64,000 bases of DNA, from positions 124,001-188,000 of the forward strand of contig NZ_VCQU01000008.1 in assembly GCF_012932915.1 (NCBI RefSeq), given 5' to 3'. Shown here piece after piece: positions 1-64,000 of this stretch. Source of the DNA: Antrihabitans stalactiti. GTDB taxonomy: Bacteria > Actinomycetota > Actinomycetes > Mycobacteriales > Mycobacteriaceae. Within the stretch, counting starts at the first letter, position 1. Each line of letters starts with the position of its first letter. The translations under genes were made by a program, and so were the position numbers. The notes under the pieces were generated by a model. The model made no database searches and was not told the origin of the DNA. It was given only the letters and a program-made list of their open reading frames with translations.

Positions 1-1
1 A

Positions 2-17056
<17,055 letters not shown>

Positions 17057-17068
17057 TAGGAGAGCTCC

Positions 17069-17677
17069 ATGAACCTGATGAAATCGTCGGCGCTGATTAC
17101 GTCGACGGTGGTCGCGGCAGCATTGTTCGGTGCCGTGACAGCGCAGGCGGATCCGGCTGACCCAACTATCAACTACACGACGACCTGGGTTGGTGAGAGC
17201 ACGGTCAACACGCACATCGATTCCGGTCAATTCCGGCTGGTCGACTCGCAGGTCCAACTCGTCGATACCGCAGGTACGGTCCGGGAAGTCGTGCCGACGT
17301 ACTACTCGTTCGAGAACATCACCTATCCGATTGCGGCCAACATCAGCGAGGACGGCCAAAATCTGCAGATGACACCCAAGGACCTGCCGACGATGGTCAG
17401 TGAGGTGGTCGCTCGCGATCGGACCGCCGCTTGGGAGACCCTGAAGACCGAGGCAATGTCCTGGTGGAACAGCGGCGGAATGATGGCTGTCGCCGTCGGT
17501 GCGACTGTCGGCCAGGTCGTCGGTTGTATCGCAATCCTGCTCAATCCGATCGCCGGCTGCATCCTCGGCACGATTATCGGCGCAGGTATCGGAGCAATCG
17601 TAGGCGTGGCGCAAACCGGCCAGCACCTACAGCCGGCGATGATGGACTACTTGAAGACATACCAGCCTGCTCCGTAA
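17069..17677 (+). CDS. Secreted protein with C-terminal glycine-rich hydrophobic segment, downstream of the NRPS
   Basis: A 202-residue protein. A signal peptide (residues ~1-27, AQA before DPADP) is followed by a polar, probably beta-rich domain (~30-120), a WW-containing segment, and a C-terminal hydrophobic stretch (~135-178) rich in Gly/Ala with two cysteines and repeated GxxxG spacing, as in glycine-zipper membrane or pore segments. The start has a good ribosome site (AGGAG at 17058) and lies only 12 bases after the NRPS stop, so the two are probably cotranscribed. I do not recognise a named family with certainty; similar signal-peptide plus glycine-rich-tail proteins are common in Nocardia and Rhodococcus. 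A role in handling or resisting the NRPS product is inference from position only. Confidence 0.85.
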   Translation: MNLMKSSALITSTVVAAALFGAVTAQADPADPTINYTTTWVGESTVNTHIDSGQFRLVDSQVQLVDTAGTVREVVPTYYSFENITYPIAANISEDGQNLQMTPKDLPTMVSEVVARDRTAAWETLKTEAMSWWNSGGMMAVAVGATVGQVVGCIAILLNPIAGCILGTIIGAGIGAIVGVAQTGQHLQPAMMDYLKTYQPAP

Positions 17678-17724
17678 GGGCGCGCGGCGGCATCGTTGTC
17701 GGTGACTCGTGTAAGGATCGGGTC

Positions 17725-18033
17725 ATGCTCACGATGCTGCTGTACATCCTGATCGTGGCCGTCGTTGCTGCTGTGCTGTTCGTTGCAGCCAGCGCAGTGT
17801 TCGGCCGTGAGGAGGAACTGGCGCCGTTGCCACCGGGAACAACGCCGACCGTGTTGCCCGTCGAGGGAGTCACGGCCGCCGACGTGCGCGCGCTGCGTTT
17901 TCAACAGACGCTGCGCGGCTACAAGGCGAGTGAGGTCGACTGGGCGTTGGATCGGTTGGCAGAGGAGATCGAGTACTTGCGGGCGCAGCTACAGGAGCTG
18001 CAGGCCGAGCCCGCGGTCGATCTACAGAAGTGA
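17725..18033 (+). CDS. Small membrane-anchored DivIVA-domain protein (Rv1209-like)
   Basis: A 102-residue protein. An N-terminal membrane helix (residues ~4-26) precedes a short linker and a DivIVA-type segment containing RFQQTLRGYKASEVDWALDR, which continues into a predicted coiled coil (to ~95). DivIVA-type segments recognise curved membrane and help organise polar growth and division, but this one is far smaller than Wag31, so only a membrane-associated coiled-coil role is supported. The ATG at 17725 is preferred because it begins the membrane helix; the frame stays open upstream but that part overlaps the preceding gene and has no signal-like content. The stop overlaps the tag start (TGATG), showing translational coupling. 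Position before tag matches Rv1209 of M. tuberculosis. Confidence 0.85.
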   Translation: MLTMLLYILIVAVVAAVLFVAASAVFGREEELAPLPPGTTPTVLPVEGVTAADVRALRFQQTLRGYKASEVDWALDRLAEEIEYLRAQLQELQAEPAVDLQK

Positions 18034-18587
18034 TGACGATCGACGATGGGCGCGTTCGCTGCCCGTGGGCGGTCGGTTCCGAGCTCTATCGGGACTATCA
18101 CGATCTCGAGTGGGGCCGTCCGCTGCACGGTCGCGACGAGCTGTTCGAAAGGTTGTGCCTGGAGGCATTCCAATCGGGCCTGTCGTGGATCACGATCCTG
18201 CGTAAGCGGCCGGCGTTTCGAGCGGCGTTTGCAGACTTCAAGGTCGCTGCTGTCGCCGAGTTCACCGACGAAGACGTGACGCGGCTGCTCGCAGATCCGG
18301 GCATCGTCCGCAACCGATTGAAAGTGGCGGCGTGCATTACAAATGCACGCGTCATCGCAGAGCAAGATCTCGATCTCGATGCCTTGTTGTGGTCGTTTGC
18401 ACCGCCGCCGCGTCCTCGTCCGCGCGGTGTCGGAGACGTCCCGGCAGTAACGCCGGAATCGACTGCAATGGCTCGCGAACTGAAGCGAAACGGGATCAAG
18501 TTCGTCGGTCCCACGACGGCCTACGCACTGATGCAAGCGACCGGAATGGTCGACGATCACCTGGCCACTTGCTGGGTGAACGTGTAG
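18033..18587 (+). CDS. tag: DNA-3-methyladenine glycosylase I
   Basis: Removes 3-methyladenine from alkylated DNA, starting base excision repair in the cytoplasm. The 184-residue protein has the usual Tag length and the four zinc ligands of the family: Cys10, His23 (in YHDLEWG), His176 and Cys180 (in DDHLATCW). The aromatic pocket region around FEAFQ/GLSWITIL is also recognisable (here LEAFQSGLSWITIL). ATG 18033 overlaps the stop of the DivIVA-like gene by one base; a GTG at 18030 would add one residue. Cotranscribed with the preceding gene. Corresponds to M. tuberculosis Rv1210 (tagA). Confidence 0.95.
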   Translation: MTIDDGRVRCPWAVGSELYRDYHDLEWGRPLHGRDELFERLCLEAFQSGLSWITILRKRPAFRAAFADFKVAAVAEFTDEDVTRLLADPGIVRNRLKVAACITNARVIAEQDLDLDALLWSFAPPPRPRPRGVGDVPAVTPESTAMARELKRNGIKFVGPTTAYALMQATGMVDDHLATCWVNV

Positions 18588-18742
18588 GAGTGAAGAGCCG
18601 CCATTTCGGTGTTTTGGGAACTCAGGTACCCGCCGATATGTGCGATAGGGAACAATGGAATTTCGAAGCTCGCCAAAGGCAGGCGAGTTGAGACGACACC
18701 ATAGGGCGCGCGCACTGACGGCGCGGATCTGGAGGGAGCAGG

Positions 18743-18910
18743 ATGGCGGCCATGAAGCCCCGCACTGGGGACGGTCCCCTCGAGGCAACCAAGGAGGGAC
18801 GAGGAATCGTCATGCGGGTACCACTCGAAGGTGGTGGACGCCTCGTCGTCGAACTCACGCCCGAGGAAGCAGCAGCACTTGGTGATGAGCTCAAGGGTGT
18901 CACCGGCTAG
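18743..18910 (+). CDS. DUF3117 small conserved protein (Rv1211-like)
   Basis: A 55-residue protein beginning MAAMKPRTGDGPLEATKEGR and containing MRVPLEGGGRLVVELTPEEA. This is the DUF3117 family, highly conserved across actinobacteria and placed between tag and glgM/glgA as in M. tuberculosis (Rv1211). A strong ribosome site (GGAGGG, 18731) precedes ATG 18743, and a stem-loop terminator follows at 18928. The function is not established from sequence. Easily missed because of its size. Confidence 0.93.
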   Translation: MAAMKPRTGDGPLEATKEGRGIVMRVPLEGGGRLVVELTPEEAAALGDELKGVTG

Positions 18911-18927
18911 AGACCGTTTCGGTCGCC

Positions 18928-18964
18928 GGCCCCGAATGCCGCACGGCACGCGGGGCCTTCTTTT
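18928..18964 (+). terminator. Intrinsic terminator after the DUF3117 gene
   Basis: GGCCCCG at 18928 pairs with CGGGGCC at 18951; inside it TGCCG pairs with CGGCA around a two-base loop. The stem is followed by TTCTTTT. This is a rho-independent terminator 17 bases after the DUF3117 stop. Confidence 0.88.
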
Positions 18965-18985
18965 GTGCCTGTTCGGTTCAGCCTG

Positions 18986-19843
18986 ATGTTGGCCGAGGTT
19001 GCCGAACTCCTCGCTTGTCCTGTCTGCCGGTCCGATCTGGAACTCGAGCAGTCAGTTCTTCTCTGTTCCCGCGGGCACTCCTTCGATGTCGCCCGCCAGG
19101 GGTACGTCAGCCTTGTGACGGGCGCCGCCACCAAGTTCACCGGCGATACCGCGGACATGGTGGCGGCTCGCGCTGAGTTCCTCGATGCGGGCCATTTCGA
19201 TGACATCGCGCGAACGGTCGCCGACATCGTGGGCGAACCGATCGGCGACCGCGCGCCACGAATCGTGGAGATCGGCGCGGGGACTGGCTACTACTTGGCG
19301 CGAGCAGTGGATCGCTCCGACGACGCGCTCGGGCTCGGCATCGACATCTCCAAGGCGGCGGCCCGTCGTGCGGCGAGGGCGCATCCGCGTGTCGCCGCGG
19401 TGGTCGCCGACGCCTGGCAGGCATTGCCGATTCTCGACGGAGCAGTGACGCACGCACTGTCGATCTTCTCGCCGCGCAACCCCGACGAGGTCTCGCGAGT
19501 GCTGTGCTCGGATGGCCTCTACATCGTTGCGACGCCAACCAGCAGGCATCTGTGCGAGCTCGTTGCGCCGATCGGGATGGTTCGCGTCGACGAGGAAAAG
19601 ACGCGCAGGCTGGGCGAATCGATGTCGGCGGGATTCGAGCGAATCGACCGGGTGCCCGTCGAGTACGCCGTCGAGCTCGACCATGCTGCCGTCGGCGCCG
19701 TCGTGGGGATGGGTCCGTCGGCGCATCACCTGTCACCGCAGGTCCGCGCAGAGGCAATCGCGGCCCTGCCGGCAGTCGTCAGCGTGACGGTATCGGTGGT
19801 GGTGTCGGCTTACCGGCCGCGCTTGGCGATCACGTCGGCGTAG
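18986..19843 (+). CDS. rlmA: 23S rRNA (guanine-N1)-methyltransferase, RlmA/TlrB family
   Basis: SAM-dependent N1-methylation of a guanine in 23S rRNA helix 35 (G745 or G748 type in this family), near the macrolide exit tunnel. The N-terminal zinc ribbon has Cys11, Cys14, Cys27 and His31 (CPVC and CSRGHSFD). The SAM-binding motif VEIGAGTGYY follows in a Rossmann fold, with ARAEFLDAGHFDD before it, as in RlmA. ATG 18986 is chosen because a GTG at 18965 directly abuts the upstream terminator. No clear ribosome site is visible for either start. The 3' end overlaps the convergent glycosyltransferase gene by 34 bases. G745 versus G748 specificity cannot be decided here. Confidence 0.87.
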   Translation: MLAEVAELLACPVCRSDLELEQSVLLCSRGHSFDVARQGYVSLVTGAATKFTGDTADMVAARAEFLDAGHFDDIARTVADIVGEPIGDRAPRIVEIGAGTGYYLARAVDRSDDALGLGIDISKAAARRAARAHPRVAAVVADAWQALPILDGAVTHALSIFSPRNPDEVSRVLCSDGLYIVATPTSRHLCELVAPIGMVRVDEEKTRRLGESMSAGFERIDRVPVEYAVELDHAAVGAVVGMGPSAHHLSPQVRAEAIAALPAVVSVTVSVVVSAYRPRLAITSA

Positions 19844-20988
19844 ACGCTCAACGTCTGCCGTGCGATCTGTGGCCACGAGAATTCGGCGATCGCGCGCAAG
19901 CGCCCTGCTTTGCCCATCGCGGCAGCCATTGCCGGATCGCTTGCCACCTCGTTGACGGCTTCGGCGAGGTGTTCTTCGAACGCACGTGGCTCGTAGGAGT
20001 TGTAGTGCACGAGCTTTCCTGTTTTCCCGTCGGCGACGACCTCGGGGATGCCGCCGACGTCGGACGCGACGACCGCGGTCTCGCAAGCCATGGCCTCCAG
20101 GTTGACGATCCCAAGCGGCTCGTAGACGGAGGGACTCACAAATACTGTTGCCGCGGAGAGTATTTCGCGAATACCGGCCGTCGGCAGCATCTCGCGCACC
20201 CAGTGCACGTTGCTGCGCTGGGTACTCAGCTCCGCGACGGCAGCAGCAACTTCCGCCTCGATCGCTGGGGTGTCCGGCGCGCCTGCACACAGAACGAGAG
20301 CGAAGTCGGGGTGGAACTGCTTGGCCGCGGCGAGCAGGTGGGCAACGCCCTTCTGCCTGGTGATGCGACCGACGAAGGCAACCATCGGCTGTGCTGGGTC
20401 GACGCCGAGCCTCGCAAGGACCGAGTCCGCCGGGGTCGACGCTGGTCCGGGATGCCAGACGCCGGTATCGATTCCGTTGTGCACCACATGGACTCGGTCA
20501 TGGTCGACGGCCGGGTACGCGTCGAGGACGTCGCGCCGCATGCCTTCGCTGACGGCGATGACCGCGTCCGCATTCTCGACCGCGTTGCGTTCGGACCACG
20601 ACGAGATGCGGTAACCGCCGCCGAGTTGCTCGGCTTTCCACGGTCGGCGCGGCTCGAGCGAGTGCGCTGTCAGGACGTGGGGTATGTCGTAGAACGCGCT
20701 CGCGAGGTGCCCGGCGAACCCCGCGTACCAGGTGTGGGAGTGGGCGACGTCGACGTCGCTCGCGGCATGTGCCATCCGCAGCTCGGCCGACATGATGCGT
20801 AGTGCCGAGTTGGCGTCGGCAAGCGCGGGGTCAGGATCGTGCACGGAGGCGCCTTCGCGCGGCGCACCCATGCAGTGGACGTCGACGTCGCACAGGCTGC
20901 GTAGGTGCGAAACCAGTTCGGTGACATGGACGCCCGCACCGCCGTAGACCTCTGGCGGGTACTCCCGCGTCATCATCGCTACCCGCAC
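19810..20988 (-). CDS. glgM: GT4 glycosyltransferase, alpha-maltose-1-phosphate synthase type (GlgM/GlgA)
   Basis: A 392-residue GT-B fold enzyme starting [20 protein letters not shown], typical of the actinobacterial protein annotated glgA (Rv1212c). In mycobacteria this enzyme transfers glucose from ADP-glucose to glucose-1-phosphate, giving maltose-1-phosphate for the GlgE alpha-glucan route. The C-terminal half carries VGRITRQKG and the [10 protein letters not shown] donor-site motif (EX7E). It is divergent from glgC with 74 bases between starts, so substrate supply and use are probably co-regulated. Overlaps rlmA tail to tail. Classical glycogen synthase activity cannot be excluded from sequence. 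Confidence 0.92.
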
Positions 20989-21062
20989 TCGCTAAACGTA
21001 ACGGACGCTCCATGGGGCGTCGCGGTGGCGGCGCAACCATGGGCCGGGATAGGTTTGCACAT

Positions 21063-22277
21063 GTGAGGAGCCAGCCGCACGTGCTCGGGATCGTCCTTGC
21101 CGGTGGTGTCGGCAAGCGCCTGTACCCGTTGACCGCGGACCGTGCGAAGCCAGCAGTCCCGTTCGGTGGCGCGTACCGGTTGATCGACTTCGTCTTGAGC
21201 AACCTGGTCAATGCTGGTTACCTGCGGATCTGTGTGCTGACGCAGTACAAGTCGCATTCGCTGGACCGCCATATTTCGCAGACGTGGCGGCTGTCCGGCT
21301 TCGCGGGGGAGTACATCACTCCGGTTCCCGCGCAGCAGCGGCTCGGACCGCGTTGGTACACGGGCAGCGCCGACGCGATCCTGCAGTCGATGAATCTGAT
21401 CTATGACGAAGACCCCGAGTACATCGTCGTCTTCGGTGCCGACCACGTATATCGCATGGACCCCGAGCAGATGGTGCAGCACCATATCGACACCGGCGCG
21501 GGTGTGACAGTCGCCGGTATCCGGGTGCCGCGCAGCGAGGCAAAGGCGTTCGGCTGCATCGATTCCGATGAATCGGGTCGGATCACGCAGTTCCTCGAGA
21601 AGCCGGCGCATCCGCCGGGCACACCGGACGATCCGAACGTGACGTTCGCGTCCATGGGGAACTACGTGTTCACCACCAAGGTCCTCGTCGACGCGATTCG
21701 CGCCGATTCGGAGAACTCAGATTCCGACCACGACATGGGCGGCGACATCATTCCGGCCCTGGTCGAGACCGGTCAGGCCTCGGTGTACGACTTCAAGGAC
21801 AACGTCGTCCCCGGTGCTACCGACCGCGACCGCGGCTATTGGCGCGATGTCGGAACGATCGACGCGTTCTACGACGCGCACATGGACCTCGTGTCGGTCC
21901 ATCCCGTCTTCAATCTGTACAACCGGCGCTGGCCGATTCGCGGTGCCGCCGAGAACCTCGCGCCTGCCAAGTTCGTCAAGGGTGGACTCGCGCAGGAATC
22001 GGTGGTCGGGGCGGGTTGCATCCTTTCGGCTGCGACGGTGCGGAATTCGGTCCTGTCCAGCAACGTGATGGTCGACGACGGCGCGACCGTCGAGGGCAGC
22101 GTGGTCATGCCCGGCTGCCGGATCGGCAAGGGTGCTGTGGTCCGCCACGCGATCCTCGACAAGAACGTGGTGGTCGGCGAAGGCGAGGTCATCGGCGTCG
22201 ACCTCGAGCGTGACCGGCACCGTTTCGCCGTCAGCAACGGTGGCGTTGTCACGGTCGGTAAGGGCGTCTGGATCTAA
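21063..22277 (+). CDS. glgC: Glucose-1-phosphate adenylyltransferase
   Basis: Makes ADP-glucose from glucose-1-phosphate and ATP, the committed step of alpha-glucan synthesis. The 404-residue protein has the nucleotidyltransferase signature [16 protein letters not shown], the substrate loop AKPAVPFGG, the WYTGSADAI motif and a C-terminal left-handed beta-helix. GTG 21063 is chosen because homologues begin M-R[13 protein letters not shown]; an ATG 51 bases upstream adds an unusual Gly/Arg-rich tail. Divergent from glgM. Followed within five bases by a palindromic repeat shared with the convergent efflux operon. Confidence 0.96.
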
Positions 22278-22281
22278 CCCC

Positions 22282-22321
22282 GTGCGCGAGTCTCACCCCC
22301 GGAGGGGTGAAATTCGCGCAC
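22282..22321. repeat. Intergenic palindrome, GTGCG family, between convergent genes
   Basis: GTGCGCGA (22282) pairs with TCGCGCAC (22314), and inner CACCCC pairs with GGGGTG, with two imperfect positions between. It lies 4 bases after the glgC stop and 8 before the stop of the convergent permease, so it probably serves as a two-way terminator or 3' end stabiliser. Related to the element at 37851. Confidence 0.8.
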
Positions 22322-22329
22322 AGTGTGGA

Positions 22330-23958
22330 TCAGCGCAGATCCCGCTGTCGGAAGCCCACAAGTCCGGCGGCGATGAGCGCGGCGTCGAGGACAAGCAGCC
22401 AGGCGACGGGTACCACATCGAAGTTCCCGCCCGGCAGTTTCGGCAGGTGACCGAACGGTTCCAGGTCGAGGATCAGCTGGGGGAAGCTGGCGACCGAGCC
22501 GACGACGAGAAGGACGACGAACGCCACGAGGACCGCCCACGCGATCGGCGTGTACCGCGGGAGTAGACCGAACAGTGCGACCGTCACCGCGGCAAGCAGC
22601 CACACCGCTGGCAGCTGGACCAGTGCTGCGCCCAGCACCGCAGGGAGTTGACCGCCCACGTCGCCGACCGCGCTGCCGTAGGCGAATCCTGCTGCCAAAC
22701 CGGCTATTGCGATCGCCACCGCCGGACCGAGTACCGCGAAGACGAGGTGGCTTGTCGCCCATTGCACCCGCCCGACCGCGCCCGACAGCACGGACTCGCC
22801 CCGCTGCGCGCCTTCTTCCGAATAGAGGCGCAGAGCTGCCGAGATCGCGAAAGCCGCTGCAGCGTAACCGAGCATCGTGAAGCCGAAACCGATAAAGGAG
22901 AGCTCGAGCGAATGCGGTCCGCCTGCTCGCTCGATGATGTCGACGACGGCTTGGCTGTCACCGATCTGGCCGCCGATTCCTTCGGCGACGCTGCCCATCA
23001 GCAGGCCGTAGAGGGTCAGCCCAGCGGTCCAGGCGATGAGGGTCCCGCGGTGCATCCGCCAAGCGAGGCCGAGAGCGCCACTCAGCGAGGCCGATGCGGT
23101 CGGCGCGCCGGGTCGTTCGGCGATCAGACCCGCTCCGACGTCGCGACGACTGAGCAGGGCGTACGCCGCCACCACGAGGACCACGCTGGTCACCAGCGGC
23201 AGGATGAAGACCCACCACCGTTCGTCCGCGTACGGGCGAACCAGCAACGACCAGCCCTGCGGTGAAAGCCACGACAGCTGACCAGATCCCGCGTCGCCGA
23301 CCGCTCGCAAGGCATAGGTCGTGCCGAGGACGGCAAGTGCGATGCCACGTGCAGTGCGTGCGCCGGGACTCAATTGTGCTGCGACGCCCGCGACGCCTGC
23401 GAACACGATGCCCGATGCGGCCAACGCACCACCGAAGGCGATCGAACCCGCAACAGGTAGACCGCCCGACAACAGGCAGATCGTCGCCACGCCACCAGTT
23501 GCCAGGCTGGCGCCGATCGTCAGCAGCAGCGCAGCCGTGAGACCGGAATGCCTTCCGATGGCTCCAGATTCGACGAGTTCGGCGCGGCCGGATTCCTCCT
23601 CGGCGCGGGTGTGCCTGATGACCGTCAGAATCACCGCCAGCGCGATGATCGTGTACAGCGCACCGGCCTTCCAGATCGTCACCGAGCCGAGGCTGGAGCT
23701 GAAAATCGGTCCGTACATGGCGATCTGGGCGGGACTGGCCGCAGTGGACACCGCGAACTGGACGCGGTCGGCCTCGCTCGGGTAGACGGCCTCGATGCTG
23801 CCGACGTAGGTGATCGGGAGCAGGAAGCCGATCACCAGGGTCCACAGCGGCAGCACGATGCGGTCGCGGCGTAGGAACAACCGCAGTTGGTAAAGGGTGC
23901 CAGTGAAATTCGTCGACGACGGGACGGCAACCGGTCGGGTTGCGGTCGCGGTGCTCAT
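22330..23958 (-). CDS. ABC-2 type efflux permease (Rv1217c-like)
   Basis: A 542-residue polytopic membrane protein with about twelve hydrophobic segments arranged as two similar halves, the pattern of tetronasin-type antibiotic export permeases. It begins [12 protein letters not shown] 23958 overlaps the ATPase stop as ATGA, which decides the start. Last gene of a three-gene operon (TetR, ATPase, permease) all joined by ATGA overlaps. In M. tuberculosis the equivalent Rv1217c-Rv1218c pump exports several drugs and is controlled by RaaS. The substrate here is unknown. Confidence 0.92.
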
Positions 23959-24872
23959 ACCGTCACCTTCTCGTCGCGCTGCGCCGAATCGTCGGATTCG
24001 TAGTGCCGCAGGAACAGTTCTTCCAGCGTCGGCGGCTGGCTGACCAAGGTCCGTACGCCTGCGTCGCCCAGTACGCGAATCAACTCGCCTAGGTGCTCGC
24101 TGTCGACCTGGCAATGCAGCGTCGTGCCCTCGATCTTGATGTCTTCGACACCGGCGATGCGGCTCAAATCACCTGGGTCGCCGAGCAATTCGGCCGTGAT
24201 CGAGGTCCGGCTGAGATGTCGCATCGATTCGAGCGTGCCGCTTTCGACGGTCTTGCCTGCGCGGATGATGGTCACACGCTCACAGAGCGCCTCGACCTCG
24301 GACAGGATGTGGCTGGACAGCAGCACGGTCGCGCCGCGGTCGCGCGCCTCGGCGACGCATTCGCGAAAGATCTGTTCCATCAACGGATCCAGGCCGGACG
24401 TAGGTTCGTCGAGCAGGATCAGTCGGGCGTTCGAGGAGAACGCGGACACCAGAGCGACCTTCTGCCGGTTGCCCTTCGAGTAGGTCCGTGCCTTCTTGCG
24501 TGGATCGAGATCGAAGCGCTCGAGCAGTTCGGCGCGGCGGTCGTTGTCGATTCCGCCGCGCATTCGGGCGAGCAAGTCGATCGTCTCGCCGCCGGACAGG
24601 TTCGGCCACAGCGTCACATCGCCTGGCACATAGGCGATGTCGCGGTGCAGTGCGACTGCGTCGGTCCACGGGTCGCGTCCGAACAAGGTCGCGGTCCCCG
24701 ACGAGGCGCGCAGAATTCCCAGTAGCACGCGAATGGTCGTCGACTTTCCGGCACCGTTCGGCCCGAGGAAGCCGTGTATTTCGCCTTCGGCCACTTCGAG
24801 ATCGAGACCGTCCAGCGCGTTCACATGACCGAACTGTTTGCGCAGGTCGGCAACTTCGATGATGGTAGTCAT
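23955..24872 (-). CDS. ABC efflux ATPase (Rv1218c-like)
   Basis: Energises the adjacent permease. The 305-residue protein has Walker [10 protein letters not shown] near residue 37, a Q-loop region, a signature in the unusual form YSKGNRQKV instead of LSGGQ (common in this DrrA-like subgroup), Walker [13 protein letters not shown] and the switch His in LLSSHIL. The C-terminal ~90 residues form the extra domain seen in DrrA-type exporters. ATG 24872 overlaps the TetR stop by four bases and its own stop overlaps the permease start by four. Confidence 0.94.
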
Positions 24873-25522
24873 GCGTCTTCCTGGTTCTCGTTGGATCGCT
24901 GGTCGACGAGTGCCTCGAACAGCGTTGAATCGGTCAACATTCCGTAGGTGTAGAGCTCCAACGCCGGGAAAGTCGTTGCGTCCGAGTACTCCCGCAACGC
25001 GTGCGTGTAATCGATCGCGCCTTCTTTGTCGGACTTCAACTGGAAGAACAGCAACATCCCGCCCAGCCCCTGCAGCGCGGCGTATCGGGCCCGCGCGGCG
25101 GGGTCACGGCTGGGGCGCAACGTCCCTGCTGCGACACCTTCTTCGAGGTAGAGCGCGGCGTTGTCCGTGAGGTGCTCGAACAACGATAGCGCCAACGCCC
25201 CACCGGCTTGGAAGCTGCGAATGATGTAGGCGACCATGGGCGCGTAGTGGTCGATCTCGGCGAGCTGCGCGATCATTCCCGCCGCGCTGGGCGAGGTCAA
25301 GAACTTCGCTTTGTCGGTCCGGATGACGTCGAGCACGTATGCGTCGCAGACCTCGCGGAGCCCGTCTTTCGACCCGAAGTGGTGGTTGACGAGGCCCGGC
25401 GACACTCCCGCCGCAGTCGCGACTGCGCGAACACCGGTCCCGAATCCTTGCTCGCCGAACACCACGATCGCCGCATCGCGAATGCGGGCCCTGGTCGTGA
25501 GGTCGGCGGTGCCTGAACGCAT
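24869..25522 (-). CDS. TetR-family regulator of the efflux operon (RaaS/Rv1219c-like)
   Basis: A 217-residue protein with an N-terminal helix-turn-helix ([20 protein letters not shown] and [20 protein letters not shown]) and a variable ligand-binding C-terminal domain. In M. tuberculosis the equivalent Rv1219c (RaaS) represses the Rv1217c-Rv1218c pump. ATG 25522 is preferred over one 33 bases upstream because that longer form would place the operator-like GTTTAAAC palindrome inside the coding region. First gene of the three-gene operon, so autoregulation is expected. Confidence 0.9.
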
Positions 25523-25548
25523 GTTCAGTAGTTTAAACACTCGTTCAA
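25523..25548 (-). promoter_or_regulatory. Probable TetR operator and promoter of the efflux operon
   Basis: Directly upstream of the TetR ATG lies the near-palindrome AGTAGTTTAAACACT (25527-25541), centred on a perfect GTTTAAAC and flanked by TTGAAC-like words. The position fits autorepression. There is little room for a leader, so the transcript may be nearly leaderless. Confidence 0.5.
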
Positions 25549-25568
25549 TCGCCACGCAAGACCATGTC

Positions 25569-25608
25569 GTGAGTCTTTTAGGAGTCCCTGGACTCCTAAA
25601 AGACTCAC
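25569..25608. repeat. Intergenic palindrome, GTGAGTC family, copy 1
   Basis: GTGAGTCTTTTAGGAGTC and its exact reverse complement are separated by CCTG. Flanking ACCAT/ATGGT extends the dyad beyond a short bulge (25561-25613). It lies between the O-methyltransferase stop and the TetR start, both on the minus strand. Identical core to the copies at 29464 and 61268. Confidence 0.9.
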
Positions 25609-25627
25609 ATGGTCTGAGCAGGACTTT

Positions 25628-26260
25628 TTAGCCGCGCGAGGCGCAGAGCAACCCGTCGCCGACGGGGATGATGACCTTGGTGAGGCGGTTGTCTTCGGCA
25701 ATGGCGCGCGCGGCGGTGCGGACCGCGAGGGTGGTGGCGTCGCGTTGCGTCGAGTCGGCGACCCGACCGCCGAGCAGTGCGTTGTGCAGCACGATCAGGC
25801 CGCCGGGTCGAAGAAGGCGAACTCCGTGCTCGACGTACTGGGGATGGTCGACGGGCGTCGTGTCGATGAAAACCATGTCGTAGGCGGCGTCGGCGAGGCG
25901 GGGGAGGACGTCCAGTGCGCGACCGTTGATGAGCCGAGTCCGTGGGGTCGGAATACCGCCTGCGCGGAAGGCGTCTTTCGCTGCGCGCTGATGCTCGGGT
26001 TCGGAGTCGATCGTGGTCAGGGTGCCGTCTTCGCGCATGCCGTCGAGCAGCCACAAGCCACTGATGCCTGCGCCGGTGCCGACCTCGACGACCGTCTTCG
26101 CGTCGAGCAATTGGGCGAACATGCTCAGGATTGCGCCGACCGATGGCGGAATCGGTGCAGCACCAAGGTCATCGGCTCGTTCGCGTGCAGCGACCAGTAC
26201 CTCGTCCTCCACAACAGATTCTTCGACGTAGGTAAGGGTTCGCTGCGCATTCGTCTCCAC
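25628..26260 (-). CDS. Class I SAM-dependent O-methyltransferase (Rv1220c-like)
   Basis: A 210-residue member of the catechol/caffeoyl-CoA O-methyltransferase family. SAM motif I is [16 protein letters not shown] (~residue 57), an acidic residue follows in [10 protein letters not shown], and the metal and catalytic region is [12 protein letters not shown] with [10 protein letters not shown]. The methyl acceptor is unknown. It stands divergent from sigE with 233 bases between starts, exactly as Rv1220c does next to sigE in M. tuberculosis, which supports orthology. Confidence 0.92.
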
Positions 26261-26405
26261 GATTCGAGGTTATCGCCGTAATAGCTTCGGGTCGTCTAGG
26301 CGCGACCGACAACATTTCTCAGGGTTCCCTCAGGCTCCTCATACGCCGGGCATATCGCGGTGCGACAGTGTGGTCTCCACGGAAGAAGAACCATCCGATC
26401 ACGGG

Positions 26406-26431
26406 GGAACAAAGCGCCCAACCGGCGAGTT
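26406..26431 (+). promoter_or_regulatory. ECF-type promoter candidate upstream of sigE
   Basis: GGAAC at 26406, 18 bases of spacer and GTT at 26429 match the GGAAC/GTT pattern recognised by SigE/SigH-type factors in mycobacteria. Position, 63 bases before the first canonical sigE start, fits autoregulation. Short motifs of this kind also occur by chance. Confidence 0.45.
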
Positions 26432-26464
26432 GAAGTTCTTAGAAGTTAGTACGTGGTCCTGCCT

Positions 26465-26470
26465 AGGAGG
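26465..26470 (+). promoter_or_regulatory. Orphan ribosome binding site upstream of sigE
   Basis: A perfect AGGAGG lies 23 bases before the first canonical in-frame start (GTG 26494) but only 8 before an in-frame ATC codon (26479). An in-frame stop (TAG 26464) overlaps it, so no further upstream start exists. The true sigE start is therefore uncertain. Confidence 0.55.
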
Positions 26471-26493
26471 TTTCAGCCATCCACACGGTCAAT

Positions 26494-27138
26494 GTGGCAC
26501 GCGACTATTCCACTCTTCGAGGTGAGCACGGCTCACCCGAGTCGTTGCTGTCCGGAGATCAAGAGGCCGAACTCACTGGAACCGCCGCTTTCGACGCCAC
26601 CGGTGAGGAAACGGCTATGCCGTCCTGGGACGAGCTGGTTCGCGAACATGCCGACCGGGTTTATCGGCTGGCCTACCGACTTTCCGGCGATGCGCAAGAT
26701 GCCGAGGATCTGACGCAGGACACGTTTATTCGAGTGTTCCGGTCGTTGTCGAATTATCAGCCAGGCACATTCGAGGGCTGGCTGCATCGCATCACCACGA
26801 ACTTGTTCCTCGATATGGTGCGGCGCCGTAACCGGATTCGCATGGAAGCGCTGCCCGACGATTACGACCGGGTTCCCGCAGAAGGTCCCGGACCCGAGCA
26901 GGCGTACTACGACGCGCGCCTGGATCCGGACCTGCAATCCGCTTTGGACTCACTTGCACCCGAATTTCGCGCCGCGGTTGTGCTCTGTGACATCGAAGGC
27001 CTGTCCTACGAAGAGATCGGTGCCACACTGGGAGTGAAGCTCGGTACTGTGCGCAGCCGGATCCATCGCGGACGGCAGGCATTGCGTGAGTACCTGGCCC
27101 ACCAGGCAGACAACAAGGTCGACAGCGCACTTCTGTGA
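26494..27138 (+). CDS. sigE: ECF RNA polymerase sigma factor SigE
   Basis: Directs transcription of envelope and oxidative stress genes. The 214-residue protein has a divergent N-terminal arm, then region 2 ([54 protein letters not shown]) and region 4 (LPPEF-like [39 protein letters not shown]), nearly identical to M. tuberculosis SigE. GTG 26494 is the first canonical start; ATG 26617 (MPSWDELVR) is an alternative that keeps all conserved regions. Followed by its anti-sigma gene, htrA and tatB on the same strand, the conserved envelope-stress cluster. Confidence 0.95.
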
Positions 27139-27182
27139 CACCGCTGCCCCGCGTCTGCTCGGAGACGACCAGGAGGGATTCG

Positions 27183-27509
27183 ATGGCGCACGACCCGGGA
27201 TCGGCACCGGCCCGACGCTTCGGGTCGACGGAGCATTTGGCGAGCGAGGCGATCGCCGCCTACGTCGACGGCGAACTCCGCATGAATGCATATCTGCGTG
27301 CCGCGCAGCATCTGGGCATGTGCCCCGAGTGCGCCGCAGAGGTCGAGGCGCAGCAGCAAGCTCGAAAGGCGCTGCGCGAGTCCGGTGAGATCGCGATTCC
27401 GAAATCCTTGATGGGCGCACTCGGTCGGATCCCGACCGGTGAGTTCCCGTTCTGTGGAAGCGACTTGCCCGACGAAAGTAGGCGCTGGACGCTCCGAAGG
27501 CGCAAATGA
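27183..27509 (+). CDS. rseA: Zinc-binding anti-sigma E factor RseA
   Basis: Cytoplasmic anti-sigma factor that holds SigE inactive. The 108-residue protein has the ZAS motif HxxxCxxC (His43, Cys47, Cys50 in QHLGMCPEC) within the block FGSTEHLASEAIAAYVDGEL that is shared with mycobacterial RseA. ATG 27183 is chosen for its strong ribosome site (AGGAGG, 27171); a GTG at 27135 overlapping the sigE stop is the alternative. In M. tuberculosis RseA is released by reduction of its cysteines and by phosphorylation-triggered proteolysis; whether that holds here is inference. Confidence 0.92.
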   Translation: MAHDPGSAPARRFGSTEHLASEAIAAYVDGELRMNAYLRAAQHLGMCPECAAEVEAQQQARKALRESGEIAIPKSLMGALGRIPTGEFPFCGSDLPDESRRWTLRRRK

Positions 27510-27564
27510 GTGGCCAGCGAACACGCGAGCGAAGCGCGCAATCCAACACAGTAGAGTTTCTGGC

Positions 27565-29061
27565 GTGACCTCGGAATCGACCAAGCCACAAGACGCGGAT
27601 GCTGGGAACCTTCGGCCATCCGATGCGCCGGTGCTCGGGCCGCGGCCGGTGTTCCGCCCCCACGTAGACCATTCCTTCACGCGTGCGTTCGGCCGCCCGA
27701 GCGGTGTGACGGGTTCGTTCACTCCGACGGCAAGCCGGGGTACGCCCTCGCCTGACCTACAGGTTCGTCCGCCCGACCCGATTCTCGCCGAGGCGTTCGG
27801 TCGCCAGGAGGGCGATACCGAGTCGCTGCAGCGCGACCCGAACGCGAGCACCGGACCGGACGAGACGCCTGAGCCACCGGATCCGTGGCGCGACCCGAAT
27901 GCCGGCGCCCAGCTCGGACCGCCCGCCCTGGAGAAGCCGGTCGAGCACGTCTCGCCGCCCGCACCCAAGCTCACCGCTCGCGAAGTGCTGTTCGGCTCCC
28001 GGGTGAAGCCGAAGGCGCTGGCGATTCTCGCCGCCGTCGCGCTGGTCATCGGCCTGTTGGGCGGTTTGCTCGGCCGATTGACCGCTGAGGTCGGTGGAGA
28101 TCTGACGAGCCGGAAAGTCGCACTGCAGCAGGTGGATGCGAGCGGCGACGAGCCGCATACTCAGGTCGCGAAGGTCGCCGAAGCAGTTCTGCCCGCGGTC
28201 GTGTCGATCCAGGTCACGCTCGGCGACAACGCCGCAGGCGGATCCGGTGTCGTCATCGATGGCGCCGGCTACATCGTGACCAACAACCACGTCATCTCGA
28301 TGGCTGCGACCGACAAGACCGGTGAAGCCAAGATTCAGGTGTTGTTCTCCGACGGCACCAAGGCGCCGGGGAAGATTGTCGGCCGCGACACCAAGACCGA
28401 CCTCGCCGTGCTGAAGGTCGACGTCGCGAACCTGAAGGTTGCGCAGCTCGGCAAATCGGCAGACGTCGAGGTCGGTGAAGAAGTCATCGCGATGGGCTCG
28501 CCGCTCGGCCTGAACAAGACGGTCACGTCCGGCATCGTCAGCGCGCTGCACCGCCCCGTGCGGCTCAGCGGCGAGGGCACCGACACGGATGCAGTCATCG
28601 ACGCCGTGCAGACCGATGCAGCGATCAACCCCGGTAACTCCGGCGGTCCGCTGCTGGACGACGAAGGTCGCGTCATCGGAATCAATTCGGCGATTCGCAG
28701 TCAGAGCGGTGGGTCCGTCGGTCTCGGCTTCGCGATCCCGATCGACACCGTCAGCAAGGTCGCACAGGCACTCATTCGCGACGGCGTCATGAAGCATCCC
28801 GATTTCGGGGTCAACGCCAGCACAGTCGTCAACGACATGACGAGCGGCGCCAAGGTCGAGAACGTGAAGGCCAACAGCCCAGCGCAGCGAGCCGGAATCG
28901 TCGAAGGCGACATCATCACCAAGGTCGGCGACCGCGAGGTCACCAATGCTGACGAACTCGTCGTCGCGTACCAGTCGCAACCCATCGATGCCACGGTCAA
29001 CGTGCAACTCGTACGCGAAGGGCGCTTCGTCGATGTTCCGATCACGTTGACGTCCGACTGA
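27565..29061 (+). CDS. htrA: Membrane-anchored HtrA-type serine protease
   Basis: Degrades or refolds damaged envelope proteins. The 498-residue protein has a long Pro/Gly-rich cytoplasmic N-terminus (~1-150), one membrane helix (~153-172), a trypsin-like domain with His242 (NNHVI), Asp279 (TDLAVLK) and Ser359 (NPGNSGGPL), and one C-terminal PDZ domain (~400-498). GTG 27565 is chosen because the open frame upstream runs into rseA and lacks family-like sequence. The stop overlaps the tatB start (TGATG). Member of the sigE-rseA-htrA-tatB cluster. Confidence 0.94.
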
Positions 29062-29453
29062 TGTTCAACATCGGCTGGTCGGAAATGGTGGTGCTACTGG
29101 TCGTGGCACTGGTCGTGCTCGGGCCGGAACGGCTCCCCGGTGCGGTGATGTGGGTGACGAAGACGATGCGCCAGGTCCGCGACTATGCCAGTGGCGCGAC
29201 CCAGCAGCTCAAGGACGAACTCGGTCCGGAGTTCGACGACCTTCGTCAGCCGTTGTCGGAGATCAATAAGCTACGCGGGATGACCCCTCGTTCGGTCATC
29301 ACCAAACACCTGCTCGATGGCGACGACTCGATCTTCACCGGCAATTTCGACCGGCCCTCGCTGGAGAAGCCCAAATCGGCCGAGATGCCCCCGACCAGCG
29401 GAAAACCGTTGAACCACAACGAGCGCCCGCCGATCGATCCTGACGCCACCTGA
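29061..29453 (+). CDS. tatB: Sec-independent (Tat) translocase subunit TatB
   Basis: Part of the twin-arginine receptor complex with TatC. The 130-residue protein has the typical [20 protein letters not shown] membrane helix, the GPERLP hinge, an amphipathic helix (~25-60) and a polar tail. Start overlaps the htrA stop by one base, so translation is coupled. The tail is followed after ten bases by a long palindrome shared with the convergent mrp gene. The same htrA-tatB order is seen in M. tuberculosis (Rv1223-Rv1224). Confidence 0.95.
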
Positions 29454-29463
29454 ACAACCCCTC

Positions 29464-29503
29464 GTGAGTCTTTTAGGAGTCCCTGGACTCCTAAAAGACT
29501 CAC
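29464..29503. repeat. Intergenic palindrome, GTGAGTC family, copy 2
   Basis: Core identical to the copies at 25569 and 61268. Flanking CTC/GAG extends the perfect dyad to 29461-29506. It fills the gap between the convergent stops of tatB (29453) and mrp (29511), the expected place for a bidirectional terminator, but has no T-run after the stem. Confidence 0.9.
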
Positions 29504-29510
29504 GAGCAGG

Positions 29511-30647
29511 TCAGAGGTGGCGGGTGGTGTCGATGCTGAGCGACATGCCGGCCAGGCCGCGTTGCCGGACCGACAACTTGTCGGCCACAGCGATCAAGGC
29601 TTTGCCAGCGGCTGATTCGGGGTCTCGAAGCACGATCGGAACGCCCTCGTCGCCTGCGACGCGAACGGCTTGCTCCAGCGGGATCTGACCGAGCAGCGGG
29701 ACCTTCGCGCCCACGGCCTTGGTGAGGCGATCTGCCACCACTTGGCCGCCGCCGCTGCCGAACACGTCCATGCGAGAGCCGTCGGGCATTTCCATCCACG
29801 ACATGTTCTCGACGACGCCGACGACGCGCTGGCGGGTCTGTAGCGCGATGGCGCCTGCCCGCTCCGCAACCTCGGCGGCGGCGGGCTGCGGCGTCGTCAC
29901 GACGAGGATCTCCGCACTCGGAATGAGCTGAGCGATCGAGATAGCGATATCGCCGGTGCCGGGCGGTAGATCGAGAAGCAGGATGTCGAGATCGCCCCAG
30001 AACACGTCCGCAAGGAACTGCTGCAGCGCGCGGTGCAACATCGGTCCGCGCCACACCACGGGAGTGTTGCCCTTGGTGAACTGCGCAATGGAGATCATCT
30101 TCACGTCGTGCGCGACCGGCGGCATGATCATGCGCTCGACCTGCGTCGGCCGCGCATCGGTGCCGAGCATCCGGGGGATCGAGTGACCGTAGATGTCTGC
30201 GTCCAGAACGCCGACAGACAATCCCTTCTTGGCCATGGCCGCCGCGAGATTGACTGTGATGCTGGATTTTCCGACGCCGCCCTTACCGGAGGCGACCGCG
30301 TAGACCCGAGTAAGTGAGCCTGGCTGCGCGAACGGAATCACCGGTTCAGCAGAGTCGCCACGCAGCGACCGGCGCAGCTCGGTGCGCTGTTCATCGCTCA
30401 TGACGTCGAGGTCGACGCGGATTCTGCCGACGCCGGGGACGTCGGCGACGGCTTTGCTCACCCGGTCGGTGATCTCGGTACGCATCGGGCACGCGGACGT
30501 CGTGAGGTAAACGACGATGTCGACACTCGAGTCGGAGCCGATATCGACGCTCTTCACCATCCCGAGCTCGGTGATCGGTTTACGGATCTCGGGGTCGTCC
30601 ACCCTGGCGAGGGCAGCACGAACGGCATCTTCGGTGACGACTGGCAT
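29511..30647 (-). CDS. mrp: Mrp/ApbC-family iron-sulfur cluster carrier ATPase
   Basis: A 378-residue MinD-like P-loop ATPase thought to carry Fe-S clusters to target proteins. The N-terminal DUF59/MIP18 domain (~1-95) contains the TSACPMR cysteine. The ATPase domain has the deviant Walker A GKGGVGKSS (~residue 120), DADIYGHSIPR and a Walker B-like ILLLDLPPGTGD. The C-terminal CxxC pair of many Mrp proteins is absent: the region reads ENMSWMEMPDG, as in mycobacterial Mrp. Cluster carriage by the usual cysteines is therefore uncertain. Corresponds to Rv1229c. Confidence 0.92.
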   Translation of the reverse strand: MPVVTEDAVRAALARVDDPEIRKPITELGMVKSVDIGSDSSVDIVVYLTTSACPMRTEITDRVSKAVADVPGVGRIRVDLDVMSDEQRTELRRSLRGDSAEPVIPFAQPGSLTRVYAVASGKGGVGKSSITVNLAAAMAKKGLSVGVLDADIYGHSIPRMLGTDARPTQVERMIMPPVAHDVKMISIAQFTKGNTPVVWRGPMLHRALQQFLADVFWGDLDILLLDLPPGTGDIAISIAQLIPSAEILVVTTPQPAAAEVAERAGAIALQTRQRVVGVVENMSWMEMPDGSRMDVFGSGGGQVVADRLTKAVGAKVPLLGQIPLEQAVRVAGDEGVPIVLRDPESAAGKALIAVADKLSVRQRGLAGMSLSIDTTRHL

Positions 30648-30682
30648 TACTCGATCCTACTGAGCGGCCCTGGACGGACCCA

Positions 30683-31519
30683 TCAGTGGATCTGCGGAAG
30701 GGCCGCAGCGGCAGGCACGATACCGGTTGCGTAGCCGACGGACCAGGCCATCACGTTCGCCACGTAAGCCATCGAATTGTTGTAGCGCAGAATCGCTTTG
30801 GTCTGCTGAGCGATGTCGCGCATGTTCAATCCGCCGTCGCACAGGTAGCGACCGGTCGTCAACGCGGCGTCGAACAGGTTCTGCGGATCGGCGACGCCGT
30901 CGCCGTTGCCGTCGACCCCGTACTTCTTCCAGGTTTCGGGCAGGAACTGCATGGGCCCGACCGCGCGGTCGTAGGTGGCGTTGCCGTCGAGCGCACCGTT
31001 GTCGGTGTCGTGGATGACGTTGTTGCCGTAGAGGCTGCCGTCGAGGATCGGTCCGTAGATCGGGCTCAGCAGATTGCCGTGTTCGTCGGCCTTACCGTCG
31101 TTGGCGTGCGTGGACTCGACGCGGCCAATGCCTGCGATGAGGGTCCACGACATCCCGCAAGCCGGATTCTGTGCCGCGAGGGTGGCCTCAGCGGCCTTGT
31201 AGGCGGCGACGTTGATGTTCGGGACACCGAGCGGTGACGCCTTGACGCTGGTCGGCAGCGACGGCTCGGCCGGCGGTGGCGGGGCAGGCGTGGCGACCGG
31301 CTCGTTCACCACCTTGGCGGCTGTCGTGGCGGGCGTGACTCGGTCGAATGCGGCCGAATGGCCGAGCGCGACGGGCGATACGACGTCACCGGCAATCTGC
31401 GCCGCAGGCGCCTGCGTGACGAGAGCTTCGGTGACGAGTCCAGCTGGAACGAGCCCGGTCAAGGCGATCAAAGAATTTCGCCGAATGGTCGAACTCGACT
31501 TCTTGCTGTGGCGACCCAC
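30683..31519 (-). CDS. Secreted lytic transglycosylase (Rv1230c-like), paralogue 1
   Basis: Cleaves peptidoglycan glycan strands. The 278-residue protein has an N-terminal secretion or anchor segment (IALTGLVPAGLVTEALV), a Pro-rich spacer (~70-95) and an SLT domain of the MltB-like type with catalytic Glu in IGRVESTH, then GNNVIHDTDNGALDG, DRAVGPMQFLPETW and the LRYNNSMAYVANV end motif. An EF-hand-like loop DGNGDGVADPQN sits in the domain. GTG 31519 has a ribosome site (GGAGG, 9-base spacing). Its 5' region can fold into two hairpins. A paralogue lies directly upstream. Confidence 0.9.
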   Translation of the reverse strand: MGRHSKKSSSTIRRNSLIALTGLVPAGLVTEALVTQAPAAQIAGDVVSPVALGHSAAFDRVTPATTAAKVVNEPVATPAPPPPAEPSLPTSVKASPLGVPNINVAAYKAAEATLAAQNPACGMSWTLIAGIGRVESTHANDGKADEHGNLLSPIYGPILDGSLYGNNVIHDTDNGALDGNATYDRAVGPMQFLPETWKKYGVDGNGDGVADPQNLFDAALTTGRYLCDGGLNMRDIAQQTKAILRYNNSMAYVANVMAWSVGYATGIVPAAAALPQIH

Positions 31520-31537
31520 TAGCTGATACCTCCGTTG

Positions 31538-31572
31538 GCCTCTATCGAGGCGCTCCGATTTCAGGTCGGAGC
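31538..31572 (-). other. Structured leader of lytic transglycosylase 1
   Basis: Two adjacent hairpins precede the ribosome site: GCCTC/GAGGC (31538-31551) and GCTCCGA/TCGGAGC (31552-31572). They could control access to the GGAGG at 31529. No known riboswitch consensus is recognised, although c-di-AMP riboswitches precede other wall hydrolase genes in this group. Confidence 0.45.
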
Positions 31573-31588
31573 CGAGGGTACCCTATTT

Positions 31589-31627
31589 GAGATTTTTTCG
31601 TTATCTCGCCGTGACATTGCTCACGGC
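31589..31627 (-). other. Two hairpins downstream of lytic transglycosylase 2
   Basis: GAGAT/ATCTC (31589-31607) and GCCGTG/CACGGC (31608-31627) lie 19 bases after the stop of the upstream paralogue. They may form its 3' end, but no T-run follows the stem on the minus strand. Confidence 0.4.
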
Positions 31628-31646
31628 TGTGGCCAACTGCCGAAAC

Positions 31647-32993
31647 TTAGGGTAGCGGCATTGCGAGCGGGAAGGTCGGAAGGGGTGGCAACTCGAACGG
31701 CAACTGCAGCGGCGGAAGCTGAAAGAGCGGTTCGGGTGCCGGCACCGGGGCCGACGCCGGACCAGGCGCCACGGGTGGCTGCGTCGGAGCCGCAGGAGCG
31801 GCCGGTGCGGCTTCCTGTGTAGGCGCGGGGCGCATGAACGGGTCGGGTGAGTTCGGCGTCGCGGGAGCCTGCGCGTTCGGCGCTGCCGGAGGCGCCTCGA
31901 CCAACTGTTGGCCTGGGGCACCTGGTGCAGCAGGCGTGGTCGGTGTGGTCGGCTGCACGACTGCCGGCGGTGGCGGCGCAGGGCAGAGGATGCCGCACGG
32001 GAATTCGCCGATGCCGGGGATCGTGATCATCGGCGGCGACGTGGTGGTCGTGGTCGATGGGCTCGTGGTGTCCGTGGTTGTTGTCGTCGTCGTGGCCGCG
32101 GCCGACTCCGCGACGAGGGCCGACACGTCGATCGGCGACGTTCCCGGTGGAACGAGATCCGCCGAGATCGACACCGGCGACGGAATTGCGCCAGTGCGGT
32201 ACGCCGCCGACCAGCTCAGAACGTTGGCGGCATAGGCCATCGAGTTGTTGTAGCGCAGCACCGACTGCAGTTCCTGTGCTGGTTCGCGGAGATTCAGTCC
32301 GCCCGAGCAGAGGTATTTGCCGGCCGAGAGGGCAGCGTCGAAGATGTTGTTCGGATCTGCAACACCGTCGCCGTTGGCGTCGGACGCGTAGTTTTTCCAG
32401 GTGCTCGGGATGAATTGCATTGGGCCGATTGCGCGGTCGTGCAGATTGTCGCCGTCGAGCGCACCGCCGTCGGTGTCGGTGATGACGTTGTTGCCGGCCA
32501 GGGTGCCGTCGAGGGTTGGGCCGAGAACGCGAGTGGTCGTTGTGCCTACGGCGTCGGTCTTACCGCCGCCGGCGTGGCCCGATTCGATGCGACCGATCGC
32601 AGCGAGCAGGTTCCAGCTCACACCGCAGTTGGGTTCGGATGCGGCCAGCGCCAACTCTGCGTTGCGGTAGGCGGCCAACGCGATCTCCGGAATACCGAGG
32701 GCTCCGATCGCACTCGGAATCGAGACGTCCCGCAATGGCATCGCGCCCGCGAACGACGCCGGAAGCGTCGGCGAGACTTGGTGGAGCTTGCGCGCAGGCC
32801 GAGGCGACGACGGGACCAATCCGACGGTGTTCGCGAGTTTTACGGCGCTGATTTGCTCGTGCGCGGCTGCAGACAGCAACGGGGCAGGGGTCCGCGGATC
32901 TGGGCCACCGACATATGTGCTCGCCGACGAACCGGCCGAAACCAGCCCGGCTAGAACAAGCGCGGAAACTGTTATCGGGGCCTTCAAACGCAT
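31647..32993 (-). CDS. Secreted lytic transglycosylase, paralogue 2, with long Pro/Thr-rich tail
   Basis: A 448-residue protein. The signal segment (APITVSALVLAGLVSAG) is followed by a spacer and an SLT domain (~110-270) closely related to the downstream gene: catalytic Glu in IGRIESGH, LAGNNVITDTDGGALDG, DRAIGPMQFIPSTW, EF-hand-like DANGDGVADPNN and LRYNNSMAYAANV. It differs by a ~170-residue low-complexity C-terminus, first Thr-rich (runs of T), then Pro/Ala-rich, likely a wall-spanning or glycosylated stalk. ATG 32993 begins the signal segment; GTGs at 33002 and 33005 are alternatives. The pair probably arose by tandem duplication. Confidence 0.9.
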   Translation of the reverse strand: MRLKAPITVSALVLAGLVSAGSSASTYVGGPDPRTPAPLLSAAAHEQISAVKLANTVGLVPSSPRPARKLHQVSPTLPASFAGAMPLRDVSIPSAIGALGIPEIALAAYRNAELALAASEPNCGVSWNLLAAIGRIESGHAGGGKTDAVGTTTTRVLGPTLDGTLAGNNVITDTDGGALDGDNLHDRAIGPMQFIPSTWKNYASDANGDGVADPNNIFDAALSAGKYLCSGGLNLREPAQELQSVLRYNNSMAYAANVLSWSAAYRTGAIPSPVSISADLVPPGTSPIDVSALVAESAAATTTTTTTDTTSPSTTTTTSPPMITIPGIGEFPCGILCPAPPPPAVVQPTTPTTPAAPGAPGQQLVEAPPAAPNAQAPATPNSPDPFMRPAPTQEAAPAAPAAPTQPPVAPGPASAPVPAPEPLFQLPPLQLPFELPPLPTFPLAMPLP

Positions 32994-33056
32994 TCGACAC
33001 ACCACCAGCGGAATCGTGTCAGCGGTCGATAACCGCTCTGGACAACGTTGTCCAGA

Positions 33057-33686
33057 TTACATACCGGGGTTGGGGAGGTCTTCCGAATGAGTGAATTCGC
33101 TCGGTGCTTTCGCACGCCGCGATTTGCCGGAACCGGACCCTTTTCCAGAACTAGCGGAATTCTTGCCTGTACCTGGGGAATTGGGCGTTCGTTCGATCAT
33201 CAGATCGCGTAACTCATCCAGTTCTCGACGCAAATAGTCACGGGTCGTTACCTCACCGATAGCAATTCGTAATGAAGCGAGTTCGCGAGCGAGGAACTCG
33301 GTATCTGCTTTCGTCTGCGCAGCGCGAACTCGATCCTCTTCCAACGACACCCGGTCGCGGTTTTCTTGCCGGTTCTGGGCCAGCAAGATCAGCGGTGCGG
33401 CGTATGCCGCCTGAGTGGAAAATGCGAGATTCAGCAAAATGAACGGATACGGATCCCACCGGAACCGGACCGCGAACACATTCAGCAGGACCCAGACGAT
33501 AACGAAGACCGTCTGAATTGCGAGGTAGCGGCCCGTTCCGAGAAATCGGGCGAACGTTTCGCCCGTACGGCCGACGGCCTCGACATCGAAGGTGAACTTG
33601 AACCCGCGCGAGCCGACGGGGGTCTCTAGCCGCTGGCGCGCCGCGCTTGCCGCCGCCTTTTCACTGGAAATCCGCTTCTCACTCAC
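33057..33686 (-). CDS. DUF1003 membrane protein (Rv1231c-like)
   Basis: A 209-residue protein. A cytoplasmic start is followed by two membrane helices (~58-78 and ~85-105, around YLAIQTVFVIVWVLLNVFAV and PFILLNLAFSTQAAYAAPLI), then a charged coiled-coil (ENRDRVSLEEDRVRAAQ...) and a Ser/Gly/Lys-rich tail. The RFRWDPYPFILLNL block is typical of DUF1003. GTG 33686 overlaps the end of the MgtE-like gene by 8 bases and has a GAGGGG ribosome site. Function unknown; coupling to the MgtE-like gene suggests a shared job in ion homeostasis (inference). Confidence 0.9.
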   Translation of the reverse strand: MSEKRISSEKAAASAARQRLETPVGSRGFKFTFDVEAVGRTGETFARFLGTGRYLAIQTVFVIVWVLLNVFAVRFRWDPYPFILLNLAFSTQAAYAAPLILLAQNRQENRDRVSLEEDRVRAAQTKADTEFLARELASLRIAIGEVTTRDYLRRELDELRDLMIERTPNSPGTGKNSASSGKGSGSGKSRRAKAPSEFTHSEDLPNPGM

Positions 33687-34956
33687 CGATGGACCCCTCG
33701 TGCTCACGCCAGTCTTCCGGCAGCAGGTGATCAAGAACGTCGTCGACCGTAACCGCGCCGAGGAGGTGGCGTTGATCGTCGACCACCGGTCCGCATACGA
33801 GGTTGTAGGTCGCGAAATATCGGGTCACCGTTGTCAGCGGGTCGTGCGGTCGCAATTGCGGTAGATCCTTGTCGAGGATCCCACCGACCAAGCTGGCCGG
33901 CGGCTCACGTAACAGCTGCTGCAAGTGGACGCAGCCCAGGTAGCGACCGGTCGGTGTGGCAGTCGGCGGGCGCACGACGAACACGAGACTCGCAATGGCG
34001 GGCGTGAGGTCAGCGTTGCGGACCCGCGCCAGCGCCTCGGCGACCGTGGTTGCGGGGTTGAGGATCACCGGCTCGGGCGTCATCAAACCGCCCGCAGTGT
34101 CGGGGGAGTGAGCGAGCAGTCGACGAACGGGCTCCGATTCCTCGGGATCCATCAATCGCAACAGCGATTCCGCCTCCGCGTCGGGCAGCTCGCCCAACAG
34201 GTCTGCGGCGTCGTCGGGATCCATTGCCTCCAGCACGTCCGCTGCGCGCTCGGATTCGAGTTGGCCGAGCAATTCGACCTGATCGTCGTCGGGTAGCTCT
34301 TGCACCACGTCGGCCAGTCGCTCGTCGTCGAGCGCGATCGCGACCTCGAGGCGCCGCTTCTCCGGCAGTTCGCGCATCGCGTTCGCGACGTCGGCAGGGC
34401 GAAGCCCCTCGAATTGCATCAGCAACGCCGAGACACCCTGGCCGGGCAATGCGAGGTCGCTCGGCGTGAGGCCCTCCACCTGCTGCCAATCGACCACTTC
34501 GAGCCTGCCTCGACGCCCGAGCCTGCCGCGATGTGGACGCACAGCGACGCGAGACACCACCCAGTCCCGAGTACGGGTCAACTCCATTCCGAGATCGACG
34601 ACGATTACTTCTTGGCTGCCAAGCTCCGGGTCGTCCGGATCGTTCACGCGGACCTTCGAGTCGAGGACCTGTGCGAGCACGAGCACTTCGCCTGTTCGCT
34701 GGGCGAAGCGCCGAAGGCTGACGTTTCCGGTCATGAGCGTCACGCTGCTGGGTTCGACAGCGGTGACGCGGAGCATCGGTACGAAGATTCTTCTGTGCGT
34801 GAGCAATTCGACGACAAGGCCGATCACGCGTGGCTGTTGGCGGCCGAGCCGGATGGTGATCACCACATCTCGGACCCGGCCTACTGATTCGCCGTCCGGC
34901 CCGAGCACAACCAAGCCCGCGAGCCTCGCGGCGAAGACCTTACTTACCGCTGCCAT
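33679..34956 (-). CDS. Cytosolic PRC-barrel/MgtE_N/CBS protein without channel domain (Rv1232c-like)
   Basis: A 425-residue protein. An N-terminal PRC-barrel-like segment (~1-130, GPDGESVGRVRDVV) precedes an MgtE N-domain of short acidic helical repeats (~185-290: ADVVQELPDDDQVELLGQLE, AADLLGELPDAEAESLLRLM) and a CBS pair (~295-415, GGLMTPEPVIL and VTVDDVLDHLLPEDW). Full-length MgtE magnesium channels have five C-terminal membrane helices; none is present here. The domains probably sense Mg2+ or nucleotides and act on a partner, possibly the coupled DUF1003 protein or CorA. Same layout as Rv1232c in mycobacteria. Confidence 0.9.
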   Translation of the reverse strand: MAAVSKVFAARLAGLVVLGPDGESVGRVRDVVITIRLGRQQPRVIGLVVELLTHRRIFVPMLRVTAVEPSSVTLMTGNVSLRRFAQRTGEVLVLAQVLDSKVRVNDPDDPELGSQEVIVVDLGMELTRTRDWVVSRVAVRPHRGRLGRRGRLEVVDWQQVEGLTPSDLALPGQGVSALLMQFEGLRPADVANAMRELPEKRRLEVAIALDDERLADVVQELPDDDQVELLGQLESERAADVLEAMDPDDAADLLGELPDAEAESLLRLMDPEESEPVRRLLAHSPDTAGGLMTPEPVILNPATTVAEALARVRNADLTPAIASLVFVVRPPTATPTGRYLGCVHLQQLLREPPASLVGGILDKDLPQLRPHDPLTTVTRYFATYNLVCGPVVDDQRHLLGAVTVDDVLDHLLPEDWREHEGSIGE

Positions 34957-34970
34957 ACGCCCCAGGCTAG

Positions 34971-35038
34971 GCCGTGTCTCTCATTCTTCGAGACCCGGCC
35001 TGAGTGTTGGATGGTCGCTCCGCAAGCTCCGCGAGCGA
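34971..35038. repeat. Solo copy of the 69-bp repeat
   Basis: Contains CTCTCATTCTTCGAG and GGTCGCTCCGCAAGCTCCGC in the same order as the units of the array at 41943. The 3' part forms TCGCTC/GAGCGA. It lies between the divergent MgtE-like gene and the gene at 35095. Confidence 0.85.
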
Positions 35039-35094
35039 GGCAGTAAACGCAGCTAAGTGCGCAGGGCGGGCAATCTGCGGGGCACAATGTAGCT

Positions 35095-35586
35095 ATGACG
35101 AATCCACTGGGCGGTCCGAGTCGTGCTGGACAGGGGCTGCCGACGCCACCGTCGGGTTGGCCGATCGGTTCCTACCCAACCTACGCAGAGGCGCAACGCG
35201 CTGTCGATTACCTTGCGGACCAGGCTTTCTCGGTCGAGGATGTGACGATCGTCGGGGTCGACCTGATGCAGGTGGAGCGCGTGCTCGGCAGGTTGACCTG
35301 GGGCAAAGTCATTGGCGGCGGCATAGTTTCGGGTGCGTGGCTCGGCGTGTTCTTCGGCTTGCTGCTGGGTCTGTTCACCAACGGCGGGCTGTTCGGTCCG
35401 CTGGCGGTCGGCATCGTCGGCGGCATCGTGTTCGGCGTTATCTCCACGGCGATCCCGTACGCCGCGACGCGCGGTCAGCGCGATTTTGCATCATCGATGC
35501 AGTTGGTCGCCGGTCGCTACGACGTGCTGTGCGACCCCAAAACTGCTGAGGCTGCCCGCGACCTACTGGCCAAGCTGGCCATCTAA
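35095..35586 (+). CDS. General stress protein 17M-like membrane protein (Rv1234-like)
   Basis: A 163-residue protein. The N-terminal part has the general-stress-protein-17M fold pattern (SYPTYAEAQRAVDYLADQAF, VEDVTIVGVDL), followed by two glycine-rich membrane helices (~73-95 and ~98-120) and a C-terminal segment (GRYDVLCDPKTAEAARDLLA). Function not established; Rv1234 occupies the same place in M. tuberculosis. The 3' end overlaps the convergent TetR gene by 24 bases. Confidence 0.85.
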   Translation: MTNPLGGPSRAGQGLPTPPSGWPIGSYPTYAEAQRAVDYLADQAFSVEDVTIVGVDLMQVERVLGRLTWGKVIGGGIVSGAWLGVFFGLLLGLFTNGGLFGPLAVGIVGGIVFGVISTAIPYAATRGQRDFASSMQLVAGRYDVLCDPKTAEAARDLLAKLAI

Positions 35587-36159
35587 CAGCTCGCGCGCGA
35601 CGGCGAGCGACACCTTCTTGTGCTCCTCCGGGCTCACCTCGGGCCCAGTCCCGTCCAGCCTTCGGCTGGCGAACGACCCGAACACGATTGCCATCAAAGC
35701 AGTGCGAATCCTGGTGCGCTGGTAAAGATCTGCGTCTGCTGGGGTGAGCAGGTCGAGGATCTGGAACACCCACTCGCCGGGTTTGGGTCCGCCGATGCCT
35801 TGCTTTTCGGCGGCGATCGAGCGAATGACCGGCTGATTCTCCTGTAGCAGGCGGACGATTCGGCTTGCGTCGCCGTAGAACAGGTCGGCGAGGCGTTCGA
35901 GTATCTCGGCTTGGAACTCTGCGGAAAACTCCTGCTCGCGCGCCCAGTCCACAAGGGCGTCGATCGATTCCTTCAGCTCCTCCATCAGGCTGAGCAGGAG
36001 TGCTTCCTTGGATTTGAAGTGGTAGTACAACGCAGCCTTGGTGACGTTCAGCCGCTCGGCGATCTCGCGCAGTGAGGTCCCGTCGTAGCCCTGTTCAGTG
36101 AACAGTTCGAGGGCCACACGCAAGATGCGATCCCTCATTGAACCTTCGCTCGACGGCAT
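35563..36159 (-). CDS. TetR-family repressor of the divergent MFS pump
   Basis: A 198-residue protein with an N-terminal helix-turn-helix (RDRILRVALELFTEQGYDGT, SLREIAERLNVTKAALYYHF) and an all-helical ligand domain. Divergent from the MFS gene with 105 bases between starts. The promoter of the pump overlaps an inverted repeat (36224-36238), the classic layout for a drug-responsive repressor of its neighbour. The inducer is unknown. Confidence 0.9.
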   Translation of the reverse strand: MPSSEGSMRDRILRVALELFTEQGYDGTSLREIAERLNVTKAALYYHFKSKEALLLSLMEELKESIDALVDWAREQEFSAEFQAEILERLADLFYGDASRIVRLLQENQPVIRSIAAEKQGIGGPKPGEWVFQILDLLTPADADLYQRTRIRTALMAIVFGSFASRRLDGTGPEVSPEEHKKVSLAVARELLDGQLGQ

Positions 36160-36189
36160 CTGTGCGCACTCCTGTCCGATTAATCCCGG

Positions 36190-36238
36190 TTGACATCGTC
36201 TATCAGGAGATTACTATACGGCAGGTAAGTAGCTAACC
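36190..36238 (+). promoter_or_regulatory. Promoter and TetR operator of the MFS pump
   Basis: TTGACA (36190) and TACTAT (36212) are spaced 16 bases apart, close to the sigma-70 consensus. The inverted repeat GGTAAGTAGCTAACC (36224-36238) lies at the expected transcription start, and the word GGCAAGTAAG recurs at 36242. Repression by steric block is likely. Confidence 0.72.
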
Positions 36239-36264
36239 GGTCGGCAAGTAAGCGTGGTGGGGAA

Positions 36265-37848
36265 ATGGACGAAACCAAAGCCGTCAACGGCACGATCGAA
36301 GAAGGATTCCAGCGGCGCAGCCATCGCGAAATCATCACCGTCATGAGCGGGCTGATGATCACGATGCTGCTCGCCATGTTGGACAACACGATCGTGGGGC
36401 CAGCGCTTCCCACGATCGTCGGCGACCTCGGCGGTCTCAAGCACCTGTCCTGGGTCTTGACCGCCTACACGCTCGCTACCGCTATTTCCACGTTGTTGTG
36501 GGGCAAGCTCGGTGACCTGTTCGGCCGCAAGTCGATGTTCCTTGCGTCGATCGTCGTGTTCCTGGCCGGCTCCGCGCTGACTGGAATGTCGCAGAGCATG
36601 ATGGAACTCATCCTGTTCCGCGGGCTCCAAGGCCTCGGTGCCGGCGGATTGATTGTCGGCGTGATGGCAATCCTCGGCGAATTGATCCCGCCCGCCGAAC
36701 GTGGCAAGTACCAGGGTCTGTTCATGGCGATCATGCCCCTGGCGATGCTGGGCGGTCCGCTGATCGGCGGATGGATCACCGACAACGCGTCGTGGCGCTG
36801 GGCGTTCTACGTCAACATCCCGCTCGGTGCGATCGCGATCGTGACCGTCTGGTTCACGTTGCACTCGCCTCGACGGACCACGGGCAAGGTCATCATCGAC
36901 TGGTGGGGCGCCGCGCTCCTCGCCGTCTGGGCGAGCGCACTGGTGCTGCTCGGCAGCTGGGCGGGCTCGCAATATGCGTGGGGCTCTTGGCAGATTGCAC
37001 TTCTCGCCGTGATCGGAGTCGTAGCGTTCGTCGCTTTCGTCGCCGTCGAACAGCGTGTGAGCGAACCGATCCTGCCGTTGCACGTGTTCTCCAACCGGAA
37101 CTTCGCGTTGGCGGGCGGGCTGTCGTTCTTGGTCGGCTTGGCGATGATGGGCTCCGCTGCCTACCTGCCGCAGTTCCAGCAGTTGGTGCAGGGCGCGTCG
37201 GCAACCAACAGCGGCCTGCTTCTGCTGCCGATGATGTTCCCGATGATTCTGGCCAGCTTGATCGTGGGCCAGCTGACCTCGCGGATCGGCAAGATCCGGA
37301 TTTTCCCGATCATCGGCGGCGTGGTTCTCACCGCAGGGATGGTCTTGATGGCTCAGGTCCAGACCGACACGACGAAGCTCACCCTGGCGTTCTTCATGAT
37401 CGTGCTCGGTTTCGGCGTCGGCCTGCTGATGCAGCCGTCGATGCTGATCGCGCAGAACAGCGTCAGCCTGCGCGATATGGGCGCGGGCATGGGTGCGAGC
37501 ACATTCCTGCGGACGATGGGAATGTCGCTGGGAACGGCTGTCCTCGGCACCGTCTACACGACGCGACTGACGGACAGTCTCACCAACGAGGCGGGCGATG
37601 CTGGTGCCAAGCTGGTCTCGGGCGGAGCGCAGTTGCCGCCGTCGATGGTGAAAACCCTGCCGGCCGAGCTGCAGAACGCACTGCATGTCGGTGTCACGCA
37701 CGGAATTCAGGGCGTGTTCTGGGCGGCCGCAGCCGCCGGTGTGGTCGGCTTCGTCGTCGCCTTGTTCATCAAGGACGTCAAGCTGGCCGGCTTCTCCGAT
37801 GCGCCGCAGCCCGTCGAGGCAGCGGCCGAGAAAGTTCAGGTCGCCTGA
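36265..37848 (+). CDS. DHA2-family (14-helix) MFS drug efflux transporter
   Basis: A proton-driven multidrug exporter of the EmrB/QacA type, 527 residues. About 14 membrane helices are visible. Motif A is GKLGDLFGRKSMF, motif D1-type sequence is MLDNTIVGPALPTI in the first helix, and motif C-like glycine-rich sequence (MPLAMLGGPLIGGWI) lies in helix 5, indicating drug:H+ antiport. Controlled by the divergent TetR. Resembles Rv1250 of M. tuberculosis, which lies near kgd there. Its stop is followed after two bases by a perfect palindrome. Confidence 0.94.
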   Translation: MDETKAVNGTIEEGFQRRSHREIITVMSGLMITMLLAMLDNTIVGPALPTIVGDLGGLKHLSWVLTAYTLATAISTLLWGKLGDLFGRKSMFLASIVVFLAGSALTGMSQSMMELILFRGLQGLGAGGLIVGVMAILGELIPPAERGKYQGLFMAIMPLAMLGGPLIGGWITDNASWRWAFYVNIPLGAIAIVTVWFTLHSPRRTTGKVIIDWWGAALLAVWASALVLLGSWAGSQYAWGSWQIALLAVIGVVAFVAFVAVEQRVSEPILPLHVFSNRNFALAGGLSFLVGLAMMGSAAYLPQFQQLVQGASATNSGLLLLPMMFPMILASLIVGQLTSRIGKIRIFPIIGGVVLTAGMVLMAQVQTDTTKLTLAFFMIVLGFGVGLLMQPSMLIAQNSVSLRDMGAGMGASTFLRTMGMSLGTAVLGTVYTTRLTDSLTNEAGDAGAKLVSGGAQLPPSMVKTLPAELQNALHVGVTHGIQGVFWAAAAAGVVGFVVALFIKDVKLAGFSDAPQPVEAAAEKVQVA

Positions 37849-37850
37849 CA

Positions 37851-37896
37851 ACTGTGCGTGAGTTTGGCCCCTCCAGGGGCCAAACTCACGCACAGT
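37851..37896. repeat. Perfect 22-bp-arm palindrome, GTGCG family
   Basis: Two exact 22-base arms (outer ACTGTGCGTGAG, inner GGCCCCT) are separated by two bases. It begins two bases after the MFS stop. Related to the element at 22282, and its GTGAGT word also starts the GTGAGTC family. Probably ends the MFS transcript before the gene at 37919. Confidence 0.92.
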
Positions 37897-37918
37897 GTGC
37901 GTCGGGCACGATAGTGCG

Positions 37919-39025
37919 GTGACCGCTGTACTCACCCAACGCGCGTTGAACCGCGCGACCTTGGCGAGGCAGCACCTGCTGGCTCGCAGCGCGACCTCGA
38001 CGATCGATTTCGTCACCCACGCCTACGGCTTGCAGGCACAATCGCCCACTGCGCCGTACTTCGCCGCGTGGGCAAGGCTCGAAAGATTTGAACCGCAACA
38101 ACTTTCGGACCTGATCCTCGACCGCCGCGCGGTCCGGATCGTGGTCATGCGCGGGACCGTTCACCTGCTCGCCGCCGACGATGCCCGCGTCCTGCGGCCG
38201 TTGGTGCAGCCGATCATGGTCCGCGATCTCGCTCAGAACGCACTGTACGCGGCGGGGTTACGGGATATCGATTTCGACGAATTGGCCTCGGTCGGTAGGG
38301 AATTGGTCGAGCAGTCGCCGATGACGCTGGCCGACCTGCGGCCGATCTTCGCGCAGCGCTGGCCGGACCGCGACCCGGCCGCGTTGGCCCATGGGCTGCG
38401 CAATCTCCTTGCGCTGGTGCAGGTCCCGCCGCGTGGGGTGTGGGGGCGAAGTGGTCAGCCGACACTGACGACGTTGGAGAACTGGGCAGGTAAGCCGCCC
38501 ATCCTCGAGCCGTCGCCCGACGACATGCTGCTGCGCTACTTGGCCGCATACGGACCTGCGACTGTCCTGGACGTCCAAGCCTGGTCCGGGCTGACTCGTC
38601 TCGGCGAGGTGATGGAACGGTTGCGTCCGCAGCTGGTGACCTTCCGGTCGGAGTCGGGTGCCGAGCTGTTCGATCTGCTGGACGCCCCACGGCCCGACGC
38701 GGGCGTGACGGCACCGGTCCGGATTCTTGCGCCTTTCGACAACGTCTTGCTGTCCTACGCCGACCGGACCCGAATCATGGACGAGGAATACAAGAAGTCC
38801 GTGTTCACGATCAACGGCATCATCAAGCCCGCGGTCCTCGTCAACGGACGAGTCGCCGGCTATTGCGCGCTGTCGAACGCCAAAAAGGCGGCCAAGCTGG
38901 ACGTATCGATGTTCACTCAGCCCGCCAAGACCCACCTCGCCGCCATCGAGCGCGAAGGCCGGCGGTTGCTGGAATTTGCCCATCCCACGGTCGAAAATCG
39001 GGACGTCCACATCCACCCCTTGTGA
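37919..39025 (+). CDS. Winged-helix protein of the AlkZ/YcaQ-like (HTH_42) family
   Basis: A 368-residue protein of the superfamily that includes AlkZ and YcaQ, DNA glycosylases that unhook interstrand crosslinks or bulky alkylated bases. Repeated winged-helix units form the fold. The motif LQAQSP (~residue 36) matches the QxQ catalytic motif of AlkZ-type members, and MRGTVHLLAADD and PFDNVLLSYADRTRI are further family landmarks. GTG 37919 is chosen because the preceding codons fall in the palindrome. In producers AlkZ confers self-resistance; here it follows a drug pump, so genotoxin defence is plausible, but many relatives are uncharacterised. Confidence 0.82.
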   Translation: MTAVLTQRALNRATLARQHLLARSATSTIDFVTHAYGLQAQSPTAPYFAAWARLERFEPQQLSDLILDRRAVRIVVMRGTVHLLAADDARVLRPLVQPIMVRDLAQNALYAAGLRDIDFDELASVGRELVEQSPMTLADLRPIFAQRWPDRDPAALAHGLRNLLALVQVPPRGVWGRSGQPTLTTLENWAGKPPILEPSPDDMLLRYLAAYGPATVLDVQAWSGLTRLGEVMERLRPQLVTFRSESGAELFDLLDAPRPDAGVTAPVRILAPFDNVLLSYADRTRIMDEEYKKSVFTINGIIKPAVLVNGRVAGYCALSNAKKAAKLDVSMFTQPAKTHLAAIEREGRRLLEFAHPTVENRDVHIHPL

Positions 39026-39061
39026 GTCTTTTCGGAGTCCATAGACTCCAAAAAGACTCAC
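39022..39061. repeat. Intergenic palindrome, GTGAGTC family, variant copy 3
   Basis: GTGAGTCTTTTCGGAGTC and a right arm ending AAAAAGACTCAC, loop CATA. One position is C/A on the plus strand but a G/U wobble in minus-strand RNA. The TGA stop of the preceding gene lies inside the left arm. Confidence 0.85.
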
Positions 39062-39088
39062 GAGGGTGCGGAATGCGAGGATCATTCC

Positions 39089-39676
39089 GTGACCGAAGAC
39101 ATCGTTTCAGCCGTTCGGGCGCACTTGCATTCGCAGATCGGCGGTCCTGAGCCGACCGCGGCATCGGTGACTTTCCTCGGTTTGGAGCCAATCGAGGTGC
39201 TGCGTTTCGGGTCCGATAGTGAAGCGCTCGTTCGATACGCGACGGCAGGTTGTTCGCGTCATCCGATGGGCGACCCGGGCGATCTCGTGACCGACAGCGT
39301 TCGTGGGCCGCGGGCCGAACTGGTCCTCACGCTGCATGGGGGAGCGGGCGTCGCATCCGGCGTGCACAGGACGCTCGCGGTGCTGGCTGCAGCACCCGCG
39401 GTCGAAGGAGTCATTCTGCAGCCCGATGCCTTGCTCGATCTCGGCGAACCGCTGTGGAAGGACTCACCGTTCACAGCGGCCCTCTTGGGCCCGGGCGACA
39501 TCGACGACTTGCCACTGGCCGAACCCGCTGAGCCGGTGCGCTTCTTCGAGGTCGCGCCGATCACCGGGACCGAGGCAGCGTGGGTGCGCTTGCGTGGTGC
39601 TGACGCGTTGCGCGAGGCGTGGCGTGAGGTGGGAATCGACATCCGCAATCCTCGGCGTGGTGCGGCGCAGCTATAG
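39089..39676 (+). CDS. Suppressor-of-fused (SUFU) domain protein
   Basis: A 195-residue protein with the bacterial SUFU-like pattern: VTFLGLEPIEVLRFGSDSE, a central ATAGCSRHPMGDP, RAELVLTLHGG and the C-terminal FFEVAPITGTEAAWVRLRG-type segment, with the length expected for the domain alone. Bacterial SUFU proteins occur singly or as immunity-like partners of polymorphic toxins; no toxin gene is visible nearby, so the role is unknown. Overlaps the convergent corA by 6 bases. Confidence 0.8.
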   Translation: MTEDIVSAVRAHLHSQIGGPEPTAASVTFLGLEPIEVLRFGSDSEALVRYATAGCSRHPMGDPGDLVTDSVRGPRAELVLTLHGGAGVASGVHRTLAVLAAAPAVEGVILQPDALLDLGEPLWKDSPFTAALLGPGDIDDLPLAEPAEPVRFFEVAPITGTEAAWVRLRGADALREAWREVGIDIRNPRRGAAQL

Positions 39677-40759
39677 CCAATCGTTCTTGTGGAACGTGTA
39701 GCCCAACACGGTGCAAACGATGGCAATGAAGACCAGCACCATCGGGTAGCCATACGTCCATTTCAACTCGGGCATGTGCTCGAAGTTCATGCCGTAGATG
39801 CCGGCAACGAACGTCGGCACCGCAGCAATCGCGACCCAGGCCGAGATCTTGCGCATGTCCGTGTTCTGCTGGACCCCGACTTTCGCCAGCGCCGCATGGA
39901 TGAGCGAGCTGAGTGCCTCGTCGAACTCTGCGATTCGCTCGGCAACGAGGGTGTGGTGGTCGGTGACGTCACGGAGATAGCGGCGAATCTCTTTCGGGAT
40001 CGCGCCGTCGTAGCCGCTGGTCAACGCCTGCAGCGGCGTGGAAAGCGGGTTCACCGATCTGCGCAGCTCGACGACTTCACGTTTAAGCTGGTAGATCGGT
40101 GCAACGTCGACGCGGTTGCCAGGCGTGAACACTTCTTCTTCCATGGTGTCGACATCACGTTCGACCTGCTTGACGACCTCGAGGTAGGTGTCGACGACAT
40201 GGTCGGCAATCGCGTGCAATACGGCGGTCGGACCCAGCGCGAGACGCTGCGGATTGGCTTCGAGCGCGTGACGTACGCCACCCAACCCGGTGAAATCGCC
40301 GTGCCGGACCGTGACGACGAAATCGCGGCCGATGAACACCATGATCTCGCCGGTCTCGACGACCTCGCTGATTGCGTGAACATCGTGCTCGACATATTTG
40401 ACGGTGCGCAACACCAGAAACAACAGGTCGTCGTAGCGCTCCAACTTCGGGCGCTCGTGGGCATGGACGGCGTCTTCGACGGTCAGCTCATGCAGGCTGA
40501 AACACTGTGCGATGCTGGCCATTTGGCCTTCGTCGGGCTCATGAAGGCCGATCCACGCGAACCCTGCGCCGCGCTTACGGACCTCCATGATCGCGGCGGT
40601 ATGGGTGAATTTGCCGGGAAGCCGAACTCCATCGACGTAGACCGCGCAATCGACGATCGCGCGCGCCGCCGGAATGGGAATTCGCGGCAGGCTCACCTGG
40701 TCCTCGGTCGGGCGCTTTCCCTGCTTGCGCAACGACACGAGCGGCGGGATGGACGGCAC
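39671..40759 (-). CDS. corA: CorA-family magnesium/cobalt channel
   Basis: A 362-residue pentameric Mg2+ channel. A large cytoplasmic N-terminal domain with long helices is followed by two C-terminal membrane helices, the first ending in the diagnostic YGMNFEHMPEL (GMN motif). The last residues KNDWL are basic and aromatic as usual. Corresponds to Rv1239c. Together with the cytosolic MgtE-like protein it suggests a local magnesium-homeostasis theme. GTG 40759 start, divergent from the PHP gene with 31 bases between starts. Confidence 0.95.
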   Translation of the reverse strand: MPSIPPLVSLRKQGKRPTEDQVSLPRIPIPAARAIVDCAVYVDGVRLPGKFTHTAAIMEVRKRGAGFAWIGLHEPDEGQMASIAQCFSLHELTVEDAVHAHERPKLERYDDLLFLVLRTVKYVEHDVHAISEVVETGEIMVFIGRDFVVTVRHGDFTGLGGVRHALEANPQRLALGPTAVLHAIADHVVDTYLEVVKQVERDVDTMEEEVFTPGNRVDVAPIYQLKREVVELRRSVNPLSTPLQALTSGYDGAIPKEIRRYLRDVTDHHTLVAERIAEFDEALSSLIHAALAKVGVQQNTDMRKISAWVAIAAVPTFVAGIYGMNFEHMPELKWTYGYPMVLVFIAIVCTVLGYTFHKNDWL

Positions 40760-40790
40760 GCCCGAATGCTACGCCTGACAGACTGGTGAG

Positions 40791-41663
40791 GTGCGGATCG
40801 ATATCCATACCCATTCGACTGCGTCGGACGGCACCGATTCACCTGCTGAGCTGCTGCGAGCAGCTGCGACAGCGGGTTTGGACGTCGTTGCCATCACAGA
40901 TCACGACAGCACGGCTGGGTGGGTCGAGGCCGAACAGACCCTGCAGGAATTGCCGTCGACCATGCGGCTCGTCCGTGGAATGGAAATGTCGTGCACGGGT
41001 GACGGGGAGGACGGTTCACCCGTTGCCGTGCATTTGTTGGCCTATCTCTTCGACCCTGGCAACGAGGTGTTCGCCCGCGAGCGCGAACGCCTCCGCGGCG
41101 AACGTGTCACGCGGCTGCGTGCGATGGGCGAACACTTGGCCGCCGACGGGTACCCGATCGACATCGACGAGATCCTGGCCGCTACTGGTGCCGCAGCGGG
41201 CCGACCGCATCTCGCGCGTGCGCTCGTCGCCGCCGGAGTCGTCGAGAGCGTCGACGCTGCATTCGCCCATCTCCTGGCCAACAACGGTCCGTACTACGTC
41301 GAGAAGGCGGACACACCGCTGACGGCGGCGGTCGAGATGGTTCGCGCAGCAGGCGGAGTATGCGTGCTCGCTCACGCACGGGCGCGAACTCGCGGCCGAC
41401 TGGTCTCCGTCGACCACATCCGGGAGATCGCTGCCGCCGGACTGAGCGGCCTCGAGGTGGACCACATCGATCACGCACCCGCGGACCGAGACATGCTGAG
41501 GTCGCTGGCCGACGAGCTCAGCCTGGTCACGACCGGATCGTCGGACTATCACGGCACGAACAAGACGGTCCGCCTCGGCGAATTCACCACCGATCCGGTC
41601 CAATTCGACAAGCTCGTCGCCGCCGCGACCGGTGTCGGCGTGCTCACCGGTGGCACCCGATGA
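40791..41663 (+). CDS. PHP-domain phosphoesterase
   Basis: A 290-residue metal-dependent phosphoesterase. Motifs are DIHTHSTASDG (motif I), AITDHDSTAGW (II), the central GMEMSC and FDP region, CVLAHARARTRG, and GSSDYHGTNK (IV). This set fits the YciV/TrpH subgroup, whose members hydrolyse 3',5'-bisphosphonucleotides or trim short RNA 5' ends. A GTG start (40791) follows GGTGAG. The stop overlaps the start of the next small membrane gene (ATGA), indicating coupling. Confidence 0.9.
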   Translation: MRIDIHTHSTASDGTDSPAELLRAAATAGLDVVAITDHDSTAGWVEAEQTLQELPSTMRLVRGMEMSCTGDGEDGSPVAVHLLAYLFDPGNEVFARERERLRGERVTRLRAMGEHLAADGYPIDIDEILAATGAAAGRPHLARALVAAGVVESVDAAFAHLLANNGPYYVEKADTPLTAAVEMVRAAGGVCVLAHARARTRGRLVSVDHIREIAAAGLSGLEVDHIDHAPADRDMLRSLADELSLVTTGSSDYHGTNKTVRLGEFTTDPVQFDKLVAAATGVGVLTGGTR

Positions 41664-41944
41664 CGGATTCGTTGTCAGGCAGGCTGATTCGCGGCCTCAG
41701 CGGTGCGATCACTGCGGGGGTCATCGTCCTGACTCTCGTCGTCGTGGGTGCGCACTTTCTCGGCGACCGATGGGACTTTCCCGGCCCCGGATCGACGTCG
41801 ATCACCTGGCATGTCGCGACGTCGGTCGTTGTGTTTGTGGCTCAGGTCGTCGCCGATCGCCGAAGGGGAGGAGCCTCCCTGGTCGCATCGCTCGCGGTGT
41901 TCGTGGTGACTGCGGCACTCCTGTGGACCCAATGGTGGGACTAG
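41660..41944 (+). CDS. Small three-helix membrane protein
   Basis: A 94-residue protein beginning MTDSLSGRLIRGLSGAITAG with three hydrophobic segments (~13-33, ~47-65, ~72-90). ATG 41660 overlaps the PHP stop by four bases, so the gene is probably real and cotranslated. I do not recognise a family. Its last codon enters the 69-bp tandem array, whose first unit starts at the stop codon. Confidence 0.78.
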   Translation: MTDSLSGRLIRGLSGAITAGVIVLTLVVVGAHFLGDRWDFPGPGSTSITWHVATSVVVFVAQVVADRRRGGASLVASLAVFVVTAALLWTQWWD

Positions 41945-42283
41945 CCGTCCCTCTCATTCTTCGAGGCCTGGCTAGTCATATTGAATGGTCGCTCCGCAAG
42001 CTCCGCGACGAGCCGTGCCTCTCATTCTTCGAGGCCCGCCGTAGTCGTGTTGAATGGTCGCTCCGCAAGCTCTGCGACGAGCCGTGCCTCTCATTCTTCG
42101 AGGCCCGCCGTAGTCGTGTTGGATCGCTCCGCAAGCTCCGCGACGAGCCGTGCCTCTCATTCTTCGAGGCCCGCCGTAGTCGTGTTGAATGGTCGCTCCG
42201 CAAGCTCCGCGACGAGCCGTGCCTTTCATTCTTCGAGGCCCGCCGTAGTCGTGTTGAATGGTCGCTCCGCAAGCTCCGCGACT
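41943..42283. repeat. Five-copy tandem array of a 69-bp repeat
   Basis: Units start at 41943, 42011, 42080, 42146 and 42215 (68, 69, 66, 69 and ~69 bases). Each holds CTCTCATTCTTCGAGGCC (one T variant in the last unit), TAGTCGTGTTGAATGG and CGCTCCGCAAGCTCCGC; GTCGC/GCGAC forms a hairpin in most units. Unit 1 is the most diverged and unit 3 lacks three bases. The unit is a multiple of three, so both strands give repetitive open frames that are not credible genes. A solo copy lies at 34971. Confidence 0.95.
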
Positions 42284-42586
42284 GAGCCACCCTCACCGCG
42301 GACAAGATCCGAGATTGAGATCGTTCTTACGTCCGGGTAATCAACATGACTTACGGTTGCCGATGATGGAGGTCGCGGCGTCACCGTCGCCGACCGCGAC
42401 TCCATTTGCACCGACCCTCGTTGCGAACCTTTCGGCCGCGGTGGCAAACTTGGCACCACCTCAGCGCCGGCGCCACCGCCCCGAGCGCAGGTACATACGG
42501 TTTCTCGGACGCACCCGTCCCAGTCCACGATTCTCAATGAACGCGCATCGACGGTTCGAATTTGCCTAGCCGCAATATAGTTAACC
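42284..42586. other. Intergenic region without a supported gene
   Basis: About 300 bases between the repeat array and the malic enzyme leader. Short open frames exist on both strands (for example from 42363) but have no ribosome site, no recognisable domain and biased composition. TATAGT at 42576 is a possible -10 element for the malic enzyme gene. Nothing else is seen. Confidence 0.6.
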
Positions 42587-42606
42587 CGGCCCGAATACTC
42601 GGGCCG
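42587..42606 (+). promoter_or_regulatory. Perfect hairpin in the malic enzyme leader
   Basis: CGGCCCGA pairs with TCGGGCCG around a four-base loop. It ends four bases before the GAGGAG ribosome site (42611). If TATAGT at 42576 is the -10 element the hairpin would form the very 5' end of the transcript and could stabilise it or affect ribosome loading. Confidence 0.5.
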
Positions 42607-42623
42607 CGAAGAGGAGTGTCATC

Positions 42624-43829
42624 GTGTCTGCTGTGACTGAAGCGCCAACGGGCCCCCAGGGCAACCTGTCCGCCATCACCGACGAAGATATCTTTGCTGG
42701 TCATATCGGCGGCAAGCTGTCGGTAGAACTGACCTCGCCTCTCGAGACGCAGCGCGACCTTTCGATCGCCTATACGCCTGGCGTCGCTCAGGTCAGCCGC
42801 GCCATTGCCGCCGACGAGACGCTTGCCAAGCGCTACACCTGGACCGATCGGCTCGTCGTTGTCGTGAGCGACGGCACCGCTGTGCTCGGGCTCGGCGATA
42901 TCGGTCCGCGCGCGTCGCTTCCGGTCATGGAAGGCAAGTCCGCGCTGTTCAAGAAGTTCGCGGGCCTCAACTCGATCCCGATCGTTCTCGACACCAAGGA
43001 TCCCGACGAGATCGTCGAGACGCTGATTCGCCTGCGTCCCAGCTTCGGCGCGGTCAACCTCGAAGACATCTCGGCTCCGCGGTGCTTCGAGATCGAGCGT
43101 CGCGTCATCGAAGCGCTCGACTGCCCCGTGATGCACGACGACCAGCACGGCACGGCAATCGTCGTCCTCGCCGCCTTGAAGGGCGCCACCACGGTCCAGG
43201 GCCGCAGCCTCGAGCCGCTTCGCGTCGTCATCTCGGGCGCGGGCGCCGCGGGTGTCGCTTGCGCGAACATCTTGCTGGCAGCGGGAATCACCGATGTGGT
43301 GGTGCTCGATTCCAAGGGCATCGTGTGCAGCGAGCGCACGGACCTGACCGACGTCAAGACCGATCTCGCAGCACGGACGAACCCACAGGGTCGCTCGGGC
43401 GGGGCCGCCGAGGCACTCGAAGGTGCGGACGTCTTCCTCGGTGTTTCGGCAGGCAAGATTCCAGAGGATCTGATTGCATCGATGGCGCCGGACTCGATCG
43501 TGTTCGCGCTGTCGAACCCCGACCCCGAGATTCACCCCGAGGTCGCTCGCAAGCACGCGGCCATCGTCGCGACCGGTCGTAGCGACTTCCCGAATCAGAT
43601 CAACAACGTCCTCGCGTTCCCCGGTGTGTTCAAGGGGGCGCTCGACGCGGGTGCGCGACGGATCACCGAGGGTATGAAGCTTGCGGCCGCGAACGCGATT
43701 CTCTCGGTCGTCGCCGATGAACTCAGCGTCGACAAGATCGTGCCAAGCCCGCTCGATCCGCGCGTAGCCCCCGCTGTTGCCGAAGCGGTGGCGGCTGCGG
43801 CGAAGGCCGAAGGCGTCGTAGGGCACTAA
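42624..43829 (+). CDS. NAD(P)-dependent malic enzyme
   Basis: Oxidative decarboxylation of malate to pyruvate with NAD(P)H production, linking the TCA cycle to glycolysis and lipid synthesis. The 401-residue protein is the short bacterial form without a phosphotransacetylase domain. The malate and metal region is IAYTPGVAQVSRAI, GLGDIGPRASLPVMEGK, NLEDISAPRCFEIE and PVMHDDQHGTAIV; the dinucleotide site is VISGAGAAGVACA; the end region is SNPDPEIHPEVA and RSDFPNQINNVLAFPGVFKG. GTG 42624 has a GAGGAG site. The stop overlaps the convergent cyclase gene by four bases. NAD versus NADP preference cannot be set by eye. Confidence 0.94.
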   Translation: MSAVTEAPTGPQGNLSAITDEDIFAGHIGGKLSVELTSPLETQRDLSIAYTPGVAQVSRAIAADETLAKRYTWTDRLVVVVSDGTAVLGLGDIGPRASLPVMEGKSALFKKFAGLNSIPIVLDTKDPDEIVETLIRLRPSFGAVNLEDISAPRCFEIERRVIEALDCPVMHDDQHGTAIVVLAALKGATTVQGRSLEPLRVVISGAGAAGVACANILLAAGITDVVVLDSKGIVCSERTDLTDVKTDLAARTNPQGRSGGAAEALEGADVFLGVSAGKIPEDLIASMAPDSIVFALSNPDPEIHPEVARKHAAIVATGRSDFPNQINNVLAFPGVFKGALDAGARRITEGMKLAAANAILSVVADELSVDKIVPSPLDPRVAPAVAEAVAAAAKAEGVVGH

Positions 43830-44629
43830 ACGGCTGATTCGGCCTGGTAAACCGATACCGGTTCGTCGATTCCCTTCAACTCGCGGCTCCACGGTCCGGT
43901 GAATCGGACCGTGGGAATGTCGCCGACCGCCTTGCGGACCTCGGCCGTCACGAGAACTTGGCCGCCTTCGGCTTGACCGGTGACACGGGCAGCCACGTTC
44001 ACGACATGCCCGAGCAGATCGTCCTTCGTGACGACGGCGAGTCCGGTGTGTGCACCGGCGCGAATACGGAGCGGGGTCGGTCCGGTGGGCACCAATTCGA
44101 CTGCTGCGCGGACGCCCGAAGTCGGGGTCGGGAACACCAACATCAAGCCGTCGCCCAGTCGTTTGACCACTCGTCCACCCCAACCGCGGATGATCGGCAA
44201 CGCGGTCTCGTGGTGGCGCCCTAATAGCTCGAGCGCAGCGGCGTCGCCGTGTTCTGCCGTGAAGCGGGTGAAGCCTTCGAGGTCGGTGAACAGGACTGCG
44301 ACCTCCGCGCTGGTCTGTGCACCAGGATTGGGTGAGCGTTCGTACGCCGTGTCCCACGACAGCATCTCGATTGCGTTGAGCCCGATTGTGGCCAGAACCG
44401 AAGGCCGGCGCTCGACCGTTCGCTCGAGCAGCCGCCGCGTGACCTCCAGCGGGGGATTCGGCGGCCGGACCTGTTCGTCCGGGTGCTCGAGCCAGTCGCG
44501 ATCGACAACGCCGAGTTCGATAGCAGATTTTCGGAAGTCGTCGTCCTCGGCCAAACACCTCCACAGCTTCGCGGTGATCGCCGCGAATGTTGGCGTGGAT
44601 GTTGGCTTGGGCGGGCGCGGTAGCGGCAC
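43826..44629 (-). CDS. Class III adenylate/guanylate cyclase, cytosolic
   Basis: Makes a cyclic nucleotide, most likely cAMP. The 267-residue protein has a helical N-terminal regulatory part (~1-100) and a cyclase homology domain with the first metal Asp in LFTDLEGFTRF, the second in KRLGDGLMLVF, and transition-state Asn and Arg in NVAARVTG. No membrane segment is seen. It lies nine bases after the last gene of the osmolyte importer on the same strand, so it is probably the fifth gene of that operon, an unusual linkage. GTG 44629 is the start with limited support. Confidence 0.88.
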   Translation of the reverse strand: MPLPRPPKPTSTPTFAAITAKLWRCLAEDDDFRKSAIELGVVDRDWLEHPDEQVRPPNPPLEVTRRLLERTVERRPSVLATIGLNAIEMLSWDTAYERSPNPGAQTSAEVAVLFTDLEGFTRFTAEHGDAAALELLGRHHETALPIIRGWGGRVVKRLGDGLMLVFPTPTSGVRAAVELVPTGPTPLRIRAGAHTGLAVVTKDDLLGHVVNVAARVTGQAEGGQVLVTAEVRKAVGDIPTVRFTGPWSRELKGIDEPVSVYQAESAV

Positions 44630-44638
44630 TCGGCCAGG

Positions 44639-45352
44639 CTATCCGTTGCTGCGCGCCACCACGGCGGCTTTGAGGGTCGGTGGCGTCCAGCGGAAGCGTC
44701 CAGTCCCCGGCACCGATGCCCACACCGCGAGCGCGAGCAATCCGTCGATGACGAGGGCAAGCAGCGCAACGAGAATCGCGCCGACCATGACGATGTCGTA
44801 CTCGTAGTTGCCCAGACCGTCGAAGATGTAGCGGCCGAGACCGCCGAGGGTGACGTAGGCGGCAATGGTCGCTGTCGCGATGACCTGCAACGTCGCGTTC
44901 CGCAAGCCCCCGAGCAGCAATGGCATCGCGTTCGGAATCTCGACGCGGAACAACACCTGCAACTCGGTCATGCCCATCGCGCGGGCCGCGTCGACGACCG
45001 CGCGGTCGACGTTGGCGATGCCCGCATACGTTCCCGCGAGCAGCGGCGGGATGCCAAGCAGCACCAAGGCGATAATCGGCGGCCGCAGCCCGACGCCGAT
45101 GATCAGGACCAGGTACGTCAGCACACCGAGGGTCGGCAGCGACCGCATGGCGTTGACCAGCCCGACCAGAATCGCGTCGCCCTTGCGCACGTGGCCGATC
45201 ACCATGCCGAGTGGGATCGCGATGGCTGCGGCGAGAACGATGGCGAGAAAGCTGTACCAGAGGTGCTCGGCGAGCCGGTCCGCGATGCCGCCCGACCCTC
45301 GCCAGTTCGTCGGATCGGCAATGTAGGACAGTGCTTTCGAGATGTAGTTCAT
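44639..45352 (-). CDS. proZ: Glycine betaine/osmolyte ABC importer permease (ProZ-like)
   Basis: A 237-residue inner-membrane permease with five or six hydrophobic segments and the BPD-type EAA loop region (VDAARAMGMTELQVLFRVEIPN). ATG 45352 (MNYISKALSYIADP) overlaps the preceding permease stop as ATGA; the long open frame upstream is a shadow of that permease gene. Order X-V-W-Z on one strand matches the proXVWZ arrangement of M. tuberculosis. Imports compatible solutes under osmotic stress by family; the actual substrate is untested. Confidence 0.9.
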   Translation of the reverse strand: MNYISKALSYIADPTNWRGSGGIADRLAEHLWYSFLAIVLAAAIAIPLGMVIGHVRKGDAILVGLVNAMRSLPTLGVLTYLVLIIGVGLRPPIIALVLLGIPPLLAGTYAGIANVDRAVVDAARAMGMTELQVLFRVEIPNAMPLLLGGLRNATLQVIATATIAAYVTLGGLGRYIFDGLGNYEYDIVMVGAILVALLALVIDGLLALAVWASVPGTGRFRWTPPTLKAAVVARSNG

Positions 45353-45999
45353 CGCTTGACCGCCTTCGCGGTCCGAGCCCAGGGCGTCAGTACTCGGCCG
45401 GTGAGGTAGAGCGCTGCGTCGAACACCAACGCCAACACAACGATAGCGATGATTCCGGCGACGATCTCGTCCGGGTAGTCGCGCTGATAGCCCTCGGTGA
45501 ACAACTGCCCGAGGCCGCCGATGCCGATCAACGACCCGATCGAGACGAGCGAAATGTTGGTCACCGTGACCACGCGGATGCTGGCGATGAGAACCGGAAC
45601 GGCAAGGGGCAGTTCGACGGTGAGGGTCCGGCGCAGCGACGTGAAGCCCATCGCAGTCGCGGCGTCGAGCACATCGGGCGCCACCGAATCGAGTGCCTCG
45701 GGCACCGCTCGGACCAGCAACGCGGTTGCGTAGATGGTCAGAGCGATGACGACATTGAGCGGGTCGAGAACTTTCAGTCCCGCGATGCTCGGGATCGTCA
45801 CGAACAATGCGAGCGACGGAATCGTGAACGCGATACTCGCGATGGTCACGGTGATCTTGCGCAGCCACGGGACGTTCTGGATCGCGATGCCGACCGGCAC
45901 CGCGATCGCGAGTCCGATCAGCAGCGGTACGAGCGCGAGGTACAGGTGGGTCTGCGCATAGTCACTCACCTTGTCGAAGTTGTTCAGCAGGTACTTCAT
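45349..45999 (-). CDS. proW: Glycine betaine/osmolyte ABC importer permease (ProW-like)
   Basis: A 216-residue permease. It begins MKYLLNNFDKVSDYAQTHLY, has about six membrane segments and the EAA-type loop LDAATAMGFTSLRRTLTVEL, and ends with basic residues. ATG 45999 overlaps the ATPase stop by four bases and its stop overlaps the second permease start by four, so the membrane subunits are translationally coupled. Two different permeases indicate a heterodimeric channel as in OpuB/OpuC systems. Confidence 0.91.
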   Translation of the reverse strand: MKYLLNNFDKVSDYAQTHLYLALVPLLIGLAIAVPVGIAIQNVPWLRKITVTIASIAFTIPSLALFVTIPSIAGLKVLDPLNVVIALTIYATALLVRAVPEALDSVAPDVLDAATAMGFTSLRRTLTVELPLAVPVLIASIRVVTVTNISLVSIGSLIGIGGLGQLFTEGYQRDYPDEIVAGIIAIVVLALVFDAALYLTGRVLTPWARTAKAVKR

Positions 46000-47075
46000 T
46001 GTTGCGCCGAACGCTCCGTGCGTCGTTGGCGTGCAAGCTGATCCAGTACATCGGCGGCGTCGATTCCGCCGACGACCTTGCCTTGCGGATCGATAGCGAC
46101 TCCGATTCCCGACGGCGACGAAATCGCGGAATCGAGCGCTTGGCGCAGGTCGCCGCCCGCGGGGAACAGCGATCCGCCCGCAGCGACCGTGCCATTCCAG
46201 TCCACCCAGCCGCGCGGGGCGCCGTCCTCGCTCGTGACGAGCACCCACTCGCCGGTGCGCGTTTCCAGCTCCTTCAGACGTGACTCCGTCGCCGTACGGA
46301 CCTCACGAAGCGTGATGTGCCCGGCGGTGCGGAACGACAGTCCACGGTAGCCGCGGTCGCGACCGACGAAATCTGCGACGAAATCGGTTGCGGGGGAAGC
46401 GAGGACCTTCTGCGGTTCGTCGTACTGCTGGAGCACGCCCCCGCGTCCGAATACCGCGACCTTGTCGCCGAGCTTGACCGCCTCGTCGATGTCATGGGTG
46501 ACGAACACGATGGTTTTGCGCAATTCCGCTTGCAGCCGCTGCATTTCGTTCTGCAGATCCTCGCGAACCACGGGGTCGACGGCGCTGAACGGTTCGTCCA
46601 TCAGCAGAATCGGCGGGTCGGCGGCCAGCGCACGGGCGACGCCGACGCGCTGTTGTTGACCACCGGACAGTTGCGCTGGATACCGCGTTGCCAACGCGAG
46701 GTCCAGGCCGACGCGTTCGAGCACCTCCAGCGCGGACTTGCGCGCGGCGCGACGCGAGACTCCTTGCAGCACAGGGACTGTGGCAACGTTGTCGACGACT
46801 GTGCGGTGCGGTAGCAATCCGGCGCTCTGGATCACGTATCCCATGCCGCGGCGCAACTGCACGGCGTTCGATGTGGTGATGTCTTTGCCGTCGACGCTGA
46901 TCGTCCCGGACGTCGGCGCGATCATGCGGTTGATCATCCGCATCGACGTCGTCTTGCCGCACCCTGACGGTCCGACGAACACGGTGAACGAACCCGACTC
47001 GATGGTCAGACTCAAGCCGTCGACGGCGATCGTGCCGTCTGGGTATTGCTTGGTGACGTCGGAAAACTCGATCAT
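45996..47075 (-). CDS. proV: Glycine betaine/osmolyte ABC importer ATPase with CBS region (ProV-like)
   Basis: A 359-residue ATPase. Walker A VGPSGCGKTT (~residue 36), Q-loop YVIQSAGLLPHRTV, signature LSGGQQQRVGVARAL, Walker B ILLMDEPFSAVD and switch His FVTHDIDEAV. The C-terminal ~90 residues form a CBS-type regulatory domain (GVAIDPQGKVVGGIDAADVL), which in OpuA-type systems senses ionic strength or nucleotides. ATG 47075 overlaps the binding-protein stop as ATGA. Confidence 0.94.
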   Translation of the reverse strand: MIEFSDVTKQYPDGTIAVDGLSLTIESGSFTVFVGPSGCGKTTSMRMINRMIAPTSGTISVDGKDITTSNAVQLRRGMGYVIQSAGLLPHRTVVDNVATVPVLQGVSRRAARKSALEVLERVGLDLALATRYPAQLSGGQQQRVGVARALAADPPILLMDEPFSAVDPVVREDLQNEMQRLQAELRKTIVFVTHDIDEAVKLGDKVAVFGRGGVLQQYDEPQKVLASPATDFVADFVGRDRGYRGLSFRTAGHITLREVRTATESRLKELETRTGEWVLVTSEDGAPRGWVDWNGTVAAGGSLFPAGGDLRQALDSAISSPSGIGVAIDPQGKVVGGIDAADVLDQLARQRRTERSAQQ

Positions 47076-48016
47076 CCGACGGGTGTCTTCAAGCCATGAT
47101 CGGCGACCCACTGTTGTGCTGCGGCTGAGGTTTCCACCTTCGCGTCGCCCGAGACAGAGTCGTTGAGCGCGATGAGGTCGTCGGTCGTGAGCTTCGCCGA
47201 CACCGCGTCGAGTACCTTGACGAGTTTGTCGCTGCGCTTGTCTGCGCGGAACAACGGGACGACGTTCTGCGCGGGGAAGTTGTTCTTCGGGTCGGCGAGG
47301 ACGACGAAGTTGTACTTCTTGATCGCGGGCGAGGTGGTGAAGATGTTCGCCGCCGTGATGGCGCCGCTGTTCAACTCGTTGGCCGTCGCGGGTCCGCCGC
47401 CTTCGATCGGGACGAAGTTGTCGGGCAAGATGTCGAGTCCGTAGTTCGCCTTCAGTCCGGGCAGGCCGACCGGACGTTTCTGGAATTCGCCTGGTGCACC
47501 GAATTTCACCTCTGCCGAGTGCGAGGCGAGATCGGCGATGGAGGTCAGCTTCCAGCGGTCCGCGGTGTCCTTGGTGACGACGACGGCGTCCTTGTCCTCC
47601 GCTGGCGCCGGCGTGGAGATTGCGAGCGAGTCGCCCAGCGCCTCGGTCAGTGCCTTATCCACATCCGCCGACGAGGTGGCCGTCGCATCCTTGTTCAGGT
47701 AGCGAAGGAGATTGCCGGTGTAGTCGGGAATCAGGTCGATCGAGCAATCTTCGACCGCAGGGACGTAGGCCTCGCGACTGCCGATGTTCGGCTTGACGAC
47801 GACGTCGAAACCGTTGTTACGCAGGGCCTCGGCATAGATAAAGGCGATGGTCGACGATTCGGGGAAGTCGGCTGACCCGACCGCGATCTTGTTCGGATCC
47901 TTGGAATCGCACGAACCGCCCGAACTGAGCGGATCCGAATTGCCGCACGCTGCGGTTCCGACGAGTGCGAGAGCGAGAGCAGCGGTGGTGAGCCAGCGGA
48001 GCGGAGTGGCGGCCAT
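47072..48016 (-). CDS. proX: Osmolyte-binding lipoprotein (ProX-like)
   Basis: A 314-residue substrate-binding lipoprotein of the OpuAC family. The signal peptide ends with lipobox VGTAAC (Cys24). The mature part starts with KIAVGSADFPESSTIAFIY and contains IDLIPDYTGNLLRYL and FPAQNVVPLFR, typical of glycine betaine and choline binding proteins. ATG 48016 is chosen over one at 48037 because GGAAGGA lies five bases before it. First gene of the importer operon; a second binding protein is encoded divergently. Confidence 0.93.
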   Translation of the reverse strand: MAATPLRWLTTAALALALVGTAACGNSDPLSSGGSCDSKDPNKIAVGSADFPESSTIAFIYAEALRNNGFDVVVKPNIGSREAYVPAVEDCSIDLIPDYTGNLLRYLNKDATATSSADVDKALTEALGDSLAISTPAPAEDKDAVVVTKDTADRWKLTSIADLASHSAEVKFGAPGEFQKRPVGLPGLKANYGLDILPDNFVPIEGGGPATANELNSGAITAANIFTTSPAIKKYNFVVLADPKNNFPAQNVVPLFRADKRSDKLVKVLDAVSAKLTTDDLIALNDSVSGDAKVETSAAAQQWVADHGLKTPVG

Positions 48017-48087
48017 GATGTCCTTCCAACGAGGCATTAGCGTGACAGTCTAACGATGCAATCCGTGGTCGAAGAGAAGGAATTTTC

Positions 48088-48924
48088 GTGTTCGTAGCTC
48101 GCTTCGGCATGGCGATCGCGGTGCTTGCCCTGGTTGCGGGTTGCAGTCTGGACGATCCCGTCCTCGATCCTGACCCGGCAACACTGCCGGTTGTCGTCGG
48201 CTCGGGGGATTCGACCTACAGCGAGTTGATCGCCGAGATCTACGCAGGCGCGTTGGCTCGCGGGGGCAGCACGGTCGAGGTCCAGGCACACCTCGGTGAC
48301 CGCGCGGCGACCTTGGCCGCACTCGACAGTGGCAAGGTCACGCTGATTCCGGAGCTGACCGGCAGTTTTCTCGCCTACCTGAATCCCGCTGCCACACAAA
48401 GCAAGCCGGACGACGTTCGGGATGCGCTGAGCAAGGCTCTACCCGCGGGCTTGTCGATCTCGGACTACGCAGGTGCGCAACATCGGTCGGTGTTCATCGT
48501 CGGGGAGTCGACAGCTGCGCGATCGGTCGGCGACCTGCGTTGCGGTGAGCTGACCTTGGGATCGTCTCGCCCTGTGCCTGCTGTCGTGATCGATAGATTG
48601 CGGACCGAATACTCCTGCGAATTCCGGCAGGTCTCGTCCAAAGCTGAAGGATCTCGCGAGGGCACCGATGTCGGTGTCCAGGAACCCGGGGTCGGGTTCT
48701 CGAAAGGCGTTATCGCGCTGACCGACGACAAGTACGCATTCGCAGCCGAGAACGTCGTTCCGGTCTTTAGAACCGGGTCGCTCACGCAAAAGCAGATCAC
48801 CAAGCTGAATGTCGTTGCAGGCGAACTGACTACAGACAACCTGAGTGACCTACTCGCGGACGCGAATCGTGGGGCTTCGGTAGCAGATCTTGCCCGCACG
48901 TGGCTCGACCAACACGGCCTGTGA
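48088..48924 (+). CDS. Second OpuAC-like substrate-binding lipoprotein
   Basis: A 278-residue lipoprotein with lipobox ALVAGC (Cys19). It has the fold landmarks of the neighbouring ProX-like protein (VVVGSGDSTYSELIAEIYAG, VTLIPELTGSFLAYLN, YAFAAENVVPVFRTG) but is shorter and quite diverged, with an added FSKGVIALTDDKY segment. Divergent from the importer operon, 71 bases between starts. It may feed a different ligand to the same transporter or act as a sensor; no extra ATPase or permease accompanies it. Confidence 0.87.
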   Translation: MFVARFGMAIAVLALVAGCSLDDPVLDPDPATLPVVVGSGDSTYSELIAEIYAGALARGGSTVEVQAHLGDRAATLAALDSGKVTLIPELTGSFLAYLNPAATQSKPDDVRDALSKALPAGLSISDYAGAQHRSVFIVGESTAARSVGDLRCGELTLGSSRPVPAVVIDRLRTEYSCEFRQVSSKAEGSREGTDVGVQEPGVGFSKGVIALTDDKYAFAAENVVPVFRTGSLTQKQITKLNVVAGELTTDNLSDLLADANRGASVADLARTWLDQHGL

Positions 48925-48933
48925 GCAGTAGAG

Positions 48934-49839
48934 CTAGACGGCGACGTCGTCTTCCGTAGCCGTCCAGACGTCACGAAGGAAGACGCCGATCTCCTGGACC
49001 GCGCGGTGTGCATCTGCTACCAGCGAGGCCTGCAGTTGCGCGCAATGCCAGAGCCGGGCGTGTTCGGTGAACTCGACGTCGACGCCTGTCGTGCGGAGTG
49101 CGGACACGAAGGCGACTGCCTGCGGGTGCAGCAGTTCCGTTTGCCCGACCTGAACCAAGGTCCGGGGGAGACCGCTCAGATCGCCCAACAAGGGCGCGTA
49201 CCCGATGTCGCTGGGGTCTGCGTCGCCGAGGTAGGCGGCGGCGCAGCGCCGCGACCACTTCTGCGTCAGAACGAGATCGCCCTTCGGCTCTGCGATGACG
49301 TTCGGATCCACCCACGGCGCGATCAGGGCGAGCCCGGCCGGCGTGATGGCATGCTCGTCGATCAGCCGACGAGTCGTCGCGACGGCCAAACCGCCGCCGG
49401 CCGAATCGCCGCCGAGCGCGACCTGGTCAGCGGAGTAACCGTGCCCGGACAGCAGATCGCGGTACGCGGCGACGGAATCGTCGAGCCCCGCCGGGAGCGG
49501 GTGCTCTGGCGCAAGCCGGTAATCGATCAGGTAGACCGCGGCGCCGGACTCGCGAGCGATATGCGCCGCGAGTGACCGATGCGTAGCGATCGACCCGATC
49601 GTGTAACCGCCACCGTGGAGATACAACACGGCAGTCCCGTTGTCGGACCCTGCCGTCACCTTCTCCGCCCGACGCCCGCCGAGCAATAGCTGTTCGACGA
49701 CCGTGCCTGCTGGAATCAGCTGCAGGCGCGCACCGATGTCCAGCAGCGCGCGTTGTGTGCGATAAGGCAAGCGGTGGTACATCGCGACCCGGTAGAAACC
49801 GTGCAGCGCTGCGCCCGCTACGGGCAGGGGAAGATGCAT
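48934..49839 (-). CDS. HSL-family alpha/beta hydrolase (LipR-like)
   Basis: A 301-residue carboxylesterase. HGGGYTIGS supplies the oxyanion hole, GGDSAGGGLA holds the nucleophile Ser, and the end region VGQTELLHPQAV/RLWHCAQLQ holds the acid and His positions. APWVDP is also family-typical. No signal peptide. Four bases downstream of the SDR gene, so last gene of the monooxygenase-SDR-hydrolase operon, the same three activities as MymA, SadH and LipR in the M. tuberculosis mymA operon. Natural substrate unknown. Confidence 0.88.
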   Translation of the reverse strand: MHLPLPVAGAALHGFYRVAMYHRLPYRTQRALLDIGARLQLIPAGTVVEQLLLGGRRAEKVTAGSDNGTAVLYLHGGGYTIGSIATHRSLAAHIARESGAAVYLIDYRLAPEHPLPAGLDDSVAAYRDLLSGHGYSADQVALGGDSAGGGLAVATTRRLIDEHAITPAGLALIAPWVDPNVIAEPKGDLVLTQKWSRRCAAAYLGDADPSDIGYAPLLGDLSGLPRTLVQVGQTELLHPQAVAFVSALRTTGVDVEFTEHARLWHCAQLQASLVADAHRAVQEIGVFLRDVWTATEDDVAV

Positions 49840-49843
49840 GGAG

Positions 49844-50680
49844 CTATTTCGCCTTCGGCTTCGGAATCAGTCTGCTTGCCGCCTCGGCGACAACTCGCTG
49901 ATAACGCGACCCGGTGACCCGGACGAATAGGTCGAGGGCCTGAGCGTCGAGGCCGATGAGCACGCGGCCCTTGCTGCCGCGAACGCCGTCGAGGATCGTC
50001 TTGGCGGCCATCTCAGGGGAATTCCGCGCCAATCGCTTGTTGAACACGTCGGCCATCGCCGTGATGTCCTCACCGCCGGCAGCGGTCGAGTTATTGGCGA
50101 TGTTGGTCTTGATTCCGCCTGGGTGTACGCAGGTGACCTTCACCTTGTGGCCGCTGGCGAGCATCTCCATGCGCAACGACTCGGTGAAGCCGCGCACTGC
50201 GAACTTCGCTGCGTTGTACGCGCTCTGGCTCGGCATCGCGATCAGGCCGAACAGGCTCGATACGTTGACCACATGCCCGTCACCGGACTCGATCAGGTAC
50301 GGCAGAAATGCCTTGGTGCCGTTGACAACGCCCCAGAAATCGACATCCATGACGCGCTCGATGTCCTTGAACTCGGACACCTCCACGTCGCCGGAGTAGG
50401 CGATTCCAGCGTTGTTGTAGATCTGGTTGACCTTGCCGAAGTGCGCATGCACCGCGTCGGCGTAGGTCAGCACAGCTTCACGCTCTGCGACGTTGAGGCG
50501 GTCGGACTTGACCTCTGCGCCCAGTGCTTCCGCCTGCCGCACGGTCTCCGCCAACCCCTCGGTGTCGATGTCGGAGAGTGCGAGCTTCGCGCCACGCTTT
50601 GCAAGGTCGAGAGCGAGTGCTCTACCGATACCGGATCCAGCACCGGTTACCACGGCCACTTTGCCGCTGAAGTCGCTCAT
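49844..50680 (-). CDS. Short-chain dehydrogenase/reductase (SadH-like)
   Basis: A 278-residue NAD(P)-dependent oxidoreductase. The cofactor motif is VTGAGSGIGRALA, the structural motif NNAG is present (YNNAGIAYSG), and the catalytic Ser, Tyr and Lys are in NVSSLFGLIAM and YNAAKFAV. Lys-rich end PKPKAK. ATG 50680 overlaps the monooxygenase stop as ATGA. Probably oxidises or reduces an alcohol/ketone in the pathway begun by the monooxygenase. Confidence 0.92.
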   Translation of the reverse strand: MSDFSGKVAVVTGAGSGIGRALALDLAKRGAKLALSDIDTEGLAETVRQAEALGAEVKSDRLNVAEREAVLTYADAVHAHFGKVNQIYNNAGIAYSGDVEVSEFKDIERVMDVDFWGVVNGTKAFLPYLIESGDGHVVNVSSLFGLIAMPSQSAYNAAKFAVRGFTESLRMEMLASGHKVKVTCVHPGGIKTNIANNSTAAGGEDITAMADVFNKRLARNSPEMAAKTILDGVRGSKGRVLIGLDAQALDLFVRVTGSRYQRVVAEAASRLIPKPKAK

Positions 50681-52239
50681 CTAGCTGCCACCTTCTCGTT
50701 CGTTTCGTCTGCAATGACGCTGATCGGATCGACCTCGACGTCGGTTGTCGTGTCGTACGCGGCGACGTCGAACTTACGCGTCAGCTGGCGGAACTCGAAC
50801 GTGAATCCTGGCCACAGCGTGGTGTTGTTGCCGTGCTTGTCGAGGTACCAACTGGCGCAGCCGCCGTTCATCCAGACGCTACTCGCCATGTCTGCCTGCA
50901 GTTCCGCGTTGTAGGCGTCCTGGGCATCCTGACGGACCTCGACGGTCCGGAGGCCTTGCTTCTCGATTGTCTTGATCGCGTCGGCGAGGTAGTTGATCTG
51001 CGACTCGATCATGAAGACCATCGACGTGTGGCCCAGGCCGGTGTTGGGCCCGACGAGGAAGAACATATTGGGGAAGTTGGCGATCGCGGCGCCCTTGTAG
51101 CCCTGCTGACCACTCTCGTCGAAGACGTCGGCCAACGACCGGCCGTCCTTGCCGAAGATGGTCTGGAATACGGGGGAGTCCGTGACGTGGAAACCGGTGG
51201 CGACGACGATCGCGTCGACCTCGCGCTCGGTCCCGTCCTTGGTCACGATCGAGTTCGAGCTGACTTCGGCGATGCCGTCGGTGACGACGTCGACGTTGTC
51301 ACGGCTGAGCGCCGGGTAGTAGTTGTTGCTGATCAGCATGCGCTTGCAGCCGATCTGGAAGTCCGGGGTGACCTTCGCGCGCAGTTCTGCGTCGCGAACC
51401 TCGGCCAGGAGCTTCGCCCGTGCGATGAGCTCCAGCGGCTTCATGAAGATAGGTGCCTTCGCGAGACCGACGACCTGGACTTCGCGCGCCCAGTAGATTC
51501 CTGCGCGCGACAGGCGCTGGACGCCCGGGATGTATTTGAAGGCGAGCCGCTCCGGCGTGGTGTACGCGCGGTCGAAGCGGGGGAGCAGCCATGGTGCGGT
51601 GCGCTGGTACAGGTCCAGGCTGGCGACCTTCGGTGCGATCGCGGGGACGACCTGGATCGCCGAAGCGCCGGTGCCGATGACCGCGACGCGCTTGCCCGTG
51701 AGGTCCGCCTCGTGGTTCCACTGTGCGGTGTGGAAGATCTCGCCTTCGAAGCCGTTGATGCCCTTGATGTCGGGCAGGTTCGGCTCCGCCAGTGCGCCGA
51801 CGGCGCCGACGAGGATCTTGGCCGAGTAGCGGCCCGTCGAGGTCTGGACTTCCCAGATCGCGTCGTCGTCGTTCCAATGCGCGGACTGGACGTGGGTGTT
51901 GAAGACATGCTTGTCGAGGATGTCGTGCTTCTTGGCTACGGACTCGATGTAGGCCTGAATCTCGGGCTGCGTCGAGAACGAGCGCGACCAGTTGGGATTC
52001 AACGCAAACGAGTAGGAGTAGAGCTGTGACGGAACGTCGCAAGCAGCACCTGGGTAGGTGTTGTCGCGCCAGGTACCGCCCACGGTCGCACCGCGTTCGA
52101 GGACCAGGAAGTCGTCTTTCCCTTCTTGGCTCAATCGAATGGCGGCGCCGAGTCCCGCAAACCCGCTGCCGATGATCAGCGTGTTTACGTGGCGCACGCC
52201 CTTGTGCAATTCCACATTGTCTGTAACTTCAGGACTCAT
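50677..52239 (-). CDS. Baeyer-Villiger type flavin monooxygenase (MymA-like)
   Basis: A 520-residue FAD/NADPH enzyme that inserts oxygen next to a carbonyl or oxidises heteroatoms. FAD site LIIGSGFAGLGAAI, then the GGTWRDNTYPGAACD block, the BVMO-type fingerprint FEGEIFHTAQW, the NADPH site VIGTGASAIQ and the distal IVVATGFHVTD. Length and motifs fit type I BVMOs such as Rv3083 (MymA). First gene of a three-gene operon and divergent from a TetR gene; nested palindromes lie in the 80-base gap. Confidence 0.93.
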   Translation of the reverse strand: MSPEVTDNVELHKGVRHVNTLIIGSGFAGLGAAIRLSQEGKDDFLVLERGATVGGTWRDNTYPGAACDVPSQLYSYSFALNPNWSRSFSTQPEIQAYIESVAKKHDILDKHVFNTHVQSAHWNDDDAIWEVQTSTGRYSAKILVGAVGALAEPNLPDIKGINGFEGEIFHTAQWNHEADLTGKRVAVIGTGASAIQVVPAIAPKVASLDLYQRTAPWLLPRFDRAYTTPERLAFKYIPGVQRLSRAGIYWAREVQVVGLAKAPIFMKPLELIARAKLLAEVRDAELRAKVTPDFQIGCKRMLISNNYYPALSRDNVDVVTDGIAEVSSNSIVTKDGTEREVDAIVVATGFHVTDSPVFQTIFGKDGRSLADVFDESGQQGYKGAAIANFPNMFFLVGPNTGLGHTSMVFMIESQINYLADAIKTIEKQGLRTVEVRQDAQDAYNAELQADMASSVWMNGGCASWYLDKHGNNTTLWPGFTFEFRQLTRKFDVAAYDTTTDVEVDPISVIADETNEKVAAR

Positions 52240-52258
52240 GCAAACGAGCGTAGAGTTC

Positions 52259-52298
52259 TACTGACTGTTAGTCAATAGCTATTGAGTGGTGCTCAGTA
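52259..52298. promoter_or_regulatory. Nested palindromic operator between the monooxygenase and TetR genes
   Basis: TGACTGTTAGTCA (52262-52274) and TCAATAGCTATTGA (52272-52285) are both perfect dyads sharing three bases. An outer pair TACTGA (52259) and TCAGTA (52293) encloses them. This is strong operator structure for the adjacent TetR protein, able to control both divergent genes. Confidence 0.75.
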
Positions 52299-52319
52299 CG
52301 GGCGTGGAGGTGATGATCG

Positions 52320-52964
52320 ATGGTGCGAATCAGGCTGGACCCAGCGCAACGGCGTGACCAGCTGATCGAACTGGGCGCAAAGATGCTGTCCATCCGCGGT
52401 TTCGACGACATCTCGATCGAGGAAATCGCCAAGAAGGCCGGTATCTCACGCGGGCTGCTCTTTCATTACTTCCCGTCGAAGCGGGACTTTCACCTTGCGA
52501 TCGCAGCGCACGGCAGCGACGAGCTGTTGGCGATCCTCAAACCCAACACCGACCTCCCGCCGGTGGAGATGGTCCGTGACCTCCTCAACCGCTACGTCGA
52601 TTACGTGCTCGAGAACCGGGATGGCTACACCGCGATTCTGCGTGGTCCCTCCAGCGGTGATCCCGACATGCGTTCGGTCGCGGACGAGAGCCGGAAACGC
52701 ATCGTGGACCAGACGCTCAGCTTCGTGCCCCTACCGCCCGAGCAGATCACGCCGCGAATTCGGCTCGCCACCCGTGGCTGGATCGCGTTCGTCGAAGAGA
52801 CCACGCTGAACTGGCTAGAGGATCAAGAGCAGATCAGCCGCGAAGACTTGATCGACATGAACATCCGCGCGTTGCCTGCTGTTGCGCTCAGTCCGGAGGT
52901 CGCAGCAGTGCTGCTGGCCGCTGCTGGAATGGACTCACAGGTGCCGGAGAAACATCTCGGGTGA
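52320..52964 (+). CDS. TetR-family regulator divergent from the monooxygenase operon
   Basis: A 214-residue protein. The helix-turn-helix is RDQLIELGAKMLSIRGFDDI and SIEEIAKKAGISRGLLFHYF; the C-terminal domain ends with HLG. ATG 52320 follows GGAGG (52306). The flanking nested palindromes suggest it represses both itself and the BVMO-SDR-hydrolase operon, with a lipid or ketone-like ligand as a plausible inducer (inference). The 3' end overlaps the convergent AAA ATPase gene by 30 bases. Confidence 0.91.
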   Translation: MVRIRLDPAQRRDQLIELGAKMLSIRGFDDISIEEIAKKAGISRGLLFHYFPSKRDFHLAIAAHGSDELLAILKPNTDLPPVEMVRDLLNRYVDYVLENRDGYTAILRGPSSGDPDMRSVADESRKRIVDQTLSFVPLPPEQITPRIRLATRGWIAFVEETTLNWLEDQEQISREDLIDMNIRALPAVALSPEVAAVLLAAAGMDSQVPEKHLG

Positions 52965-53678
52965 GTCGAGGAATCGGCGCCAGTTACGGACGATGTCGAG
53001 GTCGCCCCAGTCGGGGGTCTCGATCCCGTCGTCGGTGAGCTCCCAGATATCGGCACCCGGGCACGCTGCGAGTACCGGCGAATGCGTCGCCATGACGACC
53101 TGCGAACCTTCGGCCACCAGATCGTTGATCGCCCCGATCAGTGCAAGGCACGACTGAAAAGACAGCGCCGCCTCTGGTTCGTCCATGATCCACAGTCCGA
53201 CGCCGATCGGGCGTTCGGCGATGTAGCGCAGAAACGATTGACCGTGGCTGAGCTCGTTGAACGCTTGGTCGTCGTCCCGCGCACGACCGCCATCGGCCGC
53301 TGCGAACATCTGATGCATCGACTCGGCCCGTAAGAAGCAACCGCCGTGCGGCCGCGGACGCATGCCCCCGCACCACAGATGCCAACCAAGGTCGGTGTCC
53401 TCACCGCTGCCGCCCGTCGACCACATGGCGTCTTTGGCGGCGGTGAGCCCACCTTCCCAGCTCGAAGCGATCGCCTCGACCAGCGTCGACTTGCCTGCCC
53501 CGTTCTCGCCGACGATCACCGTGACCGGTGCGGCGAAGGAGAGTCCCTCGTCGCGCAGTTCGGCGATCGCCGGCAAGTCGAAATACCAGGCGTTCGGGTC
53601 GAAGGGGTGGGCGAGACTCTCCCTCGGACGCAATTCGACCCGGTCGAGCGGCAGCAAATCAGGCGAACGCCGGATCAA
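52935..53678 (-). CDS. Small AAA/SMC-like ATPase, coupled to kgd
   Basis: A 247-residue P-loop ATPase of the ABC/RecF-like AAA family. Walker [12 protein letters not shown] (~residue 57), signature-like ELSHGQSFL, Walker [14 protein letters not shown] and switch [10 protein letters not shown]. No membrane or DNA-binding domain is attached. The apparent start is a TTG at 53678 that overlaps the kgd stop (TGATTGA), suggesting reinitiation after kgd; a GTG at 53639 is possible. Members of this family are often described only as predicted ATPases; function unknown. Confidence 0.86.
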
Positions 53679-56600
53679 TCAGCGAACGCTGCGTCGATGA
53701 TCGCCTGTTGCTCGACCGCGTGCACCTTGCTCGACCCCGACGACGGTGCCGACATCGCACGCCGCGAGATGCGCTTGATACCCGTCAGCTTCTCGGGAAG
53801 GTATTCCGGCAAGTACAGCCCGAACGTCGGCCACGCACCCTGGTTCGCGGGCTCCTCCTGCAGCCAGAAGTACTCCTTGGCGTTGGGGTAGCCGTCGAGT
53901 GCTTCGTTGAGCCGGAAGCGCGGGATCGGGTACAGCTGCTCGATCCGGACGATCGCAACGTCCTCGCGGTTGTCCTTCTGCTTGCGCGCCAACAGTTCCC
54001 AGTAGAGCTTGCCGCTCGTCAGCAGGATCCGCTTCACCTTGCTGCGGTCGCCGTCGCCACTCTCGTAGGTGGGCTCGTCGAACACAGAGTGGAACTTGCC
54101 GTCGGTGAAGTCCTTCAGGTTGCTGACCACATTCTTGTTGCGCAGCATCGACTTCGGTGTGAAGACGACCAGCGGACGGCGAATTCCGTCGTGCGCGTGC
54201 CGACGCAGAAGGTGGAAGTAGTTCGCGGGAGTCGACGGCATCGCGACCGTCATCGAACCCTCCGCACACAGCTGCAACCAACGCTCGATGCGACCGGACG
54301 TGTGGTCCGGACCCTGCCCTTCGTGACCGTGCGGAAGCAGGATCACCACTTCGGAGAGCTGGCCCCACTTTGCTTCACCGGACGAAATGAACTCGTCGAT
54401 GATGGGTTGTGCGCCGTTGACGAAGTCGCCGAACTGCGCTTCCCACAACACAAGTGCCTCGGGGTTACCGAGTGAGTAGCCGTATTCGAACCCCACGACC
54501 GCGAACTCGCTCAAAGCCGAGTCGTGAATCGCGAATCGGCCGGGCTTCTCGCTACCGATGTTGTGCAGCGGCGTGTACTCCGCGGCTGTCTTGCGGTCGA
54601 TGATCACCGCATGGCGTTGGGTGAACGTGCCGCGCCGAACATCCTGACCCGTGAGCCGGACGCTCTTTCCTTCGTCGATCAAGGTGCCGAAGGCGAGCAG
54701 TTCAGCGAACGACCAGTCGACATTGCCCTCGTACGCCATTTCGCGTCGACGCTCGAGAACCGGCTTGACGCGCGGGTGCACCGTGAAGCCCTCGGGCACG
54801 TTCAGGTAGGCATCGCCGATGCGTTGCAGCAGCGCCTTGTCCACGGCGGTCACGAGCTTCTTCGGAAGGGGCTGATCCATCTCGACCGACTTCGTCGGCT
54901 CGGGTGTGTACTTCTCCAGCTCCCGGACCTCGTTGAACACTCGCTCCAACTGACCCTGGTAGTCGCGCAGGGCGTCCTCGGCCTCTTTGAGCGAGATGTC
55001 GCCACGACCGATGAGGGATTCGGTGTAGCTCTTGCGAACCGAACGCTTCGTGTCGATCGTGTCGTACATGTAGGGCTGCGTCATCGACGGGTCGTCGCCC
55101 TCGTTGTGACCGCGGCGGCGGTAGCAGATCATGTCGATGACGACGTCCTTGTGGAACTGCTGCCGGTAATCGACAGCCAGCTGCGCAACCCAGACGCACG
55201 CCTCGGGATCGTCGCCGTTCACGTGGAAGATCGGCGCCGCAACCATCTTTGCGACATCGGTGCAGTACTCGCTGCTGCGCGAGTTCTCCGGTGCCGTGGT
55301 GAAGCCGATCTGGTTGTTCACGACGATGTGGATCGTGCCGCCGGTCCGGAATCCGCGCAGCCCTGCGAGGTTCAGCGTCTCGGGAACCACGCCCTGGCCC
55401 GCGAAGGCCGCGTCGCCGTGCAGCATCAACGGCACGACGGAGAAGCCGCCGGGACCGTCGCCCTTGTCGAGCAGATCCTGCTTCGCACGGACCAGACCTT
55501 CGAGCACCGGGTCGACAGCTTCGAGGTGGCTCGGGTTGGCAGTCAGCGACACCTCGATGTCGTTGTCGCCGAACATCTGGATGTAGGTGCCGCTCGCACC
55601 GAGGTGGTACTTCACGTCGCCGGACCCGTGGGCAGCCGACGGGTTCATGTTGCCTTCGAACTCGGTGAAGATCTTCGAGTACGGCTTGCCGACGATGTTG
55701 GCAAGCACGTTCAAACGACCGCGGTGCGGCATGCCGATGATGACCTCGTCGAGGCTGTGCTCGGCCGCCTGATCGATGACGGCATCCATCATCGGGATGA
55801 CCGTCTCGGCGCCCTCCAGCGAGAAGCGCTTCTGACCGACGTACTTCGTCTGCAGGAACGTCTCGAATGCCTCGGCGGCGTTCAGCTTGCTCAGGATGTA
55901 CTTCTGTTGCGCAACAGTCGGTTTGACGTGCTTCTTCTCGACTCGCTCCTGCAGCCACTTGAGCTGGTCGGGCTCGAGAATGTGCATGTACTCGACACCG
56001 ACGTGGCGACAGTAGGCGTCGCGCAAAATGCTGAGTACGTCGCGCAACCGCATGCGCTCTTCGCCGCGGAAGCCGCCGACGTTGAACTCGCGATCGAGGT
56101 CCCAGAGGGTGAGCCCGTGGGTGACGACGTCGAGGTCCGGGTGGCTGCGGAACTTGTCCTTGACCAACCGCAGCGGATCGGAGTCGGCCATCAAGTGACC
56201 GCGGTTGCGGTACGCCGCGATGAGTTCGAGCACACGGGTGGTCTTGTCGACACCGCGCTCACGCATGTCCTTGCGCCAACGGACCGGCTCGTACGGGATC
56301 CCCATCGCGTGGAAGATCTCATCGAACAGCTCGTCGCTGATCAGCAAGTTGTGGATTGTGCGGAGGAAATCGCCCGACTCTGCACCCTGAATGATGCGGT
56401 GGTCGTAGGTCGAGGTGAGCGTCATCAACTTGCCGACGCCGATATCGGCGATCCGCTCGTCACTGGCGCCCTGGAACTCGGCGGGGTACTCCATCGCACC
56501 GGCGCCGACGATCGTGCCCTGGCCCGGCATGAGCCGCGGTACCGAGTGAACGGTCCCGATCGTGCCCGGGTTGGTGAGGGAAATCGTCACGCCGGAGAAA

Positions 56601-57475
56601 TCCTCGGCGGTCAACTTGCCGTCACGCGCGCGCCGGACCACGTCTTCGTACGCTGCGTGGAACTGCGCGAAGTTCATTGCCTCGCAGCCCTTGATCGCCG
56701 CGACGACCAGGGTGCGGCTGCCATCCTTGCCGGGCAGGTCGATCGCGAGACCGAGGTTGGTGTGCGCCGGCGTGACCGCGTTGGGCTTGCCGTCGATCTC
56801 GGCGAAATGTCGGTTCATGGTCGGCAGCGCCTTGACGGCTTGGACGATCGCATAGCCGAGCAAGTGCGTGAAGGAGATCTTGCCGCCGCGCGTGCGCGCG
56901 AGGTGGTTGTTGATCACCAGTCGGTTGTCGATCATCAGCTTGGCCGGGATGGCGCGGACGCTGGTTGCTGTGGGGATGCTCAGCGACGCCGACATGTTCT
57001 TGACGATCGCCGCAGCGCCACCACGCAGGATCTTGTTCTCGTCGCCGGTTGCCGCACCGGGCTGTGTCGGTGCGGTGGGCTTCGCGGCGTTCGACGCAGG
57101 CGCAGGCGCACTCTTCGGTGCGGGCTTCTCGGGTGGAGCAGACTTCGGAGCTTCTTGCGGCGCAGCGGCTTTCGGCTTCGTGGCCGGTGCCGGGGCTGCA
57201 GCCTTCGGCTCGGCGGCTTTCGGCTCGGCGGCCTTCGGTGCCGGAGTCTTCGATTCCGCGGGCTTCGGTGCTGGGGCAGCAGCTTTCGCGGGCGGTGGCG
57301 GCGCGGCGGATTTTGCCTCGGCTTGCCCGTTGGCCGCGTCGGCGCCGTCGGGTGTGTAGTCGGTCAGAAACTCGTGCCAGCTTTCATCGACGGACGCGGG
57401 GTCTTCCTTGAACCGCTGGTACATCTCGTCGACGAGCCATTGATTCTGTCCGAACTGGGCAGTGGAGCTGCTCAC
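53675..57475 (-). CDS. kgd: Multifunctional 2-oxoglutarate decarboxylase/dehydrogenase E1-E2 fusion (Kgd)
   Basis: Thiamine-dependent 2-oxoglutarate metabolism at the TCA branch point. The 1266-residue protein has an N-terminal E1-type helix (~1-40), an Ala/Pro/Lys-rich linker (~45-145), an E2 succinyltransferase core (~150-390, ending [15 protein letters not shown]) and the E1 part (~400-1266) with the ThDP region [10 protein letters not shown]...[14 protein letters not shown] and a C-terminal [15 protein letters not shown]. This E2-E1 fusion is diagnostic of Mycobacteriales and relatives. It lacks a lipoyl domain, as in the family. In mycobacteria it is inhibited by unphosphorylated GarA and activated by acetyl-CoA. 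GTG 57475. Confidence 0.97.
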
Positions 57476-57519
57476 GGCAGGTAATCCTCTTTTCGTTCCT
57501 CATTACCGATCTGCACGTC

Positions 57520-57547
57520 TATATACGAGGCTAGACCTGTACCTGAA
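57520..57547 (-). promoter_or_regulatory. Candidate kgd promoter
   Basis: On the minus strand TTCAGG (57547-57542), 16 bases and TATATA (57525-57520) resemble a sigma-70 promoter, 45 bases before the kgd start. The -35 box is weak. Confidence 0.4.
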
Positions 57548-57581
57548 CGCGTGCGCAGAATCCCTGCACTTGGTTGACGTG

Positions 57582-60500
57582 TCAACTGCGCGCAGTCGAG
57601 CCGTTAACCAGGACTTGCCCGGAATCGAAGACCTCGCCGCCTTCTTGATGTGCTGCATCCCACAGCTTCGCGTACGGTCCGCCCGCCGTTCGGAGGGCTT
57701 CGTGGCTGCCGGACTCGACGATTGTGCCGTGGTCGACGACGACGATCAGGTCAGCCCGCGCGGCTGTAGCGAGCCGGTGCGCGACGATCACCGCAGTCCG
57801 TCGCCGGGTCACAGCCTTGCTCGCTGCAAGCACCACGGCTTCGGTTGCCGGATCGAGAGTCGCCGTTGCTTCGTCGAGCAACAACAGGTCCGGGTCGACC
57901 AATTCGGCGCGGGCGAGGGCGACCAGTTGGCGTTGCCCGGCAGACAGCCCTTGACCGCGTTCGCCGATCGGAGTTCGCATACCGGCCGGCAATGCCGCGA
58001 TCGTCGCCAACGCACCGACCGAGCGCGCCGCAACCTCGATCTCCTCGTCGGTTGCGTCGGGTTTGCCGAAAGCGATGTTGGTGGCGATATCACCGGTGAA
58101 CAGGTGCGCCTCTTGTGGCACCACACCGAGGCGGGCGCGGTACTCACCGAGTCGGTAGCGCCGAACATCGACGTCGTCCACCGCTACCGACCCGGCCGTC
58201 GGGTCGTAGAAGCGGGCGAGCAGTTTGACGATGGACGACTTGCCGGCACCCGTACGTCCGACTAGCGCGACTGTCGTTCCCGCCGGAATGTGCAGATCAA
58301 CATCTCGCAACGCGGCGGCGTCCTGCTCGCGGTAGCGGAACGTCACGTCGTGCATCGTGACCTCACCACGCAGGTGTCCTTCGATGGGCATGATCTCGTT
58401 CGGCTGGGCATCCTCGAGCGAGGTGGGCGTTCGCAGCAACTCGCCGATCCGCCGAAGGCCCACCGCTGCCTGCTGGTAGCCGTCGAACACTTGCGAAAGC
58501 TGTTGGATCGGCACGAACAGCAGGCCGAGGTAGAGGACGAAGGCAACGAGTGTGCCGGGCGTCGTTGTCCCCTCGGCCACGTGCCGGGCGCCGACGTAGA
58601 CCACTGCAGCCAGCGCGAGATCCGAAAGCAGCGCGATGAACGGAAAGTAGATCGAGATCGCTTGCTGAGATCGCATCCGACTGCGCCGGTAGCTCTCTGC
58701 ACGTTCGGCAAACCGCTGCGCCGCGAAATCTTCGCGGCGATACGCCTGAGACGCGCGCAGGCCCGCGATGTTCTCCTGGAAGTCGGCGTTGACGATCGAG
58801 ATTCGTTCCCGAGACGTCGTGTACGCCGCCGACGAGAGCCGGCGGAACACCACAGTGGCAACGAGCAGCGGCGGGATCACCATCACCGCGACAAGTCCGA
58901 GCGATAGGTCGGTGACCAGCAGGGCGACGGACACGCCGCCGAGAACTGCCACGCTCAGCACAGCGGTCGACAGTCCGGTCTGGAGAAAGGTCGACAACGC
59001 ATCGACGTCGGTGGTCATGCGGGTCATGATTCGGCCGGACAGTTCGCGTTCGTAGTAATCGAGACCGAGCCGCTGCAGATGCGCATAGCTGCGGACGCGG
59101 AGTCCGAACAACACACGCTCGCCGGCGCGCGCGGAGATCAACGTTGTAGCCGCAACGACGAACCAGTCGATGAGCACGAGGACCGCACCGAGTGCGCTCG
59201 CCTCCCACAACGCCGACGCCTGACCGAGCGAAACACCGTGGTCGATGGCGTAGCGCACGATGGACGGAAAGGCGATGACGATCGCCGAATCGATTGCCAG
59301 ACACGCGACGACGGCGGCCAACAGCCAGCGCACCGGCCTGAGCATCTTCGACAACGCGAACTCGGGATCGGGCTGACGGAGTGCGGCGGTATCCAAGCCC
59401 GGTTGCTCGGTTGCAGGTGGTAGCGCGGCGATGGCCGCGAGCATGGCCGGCGTAGGCGGCATCGAGCCGACCGCCGCTGAGACCGGTCCGCTGAAACCAG
59501 GGGGAGCGGTCGTCTCTTTCGTGGCCGGGAGATCGATCTGCTGCTCAGGCCAGAGTTCTGGGTTGGCTGCTACGCCGGCCGCTCCCAACTCCACCACGCG
59601 ATCGGCGAAGGCCAGCGTCGAATTTCGGTGGGCGAGAATGATCGTCGTTCTAAAGCTGTCGGCCGGCAGTGCGGCAAAGATCGCGGCCTCGGTCGTCGCG
59701 TCGACCGCAGAGGTCGCGTCGTCGAGGATCAGTACCCGCGGCTCGACGAGCAGTGCGCGGGCCAGTGCGATGCGTTGGCGTTGGCCGCCGGAGAGCGTCA
59801 ACCCTCGCTCACCGATGACCGTGTCGTAGCCGTCGGCAAGCTCGGAAATGAAGTCGTCGGCCGCGGCGATCTTTGCGACCCTGCGGATTTCCTCCGTCGT
59901 CGCGTCGGGCTTGCCCAGCGCGATGTTCGCGGCGACGGTGTCGGAGAACAGGAACGGTTCGTCGAACACGATGCCTATCGCCGCGCGCAACTGGTCCGCT
60001 GCGACCTCGGCAATATCGACCTCGGAGCCGCCCGGTCCGGTCAATACGACTGCGCCGCTGCGCGGGGCGTAGAAGCGCGGCAGCAGCAACGACAATGCCG
60101 TCTTCCCCGAACCCGCCGGACCGACGATCGCGACAGTTTCACCCGGCGCAACGGTGAGGTTCAGACCGCGCAGGACGTCGTGCTCAGGATCGAAACCGAA
60201 ACTGACGTTGCGAAAGTCCACACCGAGCGGACCATGCGGCACGTCGACAGGGGAGTGCGGGTCGGCGACCGTCGGCACGGTGTCGATCACCTCGAAGACC
60301 CTGTCGACCGCAGCGCGGGCAAGCTGGGCCAGCACGACGACCGACGACAAGACTCGCGTCGTACTCGTCATCGTGGCTGTATAGGCCGCGAACGCGAGAA
60401 ATGTGCCGACCGTGATGTTTCCGTGCAAGGCAAGGAAGCCGCCGAAGGCCACGACGGCCACGAGGCCGAACTCGGGGAGGACCGTCATCGTCGGCGCGAA

Positions 60501-61226
60501 CCGCGAATTGATGAATGCGGCGCGCATCCGCTCGGCGTAGAGCGTCCGGCCGAGTTGTTCGAGCCGGTCGGTCACGCGACGCTCCTGGCCGAACCCCTTT
60601 ACGACGCGCACCCCGGTGACTGTCTCTTCGACGTGCTGCGCAAGGTCCGCCGCGCGCTGCTGTGCCGACCACGTCGCCGCATGCACCGTCGGCCGGACTT
60701 TGTAAACGATCAGCGCGACTGCCGGAACGATCAGCAGCGCGACCACCGTGAGCAACGGACTGAGCACTGTCATGACCGCGACCGCAAGACCGAACTGCAG
60801 CAACGCACCCGCCGACAGCGGCACCATCGCGAGCAAACCCTGGACCAATTGCAGGTCCGAGATCGATCGAGACACAACCTGGCCGGTGCGAATTCGGTCC
60901 TGACCGTGGCCGTCCAGGCGCTGGAGCGACGACAACAGCGATAGCCGCAGATCGTGCTGGACGCCGAGCGACATTCGTCCGGCAAGCATCCGCCGCCCGT
61001 ACTGGCACGCGAACCGAACGACGGCCAACACGGCTAGCAAGGCCGCCACTGCGCCGATCTTTTCGACGGCACCTGCTCCCGCAGCATCGACGGCAGTCTT
61101 GGTGAGCAGCGGACCGACGATCTCGATCAACGCTCCGACTGCCGTGGCCGCCAACGCCCCGATCGTGACTCCGCGATGGGCCCAGCACTGGCCCCACAGC
61201 CTGCGTATCCACCCGTCGTCGCTCAT
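57582..61226 (-). CDS. Fused double ABC exporter (TMD-NBD-TMD-NBD)
   Basis: A 1214-residue full-length lipid/drug exporter made of two MsbA-type halves. Half 1 has six membrane helices (~20-310) and an NBD with VGPAGSGKTAL, LTLSGGQRQRIALARAL and ILDDATSAVD. Half 2 has helices (~640-930) and an NBD with VGRTGAGKSS, LSAGQRQLVALARAEL and LLDEATATLD. NBD1 has Asp in place of the catalytic Glu after Walker B, while NBD2 has Glu, so one ATP site is probably degenerate. ATG 61226 is chosen because the open frame beyond it enters the upstream palindrome. Substrate unknown. Confidence 0.93.
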   Translation of the reverse strand: MSDDGWIRRLWGQCWAHRGVTIGALAATAVGALIEIVGPLLTKTAVDAAGAGAVEKIGAVAALLAVLAVVRFACQYGRRMLAGRMSLGVQHDLRLSLLSSLQRLDGHGQDRIRTGQVVSRSISDLQLVQGLLAMVPLSAGALLQFGLAVAVMTVLSPLLTVVALLIVPAVALIVYKVRPTVHAATWSAQQRAADLAQHVEETVTGVRVVKGFGQERRVTDRLEQLGRTLYAERMRAAFINSRFAPTMTVLPEFGLVAVVAFGGFLALHGNITVGTFLAFAAYTATMTSTTRVLSSVVVLAQLARAAVDRVFEVIDTVPTVADPHSPVDVPHGPLGVDFRNVSFGFDPEHDVLRGLNLTVAPGETVAIVGPAGSGKTALSLLLPRFYAPRSGAVVLTGPGGSEVDIAEVAADQLRAAIGIVFDEPFLFSDTVAANIALGKPDATTEEIRRVAKIAAADDFISELADGYDTVIGERGLTLSGGQRQRIALARALLVEPRVLILDDATSAVDATTEAAIFAALPADSFRTTIILAHRNSTLAFADRVVELGAAGVAANPELWPEQQIDLPATKETTAPPGFSGPVSAAVGSMPPTPAMLAAIAALPPATEQPGLDTAALRQPDPEFALSKMLRPVRWLLAAVVACLAIDSAIVIAFPSIVRYAIDHGVSLGQASALWEASALGAVLVLIDWFVVAATTLISARAGERVLFGLRVRSYAHLQRLGLDYYERELSGRIMTRMTTDVDALSTFLQTGLSTAVLSVAVLGGVSVALLVTDLSLGLVAVMVIPPLLVATVVFRRLSSAAYTTSRERISIVNADFQENIAGLRASQAYRREDFAAQRFAERAESYRRSRMRSQQAISIYFPFIALLSDLALAAVVYVGARHVAEGTTTPGTLVAFVLYLGLLFVPIQQLSQVFDGYQQAAVGLRRIGELLRTPTSLEDAQPNEIMPIEGHLRGEVTMHDVTFRYREQDAAALRDVDLHIPAGTTVALVGRTGAGKSSIVKLLARFYDPTAGSVAVDDVDVRRYRLGEYRARLGVVPQEAHLFTGDIATNIAFGKPDATDEEIEVAARSVGALATIAALPAGMRTPIGERGQGLSAGQRQLVALARAELVDPDLLLLDEATATLDPATEAVVLAASKAVTRRRTAVIVAHRLATAARADLIVVVDHGTIVESGSHEALRTAGGPYAKLWDAAHQEGGEVFDSGQVLVNGSTARS

Positions 61227-61267
61227 CGTTTTCCACCGTAGACCGACGCTCCGACACCCCCACCCTC

Positions 61268-61307
61268 GTGAGTCTTTTAGGAGTCCCTGGACTCCTAAAA
61301 GACTCAC
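61268..61307. repeat. Intergenic palindrome, GTGAGTC family, copy 4
   Basis: Core identical to the copies at 25569 and 29464. Lies between the stop of the ABC-2 permease (61319) and the start of the exporter, both on the minus strand, in the place of a terminator for the permease operon. Its right arm creates a spurious N-terminal extension for the exporter frame. Confidence 0.9.
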
Positions 61308-61318
61308 GACCCGTCAAC

Positions 61319-62080
61319 TCACGTGACGTCTCGGGTCCGCGCTACCAACCAGCCGGCACCGACGAATACGACGGCGTAGATGAACATGAGAATCGGTGGA
61401 ATCGGCCAGGGTGGAAAGAGATCCGTTTCCTCGGCGTTGCCGCCGATCATCGTGCCGAAGGTGGTGAACAGCGGCAGCCAATAGCGCACGGGGTCGGCGC
61501 CGAGCCCGGCAAGGATCGTGCCAAGGACGAGGTCACCGATCGGGCCCGCCGTCACGACGAGGACGGCCGCGAGGCTCGACCCGAACAGCATGCCGAACCC
61601 GGCGCCGATCACGCCCCAGCACACGATGACGTAGAGACCGAGTGCGAGCGATGCGAGGACGTCGCCGTCGAATGTGGCGTCGCCGGTCGAGAACACGAAT
61701 ACGACGAGCACGCTGACGATCTCGATCACGAGTCCGTAGAAGAGGGCGAACGCGGCAGTGACGAGAATTTTCGCGCCGAGTACGCCGTCGCGACCGGAGG
61801 CGGTCAGGAAGGTCGGGGTCAGCGTCTTGTGCGCGAATTCCGTGCCGGCGTTGAGCGCGCCGAAAAGTCCGGCGAACATGATCGTCGTGAAGACGGCGAC
61901 GATGAGTCCGGCGAAGGCGGCGACGGCGATGAGTTCGTTGCTCTGAAAATCGTCGGTGTCGCGTAATACGCTCGCGGAGAACGCGCTTGCGCCAAGCCCG
62001 ACAAGCAGCGGGCCGATCATCAGGGCCCACCAGAACCGCAGTGTGATCACCTTGCGGAATTCGGCTTTCAACAGATTCAT
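61319..62080 (-). CDS. ABC-2 family permease
   Basis: A 253-residue membrane protein with about six hydrophobic segments, beginning MNLLKAEFRKVITLRFWWAL, a common N-terminus for ABC-2 permeases that work with a separate ATPase. ATG 62080 overlaps the ATPase stop by four bases. Substrate unknown; this family exports drugs, lipids or peptides or protects the envelope. Confidence 0.9.
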   Translation of the reverse strand: MNLLKAEFRKVITLRFWWALMIGPLLVGLGASAFSASVLRDTDDFQSNELIAVAAFAGLIVAVFTTIMFAGLFGALNAGTEFAHKTLTPTFLTASGRDGVLGAKILVTAAFALFYGLVIEIVSVLVVFVFSTGDATFDGDVLASLALGLYVIVCWGVIGAGFGMLFGSSLAAVLVVTAGPIGDLVLGTILAGLGADPVRYWLPLFTTFGTMIGGNAEETDLFPPWPIPPILMFIYAVVFVGAGWLVARTRDVT

Positions 62081-63072
62081 CGCGGAACTCCGTCGGTCGG
62101 ACCGTGGTAGTAGCCCGGTGGTGGCGAGTAGGTCTGCGGTGGCGGTGCGTGCTGTGCAGCGAACTGTCCGGACGTCAACTGCAGAAAGACGTGCTCGAGA
62201 TCGACGCTGTCGAGGGCGGTGCCGAAGACTTCGATGCCCGCGGACCGCGCAACACTGTCGATCTGCTCCTTCGTGAGTCCCGCTACCGCGAGCCGGCCGT
62301 CGGGAACCATGTGCGCGTCGGTGATGCCTTTGGCGACCAGCGCATTCGCCAACCCGAACGGGCTGGAGGCCGCGACGAGAATCCTGCTTCGATTCGCGCC
62401 ACGCAATGCATCGAGCGCACCTTGGTACACCAGGGATCCGCGACTGATGATGACGACGTTGTCGACCGTTTGCTCGACTTCACGCAGGATATGGCTCGAA
62501 ATCAAGACCGTTCCACCACGTTTCGCGTACGACCGCAAGAAGTCGCGGAGCCAGGCAATGCCTTCGGGGTCGAGCCCGTTTGCCGGTTCGTCGAGAATCA
62601 GGACCGGCGGATCGCCGAGCACCGCCGTCGCGAGGGCGAGCCGTTGCCGCATGCCCAGCGAGAACGTCCCGGCGCGCCTGTTGGCCACCTCGGCGAGGCC
62701 GACGAGACCGAGAACCTCACGCGCTCGGGTATCGGGCACCCCGATCGCGGCTGCGTAGACCTTCAGATGACCGAGTGCGGTCCGCTTGGGGTGCAGGCTG
62801 AGTGAGTCGAGCACCGCACCGACCGCTCGCGCGGGATCCGCGATGTTGGTGAAGGGAACCGAGCCGACCGTCGCTGTGCCGGCAGTCGGCCGGATCAGGC
62901 CGAGCATCATGCGCAGAGTCGTCGTTTTCCCAGCGCCGTTCGGACCGAGAAATCCGGTCACCGAGCCTGGGGGAGCGGCGAAGCTCAGGTTGTTGACCGC
63001 GATCGTCGAGCGAAACTGTTTGGTGAGGCCATGGACCTCGAGGTACGCGCCTTGCCACAATCCCGAAGTCAC
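62077..63072 (-). CDS. ABC-2 system ATPase
   Basis: A 331-residue ATPase. Walker [13 protein letters not shown] (~residue 43), Q-loop GAVLDSLSLHP, signature in the form TFSLGMRQRLALATA, Walker B VLILDEPANGLDPEG and switch His LISSHIL. The tail after ~300 is Pro/Tyr-rich (APPPQTYSPPPGYY). GTG 63072 is the first start. Nine bases after the alpha/beta hydrolase stop, so the hydrolase, ATPase and permease probably form one transcript. Confidence 0.93.
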   Translation of the reverse strand: MTSGLWQGAYLEVHGLTKQFRSTIAVNNLSFAAPPGSVTGFLGPNGAGKTTTLRMMLGLIRPTAGTATVGSVPFTNIADPARAVGAVLDSLSLHPKRTALGHLKVYAAAIGVPDTRAREVLGLVGLAEVANRRAGTFSLGMRQRLALATAVLGDPPVLILDEPANGLDPEGIAWLRDFLRSYAKRGGTVLISSHILREVEQTVDNVVIISRGSLVYQGALDALRGANRSRILVAASSPFGLANALVAKGITDAHMVPDGRLAVAGLTKEQIDSVARSAGIEVFGTALDSVDLEHVFLQLTSGQFAAQHAPPPQTYSPPPGYYHGPTDGVPR

Positions 63073-63081
63073 CGGGCCAGA

Positions 63082-63927
63082 TTAGCCCGCGCGGCGAATC
63101 TCCTGGGCAACGAACGGCATGACGGCCGCAAGGAATTCGTCCGGTCTGTCCAGTTGGGGGCAATGACCGCAATCGGGAATCACGACGACCCGCCGTGCCG
63201 GTCCGTCGACGAAACTGCGGGCTTTACGTGACGGAGTCAGGACATCGTGTTGGCCCCACAGCAGCAATACCGGGACGGTCGCTTCCCTGATCATCCGTCT
63301 GATCGGCAGCGCGGCGATACTCGCGAGAACGCGACGTCCGGTTGGCAGCAGCGAAAGGACATTCGCCTTCTCGGCGTAGTAGCGATCGAAGCCGGTACGC
63401 ATGACCGCGAACCCAGGCTGCAGCGGATGCCGCATCGCCCCAGCGGCGTACGCGAGGCCGATGCCGTGCCGGAGCAACGGCGACGGTATCGGAAACGCTG
63501 CTGTTCGGAGTAGCAGCTCGGTGGGCCGTGACATGACAACGCCCCAAGCCTTGGGCAAACGGTCGATACCCGGCATATCAGCGAGAACAACTCGGTCGAC
63601 GAGTTCGGGGTGTGCAGTCGCGAGCGCGAGTGCGGTGACAGCACCGAGCGAGTTGCCGATGACCATGACCGGTCCGTTCGCTTCCGCGCGGAGCAACTCG
63701 CGAAGGAGTTCGACGTAGCCAGGGATCAAAGGGTCCGACATCGCTCGCGACGCTCGACCGAAACCAGGCAGATCCACGGCCAGCACGCGGAAATGGGCAC
63801 CGAGGGTCGGGACTACTTTGTGCCAGGTCGCAGAGTTGTCCGCGAAACCGTGGATGAGCAGCAACGTCTGCGGACCATTGCCCGAACGCTCGACGTGGAG
63901 CGCGATTTCGGCTGTGTTGTGCGGCAT
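63082..63927 (-). CDS. Alpha/beta hydrolase
   Basis: A 281-residue cytosolic hydrolase. LLIHGFADNSATW gives the oxyanion region, VIGNSLGAVTAL the nucleophile Ser, WGQHDVLTP the acid and PDCGHCPQLDRP the His. The DLPGFGRASR loop fits the epoxide hydrolase/haloperoxidase branch, but substrate cannot be inferred. ATG 63927 follows GAGGTG. First gene of a likely operon with the ABC-2 exporter. The last 73 bases of the window hold no other feature. Confidence 0.9.
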   Translation of the reverse strand: MPHNTAEIALHVERSGNGPQTLLLIHGFADNSATWHKVVPTLGAHFRVLAVDLPGFGRASRAMSDPLIPGYVELLRELLRAEANGPVMVIGNSLGAVTALALATAHPELVDRVVLADMPGIDRLPKAWGVVMSRPTELLLRTAAFPIPSPLLRHGIGLAYAAGAMRHPLQPGFAVMRTGFDRYYAEKANVLSLLPTGRRVLASIAALPIRRMIREATVPVLLLWGQHDVLTPSRKARSFVDGPARRVVVIPDCGHCPQLDRPDEFLAAVMPFVAQEIRRAG

Positions 63928-64000
63928 CGAACATCACCTCGCTTCGACGACATTGTCATTGCAGAGGTGACGAACGTTACAGGCGCAGCGCCCGTTTCAC

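What the first reader, a model, noticed from the sequence alone, without database searches (positions are those of the whole stretch)
25569..61307. Four-copy family of 40-bp palindromes with arm GTGAGTCTTTTAGGAGTC
Copies at 25569, 29464 and 61268 are identical over the 40 bases, and one at 39022 is a variant. All lie in intergenic gaps, close to stop codons, with arms maintained as reverse complements. Identity at sites up to 36 kb apart implies recent spread or strong selection. No transposase and no T-run are present, so they may be mobile palindromes that double as terminators or RNA-stabilising ends.
Basis: seen in the sequence. Interest (0 to 1): 0.72.

Follow-up and report, generated by a model that had tools for sequence, protein, structure and literature searches.

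The report
Forty-base palindromes marking gene ends
This bacterium carries roughly two hundred near-identical 40-base DNA palindromes, in those sampled mostly right behind gene stop codons; they look like tiny mobile repeats that serve as two-way end-of-gene hairpins, and what copies them is unknown.

Summary
The window holds four copies of family 1 and two of a second 40-bp family (22282, 37854). The genome has about 190-215 family-1 copies. Same-genus Antrihabitans stalagmiti has ~138; three Saccharopolyspora and a Pseudonocardiaceae MAG have 31-120; yet only 12 of 397 sampled genomes of the order match. Another same-genus species (G003) has its own 40-bp family. Sampled copies sit right behind stop codons (78 of 83 distances at most 39 nt; 13 use the palindrome's own TGA). 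In 204 kb (mostly chosen for holding copies) all 10 convergent gaps of 40 bp or more contain a palindrome; the other 17 measure 13 bp or less. There is no T-run, and TTTT/AAAA has the reverse polarity of an intrinsic terminator. Arms are nearly frozen except one position, which varies yet tends to stay paired. Orthologous gaps in relatives are mostly empty; three hold an element, one of a different family. Best reading: non-autonomous REP-like mobile palindromes serving as bidirectional 3'-end hairpins. They fail tests for GTAG/CGTC REPs, and no REP transposase (PF01797) was found in this genus. The mobilising enzyme and any effect on transcripts are unproven. New variant of a known kind.

The parts
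25569..25608 (.). Family-1 40-bp palindrome, copy 1, between two minus-strand genes, 19 nt after the stop of the O-methyltransferase gene
29464..29503 (.). Family-1 copy 2 in the convergent tatB/mrp gap (10 nt from the tatB stop, 7 nt from the mrp stop); perfect stem extends to 29461-29506
   Evidence: no palindrome in the corresponding gap of G003
39022..39061 (.). Family-1 variant copy 3; its TGA (39023-39025) is the stop codon of the upstream AlkZ-like gene
61268..61307 (.). Family-1 copy 4, 11 nt after the stop of the minus-strand gene 61319-62080
22282..22321 (.). Second-family 40-bp palindrome (GTGCGCGAGTCTCACCCC type, 16 of 18 pairs) in the convergent gap 22278-22329
37854..37893 (.). 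Second-family 40-bp palindrome (GTGCGTGAGTTTGGCCCC type), 5 nt after the stop of the MFS gene; perfect stem 37851-37896
61259..61267 (.). Example of the C-rich outer tail (CCCACCCTC); the mirror sequence GAGGGTGGG lies on the other side of many copies. Conserved statistically, not covarying
25628..26260 (-). O-methyltransferase gene whose 3' end faces copy 1
   Evidence: PF01596
29061..29453 (+). tatB-like gene ending at copy 2
   Evidence: PF02416
29511..30647 (-). mrp-like P-loop NTPase gene ending at copy 2; used to find orthologous gaps
37919..39025 (+). AlkZ-like gene that ends inside copy 3
   Evidence: PF06224

Best explanation
These are non-autonomous, REP-like interspersed palindromes. 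A 40-bp unit (18-bp stem, 4-nt loop, GTGAG/CTCAC ends in family 1) has been multiplied within each species by an unidentified sequence-specific activity acting in trans. Insertions persist mostly directly behind stop codons, above all between convergent genes, where each copy becomes a strand-symmetric hairpin at the 3' end of one or both transcripts and may supply the stop codon itself. Shown: copy number, position, sequence constraint, patchy distribution, mostly empty orthologous gaps. Inferred: mobility, the trans-acting enzyme, and a 3'-end role (a barrier to 3'-5' exonucleases after Rho-dependent release, or partial bidirectional termination).
For: Copies: 217 arms on each strand at up to 3 mismatches against 2 and 0 for the control; 188 strict 40-bp units, control 0. 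Species-specific and patchy: G000 203 (control 4), A. stalagmiti 138 (0), Saccharopolyspora 109, 31 and 120 (0), MAG 69 (2); G003 has 30 copies of its own 40-bp family; 12 of 397 genomes of the order match, G000 included. Position: of 61 sampled copies 28 convergent, 27 tandem, 2 divergent, 3 inside a called CDS, 1 at a locus edge; 78 of 83 stop-to-core distances at most 39 nt. In 204 kb all 10 convergent gaps of 40 bp or more hold a palindrome (9 family 1, 1 family 2); the 17 others are 13 bp or less; in the window alone 2 of 2, and 6 others of 9 bp or less. Orthologous gaps or gene ends occupied: G001 2 of 11, G003 1 of 10, G002 0 of 7. Constraint: 1 of 550 letters deviates at arm positions 1-11 and 1 of 300 at 13-18 (25 copies), while position 12 uses four bases and pairs in 15 of 24 (7.5 expected). 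Neighbouring copies share haplotypes more than expected (9 of 44 pairs, mean 4.0 shuffled, p = 0.008).
Against: No transposase is tied to the repeat: PF01797 is absent from G000-G003, and no transposase family is matched by two or more of 109 flanking genes (families matched once are not all listed). No target duplication was established. The occupied orthologous sites (B and D) could mean vertical inheritance with homogenisation instead of fresh insertion. No match in viral contigs, phages or plasmids.
Confidence: 0.6

Rival explanations
1. A host-encoded sequence-specific factor (DNA-binding roadblock or RNA-binding 3'-end factor) recognises GTGAGTCTTTT..AAAAGACTCAC. The sites are selected termination elements, homogenised within each species, and are not parasitic repeats.
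For: Near-frozen outer arms; unit length 40 bp in nearly all copies and families; tight stop-codon placement. At site D, G000, A. stalagmiti and G003 each carry their own species' version at the same place. In A. stalagmiti the inner stem varies without covariation beyond shuffles, so the sequence of the outer arms is what is kept.
Against: Absent from most sampled relatives and from most orthologous gaps read; more than one family within one genome.
Confidence: 0.25
2. Ordinary intrinsic (Rho-independent) terminators that happen to share a sequence.
For: Very stable hairpins (-36.8 to -43.2 kcal/mol for the family-1 stretches folded) directly after stop codons on both strands. Hairpin 3' ends without a U-tract occur in Streptomyces clavuligerus (353 of 1427 mapped ends; PMC8269248, passages).
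Against: About 1.25 T in the 8 nt after the stem (from the counts); TTTT in the 5' arm and AAAA in the 3' arm. The arm sequence itself is conserved, which an intrinsic terminator does not need. No preference for G-U over A-C in sense RNA of family 2 (7 against 12).
Confidence: 0.1
3. Tuning of translation: a hairpin within about 15 nt of a stop codon stalls ribosomes, as reported for E. coli REPs. Not exclusive of the best explanation.
For: 64 of 83 stop-to-core distances are 15 nt or less; REPs within 15 nt of a stop codon are said to stall ribosomes (PMC12306157, passages).
Against: Nothing here measures translation; the enrichment between convergent genes does not follow from it.
Confidence: 0.1
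4. Chromosome-architecture or operator sites (binding sites spread over the chromosome) with no role at transcript ends.
For: Perfect dyads of fixed length; no clear bias of loop orientation to gene direction.
Against: Bias to 3' ends and few copies in divergent (promoter) gaps, 2 of 61; absence in close relatives.
Confidence: 0.05

Closest known systems
GTAG-tagged REPs / REPINs with RAYT transposases (Di Nocera 2013, PMC3733652)
   Same: Short palindromes in high copy, patchy among species, several families per genome, located in convergent and tandem gaps close to ORF 3' ends, termini often supplying the stop codon (paper's abstract and section 15)
   Different: No unpaired GTAG tag, 18-bp stem against 5-13 bp, symmetric single units (closest pair in the G000 sample 1443 bp apart; one pair 30 bp apart in S. 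oryzae L146), no PF01797 transposase in G000-G003; the find for 'Actino' in that paper's text returned nothing
CGTC-tagged REPs (same paper)
   Same: Palindromic, 3'-end location, no dedicated transposase known, 4-5 nt loops
   Different: 8-9 bp stem with one tag and a CCA tail, mostly head-head dimers; here the unit is symmetric, 40 bp, with GTGAG or GTGCG ends
TRIT motif of mycobacterial gene ends (Gardner 2011)
   Same: Conserved structured motif at gene ends of an actinobacterium (recalled from the abstract)
   Different: Its consensus could not be read (paper not held); genus g29, probably Mycobacterium (inferred from size and number), shows 0 matches to the 40-bp pattern
U-lacking hairpin 3' ends of Streptomyces clavuligerus (PMC8269248)
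   Same: Stable hairpin at transcript 3' ends without a U-tract
   Different: Not described as a repeated sequence family in the passages seen

Membership tests
GTAG REP | Unpaired GTAG-type tag at one end | tested here: not met
   Core flanks are mostly (C/G)TC..GA(G/C) on both sides; TAGG next to an 11-nt hairpin occurs as an outer flank in A. stalagmiti
GTAG REP | Associated RAYT (PF01797) transposase | tested here: not met
   0 in G000-G003; 2 of 31 genomes match. Saccharopolyspora not tested
GTAG REP | Convergent/tandem placement next to ORF 3' ends | tested here: met
CGTC REP | CGTC-type tag, 8-9 bp stem | tested here: not met
   18-bp stem with symmetric ends; GTC precedes the core in 16 of 61 left flanks
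Intrinsic terminator | U-tract after the stem | tested here: not met
Intrinsic terminator | Termination at the site | not testable with these tools
   needs 3'-end mapping
MITE | Target-site duplication | tested here: inconclusive
   Orthologous gaps are too diverged; none evident at tatB/mrp
MITE | Related autonomous transposon with the same ends | tested here: inconclusive
   No lone arms in the window; whole genome not resolved
TRIT | Match to the TRIT covariance model | not testable with these tools
   Model not available; no Rfam family reaches its threshold in the window

The most novel reading that the evidence does not exclude
A superfamily of 40-bp palindromes (38-42 bp in a few copies) in Mycobacteriales (Antrihabitans, Saccharopolyspora and other Pseudonocardiaceae) that is not of the GTAG/CGTC REP kind. 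It is driven by an unknown trans-acting enzyme that recognises the outer arms, rewrites itself species by species, and can keep the same gene-end site occupied while its sequence is replaced (site D).
Probability: 0.3. Interest if true: 0.75.

Novelty: new variant of a known kind. Interest (0 to 1): 0.55.

Why it matters
REP-like repeats are best known from Proteobacteria with a RAYT transposase. Here is a well-defined actinobacterial counterpart with near-perfect symmetry, almost fixed length, no RAYT found in its genus and extreme closeness to stop codons, so the long-standing questions of how such palindromes spread and whether they end or protect transcripts become directly testable. If functional, it shows how convergent genes of a high-GC genome, which otherwise abut or overlap, get separated transcript ends.

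Tried and rejected
Rfam: no family at threshold; permissive hits are microRNA, snoRNA and lncRNA models, taken as chance. RAYT transposase: absent in G000-G003. Viral, plasmid and phage collections: no match. Flanking genes sharing a family: TetR_N is the commonest, 5 of 109; of 121 flanking genes 12 were left out of that call, 8 of them window genes scanned and 4 never scanned. Outward flanks as a hidden longer stem: pairing no higher than shuffled beyond position 2, apart from noise. Loop orientation against gene direction: no clear bias (29 copies). G-U against A-C in sense RNA: no support for RNA pairing. Core covariation in A. stalagmiti: none of five measures above shuffles. I at first took all orthologous gaps to be empty; one search showed occupied ones at sites B and D, and I corrected the claim. 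One further possible shared place was not counted: in G000 and A. stalagmiti an element lies just upstream of homologues only 54% identical, with no match between the genes on the other side (L109/L128). Literature searches returned no paper in their listings that I recognised as describing this repeat; RNIE/TRIT and Czyz 2014 are not held. Papers seen: PMC3733652 abstract, sections 5, 6, 15 and part 1 of 17; PMC3610266 abstract and passages; PMC12306157, PMC8269248, PMC3526491 and PMC10653884 passages only.

Full report
Observation. The arm search with up to 3 mismatches finds exactly these eight arms against none in 100 shuffles. The family-1 stretches fold to -36.8 to -43.2 kcal/mol, 6 to 10 standard deviations below shuffles. 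Two more 40-bp palindromes of another family lie at 22282-22321 and 37854-37893.

Genome and relatives. In the window's genome (G000, 6.76 Mb) 217 arms occur on each strand at up to 3 mismatches, control 2 and 0. The strict 40-bp pattern gives 188 units, control 0; a looser hexamer pattern 203, control 4. Three other genomes of the genus were listed. G001 has 138; G002 and G003 have 8 and 3 matches to a looser pattern, controls 2 and 1. G001 is Antrihabitans stalagmiti YC3-6 by equal contig lengths (374832; 697257; titles), so the window species is placed in that GTDB genus (inference). Across the order 12 of 397 genomes hold the 40-bp pattern, G000 included. G003 has 30 matches (up to 3 mismatches) to a different 40-bp family, GTGCGCGGTT...AACCGCGCAC, and A. 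stalagmiti 1; its inner part GAGTC-YATR-GACTC resembles family 1. Length is 40 bp in nearly all copies; 38, 39 and 42 bp occur.

Anatomy. Family 1 is GTGAGTCTTTTNGGAGTC, a 4-nt loop, and the reverse complement. In the 25 copies of 204 kb of contiguous sequence (stretches chosen because they hold elements, except the window), 1 of 550 letters at arm positions 1-11 and 1 of 300 at 13-18 deviate, while position 12 is A, T, C or G and pairs in 16 of 25. The shuffle test was run on 24 of them, one having been filed under another locus: 15 paired, 7.5 expected, 2 of 5000 shuffles as high. In the sample of 61 it pairs in 43 (20.8 expected); that sample came from places listed with an exact arm, so it leans to conserved copies. 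The outer tails (CCCACCCTC / GAGGGTGGG) are conserved on each side, but pairing between them is no higher than shuffled from position 3 outward. Family 2 (38 of 40 fetched loci give a clean 40-mer) covaries on three of five measures: 37 cells with both sides changed against 17.9 shuffled, cells paired and covariation score also above all 500 shuffles, slid controls at most 3 such cells; the number of pairs with a two-sided change and of pair types is not above shuffles. Relatedness of copies can inflate this. In A. stalagmiti the core shows no covariation above shuffles, but 36 of 52 flanks carry an 11-nt mini hairpin with compensatory variants (0.95 expected), found in 0 of 122 flanks of G000.

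Position. With a simple codon-based gene caller of my own trained on the window, 61 sampled copies fall 28 convergent, 27 tandem, 2 divergent, 3 inside a called CDS, 1 at a locus edge; stop-to-core distance is at most 39 nt in 78 of 83, at most 15 nt in 64, and 13 are exactly -4, where the palindrome's TGA is the stop. All gaps in the contiguous loci number 27 convergent, 100 tandem, 26 divergent; Fisher p for the convergent excess is 1.3e-5 and for the divergent deficit 0.011. Of the 27 convergent gaps 9 hold family 1 (42-69 bp and one of 308), one of 52 bp holds family 2 (window 22278-22329), and the other 17 measure 13 bp or less. A. stalagmiti: one search counted 27 copies, one of them twice; the 26 distinct are 12 tandem, 10 convergent, 2 divergent, 2 edge, with stops at -4 (8 of 32) or 14-16 nt (16 of 32), where TAG or TGA abuts the mini hairpin. 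The MAG (6 of 7 convergent, 1 tandem) and Saccharopolyspora (7 tandem, 4 convergent of 11) agree, though 5 of 15 Saccharopolyspora distances exceed 50 nt. Family 2: 18 tandem, 16 convergent, 3 divergent, 3 in CDS of 40.

Orthologous gaps. In the tatB-mrp gap G003, the closest relative by Mrp (92% identity), has the two stops 2 bp apart and no palindrome. Over 12 family-1 sites, A. stalagmiti holds an element at 2 of 11 places read, G003 at 1 of 10, G002 at 0 of 7. In only about 8 of these 28 comparisons do both flanks align close together; in the others 'same place' means beside one orthologous gene. At site D (G000 C3:14494) G000 and A. stalagmiti carry family-1-type palindromes of their own species' version, and G003 one of its own family, at the same place; G002 has another hairpin there. 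At site B G000 and A. stalagmiti both have one. So most copies seem to have come or gone since the species split, but some sites look old with replaced sequence; chance double insertion is not excluded.

Mechanism. The position is that of a 3'-end element in both directions. An intrinsic terminator is unlikely: no U-tract (about 1.25 T in the next 8 nt, from the counts) and TTTT/AAAA in the wrong order. In S. clavuligerus 353 of 1427 mapped ends are strong hairpins without U-tract, read by its authors as possible I-shaped terminators or Rho-dependent ends (PMC8269248, passages); that is the model proposed here. Translation tuning, reported for E. coli REPs within 15 nt of a stop codon (PMC12306157, passages), is possible too. 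The near-invariant arms are not explained by an RNA hairpin alone, and in 18 tandem family-2 copies single-sided changes give 7 G-U, 12 A-C and 8 other mismatches in the sense RNA, so a DNA-level, sequence-specific activity (mobilising enzyme or binding protein) is the more economical cause of the constraint. Which enzyme is open: PF01797 is absent in all four genomes of the genus searched, and no transposase family is matched by two or more of 109 flanking genes.

Known kinds. GTAG and CGTC REPs (PMC3733652: abstract, sections 5, 6 and 15 and the first part of 17 read) share copy number, patchiness, gene-end placement and donated stop codons. The present family lacks the tags, a RAYT in this genus and the frequent dimers, and has a longer symmetric stem. 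It works like a REP but is not a member of the two described superfamilies. No paper in the listings was recognised as describing it; the library holds open-licence papers only.

Noticed in passing
22282-22321 and 37854-37893: Second 40-bp palindrome family (GTGCG..CGCAC, CCCC-loop-GGGG centre) in the same genome, also at gene ends, with arm covariation
   Followed up: yes
L199 128-167 and L213, L215-L222: G003 carries its own 40-bp palindrome family (GTGCGCGGTT..AACCGCGCAC), 30 matches at up to 3 mismatches, the fetched ones near called stop codons
   Followed up: partly
A. stalagmiti loci L118-L151, flanks of the core: An 11-nt mini hairpin, often preceded by TAG or TGA, flanks the core and supplies stop codons; similar mini hairpins flank several G003 copies
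   Followed up: partly
L111 about 11368: G000 has a GACTCACAACC stretch in a convergent junction where A. stalagmiti holds a full element, perhaps a decayed copy
   Followed up: no
G129 and G102: Related 40-bp palindromes of the type GTGAGTGTTTTGGGTCGTTCTAACGACCCAAAACACTCAC with two-sided variants in genus g62 of family f14
   Followed up: no
window 41920-42327: Tandem direct repeat with 66-69 bp spacing (five overlapping copies of a 135-nt reference)
   Followed up: no
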